From: Owenia fusiformis
Lineage: Eukaryota; Annelida; Polychaeta; Sabellida; Oweniidae
NCBI GenBank assembly: GCA_903813345.2
Contig: CAIIXF020000002.1
Location: 30,560,926-30,624,925 of the forward strand
DNA length: 64,000 nt
Direction of reading: 5' to 3'
Under the pieces are notes generated by a model. That model ran no database searches, was not told the DNA's origin, and saw only the letters and a program-made list of their open reading frames with translations. Within the stretch, counting starts at the first letter, position 1; the number at the start of each line of letters is the position of its first letter. A program made the translations under genes and the position numbers. Of the stretch, positions 1 through 64,000 are shown piece by piece.

Positions 1-597
1 CAAATGCATGACATGTACACAATTCACGTTAAAATTCAGAATGAACTACCAATAAACAGTTAAAATAAACTAGCCAAACAGCAATGGCAAACAGCAATAG
101 CAAATCCCACCGAACATATCATATTTTACAAAATACCTTGTCAGTTTGGAAATAACATAATAGAAATAAATGAATGAATAAATGAGGCCATTTTGAATAT
201 GGTGGCCATTTTTATGCATGTTATTTTATGATTTTTGCTATAACTGAAAAGTAGTAGGAGGATTTTGAAAAAAATGGCAGCCACGGCTGTTCGATGGGAT
301 TTGCTACGCTTTGGCGTTGCTGTTATGTGGTTATGTCATAGTTCATCTAAGTTCTTCAATGAAGAAATTATCTTATGTAATGTGAATTTGTCGAAATATA
401 AGAATAATATATATAATATGAGATGTGAAATCATGATAATAGTTCATATTGGCTGATGTCCATTCACTTGATAATCTTATTATCTTTTTATTATTTCAGA
501 GTCTACAACTGGAGAAATGTAATATCAGGATTATTCCTGTGTTGAAAAGAAACAGAAAAGACGTATTCACATTTGGTACTCAATCACATTCCCCACT
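1..597 (+). other. ALG12 upstream region, probable 5' UTR exon
   Basis: No conserved protein is visible here. A pyrimidine-rich tract ending in TTATTTCAG at 491-499 looks like a splice acceptor, so 500-597 is probably the end of a 5' UTR exon. In the ALG12 frame there is a TAA near 518 and no ATG between it and 598, which fixes the start. A short open frame from 265 (MKKMAATAVRW...) has no recognisable content and does not join ALG12 in frame. I treat it as non-coding, though its ATG context (AAAATGGCAGCC) is good. Confidence 0.35.
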
Positions 598-2037
598 ATG
601 CTGTTAGAAGGACTACTCCTTAGTGTGGTGCTCTTACATCTGAATCTCTGCCCATTTACCAAGGTGGAAGAGAGTTTCAACCTTCAGGCCATGCATGACA
701 TACTATTCCATAGAACAAACCTGACAGCTTATGATCACTTGGAGTTTCCAGGCGTCGTCCCAAGAACATTTATCGGACCTTTAATTGTCAGTGCAGTATC
801 TTCGCCTATTGTGTACTTGATCAATTTATTAGAGCTTGGGAAATTTCCTGTTCAGATCGCAGTTCGAGGATCATTAGGTGTCTTAGTTGTGATGGCATTG
901 TTGCGTTATGTGAGATCAGTCAGGAGACTTTATGGGAAATCTGTCGCACGCTGGACTATTGCAATATTGGCATCACAGTTTCATCTTATATTTTACTCAA
1001 CCCGTCCACTTCCAAATATATATGCATTTATCATTGTAATGTATGCAGTTTCAGCATGGATGGAAAAGAAAAATGGACAGTTCATTTGGAGTTCAGCATT
1101 CGCAATAATAACATTCCGGTCTGAACTCTGCCTGTTGCTAGGATTGATGTTACTAATTGGAATTATAAGAGGGAGGATAAGCATTGGAACAACTTTATAC
1201 TATGCCATTCCAGCCGGGATTGTATGTCTTGGATGTACAATTTTAATTGACTCTGTGTTCTGGCAGCGTTGGTTATGGCCTGAAGGGGAAGTGTTGTATT
1301 ATAATACAGTACTCAACAAGAGCTCCAACTGGGGAGTGATGCCTTTCTGGTGGTATTTCACATCTGCTATGCCTCGTGCGCTTGGTGCAAGTATCGTTCT
1401 TGTTGCTATAGGAATATACTACCAATCAAAACTGTTTGATCTTATAGTCTCAGGGTTGCTTTTCGTGTTTCTCTATTCATTCCTGCCTCACAAGGAGTTA
1501 CGATTTATAATCTATGTTATTCCTATTTTGAATACAGCAGCGGCAGTAACTTGTGATCATTTATGGAAAAATCGTAATAAATCTATATTTCGCTACCTGC
1601 TTGGACTTGGGGTATTGGCGCATATTTTTCTTAATATTGGCCTGACTGGTTTTAGTACATATGTGTCAAAATATAATTATCCTGGAGGGGAAGCCATGGT
1701 AAGACTACATACCACAGTTCCTGTAAATCATTCATTGAATCTACATATAGATGTCATGTCCGCTCAAACGGGAATATCGCGATTTCTTCAATTAAATGAT
1801 GATTGGATTTATAGCAAAGAAGAAAATTTGAAAGCTGGAAGTAGCGCAATGATGCAGTTTTCACATTTGCTTATAGGTGTCACTAGTGATGAACAAACTG
1901 AACTTTTACCATATAAGGAGACACATAAAGTCATTTTTGCAATAAAAGCATTTGAAAAGATTAGTTTTGACAGGACAAAATTTCCTTTCATTTCAATCAA
2001 GTTTAAAAACAAAATATTTTTACTTGAGAAAGTATAA
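598..2037 (+). CDS. ALG12: Dolichyl-P-Man:Man7GlcNAc2-PP-dolichol alpha-1,6-mannosyltransferase
   Basis: This enzyme adds the eighth mannose, in alpha-1,6 linkage, to the lipid-linked oligosaccharide on the lumenal side of the ER, using dolichyl-phosphate mannose. The product is 479 aa, close to the human length of about 488, and comes from one uninterrupted exon. It is a multi-pass GT22-family membrane protein. The N-terminal loop carries CPFTKVEESFNLQA (about 18-31) followed by HLEFPGVVPRTF (about 47-58), the family signature with its acidic residues. NTVLNKSSNWG (about 239-249) and the GT22 motif LPHKELRFIIY (about 293-303) follow, then NYPGGEAM and HIDV..AQTGISRF in the lumenal C-terminal part. 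The start at 598 is the first ATG after an in-frame stop and lines up with the family N terminus. I see no frameshift or stop, so the gene looks functional. Confidence 0.96.
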   Translation: MLLEGLLLSVVLLHLNLCPFTKVEESFNLQAMHDILFHRTNLTAYDHLEFPGVVPRTFIGPLIVSAVSSPIVYLINLLELGKFPVQIAVRGSLGVLVVMALLRYVRSVRRLYGKSVARWTIAILASQFHLIFYSTRPLPNIYAFIIVMYAVSAWMEKKNGQFIWSSAFAIITFRSELCLLLGLMLLIGIIRGRISIGTTLYYAIPAGIVCLGCTILIDSVFWQRWLWPEGEVLYYNTVLNKSSNWGVMPFWWYFTSAMPRALGASIVLVAIGIYYQSKLFDLIVSGLLFVFLYSFLPHKELRFIIYVIPILNTAAAVTCDHLWKNRNKSIFRYLLGLGVLAHIFLNIGLTGFSTYVSKYNYPGGEAMVRLHTTVPVNHSLNLHIDVMSAQTGISRFLQLNDDWIYSKEENLKAGSSAMMQFSHLLIGVTSDEQTELLPYKETHKVIFAIKAFEKISFDRTKFPFISIKFKNKIFLLEKV

Positions 2038-2216
2038 ATGCAGGTGCAGGGCATTCAAGTAGTATTTGTGCCATATGAATTTTATGATAAAAAAATTGTA
2101 ATTTATTGATATCATTATTTTATAGATACAGAATATGATTGAAATGAGTTGATATAAATTATATTAAGAGATAGTTAGAAAATAGGGATGAGTAATGTAT
2201 ATGAAGAAATGTCACC

Positions 2217-2231
2217 TTTATTGATTTTATT
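2217..2231 (-). terminator. Two polyadenylation signals for the 2275-2610 gene
   Basis: AATAAA occurs twice on the minus strand (2231-2226 and 2222-2217), about 45-60 nt after the TGA at 2275. This supports 2275-2476 being a 3' terminal exon. The region also lies 180 nt past the ALG12 stop, so the two convergent genes probably have closely spaced 3' ends. Confidence 0.5.
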
Positions 2232-2274
2232 GTATCATAGATTGACTTCAAATCTGTACAAATGTCAAGGTTAA

Positions 2275-2610
2275 TCAGATATCAGGTCTTCGAGCTGATT
2301 TACTTCTCAGTGGCCTTGATTTCTGAAGTGGAACACCATCATTTTTGAGTGGAACACTTTTAAGTCCCACAGACATTTTCTTGATGTAAACTCGACCTGT
2401 GTAAGTGGAACAGCATGCATAACAACTTTCAATATCACTATTTTGAGGTTCCAAAGGTGTTTTACTTACATACACCCTGTTCAGGAAATAAAAACAATAA
2501 TGTCATAATTTTTTTATTTCTTGTTCATGGATTTCGATGATATTTAACAGGGATTATATTTTCAACATATCTGAATTTATTTTTGAAGTTTCAGTCTCAA
2601 GGGATTTCAT
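2275..2610 (-). CDS. Predicted small basic protein, two exons, possible ciliary gene
   Basis: Proposed exons on the minus strand are 2610-2567 and 2476-2275, joined across a 90-nt intron. The acceptor is strong (pyrimidine tract then AACAG); the donor (AT|GTTGAA) is weak. The join keeps frame and gives 246 nt, an 81-residue protein starting MKSLETETSK and ending in the basic tail KSRPLRSKSARRPDI before TGA. Two overlapping AATAAA signals follow the stop, and an RFX X-box lies 15 bp upstream of the ATG. I do not recognise the family. Short basic proteins with an X-box promoter are often axonemal or ciliary, but that is inference. The alternative is that 2275-2476 is only the last exon of a longer gene. 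Confidence 0.5.
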
Positions 2611-2624
2611 TGGTCAATTCTGTG

Positions 2625-2638
2625 GTTGTCATAGCAAC
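2625..2638. promoter_or_regulatory. RFX X-box motif
   Basis: GTTGTCATAGCAAC is an imperfect palindrome fitting the RFX X-box: two half sites, GTTGTC and AGCAAC, with a 2-bp spacer. It is 15 bp from the ATG at 2610 of the minus-strand small gene, a usual place for X-boxes in ciliary genes. It lies just outside the duplicated block that begins near 2730. Confidence 0.45.
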
Positions 2639-3002
2639 GCTAGTAGTGCAAAGGTGGGGCAGCTGGAATAACAGCACTTATTTTGTATGTCTAACTGACC
2701 ATATGAAAGTCATCCTTACAATAAATTACAGTACTTTAAATTTCGAATATTATTGCTATATATATTTGGTAAGCACCCAATTAACAAAATAGTGTATTGT
2801 ACACACAAAAGAAACAACTAGGTTTGTAATAATACTAGCTAAATAGATATGTTCATAGATATTTAGATTGTAAAGTGATTGTAAATCAGATTCAAGAAAA
2901 TAGGAATTGCCAAGGAAAAGTAGTATTAGCTCAATTGAGAAAAACATATCTTTTTTAACTCACTAGTACTTTTCCCTTGGTCTATGGGAATTACTGTACA
3001 TG

Positions 3003-3173
3003 TACAGTAAAACTTGTTTTAGTGAGCACTTCTCTCAAGTGAACACTTATGTCTAGTGAATATCTCTTCTCAGCACATACTCCACTGAGTTCTGTATAAA
3101 ATTGCTTATGAAGCCATAAAAATGTGTTCACTATAGGTAGGTGTTCACTGACGTGTACTCAGGTTTAACTGTA
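3003..3173. mobile_element. MITE with TACAGTAAAAC termini
   Basis: The left end TACAGTAAAACTTG and right end CAGGTTTAACTGTA form short inverted termini around about 170 bp of AT-rich, non-coding sequence. The interior repeats a phrase like AGTGAACAC in both orientations. A copy sits at the same place in block A3 (about 55537-55708), and a right-truncated one in A2 (about 26364-26450), so it inserted before the duplication. Confidence 0.55.
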
Positions 3174-3410
3174 TATGAAATGCATACTTTATGTACTATT
3201 TACATATTTAAAAAATATTTTATTGGAAATAAACATTAAATTGTCACTGCTCACTGTAAATCTGGATGGTGTTTCAATTTTTCTGGAATGTGTCTGTTAT
3301 TCGTTTCAGTGTCCACATGTTGCTCAAGCACTCTTTCCAATTGCTTTAAAGGAGAGCTGCATACTTGTAATTTCTATTACTGGTAACTTTATGGCAATCA
3401 GCATCAGGGC

Positions 3411-3566
3411 AGGCCCATAGCCAGGGGGTCGGGCTGAGGTTGAGCCAAAGTATCTTTCAAAATCAAGCAGTTTTCAAGTGACCTTGGGCTAAATTTGACA
3501 AATATGAACCCCCTTGAAGTTTTTGAATAGTGAACCCCCAATGGCAAAAGCTAGCAACAGGCCTGT
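3411..3566. mobile_element. Short MITE of the GGCCYRTAGCCAGG family
   Basis: It begins AGGCCCATAGCCAGGG and ends with AGCAACAGGCCTGT, imperfect inverted termini around a G-rich start and the phrase GAACCCCC. Orthologous copies are at about 26672-26830 and 55894-56048, so it predates the duplication. Related copies are at 7885-8075 and 22096-22312. Confidence 0.55.
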
Positions 3567-3603
3567 CAGGGTATTTCTTGATTGACTGAAGATTTCATGC
3601 CCA

Positions 3604-5239
3604 TGGGTATAGTCTGTCACGTGACTTCATGGATGACGTGTGCGCGAGTGATTCACATTTTCTTTCGCTTGAGGTTTGTAATCACACTTTTTACATGTTT
3701 TAAGATTTTGTATCTCTGTGAAACTTGTCCCGTACCATCAATGTCTGAAGACGGTCTAATTCACCAAATATCTCATCCAAGCGTGTCCCGGTTAAAGAGA
3801 AATTCGCACTTTTGTGTCTCGCAAAATGACGTGTGCGCGAGTAAATCGAATTTTACGAAGGATGGGTGCGAGAGTCTAACATATTTTTATTCACTTGAGA
3901 CAATTCTGCAAGCTAAGGCAGAATACAACTCACGTGACATTTGTTTTTGTCATCTTAAAGTAGTATGTTAAAGAATAGTTTGCTATTTTGTAGATGTTTC
4001 ATGTATGGCACATACATGTCTACGTTTAATGACAATAAATGTTTTGAAATAGCTTGTAGGGCTGTCCGGCATTGCAGGTGAATTAAAATTTGAACCAAAA
4101 ATTGAATTAAATTTTTGGCGGTCTCATAAAACCGGCAGCATATTCATTTATTGACATCCCATACAAGGGGGGGGGGTCAGAGTTGTTATGTGGTTACTCG
4201 GCATCCGCCACGATCAGAACCATGTAAGGAATAGTAAGGGGAAGCCCATGATACCAAGTAATATCAAATAATTATAGGAGCTTCTAACTTCTTCCGCATC
4301 CCCACCCTTGGTATACGCAGCTGACAAAATGGATCGGTACGGGTCAAAAGCTGGACCGGTACGGGTTAACGGTTTTATTTGAATTTAAAACAGATAACTT
4401 GCTCAATATTGACTTCTTCGTATCTAAGTTGAAATATATGATCCCTCCGAATGATTTTAAGTACCCCCAAAGTTCACCCGTACAGGTCCAGCTTTTGACC
4501 CATACCGGTCCATTTCGTCAGCTGCGTATACCAAGGGTGGGGATGCGGAAGAAGTTAGAAGCTCCTATAATTATTTGATATTACTTGGTATCATGGGCTT
4601 CCCCTTACTATTCCTTACATGGTTCTGATCGTGGCGGATGCCGAGTAACCACATAACAACTCTGACCCCCCCCCCCTTGTATGGGATGTCAATAAATGAA
4701 TATGCTGCCGGTTTTATGAGACCGCCAAAAATTTAATTCAATTTTTGGTTCAAATTTTAATTCACCTGCAATGCCGGACAGCCCTACAAGCTATTTCAAA
4801 ACATTTATTGTCATTAAACGTAGACATGTATGTGCCATACATGAAACATCTACAAAATAGCAAACTATTCTTTAACATACTACTTTAAGATGACAAAAAC
4901 AAATGCCACGTGAGTTGTATTCTGCCTTAGCTTGCAGAATTGTCTCAAGTGAATAAAAATAAGTTAGACTCGCGCACCCATCTTTCGTAAAATTCGATTT
5001 ACTCGCACACACGTCATTTTGCGAGACACAAAAGTGCAAATTTCTCTTTAACCGGGACACGCTTGGATGAGATATTTGGTGAATTAGATCGTCTTCAGAC
5101 ATTGATGGTACGGGACAAGTTTCACAGAGATACAAAATCTTAAAACATGTAAAAAGTGTGATTACAAACCTCAAGCGAAAGAAAATGCTAATCACTCGCG
5201 CACACGTCATCCATGAAGTCACGTGACAGACTATACCCA
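3604..5239. mobile_element. Large foldback element, two 0.76 kb near-identical inverted arms
   Basis: Arms 3604-4366 and 4475-5239 are near-perfect reverse complements around a loop of about 108 bp. The ends are TGGGTATAGTCTGTCACG and its complement. A C/G homopolymer is mirrored at about 4168 and 4666. Mirror-image open frames in the two arms (3582-3971 and 4872-5222) are by-products of the symmetry and resemble no protein I know. Blocks A2 (26865) and A3 (56088) read straight through this site (GCCCATGCCAGG), so it inserted after duplication. It lies 85 bp downstream of the A1 stop codon. I see no clear target-site duplication. Confidence 0.85.
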
Positions 5240-5324
5240 GGGTGTGCCAGGATTATGATGTTCTATACAATATTGTTCTCAATTGTAATTTGAATTGTTA
5301 CATTCACACACAGCATTGTGAAAC

Positions 5325-8300
5325 CTACTTCATGCTTGGCACACAACCAACTGTTCCTTTGCTACCTGGAAATGAAATAAAAAATGATAGAAGTTTTGAT
5401 TTTATATCCACTGATAAGTCTGGGAACATGGATCTTATAGCTAAGGTCATAATGAAATAAAATTCCACAAACTCATCAGTAATTATGTCACCACAAGAAG
5501 TATTGACATTTCGTTACTGTCTCCAACCTTTTTGTCAAAGGTGTTAGGCGGTTGGTTGCATTTTTGATGTTTACAGGGCGTTCATAAAGTTCTTGCAAAA
5601 GTACTCTAATTTTTTTGTTTCTCAATCAATTTGGCTGATATTTCCACTCAGTATACCTACACTATTCATACATTTGAATCTTGAATAATAATGAATATGT
5701 CCTTGAAGAAAAAAAGTTATGATTTCTAGAGTAACACGAATCGGGGGTAGGCGGAGCAGCATTGAAATAAAGAAAAGTTTAGATAAAAAATATGGGTTAG
5801 AGATAACTTTAACATACTTTAAAGTATCCTTGAAAATACAAAACAAGCCAATGTTGCCATGTAAACATGATGTCATATGATGACATCATAGCTAAAATTT
5901 CTTTGATTCATGACATCACTCATGGTATCGTAGTGACCTATATAGGTTGTTGACATCGGACTTTGTGAAAGGCAACGTCAATTTCATTTTGTGGAAATGG
6001 CTGCAAAATCAGCAAAATATGATGATTTGCAATTACAAATAATCAGTAGCATTGGGATGTATGTTTTACTGGGAAATTCAAAAAAACATACACTTGATGA
6101 TATTCATAAGGTGTTTTGAAAGTAGGCTATGGCCAAAAGAACCATTTGCAAAACAGACTAAGACATTTACTGATGGTAGAACAAATGGTAAGGACAATGC
6201 TAAATTAAGCCGTCGAAGAACAAAATTCAGTGAGGATCAGTGCAGATGACGTTGTTGAAAGCCATCCATACAAAGATCAATCGCAATATATTTTCCAAAT
6301 GGGTTCCCCTATCTATTTGAGGAATGGTAAGTAAGACAGCAGAGGTGTATAGACCACCATAGACACTATTTTGAACACCTATACTCTTGAGATACTGTTA
6401 TTAAAGTAAATAGGACAAGTTAAAAACATTTTTAACATTCAAACAAAACAGATCCTTTTTTGCCTGCTCCGCCTACCCCTGACTCATGTGACTATAACAA
6501 CCATAACTTTTTTCCTCGAGGACTTATTCATTATAACTTAAGATCTCAATGTATGAATAGTGTAGGTATACTGAGTGAAAATATCAGCCAGATTGACTGC
6601 GATACAAAAATTCTAGAGAACTTTTGCAAGAACTTTATGAACGCCCTGTATACCTTGATACTATATAATTTTGTTGTTTGTAATGATACACAAAAAATAT
6701 TATAAAAAAGTGTTACCAGCATAGTATTTTATGGAGTATATTTCATTAAATAAATTCAGATCCCTCATGTGTTAGGCCATTTATTAATTTAGGCCATTAG
6801 TGCACAAAGTAGCCATGGATTTACAATTTAACGTAACAAAAAAATTTCAAAATTGAAATGTGAAGACTGTGTCACAGATTGTCTTTGGCTTAAAATCTGC
6901 CTGAACTATCCAAATTTTCCTGCAAGGGAATGCAACTAAAAAGTCCAAGTGGCACATGAGAACATATCATCCTTCTCACAATACTCACTGTGCTTATCCG
7001 TATCGCAAAGCTTATCATAATCTCCATTTGCCTTGATTTTTCTGAATCCTTCATTCCATAGGGCTAAAATTATAAAATTAGGAGAAACATTGTCATTTGA
7101 TTACATGAATTAGAAGTTGTGTTTTATATTTTGCAACAAATTAATTTATTATTACAGACGTGTATATTTAACAAGGGTCAGTTGAAGACATTTTGAAAAC
7201 TACATGTACTGTAGATTGTCTTATTATATGTAGGCTTTTACGGTATATCATCTTGAAGACATTATCTACAGGGTGAGCCAATAAAGGTAACCCAAACAAA
7301 TGTTAATATCTCAGTCATCAATCATGTGTTTTAAGTTATATTTTGCACAAATGAACCTCGTTTTGAGCATGTTTTGCAAAATAATCATTAAAGAATAAAT
7401 GGATAAGACCATGAAACTTGGTAGAATGGAAAAATATGTGACCTAAACCCATGCTGAATAACTGAGTTATTAACATTTGTTTGAGTTATCCTTTTTATCT
7501 CACCCTGTATGTGCTTCATACACTGAAAGGAATACACTACGAGAATAATTTGAGTCTGTTCCATTCTGATACTCGTAGCATCTTTCTGTTTCACTTGAAA
7601 CATTATCTCAGGGCTGAGAAGATTTGAGATGTCATGGTTGATCATGATGCTATGTTCAATAATCAAGAAGTTTTCACTCTTAATTAGTTAATTAATTTAA
7701 TTACCAATGAAAGAACTGTCTTGTCTGGCCATTACTGCATTTCCTCCCAGCATACAACTAATGTCACCACCAGATTTCTTCACTGTACCGTCTTTAACAG
7801 CTGTCTCCATATTCTCCTCTCCCGTGAACACTGCATCTACCTGTGATATAGGGCGGCTATCGTATAAGTAAAACATGTATTATAGGCTCATAGCCAGGGA
7901 GGAGTTGGGGGTTGAGTGGCCAATCATTTTTTAAAGCATGCAGTTGTCACCATTCTGAGCACTTTTCAAGTGCTTTTGGCTATTTTTGGACCATTTATTT
8001 AAGTTGTCATAAGTGAACCCTCTTGGAATTTTTAAAAAGTGAACTTCCTTTTGAAAAAGCTGGCTACAGGCCTATTATCATCATATATTTGCAGTGGCGT
8101 AGCGTGGGTATTCTATGAGTGTACGCCACGAGTGAGTGAAGCGAACGAGCTTTGAGGGGGTGGGGGTTCTTTCCCCCCAGGAAACTTGAAAAAATTAGAT
8201 TGCATTTGAAGCGTTCTGGTGCGTTTTAAAATACGAAATTCCGACTACAAAAAAATAATATGGATTAATAAAATGTTAGGCATTACTTCAGAATATCAAA

Positions 8301-11300
8301 CGTGGGTCATTTCAATATCAAAAATTCACTTTTCTCTAAATTTTGAGAGTACGCTATGGCGTTTTATGCGTATATGACGCTACGCCACTGATTTGTCTTG
8401 AAACAAGAGTTACTCATTGTTAAAGTAATCTTGGTAATCATATATTTTTGTCTTGCATTCCAAAACATTTCATACTTACCTAATTTAAACTAGTGTACAT
8501 TGTATGATCATTCTGAAATTAATCTTTTTGTTAGCTGTGAATGCTACATGTTATCAGCTGATCAGAAAAAGCCAATCTATAAATATTGCTTTCCCCTTCC
8601 TATTAAATAATCAAGAATTCAACAGCTGACCACAGTTAGAACCCCCCTCCCCATAAGTTTTACAATCGGCAGTCATCATTTGGATAGCGTTATTTAATCA
8701 AAGCCCGTTTGTGTGTGAATCTTAATTTCGATCCCGAATAATACAATATCTGGGCAAATTATGATAACTATGATGGAATTCTTGAAATCACCAACCACCT
8801 CGCTCTAACAATGTCCAAAATGCGACTTGCGCGCCACATTTTTGAAAGAGAATTGTATTGTTGGTTTACCTTGCCGTTGGTTATCATTTGAATGAGTTCA
8901 GTTGGACTGCTAACATGAACAATGTTAGCACGATCTAAAGTCGACCCCGTGATGGACCCTTTTTGTCTGGCAACGCATTTCTCATCGTACGCCCATCCAT
9001 CAATGAAACCTACAGTGAAATCAATGTATGTTGCTCACACATGACACACAACACTCGCGATCACCATAAAGAGCAGACGCGCGACGGCATCGTATGGTTA
9101 CCGATGCTGTAAGGTTTGAAAATACCCGCACTGTACTCATCTATCATTGTTTTCTTTATCTTCTGTCAGTGTATTCTAAATACCGACTAAAAGTACTAAA
9201 AATGTCCAATATCATTCAAAATATCGATTTCTGCTTGGATGAAGATTTTTGATATCAAGAAAATACAAGGGATGTACGTGCAACACAACGACCAGTGGGG
9301 CAAAATACGTTCCGCACCCGGCCTCCCCAATTATTGTTTGTAACAACATAATTATTGAATTGACGGCCGACACCTGAGAAAACCATCTGTATGAGCCGCT
9401 ACTGGGTTCCAGAGTACCTTTTTAAAATAACCCAAATTGACGTGAAATTTGAAATCAACGTACCTATTTTCTTCCCAGTAATGTCACTTGGATTGAAAGT
9501 GGAATCATCATTTTTCACATAAAACTGTGCCATGGTCGGTTTGTCATAGGATTCGGAAAATGAGAAAACGTGTGTTCTTCCAATGGTTGGAGACCAGTTC
9601 ATACATGCATCGTACCATCCGTCTAGCAGACCTAAAGTGATCAAAACACGTTCGTTTCATCGACAGGTCGATCTTATTTTATGTCGGATTGTAATACCTT
9701 GATGGGACAAACACCAGGGCGTGAAAACTTGTTGGAAGCAAACTTTTCACCACAAGGCAGGGCATGGCCAATGTTCGCATACAATCATATGCCTAATGTT
9801 AATTGTTGACTTGTAAAATTGTGACATTTTTGAAAATTATTCATATTACATTCCTTCCTACTTTATTTGATTTATTTAATAAGGCGATGGTCATCTGATT
9901 ATATTTTCAAATATGAAATCACTTTACGTTGAATTAGTGTACCTGTAGATCTAAAACATTCAAACAAAATGCCATGAATAAACATTCGACATAAGTTAAG
10001 GAGATATGTCAGGAACATATTTTTCTATTAGTAATCCGATATTTAACTTTTTAGCTAATCCCTCGATAAAAGATCGAACCTTGTCCTCCCATCGAATGCT
10101 CCCCTGCTTCAGAGTTCATGCAGTTGCTATACTTGTCCCATACGGTTCTACAGTCCATGTCGGCCGCATCGCACACTGGAGTACAAAATGAATGTGTGAA
10201 TTGTGTGTCGTCATATGTGCAGAATAATTTACGTTAGATAATTGAACGTGTCGTTATTGAATATGATTCGAATTTTGCGAACTAAGAGGAAGTCAAACTA
10301 TGGCAAACCAGAACTGGCGGATTGTGTCTACCACCAGCTTCAATTTCTAGTTTGTGATCGCTACGACGTAGTTTAGTAAATTGAGTTCGGTTGGCTAGTC
10401 TTTTTTCATTAATGAGATATTCTAAAATCTTAAAAATTCAGGTCGTGTTTAAATCTAGTGTACATTTATATATTAAACTTTTTCAAACTGGACAAAACTA
10501 ATTCCAATAATCACTAATCAAATCTCCAACACTCGGATTATTAATTTTATAATACGGTAATTACATCCAGTCTGAGAAAGATGAACTGGTTCATTTATGA
10601 GAAAAATAAATTGTCTCGATCTTACCAGCTTTTATAAGGTCATAGGAAAAGCCTTGTAGGTATCCTTCGTCATCTCTGAAAAACAATATTATGAGAATTA
10701 GCTATTTATTATCTAGTAGTAACCAAAATCCAAGATAATCCAAAACTAAACTCCCCTCCATAAGCCTGGCAACTCCCTCATCGAAAAATGATTCAAACAT
10801 AAATAGGTTTGAGCACGTAATTCAATGAGGGAGTTAGCCTGTTGCCTAACTTATGGAGGGGAGTGTAGGTCTTTTAAAAGAACAATAAATTTTATTACTT
10901 TGAAAGATGGGGGCACAATTGGAGTACCTTAACTTACATATACTCGTATGCTCCATAGTCATGGCCGTTTGCAATACTCCAGATCCTTTTGCCACTTTGA
11001 GAGACCTTCGCCGCTGACCCATCACCACTTACAGCCGGCTAGCAATGTTAAATTGAGATAATAGCATATTTTAAATACAATGTTATGATACGTGTACAAT
11101 TTAGTACATGGTTGCTATTGTACTTAGTGTTTCGGTTGTTGTGGGTTAGATATTCTTGCGCTTTCTGCTTTACTAGGTATCATGTAAAAACGACCTACGT
11201 TTACAAACGAAAATAATGGCCGCTTAAGCTAGCAATCAGATAGCAAAACATAGAGTAAAACTTTCTAAATGATATTTCCAATGATAACTATAATTATTAT

Positions 11301-12246
11301 ACGTAGTCATTCTGGCCAAGGACGTATATTTGACCTAAAGATATGGATAAAGTTGTGAATACTATACTACCCGACCCCGTCATACCTGGACTGTCACGGA
11401 GGTTCCAGCGGGTCTGCCCAACGCAACAGCTGCCAATATTAACCCTATGATTGCTATTACTCCAAGTACCGCAATCAAAATAAGCAACAGTCGGGAGTTG
11501 ACTAAAATATACAATGAACATAAATATATGTAGAAATTAATGTAAACTTAATTCCTACAAAGTCCCCTTTGTGTCTTTCTATTCATTTGAAATGGATATT
11601 TTTCTTTAGTAAGTTGTTTTTCAAACCATTTGTTTTTATTCATCGGAAATAACCCTTTTCAATTCTTCCAGATACTTCAGGCCTGGAATGAGATAGGCCT
11701 ACAGACACAGGCTACAAATGTCCTTAGTTAGTTTTTAGTGCTTTTACCATACATGAGAAAGATGGAAAAATAATATGCACGATGTATGAAATATGTTTTT
11801 AATTATTTTATCACTGAATAATCATAAGCTATGTCATATCTCAGTCTAGCTTTTAAATAAATGCACTGGAGCTGAGGCAAAGGGACGAAGTCGTAAATAT
11901 GTATTAAAATATCTGTATTATGTTATATCAATTATTCGTTTTTTCATCCTTACTGTGTTAAGTTTGTGCAAATGCAGTTGAAAATTGACATTACATGGCA
12001 CTTTTGAAATCATTTTATAACCAGTATGTATTCATGGGCTCAGTACTATAGAAAACTATTCATTTTTAGGGTGAACGACGCATATCTTGTTTGAATTTTA
12101 TGTATAACAGACATTTCAATATGGTGTATAGATTGTGTTTATTCAGGCAGTTTTAAAGTTTCACTAATTTCCTACTCACCCTGTCCCCCATTATTGCTCC
12201 CTGCCAGATTCACTGTGCTTCCGGTAGCACCCTCTGCTCCATTCAT
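5325..12246 (-). CDS. Gene A1: membrane-anchored bacterial-type solute-binding protein
   Basis: Exons (minus strand): 12246-12180, 11501-11386, 11038-10938, 10675-10626, 10175-10080, 9631-9464, 9009-8870, 7840-7705, 7063-6989, 5365-5325. All boundaries are AG/GT with matching phases, giving 990 nt and 329 aa. Residues 1-25 form a short Gly/Asn-rich tail. Residues 26-51 (RLLLILIAVLG...AVALG) are a signal-anchor helix. Residues 79-315 match SBP_bac_3: DYGAYEY and GFSYDLIKAV (88-112), a cytosine-free lobe-1 motif PTIGRTHVFSF with the ligand-type Arg162, ITGKKIGFIDG at the hinge (193-203), NGKVDAVFTGEE (244-255), then ALWNEGFRKIKANGDYDKL. Extra cysteines suggest disulfides in an outside domain. 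In bacteria this fold binds polar amino acids; the ligand here is unknown. The start ATG has an in-frame TAA upstream. No channel or kinase segment is visible. Confidence 0.82.
5574..6648. mobile_element. Non-autonomous mariner-like element in A1 intron 9
   Basis: Inverted termini CAGGGCGTTCATAAAG (left) and CTTTATGAACGCCCTG (right) are flanked by TA on both sides. The A2 and A3 copies hold the empty site GATGTTTATACC (about 27190 and 56392), so the TA duplication is directly shown. The 1,075-bp interior keeps a decayed N-terminal transposase-like stretch on the plus strand around 6000-6249 (for example FTDGRTNGKDNAKLSRRR), with stops and frameshifts. No DDE/D catalytic part remains. Confidence 0.88.
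7885..8075. mobile_element. MITE of the CATAGCCAGGG family in A1 intron 7
   Basis: Ends GGCTCATAGCCAGGG and GGCTACAGGCC are imperfect inverted termini. Copies lie in the same intron of A3 (about 57309-57500) and, truncated, of A2 (about 28110-28225). No coding content. Confidence 0.5.
8092..8390. mobile_element. hAT-like MITE with CAGTGGCGTAGCG termini
   Basis: CAGTGGCGTAGCG at 8092 is mirrored by CGCTACGCCACTG ending at 8390, a terminus typical of non-autonomous hAT elements in many animals. ATTTG flanks both ends, possibly part of an 8-bp target duplication. Block A3 lacks it near 57515, so it is specific to A1. Confidence 0.75.
10750..10864. mobile_element. Small hairpin MITE in A1 intron 3
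   Basis: ACTCCCCTCCATAAG at the left is mirrored by CTTATGGAGGGGAGT at the right, with a second inner inverted pair (AACTCCCTCAT / ATGAGGGAGTT). Total length is about 115 bp. The copy in A3 is at 62562-62674, and a left-truncated one in A2 is at about 30513-30628, so it was present before duplication. Confidence 0.65.
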
Positions 12247-12299
12247 CGTGTTTGCAATCTTAAGGATATCTTAAAATCCTAATATAAAAATGAAGCTGT

Positions 12300-13036
12300 T
12301 GTAGTCAACTTTAACTGGAAATATTTAACCGTGACCCCTCGATGTTATTGATTTTGTCCTGACATACCTTTTAATAGCTGTATTAAAAATAAAGTTACAG
12401 ACGATACCATTCAAAAGTTGGCAAACTGTATGAAAGCAGTTTGTATACTTGAAACATTCAAAACAAATCTATTCAAATCGTATAGCTCGGTATTAGCAAA
12501 AACGAAAAGTTACAAAGGAATCCTGAATGTTATAGTGTTGCTACAAGCCTCTCCCTAACTGACACCCCTCCCTAAGTGAACTAAACGCTTCATGTGTGCA
12601 AGGTCATTTAGCTAGACTATGAATGTTACAATATTACGCCGAGGGTCGGGAAAATATGTAAAATGTATGTAAAAGGGACTTAAAGATAAATTCAGACCAA
12701 TTACAGTATTGCCAATGTCACATTGGCAATGTTACATTGGCAATATCCATGAAGATCGTCAACGTAACAAAAGCGAGGGACTTAATATGTGAATTGGGTC
12801 TTCGTTAATATACATAGAACCGCCTGCATATCTTAAGAAATTCGAAAAACTGATAAAGATGATCTTATCAGTAAATACCAATAATAATCTATGCTTCCAT
12901 TTTCCTCTTTTATTTTGATTCATTTAGCCTTTGATCTATGACTAAAACATTACCATTAAAAATTATGACCCATGGAATATATACGCCCCTTTGCTGGCTA
13001 CGCACCTGTATACGTTTGTATATCACGTGATAGATG
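12300..13036. other. Region upstream of A1, no gene seen
   Basis: The first part (to about 12660) is shared with the sequence upstream of A2 exon 1 (41040-41480), so it may hold a common promoter, but I see no clear core motif. A small palindrome at about 12695-12745 (repeats of CATTGGCAATGT) resembles part of the foldback at 16601-17117. The rest is AT-rich with no long frames. Confidence 0.3.
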
Positions 13037-13251
13037 TACAGGGTGTTTTATAATGACCGTTCCCCCATCCACAACCAATCCTAGATCATGTGGCCCCATA
13101 ATCTATATACCATAATAAAGGTTATTCAATTCTGGAGTTATGTGCCAAAGTTTAGCATAACTGGTGATTGGGAACTTAATTTGTAAACTTGTGTTTGATT
13201 GTCATTATACCCTCAGTTTGTGTGACTTGCGGGTACCATTCCTCAGTAATA

Positions 13252-15267
13252 CGAGGGGTGATTCAAAAGTAATGGACAAAATTTTATAGGCATACTAAAT
13301 TTCACCCAATCAGTCTTAATTTTTTCACAGTGAATAGATCAATCAATTCTCTACTTTGTGTCGAATTCTCATTTAAATGCATTTGAAATTGTTTCAGCTA
13401 TGCGTAACCATGGTAACAAGGGTAAGCATGGGTGGAATTGGTTTTTAATGATAATTGAATGTTTTTGTCATTTTTGCTTGATTTCGTTTTAATGACTCAA
13501 TTACCACACATGATATGTCTAACAAGCATGGTAATGCAATTGTCAAGCAAGACTCACATGCCCATGTGTTTGCTGTTGAGTTCTAAATTCAGCAACCAAT
13601 TGTGCTATGACATCACAATGATATTTCTAAGAATGATGAGTCACAGTGAGTCAGAAAGTAGATCAGACTCTTAGACTCACACACATCCAAGAAATGTCTA
13701 CTTTACAACGAATCAAAGTTAAGCAAAGGATTGTTATTGAATATTTGGTAGCTACTGGAGAGACAAGGCAGGCAGTTGTCAAGAAAATAAAAGAGACACA
13801 TGGAGACAAGGCCTTGTCAAGGCAAGCCATTGAGCGATGGTACAAACACTTTAATGAAGAGGATACGAGAGTCTTAGATCTAAAGCGATCTGGAAGGCCC
13901 AAGACTGGCCGCACTGATAACACTATTCACCATGTAGAGTCCATCCTAAATGCAGACAGGAGATTGACACTGAGAGAAATAAGTTCCATTACAGATGTGT
14001 CCTACTCTACAGTACAAAGGATTGTAAAATGCAACCTAAATATGAAAAGGGTGTGTGCCAAGTGGATTCCTAAGCTCCTTACCGAAGAACAAAAGCAACA
14101 ACGTGTCGAAGTTGCGCAGGATTTCTGAAGCAATACAACATTGAAGGAGAAGGATTCCTAAAGCGTATATAATCACTACTGACGAATCATGGCTATACAT
14201 TAGAGATCCAGAAACTAAACTACAATCAACACAGTAGTATAAAAAAGGGTGAGCGGCGCCCAACAAAGGCTAGGCAAAGCAGATCCTCTGACAAAATGAT
14301 GATTGTTCCCTTCTTCGATTATGATGGCGTGATCCTGACCCACTATGTTCCTCCTCATCAGACTATCACAGGGAAATACTTCACCAAGGTAAACATGATA
14401 TTTTCATCCGTTTTAATCATTGTCAATTTAAAAGGAGAGAATGAAGTCATAATAGCTTTAAGCAAGATTAATAATTTGAAAATAGATAAATAAATAAATG
14501 AATGAATAAATAAATAATGATATTTCACTTTCAGGTTCTAAAATGCAATCTTGGACAGGCACTTCAAAAGAAAAGGAAAGACACAAGATACAATCGTTTG
14601 TTACACATGGACAATGCCCCAGCACACAGGTCCAAGCTAGTTCAGGATACTCTTGCAGCATTCATGGACATGCCTCAACTTCCACATGCTCCATATAGCC
14701 CTGATACTGCTCCTTGTGATTTCTATCTTTTTCCCACCCTTAAGATGGCATTAAAGGGACAATCCTTTCAGACTTTAGATGAGCTGCAAATGGCTGTACA
14801 AAAACAGCTGAACACCATGGCTGCTGATGGATTTGGGCATGTGTTCTCTGCATGGGTGCGCCGACAGAAGAAAGTAATTGAACTTGGAGGAGAATACATT
14901 GAGGATTGAATATAATTCAAATGGATGATCATCAGGAATAATAAGGAATGATATGGATTATTATTGAACTTACTGCGATATGCTTTTCATATACATCTTG
15001 CATTGCAAAACATATCGCACCAGCAAACTTTTCATTGAAAATCCATTTGTTATTACGATGAAAATAGCCTTAAAAATGGATTCCGGGTGTATGCACCATG
15101 ATCCAAGAGAAGTGCTCTATCTCAAAATGTATTTGCATTTATTTAATAGAATTTTAACATTTAATAGATAATTGATTTAATCTTTATTTGTACAAAGTTT
15201 CATTCAAATCTGGTAAAGGTAAACGTGCCTATAAAATTTTGTCCATTACTTTTGAATCATCCCTTGG
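13252..15267 (+). mobile_element. Nested mariner element with broken transposase
   Basis: Inverted termini begin CGAGGGGTGATTCAAAAGTA at 13252 and end TACTTTTGAATCATCCCTTGG at 15267, flanked by TA. The 2,016-bp element carries a nearly full-length but inactivated transposase (13646-14909). It lies inside the element at 13039-15568, so it is the younger of the two. Confidence 0.88.
13646..14909 (+). pseudogene. Mariner transposase, inactivated, with a likely intron
   Basis: The N-terminal part (ATG at 13646 or 13694, to 14128) has the mariner helix-turn-helix region: RQAIERWYKHF, RSGRPKTGRTD, then LREISSITDVSYSTVQRI. A one-base loss near 14128 stops this frame. The catalytic part resumes with TTDESWLYIRDP (first Asp, about 14175), after further small lesions and stops to about 14290. 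The second and third Asp lie in HMDNAPAH and YSPDTAPCDFYLF; I count 35 residues between them. The region 14389-14533 has a GTAAAC donor and a TTTCACTTTCAG acceptor, and removing it joins YFTK to VLKC in frame. The protein cannot be made as it stands. Confidence 0.85.
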
Positions 15268-16479
15268 TATTTATTTGAAATATTTTATACTTTTGTCTTT
15301 CAAATATCACCAGGATATATCCTCAGCATCCATCAAATGTTATAAGTTGTACGTCACTCTAGATCATAGTGTATTATAGTGTAATGGTTTGAAATGGGTA
15401 CCTTTTGTAGAGGTATGAATCAAGTTGTAAAGCCTGTTGAGCCTATTCAAAGTTATTTAAATAAGTCCAGAATTGAAAAAGCTTCCATACGATATATAAC
15501 ATATGGTGGTAGCCTATGCTATTTAGGATTGGCGGTTAATGTGGGGACGGTCATTATGAAACACCCTGTATATCAAACAACAACATGCTTGTATCTTATG
15601 TCTCGAAGGCATATAAAATGTCCAAATAAAGCATGGCTATTTGAAAAATATTGTTAAACACTGCATGTTTGGGGTGGGCTTAGCGTGAAAGCATGTCTTT
15701 GTGGGAAACGAGATTTGTCGACCTACTTTAATGTACAAATAAAATAGTACTAGTCGATTCAGTAGTCCTCACTTCAGCAAATCTGTCTCATTTATGTATG
15801 GTCCAAACTGTAGGTTGTAGAAGCTAATGAAAGTCCATGCTCACCATATTGTTCCTTCATTCGAAGCCTTCAACTACGTCACATTCATGTGGATTTAATG
15901 ACAATTACTTAAATATTCCAACAATAGAACTTTTGCATTATTTTGGGCCACTCTGCATATAATGGATGAATATAATGATTTTGCCACTGTAGGCAATATG
16001 AGCGAACGTACACCTTTAGGTTATGTACTCACAATTAGAAATGAATTCATATCTCAAGCAACAGAGAATAAATTAAGAGAGGCGCACCTAACATCTACAT
16101 ACCTACATATGTCATGATTTATTTTTATCACGCCGACAAATTATCTCCAGGCTTATTGACTGAGTTATATCTATCATTAGCAAGTGCCAAAAAGTAGTAA
16201 AAACAATTTACACGTTTCTAATACTTTTAGAATTTAGAATTCTATAGAGAATTTTTTGAATATTTCCTTTCAGTTTTATTATTTTTTACAAAATATGCAA
16301 AAAGTTACGTAATCAGTGTATTATTATTTTATTTTATTAATTTTGGTAACGTAAACGGTATATGCGGGGTGTCACAAAAGTTCATACACGTTATCCGCCA
16401 AAATGTAATCATAGTGCTGTATGATCCTATTTTATCGTGATATCTTTATACCGATTGTCATTCAGTTTGGATCCTATTT

Positions 16480-17740
16480 TTAGCTGGCCACACAGTCAAT
16501 CGTACCTTCGTCACCTGTAAATAAGTTATATTGATTTTGAATTATAGATTTTGAATTCCACGTCTTAACTAGGAATGACGTCATAACTGCACTGTTGCAT
16601 TCACAATGTTCTACAACTAGTTACTTTGACGGAACGTTAATGTAACAAAATGGATGAACTTCCTGGATACGAATTTTTAGTTTGCTCGATTTAAACTATA
16701 AGTCATGTTGCGAATTGTCATTTGACACAAAGTTAGACAATATAGTCTAGCTTTTAGAAATGCTCTCGGGTTTGAATTTGATTTTTAAATAAAGCTGTAA
16801 TTCATGCATTTAGACCATCGCTTTTGTTACATTGACGTAAGTCGTCAAAGTAATATACATTGGTAATATAACGTACTTTCGTCAATGTTAAAAAGCGAGG
16901 GGCTAAATATATGAATTGCAACTTTGTTTACAAAACAAATTGCAAATCGAAGAAAATTATTAAACTAAACTATATTTTCTAGCTTTATGCCTTATTATAA
17001 TCTGCAACATGACTTATAAGTAGGTTTAAATCGAGAAAACAAAAAACTCGTATCCAGGAAGTTCATCCATTTTGTTACATTGACGTTCCGTCAAAGAACC
17101 TAGTTGTGGAACAGTGATCCAATAATGTAAGCCTATACGACCTTACTTGGACGTGACGTTGATTGTGTTTATTTTCCTATATGAATGATACTTAATTAGG
17201 CTCTTGTGTAAAATGAGCAACACTATACTTACTGTGTGCAGCTGAATCACAGAGTTTCTGAATATTCCATTAGCCTTGATCTTTCTAAATCCTTCATCCC
17301 AAAGAGCTAAAACCCCGGGGCTAAAACATATTACAAGTTGAAAGGTATACATACACAGTGTAGTTAATGCTATGCAGAAATTAACCGCATCAGTATTGAG
17401 AATGGAACCCCTCAACAACTTTTTAACACCAGTTAATTTTGCCCAACGTTTTGACTTTATCATGTATATTACTAGAATGGTAGTTTATATCATTAAAAGG
17501 GCTTTAAAAAACTATTTACTATTTGATTGGTCTGTAAAATCACTTCGTTAATTTTTAGACGACCATTTCGCTAAACCTATCCAAAATATAATATTATTGT
17601 TTACCGAGGAAAGGACTGTCTTTTCTGGCCAATACTGCATTGCCACCAAGCTTACACAAAATATCACCGCCCGATTTCTTCACCTTCTTTTCAGTAATGG
17701 CTTGTTTCATATTCTCTTCACCTGAGAAACCTGCGGCTAA
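16480..17740 (-). pseudogene. B1: 3' fragment of a second solute-binding-protein gene
   Basis: Only the last three exons remain: about 17740-17605 (like A1 exon 8, with KKSGGDILCKLGGNAV), 17306-17233 and 16514-16480 (ending DEGTIDCVAS, TAA). The middle exon is 74 nt instead of 75: a base is missing after AATGGAATATT, so the frame shifts before the expected FRKLCDSAAH. The acceptor of the first of these exons is also altered (GGTTAGCC against AGGTAGCC in B2). Upstream exons are absent beyond about 17750. It is closest to B2 rather than to the A genes. It is dead by truncation and frameshift. Confidence 0.8.
16601..17117. mobile_element. Foldback MITE in the last intron of B1
   Basis: TCACAATGTTCTACAACTAG at 16601 is mirrored by CTAGTTGTGGAACAGTGA ending at 17117. 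The inverted arms run on through the phrases CCTGGATACGA and AAGTCATGTTGC. A smaller inverted pair (GCTTTTGTTACATTGACG against CGTCAATGTTAAAAAGC) sits in the loop. B2 lacks it at about 53080, giving an empty-site control. Confidence 0.7.
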
Positions 17741-17750
17741 CCATTTGTTT

Positions 17751-20700
17751 CATGAGTATTCCTGCATATTTTGAAATAAGTGATATGCAGCATGTGATTA
17801 TATTGAGACATGCACAAGAATATAAACTTACTACATTAGCATATATGGAGTCAAGATCGGTATATTTGACATTCCTTTATGATCATATGCAGCACAATAT
17901 ATGCATATTTTTGCTTATTTAGGAGGACTGGTAGACGCTGTTTTGCGAATTGGGCATCGACCCAGGCATAAACGGGAGTTAAAACTGAATATACACGTTA
18001 ACACAAGTTAGAAAAAATTGCACATAATCAGCTTTTACGTTTTTTATAATTTATTTTAAATTTCTTTAGATGTGTATGTACTGAGTAGGCCAATGAAACG
18101 ACCTCTATAAGTAATAACTTCAAATAGATAAACTAAATTGTATACATCGGGAAACGAAAATCATTTTCAAAAACAATGATATGATGTTCAATACTAAAAA
18201 AATATGATGAAACATTTTGATTTATTATGTTTTGGCCAAACCTGTATACTGCTAATCAAATATATTTACATTGCATTGTACATGATGTAACATTATATTT
18301 CTATCTTTAAAATGGTGCGAACTTATGCTTCAAATCAATTTATGCATATTGCTCGATCTTGAAAACTGTGTTTTTTTAGTTAGATATGGCCTGTCTTCCG
18401 ATAGCAAATTCTCGTACGATACCGAATTCTGCTTTCCCCATTCAAACTCCTTTCTTCTACAAGTTTCTCAATATCTATGTAAATTCAGCTATCACTTGAT
18501 TTCTATTTTGCGAGAAATCTGTCACTGCACACAAATACACTGCTCTGGAGACACTGCTCTGAAAATACATACTAGACACTTCTCTGTATTTTAATCAATG
18601 ATACAAAGACACCAGTTTATAGCATACTGTTCAGCAATACAGTATAATGGACCTTCCGAGACAATCAATTAATTAAATTATCAAGATCAATACCAAGTCT
18701 TATATTTACAACAATTTGCCAAGTGTCTTTATTGTGTTTTTTATTCATCGAACCTACTTATATCAAAACTCAATCATCTATCCACTAAGAGAAATGAAAA
18801 GAGAAATAAAAAGCAAGCTAAACTTTCACTTACGAGAGGCTTCGTCGTGTTCCTGGGTTTGGAGTGGAGCAAACGACTATCTTGCTAAATTGCGCCAATG
18901 TGTAGACATTCTCACCGTATGGCTTTATATTTATTGACTACTCGTAGAGCAAGCAAAGCAAAGCAAAGCAAAATGTCAACCACCTTGGTGCCTGTCACGT
19001 ACGATCATTACTTGTGCATCATAGCTCGGAGACATGCAGCTTGCTCAATATCCACCCTCCCCTCATCTTCAGTTATTCAATAATGTTTAAACATGATAGA
19101 CTAAATTCTGCAATATTTTGCTGCTATATTGAACAATCATAATGATGTATTGATGAACCCATGATTTGACATCTCTAATAAGTAATCTAAACATAAACAG
19201 TGCTAATTACCTGACACAATAGCACAATTGTGGCGGATGTTTGGAGAAGCATTCGTGATTTGTATAGAAACCTTTTCATTCTTGGCATTCAAAATACAAA
19301 CTAATAATTCACTTTTTTATGTATTCAGTTTTAATTTCAAATAATAAGAATATTCATAGGATTAAATGAATGACATTCTGGTGATTTAAGAATTGTATTA
19401 ATCTTGGACCCCCTCCCGACATAATATCTCTTTAATAATCTGCAATCAAGAAATTGATAGACATAATTTAATCAGATAAATGGCTTATTAAGTTGTTAAG
19501 ATTACTGATAAAGTTTTTTGTTGGAACCCTTATTTAATATTTGTGTAGGCCTTGATATATATCTTATCTATATAGGGATTCAGCCCGGGGATTCAGCAAG
19601 GGATTATTGGGTCAAATGTATTTTCCTCGCTGATGCCTAGGTCACATTTGCTGCGATTCATCGGCCCGGTTGAGTATTTTGTTCCAAACTGAAATATGTG
19701 TTGCAATCAAATGTTTCGAAAGCCCTTTACCATGATTTAAGCAAAACATCATCAAAGCTCTTTCTCAGACATTCAATCAATTTAAATCAATCAAGTTTAA
19801 ACGCGATCTCGCATATATTGCATACATGTATTTGCAGATGTAGTGATTGTATCTTACTCACATTTTCACATAATAATAGCTGTCATTTGACATGTAATAT
19901 TGAGTTTTCAATATTTTGATACATTTGTTTATTATTTTGCGATCATTAAAGCTTTAATCGGGGATAAAGATTTTGAATAAGTACGCATACATTACGTATT
20001 ACAAGTCAAAAACCTTATTTACTTTACATCATAATTTACTAGGAACCAAGATGCTACAAGAAGCAGTAGATAAAACTCACATCAAATAAGCTAGATGTAA
20101 TTATTGAAAGGGTTATTGGTATGAAAAATCTCAATATTTTATTTCAACAAATGCCTTTCAGATATTACTTTCCCATGGATTTAAAAATCATACCAGCACT
20201 GATTATAAGTAACACCATTGAACACAAGCCGTCTGATTGCATTACTTGCTAAAATAACATCCTTAGAAGTGAACAATACAAACATCTGATAATAATCTAG
20301 CTAAGTCCCCCCCCGTGGTATCCATGCCCGCCTTGTTATATTCTTAAAAATGTTGAACTACCTTAAATTTGTATTCCTTCAGACATAATCGGTTAATTTC
20401 TGAATTTAACAGAAATTTAATTATACAATGTAGCACGGGGACTATACAAACATTATATACATGTAAACTTTACCTTGCAAAATAATTTTTATGCGGAAAT
20501 TAGAACCACCGGCTGTAGAAATTAATCCATATAATAACTAGGGGTCACACGGTTTGAGATTTCACGCTTCGGTTCGGTTATTGTATTTCACAGTTCGGTT
20601 CGGTTCTGATTGCGGTTCTCACGGGCCTCGTGAAATGAGCAAAAATATATGAAATTGATCCGAAAATCAGAAAACATACTAAGTGTGTCACAGTGTTTTA

Positions 20701-20940
20701 TTGTATTCAGTATTGTAAGTATCCAGTTTCACACAATGTTTGTTTGTTTGTTCAGTCTTTTTTCCCTCCCTCCCTCCCAAAATATCTGTGTGTTCACTGT
20801 GTTGATCTTCTTGTTTGATGTTCAAGTTTTTTCAACACATAAAATAACTTGTCAACTGTTGGCAAAATTAGCACAGTACTTCACTAAACTGAATAAATGT
20901 TTTCTTTAGAAATATAACTTAAGTTCAACACTTTGTCAGG
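17751..20940. other. Intergenic stretch without recognisable genes
   Basis: I find no conserved protein or RNA gene here. The longest open frames (60-90 codons) look like chance frames in AT-rich DNA. Minor features are a short AGCAA repeat (about 18948-18972) and a run of GGTTCGGTTCGG-type sequence near 20570-20615 that may be a transposon fragment. Confidence 0.35.
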
Positions 20941-21041
20941 ACTCAACATGGATCAAAGGCGAACGTAATACACAGAACGTGACTCGTTCGCAAATTCAAT
21001 GCATTCGGCGTTCGGCTTTTTACAGTATACTGTTCTATCAA

Positions 21042-21125
21042 CCAATAGGATTGCGCGAAATGTTTAGCGTAGGTCACTTCCGGGTCAATATGCCGGTGAA
21101 ATTTATCATGTCAAAAGGTATTTTT
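21042..21125 (+). promoter_or_regulatory. Promoter-like cluster with a possible first coding exon
   Basis: A CCAAT box (21042-21046), an ETS-type ACTTCCGGG (about 21076-21084) and then ATG at 21090 follow one another. The ATG opens MPVKFIMSKGIF and runs into a strong donor GTAAGT at 21126. This is the layout of a TATA-less housekeeping promoter and first exon. I cannot find following exons in the window, so it may be chance or the start of a gene whose other exons are not recognisable by eye. Confidence 0.22.
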
Positions 21126-21379
21126 GTAAGTTTGCTCTACCATGCACAAAACTTATTAATTGATCTGTCAAATGAAACAGTTGCAATAAATGTGCCCGTT
21201 TCTTTATCTTTATTATCAAATTATCAACTGAGCATACCGAATCTTTCAAATTTCGTGAATATATTTGGAAATGAGAAACAAAGCAAGACCCAATTCGAAA
21301 TAGAAACAAGGCTATCTCTGATAAAATGCATAACAGAAAACATGTATTGTGAAATATATTGTTTGCAAGTTTAACTCAG

Positions 21380-21886
21380 TAAAGTCACCTGAATAATGTA
21401 CGTCCCCTAATATCTTATTACACAATTGAGAAGAGACTGGGGCAATTCATCATATTACAGGCTCGTTGCCAGATTTTGCCTGGGGGAGGGGGGCTCACAT
21501 ACTTTCAAAAAAGTTCATTTTGAACGCAATTGATATTTCATGCAAAGATCATGTAGAATATAGATTTTAGTGTCAAGGTTATCTCATTTGATTTCACAAA
21601 ATGGCTAACCTTATAATCACTATTTGAACCAGGGGCAGGGTCAGCAATTGTTCAGGGGGTGAGATTTCTTGGGTTTGCATCAATGCGAACTAAGCGAGGC
21701 TCGGAACGGCGTTTACCCCCGGAATTTCTGGAATGTTTTTTCGTTATTTTGCAAAATTGCTTTTTCTTTTTGAGAGGGTGGGGAATGCAAGCGCACATGT
21801 CACCCCCCGCCTTGGCTACGCCCATGCGAACCTACACCCAGCCGTAAACAGGTATGGGAATTATGTTATAATGATCATGACATATA
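21380..21886. other. Intergenic, transposon fragments
   Basis: Contains G-rich phrases such as GGCTCGTTGCCAGATTTTGCC (in part) and CCACCCCCCGCCTTGGCTACGCCC-like termini that recall the TAGCCAGG MITE family in decayed form. No gene is seen. Confidence 0.3.
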
Positions 21887-22881
21887 TCAGGTGTCCCAAA
21901 AAGTGAGTCACTTTTTGACAAGTATTATCTCGGCAACTGATGATCCAAATTCACTGAAAATTTGTACAAAGTAGTCTAAGAATATCTTTAGCAAGTTGTA
22001 AAAATATAAAAAAGATCAAGTAAATATTCTGTGAGTTCTAAGAAATTCAAAACAGCATGTCAAAAATTCCCATACCGGAGCTCTGATATGAGACTCAGGC
22101 CCGTAGCCAGGATTTGCCAAGGGGGGGGGGGGGTTCAATTTTCAAAAACTTCCAGGGGGGGTTCACATTTGACAATTTTGGCCCAAATATGGCTAAAATC
22201 ACTTGAAAAGTGCTCAAAATGGTGAAAAACTGCATGATTTTAAAAGAATTTTTGGCTAGGGGGGGGGGGGGGGTCGCCCGAACCCTGCGAACCCCCCCTG
22301 ACTACGGGCCTGAGACTTCAAAAATGTTTGTACCAGCTATCGTCTTCACAAGCTCAGTCTTCATTGTGTTCGATGGGAGCCGAGTGATATCTGATTAATT
22401 CTTTTCATTCATCCCAAATATCCAAAATCCAATTCATTCTCAAATTCATTGGAGGTGATATTGTAAGAAAAAATGCGGAAAAGTTATTTTGACATACTTT
22501 CTTTAATTCTAAAATACACACATATTATGAGACCAATCTCTTACATATTCATGGCACTAGCAGAGGATAACCTAAAGTGCCTCAGGTAAAGTTCTCGAAG
22601 AATTTGGCTCATCTATTGATGAGAAATTACTTGTCAAATTGCTTCTCATTTTTTGGGTAGAAATGCTATAAGGTTCACATTGCATTGCTCCGGTATGGGC
22701 TATTATGTCATGCTATCTTGAATTTCTTAGAACTCACATAATATTTACTTGATTTTTCATATTTTTACACCTTGCTACCAATACTCCTGGGCTACTTTGT
22801 ACAAATTTTCAGTGAATTTGGTTCATCAGTTGCTGAGATAATACTTGTCAAAAAGTGGCTCAATTTTTTTGGGACACCTGA
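21887..22881. mobile_element. Foldback TIR element with TA target site
   Basis: The left end TCAGGTGTCCCAAAAAGTGA is mirrored by a right end finishing GGGACACCTGA, each beside TA. The arms extend inward for about 190 bp, including ACAAAGTAG / CTACTTTGT and CATACCGGAGC / GCTCCGGTATG. No transposase remains. A half copy of the arm is at about 44965-45085. A second MITE sits at the edge of the loop (22096-22312). Confidence 0.75.
22096..22312. mobile_element. TAGCCAGG-family MITE nested in a foldback
   Basis: CAGGCCCGTAGCCAGG at 22096 is mirrored by CTGACTACGGGCCTG ending at 22312. The 5-bp AGACT flanks it on both sides (22091-22095 and 22313-22317), a likely target duplication. Long G runs lie near both ends. 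This is the most intact member of the family in the window. Confidence 0.72.
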
Positions 22882-23530
22882 TATAATGAGACGGAATGTA
22901 GCCTGTATAACTGTTGATTCCCGGGTTTTGTCTCTTCATTCTCATAAATCAAATTATCAAAAAATGATATTTTGATTTACAAAACTGCACCGAAACATAG
23001 AAAAGTACACGAAGGCAACCGCATTTACAATCTATAGTTCTGAAAAAGCAGGATAAAAAAGGACCAGTTTGTAAAATTTAAATTAGAATACTATCTTTAT
23101 TTTCTATCTAAACTTAAATCAATTTATTATAAACAAACTATCCGGGCAAACTATGACCAAGCATCGGAAATAGAAAACTCATGTAAATGAGTTATATAAG
23201 ACAATGAAATCAACACTAATTGAAACATAAACACTATAAAATCTTTCGATTCCATTACCTGTCATAATTTTTTTTAAATACCGACTTTACCGGGAGGAAT
23301 TTAACATGGGCTTTAATTCAAAGGCAAGAATGTGTTTTGATAACTTATTAAGCGGATTAAAAGCTGTTGGACGTTGCTCCAGTAATTTATATATTATGAT
23401 TCAGAATTGATGTGTGGATTATAATTGAAATCGAAAACATGACCAAAAGAGTCTAGACTTCCATTTGCTTTGATCATGAGGAATTGAAAATGTAAAAATT
23501 GAATTCCCATGCATAATCCAAGATTTAATA
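22882..23530. other. Intergenic, nothing recognised
   Basis: AT-rich sequence between a foldback element and a LINE insertion. No reading frame or RNA gene I can support. Confidence 0.3.
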
Positions 23531-23539
23531 CAAACGGTG

Positions 23540-25514
23540 TTTTTTTTTTTTTTTTTTTTTTTTTAATTAATTTATTAACATTGAAACAACATTTATACAA
23601 TTTTTACATAATATACAATGGTTACATTGGTACTTATACAGGAATACAGAACTTATTGGTTATAGATTTTACTATTTCTAATTTTCCAAATTTCAAACTT
23701 GTGTTTAAACACTAGCTGGTTTCTATGGCATTTGCTCTCAAAATCTCCTTCATTGCTATAAAATAAAATTTCTTGTTCAGAAAACTTTAAATTTTGAGTA
23801 TTTACATATTCCTTTGCATTCGTACAATTGACAAATAAGTGTTTATGACTTTCTGCTTCAACATTGCATATTTTACAAATTCCATTTGACTTCTGAATTT
23901 TTTGTAATTTTTTTTCTGTCCATATGGCTCCATTAAAACATTTAAATATAAATTCTTTAACATTATTGCTAATGTTACATTTAAACAAAATCTTATAAAA
24001 ATCTGAGAAATCCGTTTGAGCAAACTGCTCAGACCAATACTCTTCTGATTTGGATATTGTTAAACTGTTTTTTACAAACCCTTTTCTTATTGATTGCACA
24101 TTGATTTTCTGTACAGGAATACAATTAAAATATATTTTGCTTTCAATGTTTTTTAATGCCTCAATCTTGATTCTGTCTAACTTGTTAAAAACTCCTTTAA
24201 GTAAATTGTATTGAAGAAAAGTCTGGCCATTAAAACCTACTTTTTGCCCAATTTGATCATAGCTTAATAGTTCATTGTTTACATTACATACATCATTTAT
24301 TTTATAAACACCTTTTTGATGCCAGTTTTCAAAATATAAAGGATTGTTCTTGTACAACAAGTCTTTGTTATTTGATATATATGGACTACTTTTAACTGAA
24401 TTATACATAATCCATGTTTTCAACACATCTGTCCAAAATGAGGACTTAATTCTTTCTAGTCCTTTTACCTGATTAAATTCAACATTAGACAGTAAAATAG
24501 AAAAATCTTGACAAATTTTGTCAATAAGATAGGTTGGGAGTTTTTTCCAGTTTGCTTTGTTTCTATCAAGTAGAAGTTTAATCCATTTAATTGCAAAAGC
24601 ATCTTGAAAATGTTTCACATCTATCATATTTAGACCTCCCTTTGCATTGCTCTGTATCAATATATTTCTTTTAATACATTCTACTACACCTTTTACATCT
24701 TCTTCTTTATACACACCTTTGTTACCTGACCAGATATATTTAAAAAACAAACAATTTATCCGTTTAATAATCTTATCTGACAAAATAAAACTTTGCATAA
24801 TGTATCCAAATTGTGAGAGCATTAGTGATTTTACGAGAGTAATTTTACCAAACATGGTTAAACATCTACCTGCCCATCTTTTCATTATTTCTTCACATTT
24901 TTTGAATTTACAGTCAATATTCTCATCTAATTCAACCACCTTATTGGTTGTGCAAAATGTTACGCCTAATATTTTAATCCTATTATTTGGGAAAATATTC
25001 CATTTGATGTTTACTGGTTTTTCAACACAAAATTTTTTATTGCCTAACCATATTGCTTCTGATTTCTGTTTATTTAATTTTAACCCAGATATATTTGAAA
25101 AGGCATCAATAATATTGATTGCCTCTTTGACAGATGCAACATCTTTAAGTAAAAGTGACATATCATCAGCGTATTGAACTAGTTTAATTTCATCTGTTTC
25201 AGATATTACAATACCTTTCACATTATTAGTCTGTCTTATTTTACATGCCACTAGTTCACAGCATAAAATAAAGCAAAAAGCAGATGCAGGGCACCCTTGA
25301 GATAAACCTGACTTTAGTGGTATCCACTCGGAGAGCCAACCTCCAAAATTAATGCAGCTTAGCCCATTTGAATTAAGTGTTTTTATCCATTTGATAAAAT
25401 CAGGACCAAAACCAAAAATTTGGAATGTGTCATACATTAACTCTTTATTTAAACTATCATACGCACGGGAATAATCCAGTGCTACAAGTACACCTTCATC
25501 GTCATTGTCATCGT
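23540..25514 (-). mobile_element. 5'-truncated non-LTR retrotransposon (LINE) with intact RT C-terminal frame
   Basis: On the minus strand an uninterrupted frame codes for reverse transcriptase: GVLVALDYSRAYDSL (RT motif with the first Asp), LKSGLSQGCPASAF, then the YADDM catalytic box, the thumb region, and a C-terminal CKIC...HKHLFVNC zinc-knuckle-like motif near the end, as in L1/Tx1-type elements. It ends at 23653, and a run of about 22 T on the plus strand (A on the minus) closes the element near 23541. CAAACGGTG occurs at 23531-23539 and again at 25515-25523, a 9-bp target duplication. This fixes the 5' truncation inside the RT domain. The first 79 residues of the open frame (start 25749) are flanking DNA read through by chance. 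Confidence 0.9.
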
Positions 25515-25523
25515 CAAACGGTG

Positions 25524-26189
25524 TTAAACAGGTTGTTAAATTATGATACCTTCTCAGGAATAAATAGGTTGCATTGACTCTGAAAGTAGAGATAACAAGT
25601 TCAGCGGAGTAGCCAGCTTTCCGTCGGGGGGGGGGGGGCGATATCCATACAAAACACGTGTTTGCACAAGCTATTTTTATTAGCAACTTTTGATAACTAC
25701 AGAGAAGATCTCTCTTTTCTGGCGCGACTGTAAAAGTGTCCAAAATCATAATTATAGTTTTATTATGCTTAAAAGAAAAATACGCACAAACAGTCTGTTT
25801 TTTATTTGTATGCTCAGTTATAAAATGAGCAGTGTAACTTAGAAATAGCTTAATATAGTCAGAAAGAAGCAGTTATAATGTGTGAATATATTGCACACTT
25901 ACAGAGTATTGCGTTTGCGTATAATTGAGTATTCTTAACTTCACATATAATCAGTGCTTATTTGTGCTGTTTTACAAATAAAGAGGAGCAATACCTGAAT
26001 ATACAGAGTGTTCCATATATGCAGCGAGTATTGTCTCTGTAATGTCTCTGTTTATATGTGCTGAGTATTTTTGCTGATTATTGCTGATTACAAGAGATTC
26101 TTACAAATACATGAAGGCACTTCTTATAACCAAGCAATATTCTCTATTTCATATAGTGCGGGCCTTCCATCGCCCATTTACATAATACA
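25524..26189. other. Intergenic, nothing recognised
   Basis: AT-rich DNA between the LINE and duplicated block A2. There is a G run at about 25626-25638. Phrases like TATTGCTGATTATTGCTGATT near 26080 are short direct repeats. No gene supported. Confidence 0.3.
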
Positions 26190-26947
26190 AGCTAAATTGA
26201 TATTTTCATAGGTATTTAGATGGTAAAATGATTGTAAATCAGATTCAAGAAAATAGGAATTGCCATAGGCCAAGGAAAAGTAGTATTAGCTCAATCTAAA
26301 AAGTCACATCTTTTTTTTAGCTCACTAGTACTTTTCCCTTGGCCTGTGGGAATTACTGTACATGTACAGTAAAACTTGTTATAGTGAACACTTCTCTCTA
26401 GTGAACACCTATGTCTAGTGAAATCTCTTCTCAGCACATACTCCACTGAGTCATGCACTATTTACATATTCAAAAAATATTTAATTGGAAATAAACGTTA
26501 AATTGTCACTGCTCACGACAAATCTGGATGGTGTTTCAATTTTTTGTGAATGTGTCTGTTATTCTTTTCAGTGTGCACATGTTGCTCAAGTACTCTTTCC
26601 AATAGCTTTAAAGGAGAGCTAAATACTTGTAATTTCTATAACTGTTAACTTTATGGCATTCAGCATCAGGGCAGCCCCGTAGCCAGGGGGTCGGGGGCTG
26701 GGGTTGAGCCAAATTCTCTTTCAAAATCAAGCAGTTTTTAAGTGACTTTTGGCTAAATTTGAGAAATATGAACCCCCTGGAAATTTTTGAAGAGTGAACC
26801 CCCATTGGCAAAACCTAGCCACAGGCCTGTCCGGGTAAATCTCAAATGGCTGAAGATTTCATGCCCATGCCAGGATTATGATATTCTGTACAATATTGTT
26901 CTCAATTGTAATTAGAATTGTCACGTTCGCATGCAGTATTGTGAATA

Positions 26948-29900
26948 CTACTTCATGCTTGGCACACAGTCAACCGTTCCTTTGCTACCTGAAAACGAAA
27001 TATAAAATGGTAAAATATTTGATTTTATATCCACTGATAAGTCTGGGAACATGGATCTTATAGTTAAGGTCATAATGAAATAACATTCCACAAACTCATC
27101 AGTAATTATGTCACCACCAGAACTATTGACATTTTGTTACTGTCTCCAACCTTTTTGTCGACGTTGTTAGACGGTTGGTTGTATTTTTTGATGTTTATAC
27201 CTTGATACTATATAATTTTGTCCTTTGAAATGATACACACACAATATTATAAAAAGTGTTACCAGCGTAGTATTTCATGGAATATATTTCATTAAATAAA
27301 TTCAGATCCCTCATGTGTTAGGCCATTTATTAATTTAGGCCATTGTGCACAAAGTAGCCATGGATTTACAATTTAACGCAACAAAAAAATAATTTTTCAA
27401 AATTGAAATGTGAAGATTGTGTCACAGAGTAGGTAAATGTCTTTGGCTTAAAATCTTCCTGGACTATCCAAATTTGCCTGCTATGGAATGCAACTAAGAG
27501 AGTCCAAGTGGCACAATGATAACAAATTATCCTTCTCACAATACTCACTGTGCTTATCCGTATCGCAAAGCTTATCAAATTCTCCATTTGCCTTGATTTT
27601 TCTGAATCCTTCATTCCACAGGGCTAAAATTATAAAATAAGGAAAAACATTGTCATTTGAATATGTGACCTAAACCCATGCTGAATTACTGAGTTATTAA
27701 TATTTGTTTGAGTTATCCTTTTTTATCTCACCCTGTATGTGTTTCATACACTGAAAGGAATACACTAAGAGAATAATTTGAGTCTATGTTCCATTCTGAT
27801 ACTCATAGCATCTTTCTGTTTCACCTGAAACATTATCTCAGGGCTGAAAAGATTTGAGATGTCATGGTTGATCATGATGCTATGTTCAATAATCAAGAGG
27901 TTTTCACTCTTAATTAGTTAATTAATTTAATTACCAATGAAAGAACTGTCTTGTCTGGCCATTACTGCAGCTCCTCCGAGCATACAACTAATGTCACCAC
28001 CAGATTTCTTCACTATACCGTCTTTAACAGCTGTCTTCATATTCTCCTCTCCCGTGAACATTGCATCTATCTGTGATATAGGCTATCATATTAATAAAAC
28101 ATGCATCATTGGCTCATAGCCAGGGATGATTTATGGGTTGAGTGGCCCATCATTTTTTAAAGCATGCAGTTGTCACCATTCTGAGCACTTTTCAAGTGAT
28201 TTTAGCTATTTTTGAACAATTTATTTAAGTTGTATGATCATTCTGAAATTAATCTTTTGTTAGCTGTTAATGCTACATGTTATCAGCTGATCATAAAAAG
28301 CCAATCTATAAATATTGCTTTCCCCTTCCTATTAAAAAATCAAGAACTCAACAGCTGACCACAGTTAGAACCTACTGTAAGTAAGTTTTCCATAAGTTTT
28401 ACAATCGGCAGTCATCATTTGGATAGTTATTTAAAGCCCGTTTGTGTGTGAATCTTAATTTTGATCCCGAATAATACAATATGTGGGCAAATTATGATAA
28501 CTATAATGATGGAATTCTTGAAATCACCAACCACCTCGCTCTAACAATGTCCAAAATTCGACTTGCGCGCCACATTTTTGAAAGAGAATTGTATTGCTCG
28601 TTTACCTTGCCGTTGGTTATCATTTGAATTAGTTCAGTTGGACTGCTAACATGAACAATGTTAGCACGATCTAAAGTCGACCCTGTGATGTACCCTTTTT
28701 GTTTGGCAACGCATTTCTCATCGTACGCCCATCCATCAATGAAACCTACAGTGAAATCAATGTATGTTGCTCACACACAACATTCGCGATAACCATAAAG
28801 AGCAGACGTTCGACGGCATGGTATGGTTACCGATGCTGTAAGGTTTGAAAATACCCGCACTGTACTCATCTATCATTGTTTTCTATATCTTCTGTCAGTG
28901 TATTATAAATACCGACTAGTAGTAATAAAAATGTCCAATATCATTCAAAATATCGATTTGTGCTGAGATGAAGATTTTTGATATGAGGAAAATACAAGGG
29001 ATGGGCAACATAACGACCTGTGGGGCAAAATACGTTCCGCACCCGACCTCCCCAATCATTGTTCGTAAGAAAACAATAATTGAGTTGACGGCCGACAACT
29101 GAGAAAGCAATGAGTATGAGCCGCTACTGGGTTCCAGAGTACCTTTTTAAAATAACTCCAATTGACGTGAAATTTGAAATCAACGTACCTATTTTCTTCC
29201 CAGTAATGTCACTTGGATTGAAAGTGACATCATCATTCTTCACATAAAACTGTGCCATGATCGGTTTGCCATAGGATTGGGCAAATGAGAAAACGTGTTT
29301 TCTTCCAATGGTTGGAGCCCAGCCCATACATGCATCGTACCATCCGCCTAGCAGACCTAAAGTAATCAAAACACGTTCGTTACATCGACAGGTCAGTTTT
29401 TTTTCATGTCGGATTGTAATACCTTGATGGGACAAACACGTCTAGGGCGTGAAAACTTGTTGGAAGCAAGCTTTTCACCACAAGGCAGGGCAAGGCCAAT
29501 GTTCGCATACAATCATAATGTTAATTGTTGACCTGTAAAATTGTGACATTTTTGAAAATTATTCATATTACATTCCTTTCTACTTTATTTGATTTATTTA
29601 ATAAGGCGGTGGTCATCTGATTATATTATATTTTCAAATATAAAATCACTTTACGTTGAATTAGTGTACCTGTAGATCTAAAACTTCCAAACAAAATGCA
29701 ATGAATAAACATTAGACATAAGTTAAGGAGATAGGTCAGGAACTTATTTTTCTGTTAGTAATCCGATATTTAACTTTTTAGCTAATCCCTCGATAAAAGA
29801 TCGAACCTTGTCCTCCCATCGAATGCTCCCCTGCTTCAGAGTTCCAGCAGTTGTTATACTTGTCCCATACGGTCCTACAGTCCATGTCGGCCGCATCGCA

Positions 29901-32900
29901 CACTGGAGTACAAAATGAATGTGTGAATTGTGTGTCGTCAATCGTCATATGTGCAGAAGAGAACGTTTAATTGTGCAATTTACGTTAGATAATTGAAGTG
30001 TCGTTATTTAATATGATATGAATTTTTGAACTAAGAGGAAGTCAAACTAAGGCAAAACAGCACTGGCGGATTGTGCCTACCACCAGCTTCAATTTCTAGT
30101 TTGTGATCGCTAAGACGTAGTTTAGTAAATTGAGTTCGGTTGGCTAGTCTTTTTTCATTAATGAGATATTCCAAAATCTTAAAAACTCAGGTCATGTTTA
30201 AATCTAGTGTACATTCATGTTTTAAACTTTTTCAAACTGGACAAAACTAATTCCAATAATCAAAATCAAATTTCCAACACTTGGATTATTAATATTATAA
30301 TACGGTAATTACATGCAGTCTGAGAAAGATGAACTGGTTCATTTATGAGAAAAATAAATTGTCTCGATCTTACCAGCTTTTATAAGGTCATAAGAAAAGC
30401 CTTGTAGGTATCCTTCGTCATCTCTGAAAAACAAAATGATTTTAAGTAATTCAATATTATGAGAAGTAGCTATTTATTATCTAGTAGTAACCAAAATACA
30501 AGATAATTCAAAACTCCATAAGCCTGGCAACTCCCTCATCGAAAAATCATTCAAAAATAAATAGGCTTGAGCACGTAATTCAATGAGGGAGTTAGCCTGT
30601 TGCCTGTTGCAACTTATGGAGGGGAGTGTGATTTAAAGCAAATTACTTGAATAGTTGAAAGATGGAGGCACAATTGGAGTACCTTAACTTACATATACTC
30701 GAATGCTCCATAGTCATGGCCGTTTGCAATACTCCAGATCCTTTTGCCACTTTGAGAGACCTTCGCCGCTGACCCATCACAACTTCCAGCCGGCTAGCAA
30801 TGTTAAATTGAGATAAGACCATACCATATTTTAAATACAAAGTAATGATTCATGTTAGTACATGGTTGCTATTGTACTTAGTGTTTCGGTTGTTGTGGGT
30901 TAGATATCCTTGCGCTTTCTGCTTTACTAGGTATCATGTAAAAACGACCTACGTTTACAAACGAAAATAATGGCCGCTCAAGCTAGCAATCAGATAGCAA
31001 AACATAGAGTAAAACTTTCTAAATTATATTTCCAATGATAACTATTATTATACGTAGTCAATCTCGCCAAGGACGTATATTTGACCTAAAGATATGGATA
31101 AAGTTGTGAATACTATACTACCCGACCCCGTCATACCTGGACTGTCACGGAGGTTCCAGCAGGTCTGCCCAACGCAACAGCTGCCAAGATTAACCCTATG
31201 ATTGCTACTACTCCAAGTACCGCAATCAAAATAAGCAATAGTCGGGAGTTGACTAAAATATACAATGAACATAAATGTATGTAGAAAATAATGTAAAATT
31301 AATTCCTTTAAAGTCCCCTTTGTGTCTTTCTATTCATTTGAAAATGCATATTTTTCTTTAGTAAGTTATTTTTCAACCCATTTGTTTTTATTTATCGGAA
31401 AAAAGATTGAAAAATCTGGAGTCTATTGCTTTTGCCAGTTTTCTTATTAGACTCCAGATGTAAATCTGGAGTCTATTGTTTTCGCCAGTATTCTTATTAT
31501 TGTTTATTATTAGACTCCATTTTGCCAGTATTCTTATTATTCTCCTTCTTATTATTCTTTAAGAGTTTTTTCAATAACTATAAGGTATCCAGTAAAGACC
31601 ATAATACAGTTAATTTAGGTTCAGTATCTAGTTGGTGGGAAATTGGGTCAAATTTTTATCTAGGTCAAAGGTCAGGATCTGGGTCAAATCCAGTACTTTG
31701 TCACTTTTTTCGATTTTCTCAGTCGTCCTTCAATATTTTCGATCCGGGTTTCTTTCATTGTGTTCCTCATAAAAAAGTAGGAAATCTAGGGTCGATTTAG
31801 TTTTTTGATATCTCGAACCGATTTCGAGATATCAGTGTCCGAAAACGAGGTCCGAAAAAAAGTTCTCCGAATTCAATGCCCAGGATATTCCCCTTATAGA
31901 AAATTTTCTCAGGATTCCGAATCTGAAAACCGAATTGAAATCAGACTTCCGGTTCAAGAGTTATGACGTTTTGAAAGTTCTAGAAAAATCGATCTGATGG
32001 TACCCTCATAGAAAGTCAAGAAAAGTGAAAAAAAATTGAAAATACCAGTCCAGTCCTTTTCCAGGTCCAAGTCAAGGTCCAGTCCGGGTCCAAGTCCAGC
32101 GTTGGTCCAGGTTCAAGTCAAGTCTAGGTCTAAATCCAGTCCAGGGCCTAGGTCAAAATCTAGGTCAAATTCAAAGTTTTTCCTTATTTTTGCGATTCTG
32201 ACACTACACTTAAATTATATTCTTCGAAATTTTGTATACATGTATGCCAAGAGTGTGTAAATAGTGTTAGACTTTTGCCGTCAGAAAGTATTTTGACCCA
32301 CTTTTGAGATATGGTGTCCGAAAAGTAGGTCAAAATAAAAAATCTCCAAATTGAACGTATGAGTTATGAATTAAGGATAGAATTTTCTCAGGAATCCGAT
32401 TCTGCAAACCAAATTTCGATCCGACTTCCGGTTCGGAAGTGATAGCGTTTTGAAATTTCGAGAAAAATCGATCTGATGGTATCCTGATAGAAAGTCAAGA
32501 GTAGAGAAGAAAATATTGAAAAATTCATCCATCCTCCTATCTCACCCTACCCTATCCTTCCTATCTATCCTTCCTTCATATCTTTTCCTTCCTATCCTTC
32601 CTATCCTATCCTATACTATCCTTTCTTCCTATTCTATTCTATCCTATCCTTCTTTCTTATTCTATCCTATCGTTCTTTCCTATTCTATCCTACCTTCCTA
32701 TTTTATTTATCCATCTCTTTCTAGATGACTCAGCTTATTCTGGATGACTCGGCTTATTCTGGATGACTCGGCTAAAAAAAGTCTAGATCTGGAGTCTGAA
32801 ATTGAACCTCGTTCAATTTCCAAAATCTAGTTATTCTTTCTTTCCGCGTTTTCTCAGCAACTAGAGGGACTTTCTGAAATCTGCTTACATGGTTAAATAG

Positions 32901-35900
32901 GTAATGAGACCTAGTTTCTGGGAAATTAGGTCAAATTTTTATCTAGGTCAAAGGTCAAAATCTAGGTCAAATTATCATTTTGTCAATTATCTTTGTCATT
33001 TTTCAATATTTTTTCAAATTTTTTTTTAACGTGTAGCCAAGAAGAAAACGGTTTGACTGATAGTAATCAGTTTTTTGATTACTTCCACCGATTTTGAGGT
33101 CAAACGAAAAAGTTCTCCAAATTCAACGTATGAGGCATGAAATAAGTGTAAATTTTCCTCAGGAATCCAAATCTGCAAACCAAATTTCGATCTGACTCCC
33201 GGTTCGGAAGCTATAGCGTTTTGAAATCGCTAAATTTGGTGCCCATGTTATGCCAATGGGAAAAAAGACTTTTTCGAAGTGTAACATACAAGATATAGAC
33301 TGAGCACAGCTTAACATAATGAATGCCTATAAAGGAAGGGAACCTCAAAAGCTTCAAAATTTGGACACCAAAATGCCTAGGTCAAAATCTAGGTCAAATT
33401 CATAGTTTTTCCTTATTTTTACGATTCTGACACTACTCTTTAATAATTTTCTTCAAAATTTGTATACAGGTAGCCAAAAGTGTGATAATAGTGTAAGCCT
33501 TTTGCCGTTAGAAAGTATTTTGACCCACTTTTGAGATATGGTGTCCGAAAAGTAGGTCAAACTAAAAAGTTCTCCAAATTTAACATATGAGCTTAAGAAT
33601 AAGGGTAGAATTTCCTAAGAAATCCGAATCTGCAAATCAAATTTCAATCCGACTTTTGGTTTGGAAGTTATGGCGTTTTGAAAGCTCAAAAATCGCTAAA
33701 TTTGGTGCCCAATGTTATGTCAATGAGAAAAAAGATTTTTTGAAGTGTAAAATACCAGATATAGACTGAGTACAGCTTAACATTATTGAAGCCTATAAAA
33801 GGAGGGCACCTCGAAGGGTATCTAGCTTTAAAATTTGGACACCAAAATGCCTAGGTCAAAATCTGGGTCAAATTCATAGTTTTTCCTTATTTTTGCGATT
33901 CTGACATTATTTTTTAACGATTTGCTTCGAAATTTTGTATACAGGTAGCAAAGAGTGTGCTAATAGTGACAGCCTTAGCCGTCAGAAAGTATTTTGACCC
34001 ACTTTTGAGATATGGTGTCCGAAATGTGGGTCAAAATAAAAAAATCTCCAAATTCAACGTATGAGTTATGAATTAAGGGTAGAATTTTCTCAGGAATCAG
34101 AATCTTTAAACCAAATTTCGATCCAACTTCTGGTTAGATAGTTATAGTGGTTTGAAGTCTCGAAAAGTCGATATGATGATATCCCCATGTTAAGCCAATG
34201 GAGTTGAAGATAACCTACTTTAGAGTTGTCTAAATGTCTATATTCTAGATGACTCAGCTTATGGTTTGGAAGTGGACTCAGCTTAAAAAAAGTTTGAAAT
34301 CTGGAGTCTTAAATTGAACTTGTTCAATTTACATGTCTAGTTATTCTTATTATTAGACTCCAGATGAAATCTGGAGTCTATTGTTTTTGTCAGTTTTCTT
34401 ATTCTTCCTATTATTATTCTTTTTCTAAACCAGTTTTCTCAATAACCATAAGGTCTTCAGAAAAGTCAATCATTTGGTCAATTTAGGTCCAGTATCTAGT
34501 TCCTCGGAAATTGGGTCAAATTTTTATCTAGGTCAAAGGTCGATAACTAGGTCAAATCCAGTACTTTGTCACTTTTTTCGATTTTCTCGGTCGTCCTTCA
34601 ATATTTCTGATCCGGGTTTTTTTCATTGTGTTCCTCATAAAAAAGTAGAAAATCTTGGGTCGATTTATTTTTTTGGTATCTCAAACTCATTTCGAGGTAT
34701 CAGTGTCCGAAAACGAGGTCCAAAAAGGTTCTCCGAATCCAATGTCCAGGATATCAGTCTTATAGGAAATTTTCTCAGGATTCTGAATCTGAAAACCAAA
34801 TTTCGATTTGACTACCGGTTCAGAAGTTATGGCGTTTTGAAAATTCAAAAATCGCTAAATTTGGTGCCCCATGTTAATTCAATGGGAAAAAATATTTTTT
34901 TGAAGTGTAAAATATGAGATATAGACTAAGCACAGCTAAACATAATGGAAGCCCATAAAAGCAGGGGACCTCAAAACCTTCTTTTCATAAAAATTTGAAC
35001 ACCAAAACGCCTAGGTCAAAATCTAGGTCAAATTCAAAGTTTTTCCTTATTTTTGCGATTCTGACACTACAAATTAATTATATTCTTCGAAATTGTGTAT
35101 ACATGTAGCCAAGAGTGTGCTAATAGTGTTAGCCTTTTGCCGTCAGAAAGTATTTTGACCCACTTTTGAGATATGGTGTCCGAAAAGTAGGTCAAAATAA
35201 AAAATTCTCCAAATTTAACGTATGAGTTATCAATTAAGATTAGAACTTTCTCAGGAATCCGAATCTGCAAACCAAATTTCGATCTGACTTCCGGTTCGGA
35301 AGTTATGATGTTTTGAAAAATCAGAAATCGCTAAATTTTGTGCTACATGTTATGTCAATGGGAAAAAATATTTTTTTGAAGGGTAAAATACGAGATATAA
35401 ACTGAGTACAGCTTAACATAATAAAAGCTTGTGAAAGAAGGGGACCTCGAAGGCTACTTAACTTCAAAATTTGGACACCAAAATCCCTAGGTCAAAATCT
35501 AGGTCAAATTCATAGTTTTTCCTTATTTTTGCGATTATGACACTATATTTAAATAATTTGCTTCAAAATTTTGTATACAGGTAGGATAGAGTGTGCTAAT
35601 AGTGTTAGCCTTTTGCCATTAGGAAGTATTCCGACCCACTTTTGAGATATGGTGTCCGAAATAAAGGTCAAAATATAAAATTCTCCAAATTTAACGTATG
35701 GGTTATAAATTAAGGGTAGAATTTTCTCAGAAATCCGAATCTGCAAATCAAATTTCAATCCAACTTCCAGTTCAGAAGTTACGGCGTTTTGAAATCTCGA
35801 AAAACCGATATGACGATATCCCTATGTTAAGTCAATGGGAAAATAAAAATAAAAATACATGAATTGAAAAATACCAGATACAAACTGGATTCAAATAAAA

Positions 35901-38900
35901 TTAGAGATGAACTACAATAGTTAGAGGACCAGTAAAGCTAACCTTATTCAAAATTTGGACACTTGAATGCCAAGGTCAAAAACTAGGTCAAATCTATGAT
36001 TTTTCTTGTTTTTACGATCCTGACACTACACTTAAATATTTCTTTTTGGAATTTAGTATACAGATAGCCAAGAGTATGCTTATAGTGTTAGCCTTTTGCC
36101 GTCAGAAAGTATTTTGACCCATTTTTGAGATATTGTGTCCAAAATGTAGGTCAAAATAAAAAGTTCTCCAAATTTAACGTATGAGGTATGACTTAAGGGT
36201 ATTTCGACCTAGTTTTGAAATATAATGTCCAGAAAGTAGGCCAACAAAAACATCTTCAAATTTATTGTTTGAGGAGTCAAAATAGTGGAAAATTCTCTCA
36301 GGATTCCAAATCTGACAACCGAATTGAAATCAGACTACCGGTTTAGATAATACGCCATTTTGAAATTTCAAAAAATCAATATGATGGTAACCTGGTAGAG
36401 AGTCAAAAAATCGATGAAGATATTGAAAAATCAATCCATGTATCTATTTATTGATCCATTAATTAATTATTTATCTGTTTATTAATCTATTTATATTTGT
36501 TTACCTATTTTATCTATTCATTTTTCTCTATATACAGGGTGGTCCAAAAAAAATTTTTACTTGCAGGAATTCTTTTTTTATTTCACAGGTTGTAGAGGAA
36601 GGTCTAAAATTTATGGTGGTACCATACATTTTTCTTAGTCTTGAAATTTGCAGAAATTATAAGCCCTAACCAAACATTTCTGAAAATGGACAAATTGTGA
36701 TTTTCAATATCCGCGATTCTTCAACCCTTTAACACCTTTCCCCTGAGAATTTTTTAAGCTGCAGTCTTAAAGAACTTATATTTTCTTACTTTGTTCAATT
36801 TTAAATCCTGCACATTATGGCTTAAAACTAGAATTCTACATTTGTTAGTTGCAAAGTTATTGTGATCCAAAGAGATGTGCTAAGCTTCCACAGACGAAAA
36901 CATTTTTCAGTGAAATCATGAACATACCCCTATATGATCTTGAAATGTCAATATCTTCATAAATCATGGACCAATTCTAATGATATATGGCTCAAAACAT
37001 TGAATATTGAATTTTCTTTTGATTTTTTAAAGATGTTTGATGAAGGGGTTATCAGATACCTGGTCACAGGGGGCAACTTCCTTCCATAAGAGACCCCCTC
37101 TAACTGTTGGTGTAGGTAACATACCCCTGAACTGTTGAACAGTTAAAAATGCTTCAAAATGATCAATGGAAGTGTGAAATGTGTTTTCTGCTTGAATAGT
37201 GTCCATTTTGTCATATGGTAGGGTTTTAAACTTGTATCTCTAACTGAAAGCTGTTTAAAATCATCCAATGTGTTACAACAATTTCCGTGAATCACATTTG
37301 TAAAATTTTGTACAATATCTAATTTCCAGGCATGTTTGTTAAACGCTTGTAATTTCTTCAAAATTTAAGACTGAGAATAAATTATGTCATCAACCAAAAT
37401 TTTAGACCTTTTTCTACAACATGTGATAATTCGAGCCAATTCATGCATGTATTAAGAAAAATGTAGCCTGTTGCAGGGGTTCACTTTTTGGACCACCCTG
37501 TATATATCTATTTTTTATTGATATATTTATCAATTTATTCATCTTATTATTTATTTATCTACTTATTCATTTATTTATCTAACTATCTAACTTCATCTAT
37601 TTATTTATTTATCTATAAACTAAAAACAAATCTGTCATCTGGAGTCTGAAATTGAACTTGTTCAATTTCCAAAGTCTAGTTATTCTTCTACCTACGCTTT
37701 CTCAGTAACTAGAAGACATTGAGTCAAGTCCTGTATATGGTTAATTTAGGCCCAGTATCTAGTTTCTCGGAAATTGGGTCAATTTTTTTTATCTAGGTCA
37801 AAGGTCAAGAACTAGGTCAAATCTTACATTTTCAATATTCTATCAATTATCTTCTTCATTATTTATCGAAACATCGTTTTTTGATTACTCTTACTGATTC
37901 TGAGATATGACGTCCAGAAAGTAGGTCACACCAAAACGTGCTCCAAATTCAATGTATGAGCTATGAATTAGGGGTAGAATTATGTCAGGAATCCGAATCT
38001 GCAAACCAAATTTCGATTCGACTTCTGGTTCCGAAGTTATGGCGTGTCAAAAAAGTAGGTCAAAATAAAAATTCGCCAAATTTAACGTAGAGTTATGAAT
38101 TAGGGGTAGAATTTTGTCAGGAATCTAAATCTGCAAACCAAATTTCGATCCGACTTCCGGTTCTGAAGTTATGACGTGTCCGAAAAGTAGGTCAAAATGA
38201 AAAGTTTCCAAATTTAACGTATGAGTTATGAATTAGGTGTAGAATTTTGTCAGGAATCCGAATCTGCAAACCAAATTTCGATCCGACTTCCGGTTCTGAA
38301 GTTATGGCGTGTCCAAAAAGTAGGTCAAAATATTTCGACAAATAATTCGACAAATTTAACGTATGAGTTATGAATTAGGGGTAGAATTCTGTCAGGAATC
38401 CGAATCTTTAAATCAAATTTCGATCCGACTTCCGGTTCGGAAGTTATGGCGTTTTGAAATTTCGGAAAATCGATCTGATGGTATCCTGATAGAAAGTCAA
38501 GAGTAGAGAAGAAAATATTGAAAAATTCATCCATCCTTCCTATCTGATCCTATCCTATCCTTCCTATCTATCCTTCCTTCGTATCCTTTCCTTCCTATCC
38601 TTCCTATCCTCTCCTATCATATCCTTTCTTCCTATTCTGTTCTATCCTATCCTTCTTTCTTATTCTATCCTATCGTTCCTTCCCATTCTATCCTATCCTA
38701 CCTTCCTATTTTATCCATCCATCTTATTCTGGATGACTCAGCTTATTCTGGATGACTCGGCTTATTTTAGATGACTGGGCTTAAAAAAGTCTAGATCTTG
38801 AGTCTGAAATTGAACTTCGTTCAATTTCCAAAGTCTAGTTCTTTTTATTATTCTTTCAGAGTTTCTTCAATAACTATAAAGCTATAAAGTATCCAGTAAA

Positions 38901-40983
38901 GACCATAATACAGTTTATTTAGGTTCAGTATCTAGTTGGTGGGAAATTGGGTCAAATTTTTATTTAGGTCAAAGGTCAGGAACTGGGTCAAATCCAGTCA
39001 CTTTTTTCGATTTTCTCAGTCGTCCTTCAATATTTTCGATCCGTTTTTTTTCATTGTGTTCCTCATAAAAAAAGATTTAGTTTTTTGATATCTCAAACCG
39101 TTTTCGAGATATCAGTATCCAAAAACGAGGTCCGAAAAAGTCTCCGAATCCAATGTACAGGATATAATTTTCTCAGGATTTCGAAACTGAAAACCGAATT
39201 GAAATCCGACTTCCGGTTCAGGAGTTATGACGTTTTGAAAGTTCGAGAAAATCGATCTGATGGTACCCTTATAGAATGTCAAGACAAGTGAAAAAAAAAA
39301 AACCAGTCCAGTCCATTTCCAGGTCAAAGTCAAGGTCCAGTCCGGGTCCAAGTCCAGTGTTGGTCCAGGTCCAAGTCAAGTCTAGGTCTAAATCCAGTCC
39401 TGGGCCTAGGTCAAAATCTGGGTCAAATTCCTTATTTTTGCGATTCTTATACTACACTTTAATTATATTCTTCCAAATTTAACGTATGAGTTATGAATTA
39501 AGGATAGAATTTTCACAGGAATCTGATTCTGCAAACCAAATTTCGATCCGACTTCCGGTTCGGAAAATATGGCGTTTTGAAAGCTCAAAATCGCTAAATT
39601 TGGTGCCCCATGTTATGTCAATGAGAAAAAAGATTTTTTTGAAGTGTAAAATACAAGATATTGACTGAATACAGCTTAATATAATGAAAGCTTTTAAAAG
39701 AAGAAGACCTCGAAGCCACCTAGAATCAAAATTTGGTCAGCAAAATGCCTAGGTCAAAATCTAGGTCAAATTATTTTTTCCTTATTTTTGCGATTCTGAC
39801 ACTATATTTTCATGATTTGCTTCAAAATTTTGTATACAGGTAGGAAAGAGTGTGCTAATAGTATTAGCTTTTTGCCGTCATAAAGTATTTCAACCCACTT
39901 TTGAGATATGGTGTCCGAAATGTAGGTCAAAATAAAAAAGTTCTCCAAATTGAACGTATGAGTTATGAATGAAGGGTAGAATTTCCCCAGGAATCCGAAT
40001 CTGCAAACGAAATTTTGATTCGATTTCCGGTTCGAAATTTATGGCATTTTGAAATTTCGGGAAAAATCGATCTGATGGTATCCTGATAGAGAGTCAAGAG
40101 TAGCGAAGAAAATATTGAAAAATGCACCCGGCCTTCCTTCCCATCCTGTTTGATCCTATCCTTCATATCTACCCTTCCTTCCTATCCTATCCTTCCTTCC
40201 TATTCTATCCGATCATATCCTTCTTTCCTATTCTATCCTATCGTTCATTCCTATTCTTTCCTATCCCTTCTATCTATCCTTCCTTCTCATCATTTCCTTC
40301 CTATCCTTCATAACCTATCATATCCTTCTTTCTTATTCTATCCTATCCTATCCTTCTTTCCTATTCTATCCTATTTTTCCTTCCTATTCTATCCTATTCT
40401 TCCTTCCTATTCAATCCACCCATCCATCTTTTTCTGAAGGACTCAGCTTATTTTTGATGATTCTGGATGACTCAGCTTAAAAATTCTAAATCTGGAGTCT
40501 GAAATTGAACTTGTTCAATTTCCAAAGTCTAGTTATTTTATCACTCAATAATCATAACCTATGTCATATCTCAGTCTAGCGTTTTAATAAATGCACTTGA
40601 GCTGAGGCCAAGGAATGAAGTCATAAAATGTTTTAAAATAGCGTTTTCTACATTATGTTATATCAATTATTCGTCTTTTTCATCCTTACTCATGTTAAGT
40701 TTGTGCAAATGCAGTTGAAAATTGACATTACATGGCACTTTTAAAATCATTGTATAACCAATATGTATTCATGGGCTCAGTACTGTAGAAAACTATTCAT
40801 TTTTAGGGTGAACGACGCATATCTTGTTTGAATTTAATGTATAACAGACATTTCAATATGGTGTATAGATTGTGTTTATTCAGGCAGTTTAAAAGTTTCA
40901 CTAATTTCCTACTCACCCTGTCCCCCATTACTACCCCCTGCCAAATTCACCGTGCTTCCGGTAACACCCTCTGCTCCATTCAT
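26948..40983 (-). CDS. Gene A2: membrane-anchored bacterial-type solute-binding protein
   Basis: Exons: 40983-40917, 31252-31137, 30793-30693, 30423-30374, 29902-29807, 29356-29189, 28745-28606, 28070-27935, 27623-27549, 26988-26948. Sizes and phases equal those of A1 (990 nt, 329 aa) with no stop that I can find. Differences from A1 include GWAPTIGRKHVFSFAQSY where A1 has NWSPTIGRTHVFSFSESY, VTGSTVN in the tail, SCDG after the membrane helix, YNNCWNS in exon 5, and IDAMF for VDAVF. Arg162 is kept. Intron 1 is 9.66 kb because of a Helitron-like array, against about 0.68 kb in A1. Whether such an intron is spliced well is unknown. Probably functional, but less sure than A1. Confidence 0.75.
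32525..32712 (+). repeat. CTATC/CTTCC pentamer microsatellite
   Basis: Imperfect run of TATCC, TTCC and CTATC units on the plus strand just before a Helitron-like 3' end. Similar runs lie at the same relative place in two other units (38525-38716 and 40130-40420). Open frames rich in Leu, Pro, Ser and Tyr here are simple-sequence artefacts. Confidence 0.7.
33376..36210 (+). repeat. Tandem repeat of about 475 bp inside the Helitron-like array
   Basis: The phrase CTAGGTCAAAATCTAGGTCA recurs near 33376, 33850, 35009, 35487 and (altered) 35968, spaced 474-483 bp within runs. Each unit also carries TTTTTCCTTATTTTTGCGATT, TTGACCCACTTTTGAGATA and CGACTTCCGGTTCGGAAGT in that order. The last is a near-palindrome. 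Units differ by perhaps 5-15 percent. No coding. Confidence 0.65.
36535..37500. mobile_element. TIR foldback element in the Helitron-like array
   Basis: CAGGGTGGTCCAAAAA at 36535 is mirrored by TTTTTGGACCACCCTG ending at 37500, with TA on both sides. The arms continue inward imperfectly (AGGTCTAAAATTT near 36600 against AAATTTTAGACC near 37400). No transposase is present over the 966 bp. It interrupts the third Helitron-like unit. Confidence 0.78.
37905..38450 (+). repeat. Tandem repeat of about 130 bp
   Basis: Four units, each with AAAAGTAGGTCAAAAT, TTTAACGTATGAGTTATGAA and CGACTTCCGGTTCTGAAGTT, start near 37912, 38045, 38175 and 38312. The unit is an internal part of the 475-bp repeat that expanded on its own. 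Confidence 0.6.
38525..38716 (+). repeat. CTATC/TTCC pentamer microsatellite, second run
   Basis: Same composition and setting as 32525-32712, before the Helitron-like 3' end at 38838. Confidence 0.65.
40130..40420 (+). repeat. CTATC/TTCC pentamer microsatellite, third run
   Basis: Longest of the three runs, before the Helitron-like 3' end at 40532. Overlapping Ser/Tyr/Pro-rich open frames here are not genes. Confidence 0.65.
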
Positions 40984-41632
40984 CGTGTTTGCAATCTTAA
41001 GGATATCTTAAAATCCTAATATAAAAATGAAGCTATTGTAGGCTCCAATTCTTAGTTATAATACTTTAACTTGAAATATTTAACCGTGGCCCCTCGATGT
41101 TACTGATCGGATGTTGCCCTGACATACATACATTTCAGCTATATTAAGGCCAGCCTTCACAGCAAGGTTTATCATTCAACTAAATTATATTTTTCATGTT
41201 TTAAGTTTTTCACATTTTTATTTTATTGGATCGAAAGCTTTTTAAAGCAATGCATTGATCCAAATGGATACAAACTTAACTGACCTAATTTTATGTCACA
41301 ACTCTCAAACTTTTTATCATATTCATGAAATTCCTCTAAATTTTCTCCGATTTTGGCAAAATTAACATACATTTACATTGTAATTTTTGGTATGATAATA
41401 CAGAAAAATACACATTAAACATTAAGAAGGTATAGGAATTATATGGAGCTAATAGAAAACCAATGAATGTTACAATATTACGCCAAGGGCCGGAAAAGAT
41501 GTCTACTAAAGTTTAAATCATTATTACACTATTGGCTTGCTAAAACTTACAGGACATTCATGTAGTAAAGTTTGTTCTGAAGGGCTTTCATGAGTCGACA
41601 TGGTAACCTAGAAATCCGTAGAAAACCCTCAG

Positions 41633-42085
41633 TGGAGAGGTTAAGCTTTGCATATATAATCGAAACTGAACCTGTACGTATCACTCGACCATATACAAAT
41701 TCATGTAGCCTTCTCATATAAATAGCCGTTCAAATCCAGTGTTTGTTTAGACTACACCATAGCGTGTAATGATTCTATAGTATGTCATTGATGCGGTACT
41801 AAATCATGCATGACATACATCATCGTGTTCAGCAAGAATTCAACTGTACATCGAAATCAAAATTGACAGCATAGTGTTCAATAGACACGAGAAAAATGGT
41901 TCCCGTTGACCCAACGTCAAATATTCAAATCTCCCGTTCTAAACCCGAAACTCTGAAGCTGAAAGAGTATCTGAAGTAGACTAAGCGCGCATAAAACTAT
42001 GAGCGCTCGATACATTCCTTTGTTAATTTTTGTACTTTGCGTTCACGGTTACGTTGTGAAAAACATCGTTAGCTTAACCTCTCCA
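41633..42085. mobile_element. TIR element with TGGAGAGGTTAAGC ends
   Basis: TGGAGAGGTTAAGC at about 41633 is mirrored by GCTTAACCTCTCCA ending near 42085. The subterminal TTACGTTGTGAAAAA resembles the ends of the 7.4 kb element at 45641-53021, so this may be a small deletion relative. Non-coding; its target duplication is unclear. Confidence 0.55.
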
Positions 42086-42734
42086 TTGTCTCATGGCCAT
42101 ATCTTTATACACCATTGGCGTAGCCAGAGGGGGATTCGTTGAAAACGTTAACAAATTATAGTTTGAAATGCTTAGAATGCACCATATACAAAGTAAAAAA
42201 AAAGATCCATTCACCCCCGTGTCCCTTTTTGGGCTCACTTCGCTCGCATGATACAAACCCCAAACTTCGCACCCCTTGATATTTGCTAGCTACTTGGGCC
42301 ATAAATAAATTAGAAGTAGGTTTTCTATCACCATTTCAAAACCATGGTGGTTTGAAAACCCATAGTTTCCAATATTATCTAGATACATATCCCCTAAAAG
42401 AAATGGTATGGATATGGTGAACTTTTTGAACACACGTTTCTCTTAAAGATTCTCGCAATCTTTATCCAATCAGCGTTTGCGAGTGTGTCGGCTCACGTAT
42501 AAAAGGCGAATCCAAGTCAAATCCATGCAGGGGTGTATGAGGTACTCGAATAGGAAAGAGCTCGTGAAATCTGAATTTATATGCACATGGTCAATGTTTA
42601 CACATGTTTGGAGTTATTGAAGAAAATGTGATATGGGTGTGGTTCCGGATTTGAAGTCATTGCTGGAAAATATGATTTTAATACGTGAAATTATATCTAT
42701 AAATACAGCACTAAAAATAACAGTACACATGAAG
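42086..42734. other. Intergenic, nothing certain
   Basis: Contains CATTGGCGTAGCCAGAGGGGG (in part) near 42115 and TTGGGCTCACTTCGCTCGCATG-like sequence, fragments typical of decayed hAT-type MITEs. No gene supported. Confidence 0.3.
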
Positions 42735-42736
42735 TA

Positions 42737-43712
42737 CAGGGTGGTCAAAAAAACGGCAACCCTAGTTTTTCCTAATATCTTTGTCATTCTAAGGAATAAC
42801 TCCCTGATATTTTACACATTTGTACATCATTCAATTTCCTACCAAACTTCCACATTTCATGACCATCGGACTGATAGTCACAATTTTATTTCATTTTAAG
42901 CAACATACCCCAGATGGCCACTTTCGGGCTGTCTGAACTGGTCTGTTATCCAAATAAACTCCATTTCCAACTTGATGCACTGGTAAACTCTAACAATTAT
43001 GTATTCTTGGGAGACAAGCACTTCATGAAGTAGTGGAGAGGCACCTTCACACAGACAGATGCACAGTTTAGTGTGTTCTCAGAATATAGGGTCCTTTTAC
43101 CGTTGATGATGCTAACAGATATGCAATAACTGTCAACATAAAACTCTATTTTGTGATTCCCATGGAGTTCTTGGGGACTTAAGGTGACCCCAGAGGGGTT
43201 GAAAGGCAGCAACCGTGGTTCCAACAAGACAGAACCATACCCCATACACCAAATGATGCACAATAATGGCTTTGGGGACCACTTCAATGACCACATTATC
43301 AGCAGTACAACAGATAATGAATGGGCACCCCTTAGCCCAGATATGGCCCCATTTAATCTTTACCAGTGGGAATACCCCAACTACAGAGTGTAGGGTAAAA
43401 ACACCAGAAAGACATTTGACCTCAATATAAAGATCACATGTGTCATTCAGGCCATACTTGCTGAGGAATGCTGTTATGTCATTGACAGGTTTGGAAAACG
43501 CGTGGAGGTTTGCCTACAGCACGATATTGGAAAACTGGGGCACCTTGTTCAAAGTGCTGTAACATTGCAACTGTCTGTCCAATGTTCATGAAATGACACA
43601 GTCTAGTATGAAATTGAATGATGTACATGTGTGCCAAATATCAGGGCAAAATTTCCAAAAATGACAAAGATATGAGGAAAAATTAGGGTTGCCGTTTTTT
43701 TTGACCACCCTG
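42737..43712 (+). mobile_element. Mariner-superfamily element with decayed transposase
   Basis: CAGGGTGGTCAAAAAAACGG at 42737 is mirrored by an end finishing TTTGACCACCCTG at 43712, with TA on both sides. The interior keeps a mutated plus-strand transposase C-terminal part: WFQQDRTIPHTP (second catalytic Asp, about 43213-43248), then HIISSTTDNEW and PLSPDMAPFNLYQWEY at about 43295-43380, where the usual Asp position reads Asn. Several stops and frame changes occur, so the element is inactive. Confidence 0.85.
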
Positions 43713-44280
43713 TACATGTATGATTGTGTCCAGAAATGTTTGAAACCCTTACGGAAAATTCTGTCTGCATTTTGTCACTCTTTTTTGTCGACATGTCTCA
43801 GTTTTTTGCTCTTTCTTCCCGCATTCTAGTGTTGTTTGAATTAATATATTAATTAATGTATTTCTAACTAAAATATATCACTTTTTTTATAAACCACAAA
43901 ATTTAGATCATAAAAAATTATTCAATACTTGAGTGAGCACGATATGCAAGGGTTACTAAGTTGACACAGTAAATGACCACTGATATTGTGTTAGTCCATG
44001 CACACAGCGTATTCTGCTAATATACATTTGCTAACACCCCCACTTTCATAGTGAAGTGACTAATTGGTTTATGTTTACGTTTTAATGTGTTTTGGGTTCC
44101 TTGTTACAGCAAGGGGGGCCAGTAAAGTAGACTAACATGTTTGCATGGCAAATTTTGATCGAATATGTGAGTCATAAAAAATCTAAAAATTTAACACATC
44201 GTCAATTTAATGGTCATCTTTTGAATGATAACAATATAATTTGAAATATATATATACTAGTATATACTTTCATCTATATT
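43713..44280. other. Intergenic, nothing recognised
   Basis: AT-rich sequence with a short TA microsatellite near 44241-44262. No gene supported. Confidence 0.3.
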
Positions 44281-44283
44281 GTT

Positions 44284-44808
44284 TTGGAAAACACATCAAA
44301 CACTTGTTTTGATCTTGGTATCATTAATATTGAGAAGCCTAAAATTATGTTGTATGCTATTTTGTTCCGACAAGGTTCGGAAAGACATTTTATTTCATGG
44401 CGCATGAGTGATGGATTTTGTTCATTCTATGATGCAAAAAAGAAGGATACTGTTCAACACAGAATTTTGAAATGTATTCGTTTTAATGATGAGCGCCAAT
44501 CACTTTAATTTAGTATAAGACAGAAATGTAATGAAATCATATTTTCCTATTCTATCTCTGTAAGTTCAGAAAAGAAACATGGTTTTATTTTAGGGGATGA
44601 TGTATTTTTATTATGGGGGCATGATAAATTTAAAAATGTTGACAAGATTGTAAAAACATTTTTACTTAAAGTATACACGCCTAGAAATATGAGTGTGACT
44701 TAATCCCACACATCTAATGTTTGGTACTTTGTTTTAAATACTGTAAAATGTTTTAGACGCACCTATAATAATTTAATTGTGCCATCGTTTCAAAGATGTA
44801 GATTCTAA
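44284..44808 (+). pseudogene. Decayed reading frame of unknown origin
   Basis: One frame stays readable for 175 codons with only two internal stops (TAA at 44506 and 44701) before the final TAA at 44806. It includes GSERHFISWRMSDGFCSFYD, HGFILGDDVFLLWGHDKFK and a C-terminal NNLIVPSFQRCRF. The composition looks protein-like (few rare residues, mixed charge) despite the AT-rich setting. I do not recognise the family. It could be an old retrogene or part of a mobile element. No flanking repeats are evident. Confidence 0.4.
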
Positions 44809-44964
44809 ATAAATAATAAAATAAAAAAATATTTTAACAATATCACCTTCAATGGATTTTGAGAATAAATGAATTTTGGATATTTGGGAAGAGTGAAATT
44901 AATTAATTAGAAATGACAAACAGACACGCTATTTTGACTGATTGACAGATGCTATCACCTGATA

Positions 44965-45085
44965 GCTGGTAAAAACTTGTAGAGGTCTCATCGCAGAGCT
45001 CCGATTTGGGAATTTTTGACATGCTATTTTGAATTTCTTAGTACTCACAGAATATTAACTCGATCTTTTATTTATTTTTACAACT
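44965..45085. mobile_element. Partial arm of the 21887-type foldback
   Basis: AGAGCTCCGATTTGGGAATT and GACATGCTATTTTGAATTTC match the inner arm of the element at 21887-22881. The other arm is missing, so it is a truncated relic. Confidence 0.45.
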
Positions 45086-45691
45086 TGCTACTTTTTGCAG
45101 TAATCGGACGACTTAATAAAACGTATTCTTTTTTCTGAGTATGAAATATCGAACAATCCCCTTTTGAGAGGTGGTTGCAAACATGTTGTGCTGATATAAA
45201 AATAGCGCATATTAAATGTCATTGATATTAATACACATGTCATAGGCTTTGGTATTAACAGAATTTGTCTTGATTTGAAAATATCTATGATCGTGCCCAT
45301 CTACCATTAGCAAGGACCAAAAAGTAGTAGAAACAATTTATATGTTTCTAAAGCTTTGAATTGAGAATGTTTTGAATATTTCCTTTAAGTTTATTAGCTA
45401 TGTTTCCAAATTAGTTTCAACAAAATTTGCAATTTAGTGCATTTATTTTGCTTTTTAAGATAAACAGTATATGCAGGGTGTCCACAAAGTTCATACACTC
45501 CATCCGCCAAAATGTTAATAGTGTTGTATAATCCTATTTTATCGTGATATTTTCATATAAATCGTCAATCAGTTTGGATCCTACTTTTAGCTGGTCACAC
45601 AGTCAACCGTACCTTCGTCACCTGTAAATAAGATATATTAGGGAGGTTAACAAGACGATTTTTTATGACGTGAACCGCAAACGTAAACCTA

Positions 45692-46736
45692 CGAGGGTTG
45701 GCCCAGAAGTAATGCACTATATGCTGTAACTTTCTTTAATTTATCAATTCAGCCGAAATTTTGTGTATACAACAATTGAAGATTCATCTATTATATCCTG
45801 AAGTTTCAGCATCCATCATTTATATGAGGATAACAACATGAGGGTAGGGGTGGGCGGGGCAGGTACAATTTTTTCTAATTATGAAAAGATCTAAAGTGTT
45901 ATTTTATTAATATTTTCCTTTAAATGGTCAAAATGTTTGGGAAATTGTTAAATTTATTCATCATGATGTTAACCAAGTACGAATAATGCAATTTGACAAT
46001 GTGATGTCATAATACCACATTTCAATAGTCACGAATTTAAATACAGTCACAGTTAAGAAATTGCAAAAATGGCTGCAATTCTCTCGTGATAACAGAAGGC
46101 CTTGCGTTTGGTGGCCTAATTTCATACTTCACTTGGACTCACAGCCACGCAAAACAATGCTACTATGAAGAAAGTATATGAGGAGTATATACCAGATAGA
46201 ACTACAATTATGGGTGGCAGAAGAGATTTAAAAGAGACGATTTGACCCTGTATGACAACTCCAAACACAGGAGGCAAAAAAAACACAAGTCACAGTGGAA
46301 GAAATTGCCGAGAGTGTTTGACCTGACAGGCATCGAAAGTACATAACATGCAAAGGGCAATATTTTGAGAAAATGTGAAATGCAACAATGTGCAATATAC
46401 ATCCATTAGATCTCATAGTAGCTCATAGTAATTTAGTATCTTAAAATGTATTTTTGAGCATACTTCTTAAAGCTACACCAAATGGTATTTGTTGATTAAT
46501 TATTTTATATTATTAATTTGTTATTCCTTTTGACGTGACTGTATAACCTGCCCCGCCCTACCCAAGCTCACTAACTTGATTTTAGTATGACATCAATATA
46601 GTTTTATCAGTAAGCATTAACATTTTTTGGAATAATCAAAATGTCTCTTAGGAACATTTACTGAACATTTCATGGAAAAATATCAATTATTGATAAAGTT
46701 AGAGGATTTAGTGCATTTCTTCTGGGACAACCCTCG
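45692..46736 (+). mobile_element. Mariner-like relic with N-terminal transposase remnant
   Basis: CGAGGGTTGGCCCAGAAGTA at 45692 is mirrored by an end finishing GGGACAACCCTCG at 46736, with TA at both sides. The interior keeps a decayed helix-turn-helix-like part around 46150-46270 (WQKRFKRDDLTLYD in one frame, close to the mariner RWYKRF motif), then nothing of the catalytic domain. It is a deletion derivative. Confidence 0.82.
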
Positions 46737-46845
46737 TATACGTTCCTGTTTACATTCTACAACAAAAGTGCTTTAAGCTAAGCACTTTAGATACTGAGCC
46801 AACGCGAACCTCAAAATGACCTTTTCTTTTTCTTAGCGGCCTTTT

Positions 46846-48215
46846 TAGTCCATAGTATGACTTCCGAATATGAAGGATCCGTAGCACACTATAGCGCAGC
46901 AACATTTGAAGCAATATTTATGAAGGTGTATATGTCTTGATTCTTTTAAAATACCATTTGCTGAAAAAGCTTCCGGCTTTCGGGTCGAATAATGTCTTTC
47001 ATCACAAGGGGTCAAAAAACGTAAATATTTTTATTCGAACTTTTATACATTTTATAAGACACAGACTGTTATTCTAAGCATACGAACAAAAATAGATTAT
47101 CATAATTTAAAAATATACTATTTAATTTTACCGTAGATGTCGGTGTTTAATTAGTGTAATTATCCAAGTGTGTTTTTCAGATTTTGTTTGATTTTTCAAA
47201 TATGAGCCAATCCGATTCAACAAAATTATGTGGAATATTTAGGTAATTTATGATTGGGAACACATTGGTTTTCTTACCATGTAAAACATTTTATTACCAG
47301 AATGTTTCCATATAATCGCAAGGGGCATAACAACAAATTATTGTTCATGTTTTATAAAACATAATACAATAACAAATAGGTAAGATTTATATCTAATTAA
47401 ATGTTACAGAGGTATTGGAATGTTCATACATTCCAAGGGCATGTCTAATAATCAATTAGAGTCATATGCAATCGAACGCCTGAAAATTCTTGCTCGACGT
47501 TTCTTGTGGCTATCATCACGTTTTCTGATGGCTGTTTCTTCTTTGACCTTACCGCTGGATACAATCAAATTTTAGGAAGATAATGATAACGATTTTCTCA
47601 ATTATTCATGAATTCGATCAGATCTTGATGGTTGTTTTATAAGCAACTGAGCTATATCTAACTACGGGAAATAGAATTTTAGTTGTAGTCATAATTAGTC
47701 ATGGAAGAGCAATAGGCCCTCCTTTATTGATAATTTTCACTGCTGAATAAAAGTCCGTATCTCAAGACCCATTTTGTGAAAAACTAGCATGATTTAAACA
47801 TTTGTCATTCCAATTTAAAAGTGATTCATTTGTAGCATTTATCTTATTAATACCTGAGAAACAATACAAAACGTCGATACAAGTGATTACATATTTTTTG
47901 GTATTGATGAGAAAAATAACCTCAAACTTATAGCTTAGAAACCTAAATCATATATTTAAAATAATTTTGTATTATTTTCTGTTGCATTGTGTACTCAAAA
48001 TTGTGAAAAATTGGGATTTTATTTTTTGGTGATTTTTTGACCTCTGTTAATGGCAGGCATAATTCAGCCTAAAAGCCGGAAGTATATTGAACGGTTATAA
48101 TAAAAATTATTAGGGGACATATGTAGGTATTTTAATGTAAGGTCAAATATCGCTGCGCTATAGTGTGCTACCAGCTCCTTTACTTGACGTCCTAGAGATT
48201 TCATACCATGGACTA
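46846..48215. mobile_element. TIR element nested in the 7.4 kb insertion
   Basis: TAGTCCATAGTATGA at about 46846 is mirrored by TCATACCATGGACTA ending near 48215. Inner arms share GTAGCACACTATAGCGCAGC with its complement near 48155. AT-rich interior, no coding frame. Confidence 0.6.
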
Positions 48216-48369
48216 TTTGTTCATTTTTCTACTTTAAAAGTATAAAAACATTATTTGAATGACAAATTCATGAACGTGTTTAAGAAAGGAGATGTTTTAC
48301 AGTCTTGCAGTGTTTTATAGTCCCTGATATGGACCCTCTGAAAAAACGTTTCGTTGTCCGCTACTTTCC

Positions 48370-49440
48370 CACATAAAATTTTTACTTCAAATTTCCACAC
48401 ATGTTACATGGTAAGAAAACCTAGAGGTGAATAACTTTTCGGCAGCCATCTTGGATTCTGGCGGCCATCTTGGAAATTTTGGGATAAATCTTGTCATCAT
48501 GATTCCAGGAAAACTACCTAACAGATTAACTTCAAATTTTCACACATGTTACATGGTATGAAGTTCCAGAGCTGATTAACTTTTCAGTGGCCATCTTGCA
48601 TTCTGGCGGCAATTTTGGAAGGCTTATAGATAAATCTTGTAATCACGATTCCAGAAAAACCACTTCACAGTTTTACTTCGAATTTTTACACATGTTACAT
48701 GGTATGAAGTTCTAGAGCTGATTAACTTTTCGGTGGCCATGTTGCATTCTGTCAGCCATCTTGGAAGTTTTTAGATAAATCTTATCATCATGATTCCAGG
48801 AAAACCACGTAACAGTTTTACTTCAAATTTTCACATATGTTACATGGTAGGAAGTTATAGAGTTGATTAACTTTCCGATAGCCATCTTGCATTCTGGCGG
48901 CCATCTTGGAAGTTTGTAGATACATCTTGTCATCACGATTCCAGAAAAACCACTTTACAGATTTGCTTCAAATTTTCACACATATTACATGGTAAGAAGT
49001 ACTACAGCTGATTAACTTTTCAGTGGCCATCTTGCATTCTGGCGGCCATCTTGGAAGTTTTTAGATAAATCTTGAAATCACGATTCCAGGAAAACCACTC
49101 AACAGTTTTCCTTTAAATTTTTACACATGTTACATGGTAAGAAGTTATAGAGCTGATTAACTTTTAAGTAGCCATTTTGCATTCTAGCAGCCATCTTGAA
49201 CGTTTTTAGATAAATCTTGTAACTGCGATTCCAGGAAAACCACTTAACTGATTTTCTTTAAATTTTCACACATGTTACATGGTAAGAAGTTCTACAGCTG
49301 ATCAACTTATAAGTAGCCATTTTGCATTCTAGCAGCCATCTTGAACGTTTTTAGATAAATCTTGTCATTGCGATTCCAGGAAAACTACTTAGCTGATTTT
49401 CTTGAAATTTTTACACATGTTACATGGTAAGAAGTTCTAG
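48370..49440 (+). repeat. About 146-bp tandem repeats with GCCATCTTG motifs
   Basis: TTACATGGTA recurs near 48403, 48548, 48695, 48840, 48987, 49129, 49276 and 49421. Each unit also has GATTCCAGGAAAAC and one or two GCCATCTTG-type cores. Divergence between units is moderate. The reverse-complement array is at 51845-52345. Confidence 0.75.
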
Positions 49441-49612
49441 AACTGTTACAAAACAGAGAAAACAAAGCACATGGTGAACAAGATCGGCCTAAAACATAGC
49501 AGTGTGGACTTGATGTCCCAGAAAGCAAGATGGTCGAAGAGTTAATCAGTTGAAGAACATCTTACCATGTAAAGTGTAAAAATTTGAGGACAATCTGTTA
49601 AAAAATAGCTCA

Positions 49613-49761
49613 GAAGACAACAGAATCGTCGATTTAATTCCTAACTTAAGTTACATAAAGGTTTGGGTTTAAAGTTCAGATCTGAACTGTTTTTTCGAAA
49701 TACCGTTTATGTAACTTAAGTGAGGAATAAAATGTACTATTATGTTGTCTTCTGAACTATT
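49613..49761. mobile_element. Small hairpin MITE
   Basis: AATAGCTCAGAAGACAACA at 49613 is mirrored by TGTTGTCTTCTGAACTATT near 49761, with an inner inverted pair around ACTTAAGTTACATAAA. Non-coding, about 150 bp. Confidence 0.6.
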
Positions 49762-51489
49762 TGTTCGCAAATATGCACATTTTCTGATACACGTTTGTGA
49801 GAAAAATGTCGTGGGAATTCTGCCTACAAAGTTACCGAAACAAACTGTTTAGGTAACCTGCATAATCGAGTGGATCACTAGTGATATACTTTAGTAGTCT
49901 TTAATAATGTTAGGGAGGATGAGTTGTAAGGCATACTATGTCATGTTAGATCATGATCTATACTACTTTTATTACAGTTTACCAGTTACACTTTCTCCAT
50001 GCTAGGTTCTGTGATAACCTTTGTTCCTTTTCCTATGGCATCCATGCTTTATACATTTACATTCACAATGGTCGCTTCCTGGTATATCTTTTTAGGTTTT
50101 ATGACTGTTAAATTCTTTACTCTAGTTAAGACCACTTTATAAACAGGTTTATCATTACCTTTATGACTGTTAAATTATATAGTCTAGTTAACACCACTTT
50201 ATAAACAGGTTTATTATTACTGGTGTAACTAACACTACGAAAAAAATTAATTTATTTGATTTTATATAACATGAAATGATTTTTTCTTTTCGAAAAAACA
50301 TTGCTCATTAGTAATATATTTAGTTGAAAACTTAGAGTAAACAATCAGTTTAACTTCTATCACATAGTTTATTTTGGTTCAGTAGATTTTTCTATACATT
50401 ATTTTTATGTCACCACCACTAGTGATTGGGTGACATATTGTAATAGCTTCGAGCGTTTATCTTGACACTGTTCAGTAGTTAATGTGTACTGTATACTTAA
50501 CAAGGTGTGGTGACATTTTGCATCTTTCTGCATCGTTACTACTATTGAAAGCTTATGTTGATATTGTAGCAGTATTTTTTAAGTTCTTTTTGTTGGTACA
50601 ATTAGTTTCCAAACCCTATACTTATATCGATCTGACACACAGTTTTAGTGCAGGTTTAAGTGATTTTTGTTGATTAATAAACACAAAGAGCACACGTGTC
50701 TCGAACTCGCAACATTGTGGATACAGAGCCCATTCACATAGTTTGACATCCTGGTGCTCTCAACCAGCTCGTTAGTTAATATCTGACTAAGAGACAGCTT
50801 GCTTTCCCCATGAAGAAACGTTGTCTGCAGCTTTTATGAGTACTATAGTATCTACAACTATTTTTGATCTTATGAGTATTTGATATCATTTTTTTCAATT
50901 TTTCTTCAACATTATTTTAATGACTTCAGTATGAATGGAATGTCTCTTGGAGTTGTGGTCGTTGATGAGAAATTGGTCATTGAACGGTGTGGATACTGTT
51001 TATTCCCATATTAGATTATTGTTTTGGGATATTCAGGTTTGATTTTTGTTTGCATGTTTTACACTTTAGAGTTTGCTTTTCCCACTAGGTTGTTTTACAC
51101 TTTTTTCCTTTCTCATTTTTGTTTATATTTAGTAAGGATATGATACACAGGTCTCTCTTTCTGTGTGATCACCTGTCCAGAAAATAATTCAACTACATGA
51201 AGAACTTTTCGGTGACATGATGCACAGTGAAAGATTTTCCACACATTTATATTTTCTTTTAAAAGAGCTTTAATTCCGATATATACTCAGATCAAGGCCA
51301 GTTTAGCATATATTTCGCTCTCAAAAAATCGCTGTGCAATAATGGATTTCAAAGAAATGTTTGACGTTTTCAATAATCTTTTTTCTTTTTGATGAAATGT
51401 AGTTATTTATTCTAAAAATCAATCGATGTTATACACAAAATGCATTTAAGTGGTATAAAGTACAGAAGCAGAGTAAAAGTATGTATTTT

Positions 51490-51840
51490 AGAATATCACC
51501 TTGTGTTACCCCATTGTAGCGCCTCTTGCCCATGTTTCTATCAATATAAAATATGATATCATTCACCAAATATGCATTTATGTCAAATTATGTGGTTTAA
51601 AATACAGAAAAATAGATAACATTGTCCTTAGAATACCACCTTGTGTAACCCACTTTACTGCATTTTGCCCCTGTTTCTATCAATATATCGATATTTTAAA
51701 GATCTTTTGATACCATAGACGAAATATGCACTTATGTGGTATAAAGTAAAGAAACATAGTGAAAGGTTGCATTCAGAATGCCACCTTGTCTAACCCCATT
51801 TTAGTGCCTTTTTCCCCTGTTTATATCAATATAAAAGGTA
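51490..51840 (+). repeat. Tandem repeat of about 140-150 bp, second type
   Basis: ACCTTGTGTTACCCCATT, ACCTTGTGTAACCCACTT and ACCTTGTCTAACCCCATT recur near 51497, 51638 and 51781, each followed by CCTGTTTCTATCAATAT. A further partial unit is at 52375-52435. No coding. Confidence 0.6.
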
Positions 51841-51844
51841 GCAT

Positions 51845-52345
51845 GTAACCTTCCATGTAACATGTGTAAAAGTTTCAAGAAAATCAGTAAAGTGGTTTTC
51901 CTGGAATTACGATGACAAGATTTATCCAAAAAACTTCCAAGATGGCCGCCAGAATGCAAGATGGCCGCCGAAAGGTTAATTAGCTCTCGAACTCCTTACC
52001 ATGTAATATGTGTAGAAATTTGAAGTAAATCCGTTTGGTTTTGCTGAAATCGTGATTACAAGATTTATCTTAAAACTTCCAAGATGGCTGCCAGAATGCA
52101 AAATGGCCACCGAAAAAATAATGAGGTCTAGGACTTTTTACCATGTAACAATGTGTGAACATTTGAATTACGTCTGTTATGTGTTTTTTTGTAAAATCGC
52201 GATGACAATATTTATCTAAAAAAAAATTCCAAGATGGCTGCCAGAATGCAAGATGGCCGCCGCAAAGTCAATCAGCTCTAGAACTTCTTACCATGTAACA
52301 TGTGTGAAAATTTGAAGTAAATCCGTCTGATGGTTTACCTGGAAT
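51845..52345 (-). repeat. Reverse array of the 146-bp repeat
   Basis: CCATGTAACATGTG-type phrases recur near 51862, 52000, 52141 and 52291, with CCAAGATGGC cores on the plus strand. It is the reverse complement of 48370-49440 and forms the right arm of the 48317-52552 element. Confidence 0.7.
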
Positions 52346-55300
52346 CGTGATGACAAGAAAGTGAGACTACAGAATGCCACCCTGTCTAACCCCGTTTTGG
52401 TGCCTTTTGCCCCTGTTTCTATCAATAGAAGAGGTGTTTTCTTTAAGAGGGAAGTCTGTTCTTTCAAACGGTACAATCATTTTATGTGGGAAAGTACCGG
52501 ACAACGAAACCCCTCTTCTAGAGCCCTTTTGGAAATCAGATCAGGGACTATTATAATGATTTTTGAATCTTACAAGATATAACAGGACGCGATTATATTT
52601 TATTCCTTTGAAGACCTAAGGGTCAATTGATTGAAGAAATACAAATCAGTATGTATAGTTAAGATTTTAGATGAGTTGACATGTGAGCAATCGCCATGTA
52701 TGTAATCTCATCAGTTTTTACATACGAAATGGGTGCCTCGGTACTCAAGTTATATTTGATTAGATTGGACACAAATGGTCTCGAAAAATACACAGATTTA
52801 TGTCAAACATACTGATGCATTCGGCTTCATATTTATCTCGATTGAGCTTGATAAAGTTATACAAATCCTTTACGGAACCACCTACCTAGACTTTGATTTC
52901 TTACGTTGCGATGAACGTAAACCGGGAAACAAGTAGGACAATTTGACGTCACGTCCTGAGAAAAGCCTGCGAGCACTTTCCCGCGGCTTACGTTGTAAAA
53001 AGAAGTGTTGCTTAACCTCTCTATTAATTTGGAATTCCACGTCTTAACTAGGAATGACGTCATTACTTCACTGTTGCATTCAATAATGTAGGCCTACACG
53101 ACCTGACTTGGACGTGACGTTGATTGTGTTTATCTTACTATGTAAATGATACGTTCAATTGACTCAGTATGTGACAATTAGGCTCTTGTGTAAAATGAAC
53201 AACACTATACTTACTGTGTGCAGCTGAATCACATAGTTTCCGAAATATTCCATTAGCCTTGATCTTTCTAAATCCTTCATCCCAAAGAGCAAAACCATAT
53301 TACAAGTTGAAAGGTATATTATATAAGTATATATTTTTCTTAGTTAATGCTTCAGTATGCAGAAATTAACCGCATCAGTATTGAGAATAGAACCCCTCAA
53401 CTACTTTTTAACACCAGTTAATTTTGCCCCACTTTTGACTTTATCACGTGTATTACTAGAATGGTAGTTTATATCATTAAAAGGGCTTCAAAAATACTAT
53501 TTACCATTCGATTGGTCTGTAAAATCAGTTCGTTAATTTTTAGACGACCATATCGCTAAACCTATCCAAAATATAATATTATTGTTTACCGAGGAAAGGA
53601 CTGTCTTTTCTGGCCATTACTGCATTTCCACCAAGCTTACACAAAATATCACCGCCCGATTTCTTCACCTTCTTTTCAGTAATGGCTTGTTTCATATTCT
53701 CTTCACCTGAGAAACCCGCGGCTACCTTTATTAGGGTGAAGAATCATGATTTTACAAGGTATTTTAAAATTGTATTATATACAGCGAGAACTATCACACA
53801 TTTCGTTATCTAAGGTGTGACATAGCCGTCTATAATAAATGGTTGGTATTTAAGATCATGTGTTATGGTGGGTTTGTTTTCATACGTAAATTAATCTAAG
53901 CCATGGTCTTAGCAGCATAAACTGGGTAACATGAAGGCATACCTCGCCTCTGACGATCTTATCGATTAGTTCTCCAGGGCCATTTACGTGAAGAACATTA
54001 TCAGGCTGTACGTACGCCCCTATGATTTTGTCGCTTTGTCTAACTAGACATTTTTCATCAGAAGAATAGCCATCCAGAAATCCTATGAAACGGAATTTCA
54101 AAATATGAAAAGACGTTAAAATGCTACAAGATTTAAGTTTGCAGCTGATTGAGAAAATAAAACAATTAACTTACCTATTTTCTTCCCCGTAATGTTTGTC
54201 GGATCGAACATGGTATCGTCAAATTTTATGTAAAATTGAGCCGGGATGAGCTTGCGATAAGACTGTGAGAAAGAGAAAACGTGGGTTCTTCCAACGGTTG
54301 GAGACCAATTCATACACGCATCGTACCATCTGTCAAGTAGACCTGCGTAAACGTGAAAGAAAAGGATTGCATTGAAATGATCGAAGAACTAAACTAATGG
54401 TTTTTAAATAGGCCTTTCCAATAAACTACAAGCTATGTCACCATCTGATTTAATTGATCAGCTTTGTTCTCAAATTAGAGGATTACACCTGATCTGGAGA
54501 TTTTTGAATCTTATTCTGAACGTTGAACTTCTCCCTTGTTTGAAAAGTTCTTACCTTGTCCTCCCATGGAGTGCTCTCCCGGTTCTGAATCCCAACAATT
54601 GGTATATTTGTCTCATATTGTCCTACAATCCATATCATCTGCCTCACATACTGCAATTGAAAGGAGTCACGATGTGTCATTGAATGTAAATTGGCGCAGC
54701 AATTGCATCACCTAAGATCTTGTTTGGCTGCGCTCAGGGTAATCTACTATTTGATACACAAATGAACATTAGACATCCACATTAATCATGTTGAACAAGC
54801 TCAAAACCTTCTTGACTGGTACAAAAATGCGTCTTTGACCGGTTTATTTGGTTCATTGGAAATATAAACAACATTTGTGCAAGGAGTTTTTTACCCATTC
54901 TAGTTCCCTTACCTGTTTGAGGAAGGTCATAGGAAAAGCCTTTTAGATAGCCTTCACTGTCTCTGAAGATAAATATGAAAATATGTCATGATTGAATTAT
55001 GACCCTAATAAGTGGTCCATTCATCAATACAGTGCTGAATATAGGTCAACAAGATACTAGTGTGCATATAAATGTAATAATAAAAGCAGTAAACTGATTT
55101 TGAAAAATCAGATGAACAACTTTTTTCATGGGGAGATCATAATAGAGAACGCACTACTTCCTTTAACATGGAAAAGTTGAAACGTTTCTGAAAATAACAG
55201 GCGATTTTGTGAAAACAACCGGTGAGAATGGCCTGTTGCCTCCTGCTAATGAAACCCCTGCTGTATATGCTTTCCTTACAAAGAATTACTTTAAATCTTG

Positions 55301-56167
55301 AATATTATTGTTATATTAATATAATACATGTGGAAGATTGTGACAGTGTATTGTACACACAAAAGAAACTGGGTTTGTAATAATACAAGCTAAATAGATA
55401 TTTTCATAGGTATTTAGATGGTAAAGTGATTGTAAATCAGATTCAAGAAAATAGGAATTGCCATAGGCCAAGGAAAAGTAGTATTAGCTCAATTAAGAAA
55501 GTCACATCTTTATTAAGCTCACTAGTACTTTTAAATGTACAGTTAAACTTGTTATAGTGAACACTTCTCTCTAGTGAACACCTATGTCTAGTGAACATCT
55601 CTTCTCAGCACATACTCCACTGAGTTCTGTATAAAATTGCTTATGGAGCCACAAAAAAGTGTTCACTATAGGTAAGTGTTCACGGTCATGTACTCAGGTT
55701 TTACTGTATATGAAATGGATACTTTAAGCACTATTTACATATTAAAAAAATATTTAATTGGAAATAAACGTTAAATTGTCACTGCTCACTACAAATCTGG
55801 ATGGTGTTTCATTTTTTTGGAATGTGTCTGTTATTCTTCTCAGTGTGCACATGTTGCTAAAGTACTCTTTCCAATAGCATGCAGCATCAGGGCAGGCCCG
55901 TAGCCAGGGGATCGGGGCTGGGGTTGAGTCAAATTCTCTTTCAAAATCAAGCAGTCTTTAAGTGACTTTTGGCTAAATTTGACAAATATTAACCCCCTGG
56001 AAATTTTTGAAGAGTGAACCCCCATTGGCAAAACCTAGCCACAGGCCTGTCCGGGTAAATCTCGATTGGCTGAAGATTTCATGCCCATGCCAGGATTATG
56101 ATATTCTGTACAATATTGTTCTCAATTGTAATTAGAATTGTCACGTTCGCATGCAGTATTGTGAATC

Positions 56168-59100
56168 CTACTTCATGCTTGGCACACAGTCAACCGTCCC
56201 TTTGCTACCTGAAAACGAAATTTTATATCCACTGATAAGTCTGGGAACATGGATCTTATAGTTAAGGTCATAATGAAATAACATTCCACAAACTCATCAG
56301 TAATTATGTCACCACCAGAACTATTGACATTTTGTGACTGTCTCCAACCTTTTTGTCAACGGTGTTAGGTGGTTGGTCGTATTTTTTGATGTTTATACCT
56401 TGATACTATATAATTTTGTCCTTTGAAATGATACACACACAATATTTTAAAAAGTGTTATCAGCGTAGTATTTCATGGAATATATTTCATTAAATAAATT
56501 CAGATCCCTCATGTGTAATTAGGCCATTTATTAATTTAGGCCATTGTGCACAAAGTAGCCATGGATTTACAATTTAACGCAACAAAAAAATAATTTTTCA
56601 AAATTGAAATGTGAAGATTGTGTCACAGAGTAGGAAAATGTCTTTGGCTTAAAATCTTCCTGGACTATCCAAATTTGCCTGCTATTGAATGCAACTAAGA
56701 GAGTCCAAGTGGCACATGATAACAAATTATCCTTCTCACAATACTCACTGTGCTTATCCGAATCGCAAAGCTTATCAAATTCTCCATTTGCCTTGATTTT
56801 TCTGAATCCTTCATTCCACAGGGCTAAAATTATAAAATAAGGAAAAACATTGTCATTTGAATATGTGACCTAAACCCATGCTGAATTACTGAGTTATTAA
56901 CATTTGTTTGAGTTATCCTTTTTATCTCACCCTGTATGTGTTTCATACACTGAAAGGAATACACTACGAGAATAATTTGAGTCTATGTTCCATTCTGATA
57001 CTCGTAGCATCTTTCTGTTTCACCTGAAACATTATCTCAGGGCTGAGAAGATTTGAGATGTCATGGTTGATCATGATGCTATGTTCAATAATCAAGAAGT
57101 TTTCACTCTTAATTAGTTAATTAATTTAATTACCAATGAAAGAACTGTCTTTTCTGGCCATTACTGCAACTCCTCCGAGCATACAACTAATGTCACCACC
57201 AGATTTCTTCACTATACCGTCTTTAACAGCTGTCTTCATATTCTCCTCTCCCGTGAACACTGCATCTACCTGTGATATAGGCTATCATATTAATAAAGCA
57301 TGCATCATTGGCTCATAGCCAGGGATGATTTGGGGGTTGAGTGGCCAATCATTTTTTTAAAGCATGCAGTTGTCACCATTCTGAGCACTTTTCAAGTGAT
57401 TTTAGCTATTTTTGAACAATTTATTTAAGTTGTCATAAGTGAACCCTCTTGGAATTTTTAGAAAGTGAACTTCCCTTTGAAAAAGCTGGCTACAGGCCTA
57501 TTATCATCATATATTATTATAAGAGTTACTCATTGTTAAAGTAATCTTGGTAATCATATATTTTTGTCTTGCATTCCAAAACATTTCATACTTACCTAAT
57601 TTAAACTAGTGTACATTGTATGATCATTCTGAAATTAATCTTTTGTTAGCTGTTAATGCTACATGTTATCAGCTGATCAGAAAAAGCCAATCTATAAATA
57701 TTGCTTTCCCCTTCCTATTAAATAATCAAGAATTCAACAGCTGACCACAGTTAGAGCCTACTGTACCCCCCATAAGTTTTACAATCGGCAGTCATCATTT
57801 GGATAGCGTTATTAAAGCCCGTTTGTGTGTGAATCTTAATTTCGATCCCGAATAATACAATATGTGGGCAAATTATGATAACCATGATGAAATTCTTGAA
57901 ATCACCAACCACCTCGCTCTAACAATGTCCAAAAAGCGACTTGCGCGCCACATTTTTGAAAGAGAATTGTATTGTTGGTTTACCTTGCCGTTGGTTATCA
58001 TTGGGATGAGTTCAGTTGGACTGCTAACATGAACAATGTTAGCACGATCTAAAGTCGACCCTGTGATGGATTTTTGTTTGGCAACGCATTTCTCATCGTA
58101 CGCCCATCCATCAATGAAACCTACAGTGAAATCAATGTATGTTGCTCAAACATGACACACAACACTCGCGATTACCATAGAGAGCAGACGTTCGAAGGCA
58201 TGGTATGGTTACCGATGCTGTAAGGTTTGAATATACCCGCACTGTACTCATCTATCATTGTTTTCTTTATCTTCTGTGAGTGTGTTCTAAATACCGACTA
58301 AAAGTACTAAAATGTCCAATATCATTCAAAATATCGATTTCTGCTGGGATGAAGATCTTTGATATCAAGAAAATACAAGGGATGTACGTGCAACACAACG
58401 ACCAGTGGGGCAAAATACGTTCCGCATCCGACCTCCCCAATTATTGTTCGTAACAAAACAATTATTGAGTTGACGGCCGACAACTGAGAAAGCAATCAGT
58501 ATGAGCCGCTACTGGGTTCCAGAGTACCTTTTTAAAATTACTCAATTGACGTGAAATTTGAAATCAACGTACCTATTTTCTTCCCAGTAATGTCACTTGG
58601 ATTGAAAGTGACATCATCATTCTTCACATAAAACTGTGCCATGGTCGGTTTGCCATAGGATTGGGCAAATGAGAAAACGTGTGTTCTTCCAATGGTTGGA
58701 ACCCAGCCCATACATGCATCGTACCATCCGTCTAGCAGACCTAAAGTAATCAAAACACGTTCGTTTCATCGACAGGTCGATTTTATTTTATGTCGGATTG
58801 TAATACCCTGATGGGACAAACACTACTAGGGCGTGAAAACTTGTTGCAAGCAAGCTTTTCACCACAAGGCAGGGCATGGCCAATGTTCGCATACAATCAT
58901 AATGTTAATTGTTGAGTTGTAAAATTGTGCCATTTTTGAAAATTATTCATATTACATTCCTTTCTACTTTATTTGATTTATTTAATAAGGCGGTGGTCAT
59001 CTGATTATATTATATTTTAAAATATAAAATCACTTTACGTTATATAAGTGTACCTGTATATCTAAAACATTCAAACAAAATGCCATGATTAAACATTCGA

Positions 59101-62100
59101 CATAAGTTAAGGAGATATGTCAGGAACTTATTTTTCTGTTAGTAATCCGATATTTAACTTTTTAGCTAATCCCTCGATAAAAGATCGAACCTTGTCCTCC
59201 CATCGAATGCTCCCCTGCTTCAGAGTTCATGCAGTTGCTATACTTGTCCCATACGGTCCTACAGTCCATGTCGGCCGCATCGCACACTGGAGTACAAAAT
59301 GAATGTGTGAATTGTGTATCATATGTGCAGAAGAGAACGTTTAATTGGGTAATTTACGTTACATAATTGAACGTGTCGTTATTTAATATGATTCGAATTT
59401 TGTGAACTAAGAGGAAGTCAAACTAAGGCAAAACAGCACTGGCGGATTGTGTCTACCACCAGCTTCAATTTCTAGTTTGTGATCGCTAAGACGTAGTTTA
59501 GTAAATTGAGTTCGGTTGGCTAGTCTTTTTTCATGAATGAGATATTCTAAAATCTTAAAAATTCAGGTCGTGTTTAAATCTAGTGTACATTCATATTTAA
59601 AACTTTTTCAAACTGGACAAAACTAATTCCAATAATCAAAATCAAATCTCCAACACTCGGATTATTAATTTTATAATACGGTAATTACATCCAGTCTGAG
59701 AAAGATGAACTGGACCATTTATGAGAAAAATAAATTGTCTCGATCTTACCAGCTTTTATAAGGTCAAAGTTAAAGCCTTGTAGGTATCCTTCGTCATCTC
59801 TGAAAAACAAAATGATTTAAAGTAATTCAATATTATGAGAAGTAGCTATTTATTATCTAGTAGTAAAGCTACGTTCACACCAACGGCGAATGCCACGCTT
59901 TAAATCGGCGAGCAAAGCGGCACCAAAGCATGGCGCTTTAAAGGGACTTGTAAAGCGGCACCAAAGCGTAACAAAGCTTGATTAAAGCGTCGGGGTCGTA
60001 GTAGGTCGTAGAAAAGCTCGAAGTAAAGCGGGATGTTCGGCAAGAGCGCCAAAATTTTTTAAACTGTTTAAACATTTTGGGCGCTCCGTTAAGAATTGAT
60101 TAAAGCGCCGAGAGCGTATCAAAGCTTTTCAAACCTTTACAAACTGAAAGCTCAGCAAAGCTTGACCCAAAGCGTAGGAAATCTCAACAGAGCTTGGTTC
60201 AATGCGGGGACCCCAGTCTCTTCACGGTCTGTTAGCGCTTGACACGCTTGACACGCTTCGTTTAGATGTATCAAGCTTTGCTACGATTTGGCATGAAGAT
60301 CTGACACGAGGTCAGACGCTTTCATCAATATCTGACACTCTTTGTTACGCTTTCATGAAGGACTCTCAAGCTTTTTAACGAATTGAGACGCTTTAATCAA
60401 GGATTGAAACGCTTTATTAAGCTTTGTTACGCTTGACAAGCTTCCTCACTCTTTCTCAAGCTCTTACACGCCGTGCGACAAACATCATGTCTTCTTCAGA
60501 CAGGTCATGATCTGGTCCATCTGGAACTTCAGGATTTTATTGTTCTGCCATCGTCTTCTGGAGTCACAGATGCAATGGTTTTATGGATCTACTGCATCTT
60601 TATACGGCCATTTGATCAAAAGTGTCATGATAAAGGCGATCTCGAAAATGCACAACAGAGCTTGGCAATCGTATCAGAGTCTGATTAAAGCGTTATAATC
60701 GCACCAAAGCGTAATAATGCTTTCCAAAGCTTATCAAAGCGTGATTTTAAGCGTAACAAAGCCTGGTCGAAGTGGGATCATAGCGTGAGGAACCGTAACA
60801 AATCGGGAAATCAGAGCGTATCAGAGCTTATTAGAGTGTAACATTACTAAAGGTACGTTCACACCAACGGCGAATGCCACGCTTTAAATCGGCGAGCAAA
60901 GCGCCGTCATTTTTGTCATTTTTCTTCATACCAACGGCGCTTTGATGGCGCTTTAAAGCGGCTTGTAAAGCGGCACCAAAGCGTAACAAAGTTTGATTAA
61001 AGCGTCGGGGTCGTAATAGGTCGTAGAAAAGCTCAGAGTAAAACGGGATATTCGGCAAGAGCGCCAAAAAATTTTAAACTCTTAAAAAATTTTGGGCGCT
61101 CTGTTACGAATCGATTAAGCGCCGAGAGCGTATCAAAGCTTAACAAACCGTAACAAAGCTCAGAAAAACTTGATCCACAGCGTAGGAAAGCTTAACATAG
61201 CTCTAAAAGGTTCCTCACGCTTTGATCCCGCTTTGATCAGGCTTTGTTACGCTTGAAATCACGCTTTGAAAAGCTTTGATAAGCACTATTACGCTTTGAT
61301 GCGATTATGACGCTTTAAATCAGGCTCTGATACGATTGCAAAACTCTGTTGTGCATTGTTACGCTCTGTTAAGCTCTGTCACGCATTGGAAAATGTCGAG
61401 ATCTCCGATTCCATGCCGCTTTTGATCCAATGACTATATAAAGATGCAGTAGATCCATAAAACCATTGCATCTTTGACTCGAGAACACGATGGCAGAACA
61501 ACGAGATCCAGAAATTCCAGATGAACCAGAGCATGACCTATCTGAAGAAGACATGACGTTTGTCGCACGGCGTGATATAGCGTGTGAAAACTTTCAAGCG
61601 TAACAAAGCCTAGCAAAGCGTTTCAATCCTTGATTAAAGCGTCTCAATTCGTTGGAAAGCTTGAGAGTCCCTCAGGAAAGTGTAACAAAGAGTGTCAGAT
61701 ATTGATGAAAGCGTCTGACCTCGTGTCAGATCTTCATGCCAGATCGTAGCAAATCTTGAGACATCTTAACGAAGCGTGTCAAGTGGTAACAGACCGTGAA
61801 TAGACTGGGGTCCCCGCTTTGAACCAAGCTGTGTTAAGCTTTCCTACGCTTTGAGTCAAGCTTTGTTGAGCTTTGTTACGGTTTGTTAAGCTTTGATACG
61901 CTCTCGGCGCTTCAATCAATTCGTAACAGAGCGCCCAAAATTTTTAAACTGTTTAACATTTTTTGGCGCTCTTGCCGAATATCCCGCTTTACTCCGAACT
62001 TTTCTACGACCTATTACGATCCCGACGCTTTAATCAAGCTTTGTTACGCTTTGGTGCCGCTTTACAATCCGCTTTAAAGCGCCATCAAAGCGCCGTTGGT

Positions 62101-63366
62101 GCGAACGCTTAAACAGTTTAAATTTTTTAGCGCTCTTGCCGAATATCCCGCTTTACTCCCGAGCTTTTCTACGACCTATTACGACCCCGACGCTTTAATT
62201 AAGCTTTGTTACGCTTTGGTGCCGCTTTACAAGCCGCTTTAAAGCGCCATCAAAGCGCCGTTGGTGTGAACGTACCATTAGGAGATCGTGATATTTTGGA
62301 AATTAAACATAAATGACAGCGCTTTGCTCGCCGATTTAAAGTGTGGCATTCGCCGTTGGTGTGAAAGTAGCTTTAAAAATGTTTGGCGCTCTTGCCGAAT
62401 ATCCCGCTTTACTCCGAGCTTTTCTACGACCTATTACGACCCCGACGCTTTAATCAAGCTTTGTTACGCTTTGGTGCCCTTTAGAAGCCGCTTTAAAGCG
62501 CCATCAAAGCGCCGTTGGTGTGAACATAGTTTAACCAAAATCCAAGATAATCCAAAACTAAACTCCCCTCCATAAGCCTGGCAACTCCCTCATCGAAAAA
62601 TGATTCAAATATAAATAGGCTTGAGCACGTAATTCAATGAGGGAGTTAGGGTTGCCAAACTTATGGAGGGGAGTGTAATGTCTTTTAAAAGAACAATAAA
62701 TGTTATTACTTTGAACATTTAGTATTGTTCTCCTGATCTAAAGCAAATTGCTTGAATAGTTGAAAGATGGGGGCACAATTGGAGTACCTTAACTTACATA
62801 TACTCGAATGCTCCATAGTCATGGCCGATTTCAATACTCCAGATCCTTTTGCCACTTTGAGAGACCTTCGCCGCTGACCCATCACCACTTCCAGCCGGCT
62901 AGCAATGTTAAATTGAGATAATAGCATATTTTAAATACTATGTTATGATACGTGTACAATTTAGTACATGGTTGCTATTGTACTTAATAGTGTTTCGGTT
63001 GTTGTACGTTAGATATTCTTGCGATTTCTGCTTTACTAGGTATCATGTAAAAACGACATACGTTTACAAACGAAAATAATGGCCGCTCAAGCTAGCAATC
63101 AGATAGCAAAACATATGTTTACTCTAGTAAAGCTTTCTAAATTATATTTCCAATAATAATTATCATACGTAGTCAATCTGGCCAAGGACGTATATTTGAC
63201 CTAAGAGATGGATAAAGTTGTGAATACTATACTACCCGACCCCGTCATACCTGGACTGTCACGGAGGTTCCAGTGGGTCTGCCCAACGCAACAGCTGCCA
63301 AGATTAACCCTATGATTGCTACTACTCCAAGTACCGCAATCAAAATAAGCAACAGTCGGGAGTTGA
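56168..63366 (-). CDS. Gene A3: membrane-anchored bacterial-type solute-binding protein (exon 1 outside window)
   Basis: Exons: 63366-63251 (membrane helix), 62898-62798, 59799-59750, 59286-59191, 58740-58573, 58120-57984, 57269-57134, 56823-56749, 56208-56168. By spacing in A1, exon 1 would lie about 50 bp past the right edge. All junctions hold. Exon 7 is 137 nt, an in-frame loss of one Gly codon (QKSITGS against QKGSITGS). Exon 4 reads GFNFDLIKA where A1 and A2 have GFSYDLIKA. The binding motif is GWVPTIGRTHVFSFAQSY with the Arg kept. No stop is seen. Intron 3 is enlarged by a foldback insertion. Likely functional if exon 1 is present. Confidence 0.75.
59867..62531. mobile_element. Harbinger-like foldback, 2.7 kb, in A3 intron 3
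   Basis: Ends AGCTACGTTCACACC (59867) and GGTGTGAACATAGTT (62531) are inverted and flanked by TAA on both sides. A1 and A2 show the empty site TAGTAGTAACCAAAAT. A 3-bp TAA duplication fits PIF/Harbinger (TWA target). The interior is made of AAAGCG/CGCTTT-rich inverted repeats and at least one nested copy (about 60851-62277). A short remnant frame starting MAEQRDPEIPDEPEHDLSEE lies at about 61490-61600 (+), and its inverted, mutated copy at about 60475-60560 (-). No transposase domain is seen. Confidence 0.75.
62562..62674. mobile_element. Hairpin MITE, A3 copy
   Basis: Same element as 10750-10864, in the same intron. Its inner loop differs (GGGTTGCCAAACTTATGG). Confidence 0.6.
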
Positions 63367-64000
63367 CTAAAATATACAATGAACATAAATGTATGTAGAA
63401 ATTAATGTAAAATTGATTCCTACAAAGTCCCCTTTGTGTCTTTCTATTCATTTGAAATGGATATTTTTCTTTAGTAAGTTGTTTCTCAAACCATTTGTTT
63501 TTATTTATCGGAAATAACCTTTTTCAATTCTTCCAAATACTCCAGGCCTGGAATGAGATAGGCCTACTGACATGGGCCGGCTACAAATGTCATTAGTTTA
63601 CCCTACATGTCTTTAGCTTACCATACATGAGAAAGATGGAAAAATAATATGCACGATATATGAAATATGTTTTTTGTTATTTTATCACTCAATAATCATA
63701 ACCTATGTCATATCTCAGTCTAGCGTTTTAATAAATGCACTTGAGCTGAGGCCAAGGAATGAAGTCATAAAATGTTTTAAAATAGCGTTTTCTACATTAT
63801 GTTATATCAATTATTCGTCTTTTTCATCCTTACTCATGTAAGTTTGTGCAAATGCAGTTGAAAATTGACATTACATGGCACTTTTAAAATCATTTTATAA
63901 CCAATATGTATTCATGGGCTCAGTACTATAGAAAACTATTCATTTTTAGCATATCTTGTTTGAATTTTATGACATTGTAAGTGTTTAACAGAGATTTTAA

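Follow-up and report, generated by a model that had tools for sequence, protein, structure and literature searches.

Tandem genes for predicted membrane-anchored, bacterial-type solute-binding proteins in eukaryotic, probably animal, DNA

Eukaryotes are best known to use the type II periplasmic-binding fold as part of ion channels, the ionotropic glutamate receptors (iGluRs) of animals and the GLRs of plants, where it lies outside the cell. In bacteria the same two-lobed fold is found in the family-3 solute-binding proteins (SBPs), such as the GlnP domains, HisJ, LAO and ArtJ; following the HisJ, LAO and GlnBP structures, the Arg of a T-x-x-R motif is taken here to be the ligand of the substrate carboxylate and an Asp that of its amine. 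Sensor kinases of the BvgS kind and SBP-stimulated receptors carry a flytrap domain tethered to the membrane. Automatic annotations reading 'arginine-binding protein-like' exist in marine invertebrate genomes, and no description of stand-alone SBP_bac_3 membrane proteins in animals was found among the top-ranked entries of a partial literature that included few subscription journals.

The DNA analysed here (the window, 64,000 nucleotides) holds three genes for SBP_bac_3 proteins, A1, A2 and A3, on one strand (Table 1). The earlier note had described a tandem family of membrane-anchored SBP-type proteins, and the gene chains, the helix and the domain matches all confirmed that description. Its outer limits were exact, 5325 being the last base of the A1 stop codon and 63366 the first base of A3 exon 2. 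The ten-exon structure ascribed to all three genes held for A1 and A2; A3 has nine exons in the window, and its exon 1 is expected from homology ~60-130 bases beyond the window end (64000). All 26 introns read in A1, A2 and A3 begin with GT and end with AG (26/26). Intron 1 of A2 is 9664 bases long (~9.7 kb) and filled by a repeat array, and intron 3 of A3 (2998 bases) contains an insertion of ~2.7 kb. Two broken paralogues, B and B', which the earlier note lacked, alternate with the A genes along the window. B has a stop codon in exon 5, lacks the AG preceding exon 9, and has no exons 1-3 that could be found in the window; in B', exon 9 is out of frame.

Table 1. Coordinates of the A genes, their marked exons and the broken paralogues in the window
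Feature	Position	Strand	Content	Basis
Gene A1	12246 to 5325	(-)	ten exons, 329 aa, complete	splice sites, phases
A1 exons	12246-12180, 11501-11386, 11038-10938, 10675-10626, 10175-10080, 9631-9464, 9009-8870, 7840-7705, 7063-6989, 5365-5325	(-)		
A1 exon 2	11386..11501	(-)	membrane helix, protein residues 27-51	Kyte-Doolittle mean 3.1, 25 residues
A1 exon 6	9464..9631	(-)	Arg162 in T-x-x-R, Cys153	bacterial alignment column
A1 exon 8	7705..7840	(-)	T/S-G-E-E motif, Gly253	bacterial alignment column
Gene A2	40983 to 26948	(-)	ten exons, 329 aa, complete	splice sites, phases
A2 exons	40983-40917, 31252-31137, 30793-30693, 30423-30374, 29902-29807, 29356-29189, 28745-28606, 28070-27935, 27623-27549, 26988-26948	(-)		
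A2 helix exon	31252-31137	(-)	same membrane helix	
Gene A3	63366 to 56168	(-)	exons 2-10 (nine), 305 aa inside window	splice sites, phases
A3 exons 2-10	63366-63251, 62898-62798, 59799-59750, 59286-59191, 58740-58573, 58120-57984, 57269-57134, 56823-56749, 56208-56168	(-)		
A3 helix exon	63366-63251	(-)	same membrane helix	
Paralogue B	54962 to 45587	(-)	broken; exons 4-9 at 54962-53215, exon 10 at 45621-45587	
Fragment B'	17734 to 16480	(-)	broken; exons 8-10 only, exon 10 at 16514-16480	

The search against PF00497 (SBP_bac_3) that had been proposed as a check was significant in all three copies (E 3.6e-13, 6.9e-12 and 4.4e-12 for A1, A2 and A3), with scores of 49.8, 45.7 and 46.4 bits that pass the curated cut-off of 26.4. 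NMT1 (PF09084), a family of the same fold, matched more weakly but above its cut-off of 20.5 (23.7, 21.1 and 23.8 bits). On A1 the TIGR01096 model was matched over positions 24-247 of 250 (E 3.6e-13, far under the model's own 256-bit cut-off). The top PDB matches were GlnP substrate-binding domains (E 1.7e-13 and 5.1e-10), with residues 70-313 aligning to the second GlnP domain; by these two spans both lobes are present. The landmark peptides listed earlier exist, some of them confined to A1 or to two copies. The single N-terminal membrane helix was borne out as the sole hydrophobic stretch of the protein (19-residue windows with a mean above 1.6 start only at residues 20-40). The charges flanking it are ambiguous for the type II orientation that the earlier note proposed, and the helix may be a cleaved signal peptide rather than an anchor. 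On the side opposite the binding domain stand ~26 residues and no cytoplasmic signalling domain. The statement that there is no channel, kinase or importer partner holds for the 48 of 194 window open frames (>=60 aa) scanned with Pfam, a scan in which short exons were possibly missed; likewise no ABC permease or ATPase partner was seen near the A genes in these 48 frames.

Ligand-site residues were compared with bacterial homologues from a genome scan whose query aligned A1 with four bacterial SBPs and which gave at least 594 pattern matches with 239 relatives among those listed. The best 80 of these 239 were used, and because they were picked by pattern and similarity the counts below describe these 80 and not all SBPs. 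Arg162 is present in A1, A2, A3 and B and is Arg in all of the best 80 of 239. Position 253, in contrast, is Gly in A1, A2, A3 and B, where the best 80 have Asp/Glu in 58, Tyr in 19, and Gln, Gly and a gap in 1 each; the amine-gripping acid of amino-acid-binding SBPs is thus absent, as the TGEE motif had led the earlier note to claim. Position 86 is also Gly in A1-A3 (Asp/Glu in 76 of the best 80). The A copies retain the aromatic residue at 89 and, in the second lobe, the G-x-[IV]-D motif. Eight cysteines are conserved between paralogues A and B: Cys113 and Cys120 occur together in 73 of the best 80 bacterial homologues, whereas the other six (Cys130, 153, 211, 275, 311 and 324) and an 11-residue insertion of the animal copies occur in none of them. 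Differences between the A copies were not enriched in the pocket (2 of the 12 positions taken as the pocket, P 0.43).

The A proteins are like bacterial family-3 SBPs in their two-lobed domain as read from sequence, the T-x-x-R Arg, the Cys113/Cys120 pair and the second-lobe G-x-[IV]-D motif. They differ from them in being spliced and eukaryotic, in the long N-terminal membrane helix, in the lack of adjoining importer genes among the frames scanned, and in the Gly, the insertion and the six extra cysteines. With iGluRs and GLRs they share a eukaryotic fold of this type, here predicted to be extracellular, and differ in having no inserted channel; with the BvgS kind and SBP-stimulated receptors they share a predicted membrane-tethered flytrap and differ in having no kinase or cytoplasmic module beyond the helix. 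On balance we favour the reading that the A genes are genuine, belong to a eukaryote that is probably an animal, and encode single-pass, signal-anchored extracellular flytraps that catch a small carboxylate. The binding domain would lie outside the cell and close on a small ligand whose carboxylate is gripped by Arg162. As many as four disulfides may stiffen it, one of them a legacy of the bacterial fold. Because no signalling domain is present on the cytoplasmic side, the protein would serve to catch the ligand at the cell surface, either concentrating it there or handing it to a transporter or receptor encoded separately. With the amine clamp lost, a plain alpha-amino acid in the standard hold is probably not what is bound.

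The A/B lineage was under strong, long-term purifying selection in the past (A versus B dN/dS 0.15; 0.11-0.13 on 191 codons). Between the A copies dN/dS was 0.58, 0.80 and 0.89 for the three pairs (one-sided P for <1 of 0.07, 0.33 and 0.44), and exons diverge about as much as introns (4.75 vs 4.79%, 4.2 vs 3.7% and 2.9 vs 3.9%), so that by substitution recent constraint on single copies is weak and individual copies may be dispensable. These values, and the broken state of B and B', suit the explanation that the A copies are decaying duplicates of a family whose working member lies elsewhere in the genome, but we consider it quite improbable, since no A copy has a stop, a lost splice site or a frameshift (A3 for the part within the window), and no frame-breaking indel was seen in A exons where 8.3, 4.4 and 4.5 were expected for the three pairs if neutral at intron rates (the three pairs are interdependent, and introns whose lengths differed greatly were omitted). 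Stops are less telling: ~1.9 were expected on the tree and 0 seen, which alone gives P 0.14. The A frames are thus preserved despite weak substitution constraint. A further explanation is a neofunctionalised flytrap that holds no small ligand and serves as a structural, adhesive or immune-recognition protein or as a co-receptor subunit. In its favour are the missing amine clamp, the missing acid at 86, the insertion and the added cysteines; against it stand the strong constraint on the A/B lineage and, in the A copies, the retained T-x-x-R with its Arg and the aromatic residue at 89, and it is somewhat unlikely.

Two explanations of origin are less probable than either. An iGluR ligand-binding domain stripped of its channel would belong to the same fold superfamily, and iGluR genes are numerous in animals, but Pfam gave no Lig_chan or Lig_chan-Glu_bd match up to E 1, none of the 33 PDB matches (up to E 10) bears an iGluR name and bacterial SBPs lead them, and the Cys113/Cys120 pair also occurs in 73 of the best 80 bacterial SBPs; the Pfam and PDB results disfavour such an origin and agree with the earlier assignment to the family-3 solute-binding domain. 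Recent bacterial gene transfer or assembly contamination has in its favour the wide occurrence of the domain family among prokaryotes (12 of 14 prokaryote control genomes). It was rejected as very unlikely on three grounds: the nine introns of each complete gene; the low identity to bacterial relatives (23-26% for the plasmid matches listed, 21-32% for the best segments of the best 80 of 239); and the eukaryotic flanks, where a reverse transcriptase and pieces of Mos1-type transposase accompany an ALG12-type frame that matches a mannosyltransferase in the PDB (E 7.7e-150). The window DNA is eukaryotic and probably of animal origin. Close relatives were sought with the three-A-copy alignment in genome contigs (84 pattern stretches) and viral contigs (73 stretches), and with two A1 stretches in viral contigs (6 and 8 stretches matched), with 0 relatives in each; a phage collection gave two weak matches (22%, E 1e-3 and 3e-3). 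An old bacterial gene transfer may have taken place.

The extracellular carboxylate-catching flytrap remains the reading we favour. A broader proposal, which we put forward as speculative and doubtful, is that these proteins represent an undescribed class of animal surface flytrap receptor, kept or acquired from the bacterial type and expanded in tandem, that binds carboxylates without a standard alpha-amine (environmental or microbial metabolites, for example) and passes them to a separate partner. A stand-alone, anchored SBP of bacterial type in an animal, with an altered ligand clamp and a cysteine pair in common with bacterial SBPs, would offer a small-molecule sensor or scavenger already at hand, for which straightforward binding assays could identify the ligand, and would bear on how animals gained this fold.

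The A genes (A1, A2 and A3), three paralogues coding for an N-terminal membrane helix and a family-3 solute-binding domain predicted to lie outside the cell, were arranged head to tail in the order A3, A2, A1, all on the minus strand, and the duplication extended to their 3' flanks. The exons of A1 measured 67, 116, 101, 50, 96, 168, 140, 136, 75 and 41 bases, intron phases were mixed, and GT-AG bounded all 26 introns read across the three genes (9, 9 and 8); exon 7 of A3 was one codon shorter. An earlier note had described three ten-exon genes with a 329-residue product. Its landmark peptides and coordinates proved correct, as did the protein length and the number of exons; ten exons hold for A1 and A2, while for A3 the window contains exons 2-10 and ends before exon 1. 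Judged by sequence, A1-A3 are real genes. The family is wider than that note described, since two broken paralogues, B and B', alternate with the A genes to give the array A3 - B - A2 - B' - A1. Exons 1-3 of B were not found by tblastn, its exon 5 has a stop codon at the position of Trp124 of the A proteins, and the AG preceding its exon 9 is absent.

Positions of genes, fragments and a neighbouring open frame in the window
Feature	Position	Strand	Description
A1	12246 to 5325	minus	complete; ten exons, 329 codons + stop
A2	40983 to 26948	minus	complete; ten exons, 329 codons + stop
A3	begins beyond window end, ends 56168	minus	exons 2-10 inside window
B	exons 4-9 at 54962-53215, exon 10 at 45621-45587	minus	between A3 and A2; 7.6-kb intron before exon 10
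B'			exons 8-10, between A2 and A1; exon 9 out of frame
Alg9/ALG12-type mannosyltransferase frame	523-2037	plus	504 residues stop to stop; PF03901 E 2.8e-53; PDB 9s6t E 7.7e-150

B and B' differ by ~12% (17117-17739 vs 53078-53724) and the A genes by ~3-5%, in exons and introns alike, so that either gene conversion has homogenised the A genes or B was duplicated earlier. Intron 1 of A2 is 9.7 kb long and packed with repeats; at 31520-40530 these form ~9 kb of intermingled repeats, CCTAT-type simple repeats among them. Intron 3 of A3 contains a ~2.7 kb insertion (59930-62525), built from GCGCTTTGATGGCGCTTTAAAGCG-like repeat units that occur in either orientation; G+C in the window peaks, at 0.403, in the 4-kb bin holding the bulk of this insertion.

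Membership of the A products in PF00497 (SBP_bac_3) was borne out by Pfam search, in which all three copies passed the cut-off of 26.4 bits (49.8, 45.7 and 46.4); NMT1 (PF09084), of the same fold, passed more weakly (23.7, 21.1 and 23.8 bits, cut-off 20.5). TIGR01096 aligned over nearly full length yet scored 49.6 bits against a curated cut-off of 256, and hence no bacterial ligand name should be transferred. The closest solved structures were GlnP substrate-binding domains (6h30, E 1.7e-13; 4kqp, E 5.1e-10). An origin from the ligand domain of ionotropic glutamate receptors is disfavoured, as no such receptor was named among the 33 PDB sequences matched by the three-copy profile up to E 10; the names found were periplasmic or ABC-transporter binding proteins, a sensor protein, and cyclohexadienyl dehydratase with its ancestral reconstructions. 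Recent transfer is spoken against by the nine introns per gene, by the low identity to bacterial relatives (23-26% among the plasmid matches listed; for the genome matches, the best 80 of at least 239, 21-32% in their best segments), and by pattern scans with the A copies, which found no closer relative in the genome collection or viral contigs. An old transfer would remain compatible with these data. A literature search turned up, among the papers listed, no apparent description of stand-alone SBP_bac_3 membrane proteins in animals; solute-binding proteins are present in all kingdoms of life according to one article (PMC6829864), whose text lacks the word start 'eukaryot'.

The ligand pocket was aligned between A1-A3, B, GlnP and 80 bacterial homologues (the best 80 of at least 239 in the genome collection), using A1 numbering. 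In 80/80 homologues position 162 was Arg, position 89 (Tyr89 in A1) Phe or Tyr, and position 159 (Thr159) Thr or Ser. Position 253 was Asp or Glu in 58/80 (Tyr in 19, Gln 1, Gly 1, gap 1), and all of A1, A2, A3 and B carry Gly there; at position 86 an Asp or Glu occurred in 76 of the 80 and Gly in A1-A3, the exon concerned being absent from B. In the HisJ, LAO and GlnBP structures the ligand carboxylate is bound by the Arg of the T-x-x-R motif (position 162) and the amine by the Asp at 253. On these roles the predicted carboxylate grip would be kept and the amine grip lost, in agreement with the earlier claim that the amine-gripping acid had been replaced; Tyr at 253 in 19 of the 80 homologues means that an acid there is not universal. 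Glu254 and Glu255, directly after Gly253, could partially take over the amine-binding role. Differences between A copies were not enriched in the pocket (2 of 12 pocket positions, P 0.43); positions 155 and 157, beside the predicted ligand site, do differ.

The single hydrophobic stretch (residues 27-51, mean Kyte-Doolittle 3.1) is flanked over 26 residues on either side by few charges (Lys + Arg 1 and 2, Asp + Glu 1 and 1), which do not decide helix orientation. Eight cysteines follow the helix and are conserved in B (A2 carries an extra one at 66), which suggests an oxidising, extracytoplasmic location of the domain. Cys113 and Cys120, both Cys in 73/80 bacterial homologues, match the disulfide of HisJ/LAO, and Cys130, 153, 211, 275, 311 and 324 were Cys in 0/80. 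Across columns 131-145, A1 has 15 residues and all 80 homologues have 4, an 11-residue insertion common to A and B.

For A1 vs B, dN/dS was 0.15 across shared exons, and for A1, A2 and A3 vs B it was 0.11-0.13 over 191 codons (second part of exon 7 omitted); these ratios are approximate because at some exon ends the blocks extend by up to two bases into the intron, and with pS ~0.65 dS is close to saturation. They point to long constraint on the A/B lineage. Among A pairs, dN/dS was 0.58, 0.80 and 0.89 (one-sided P against 1 of 0.07, 0.33 and 0.44), and exons and introns had diverged to a similar degree (4.75 vs 4.79%, 4.2 vs 3.7% and 2.9 vs 3.9%), after skipping 3, 2 and 1 introns whose lengths differed greatly. 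The compared introns held 29, 21 and 23 gaps vs 0, 1 and 1 in exons, the lone exon gap being a 3-base, in-frame one in both A3 comparisons; frame-breaking exon gaps were expected at 8.3, 4.4 and 4.5 (Poisson P 0.0002, 0.012 and 0.011, the three pairs sharing branches). The absence of stops from A exons (P ~0.14) is weak evidence taken alone. We conclude that the reading frames of the A copies have been preserved, and that amino-acid constraint after duplication is weak, or offset by divergence.

Gaps of the array are partly occupied by Mos1-type transposase pieces and a reverse transcriptase. Pfam scanning covered 48 of the window's 194 open frames of at least 60 residues, and small exons of a partner gene could escape it; in 41 further frames (>=76 residues, E 0.01) the sole matches were a transposase and two borderline ones bearing virus names (E 0.005 and 0.008), three additional frames had no Pfam match, and tRNA and Rfam searches of the window gave none. 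The mannosyltransferase frame, for which 'ALG12' is our own reading (PDB 9s6t bears the name mannosyltransferase), is full-length and uninterrupted; ALG12 genes of animals are mostly spliced, and the frame may thus have arisen by retrocopying or represent a gene with few introns. Just downstream of A1 lies an inverted repeat (3600-4370 and 4472-5242; arms ~770 bases, 98% identical, ~100-base spacer), and a ~145-base tandem repeat occurs at 48369-49448 and 51849-52358 with inversely oriented copies close by.

The rivals, decaying duplicates and a neofunctionalised non-binder among them, are not all exclusive of a surface flytrap, and their odds need not total one. The best reading, held at a little over even confidence, is that the A proteins would work at the cell surface as flytraps that bind a small carboxylate, acting with some partner.
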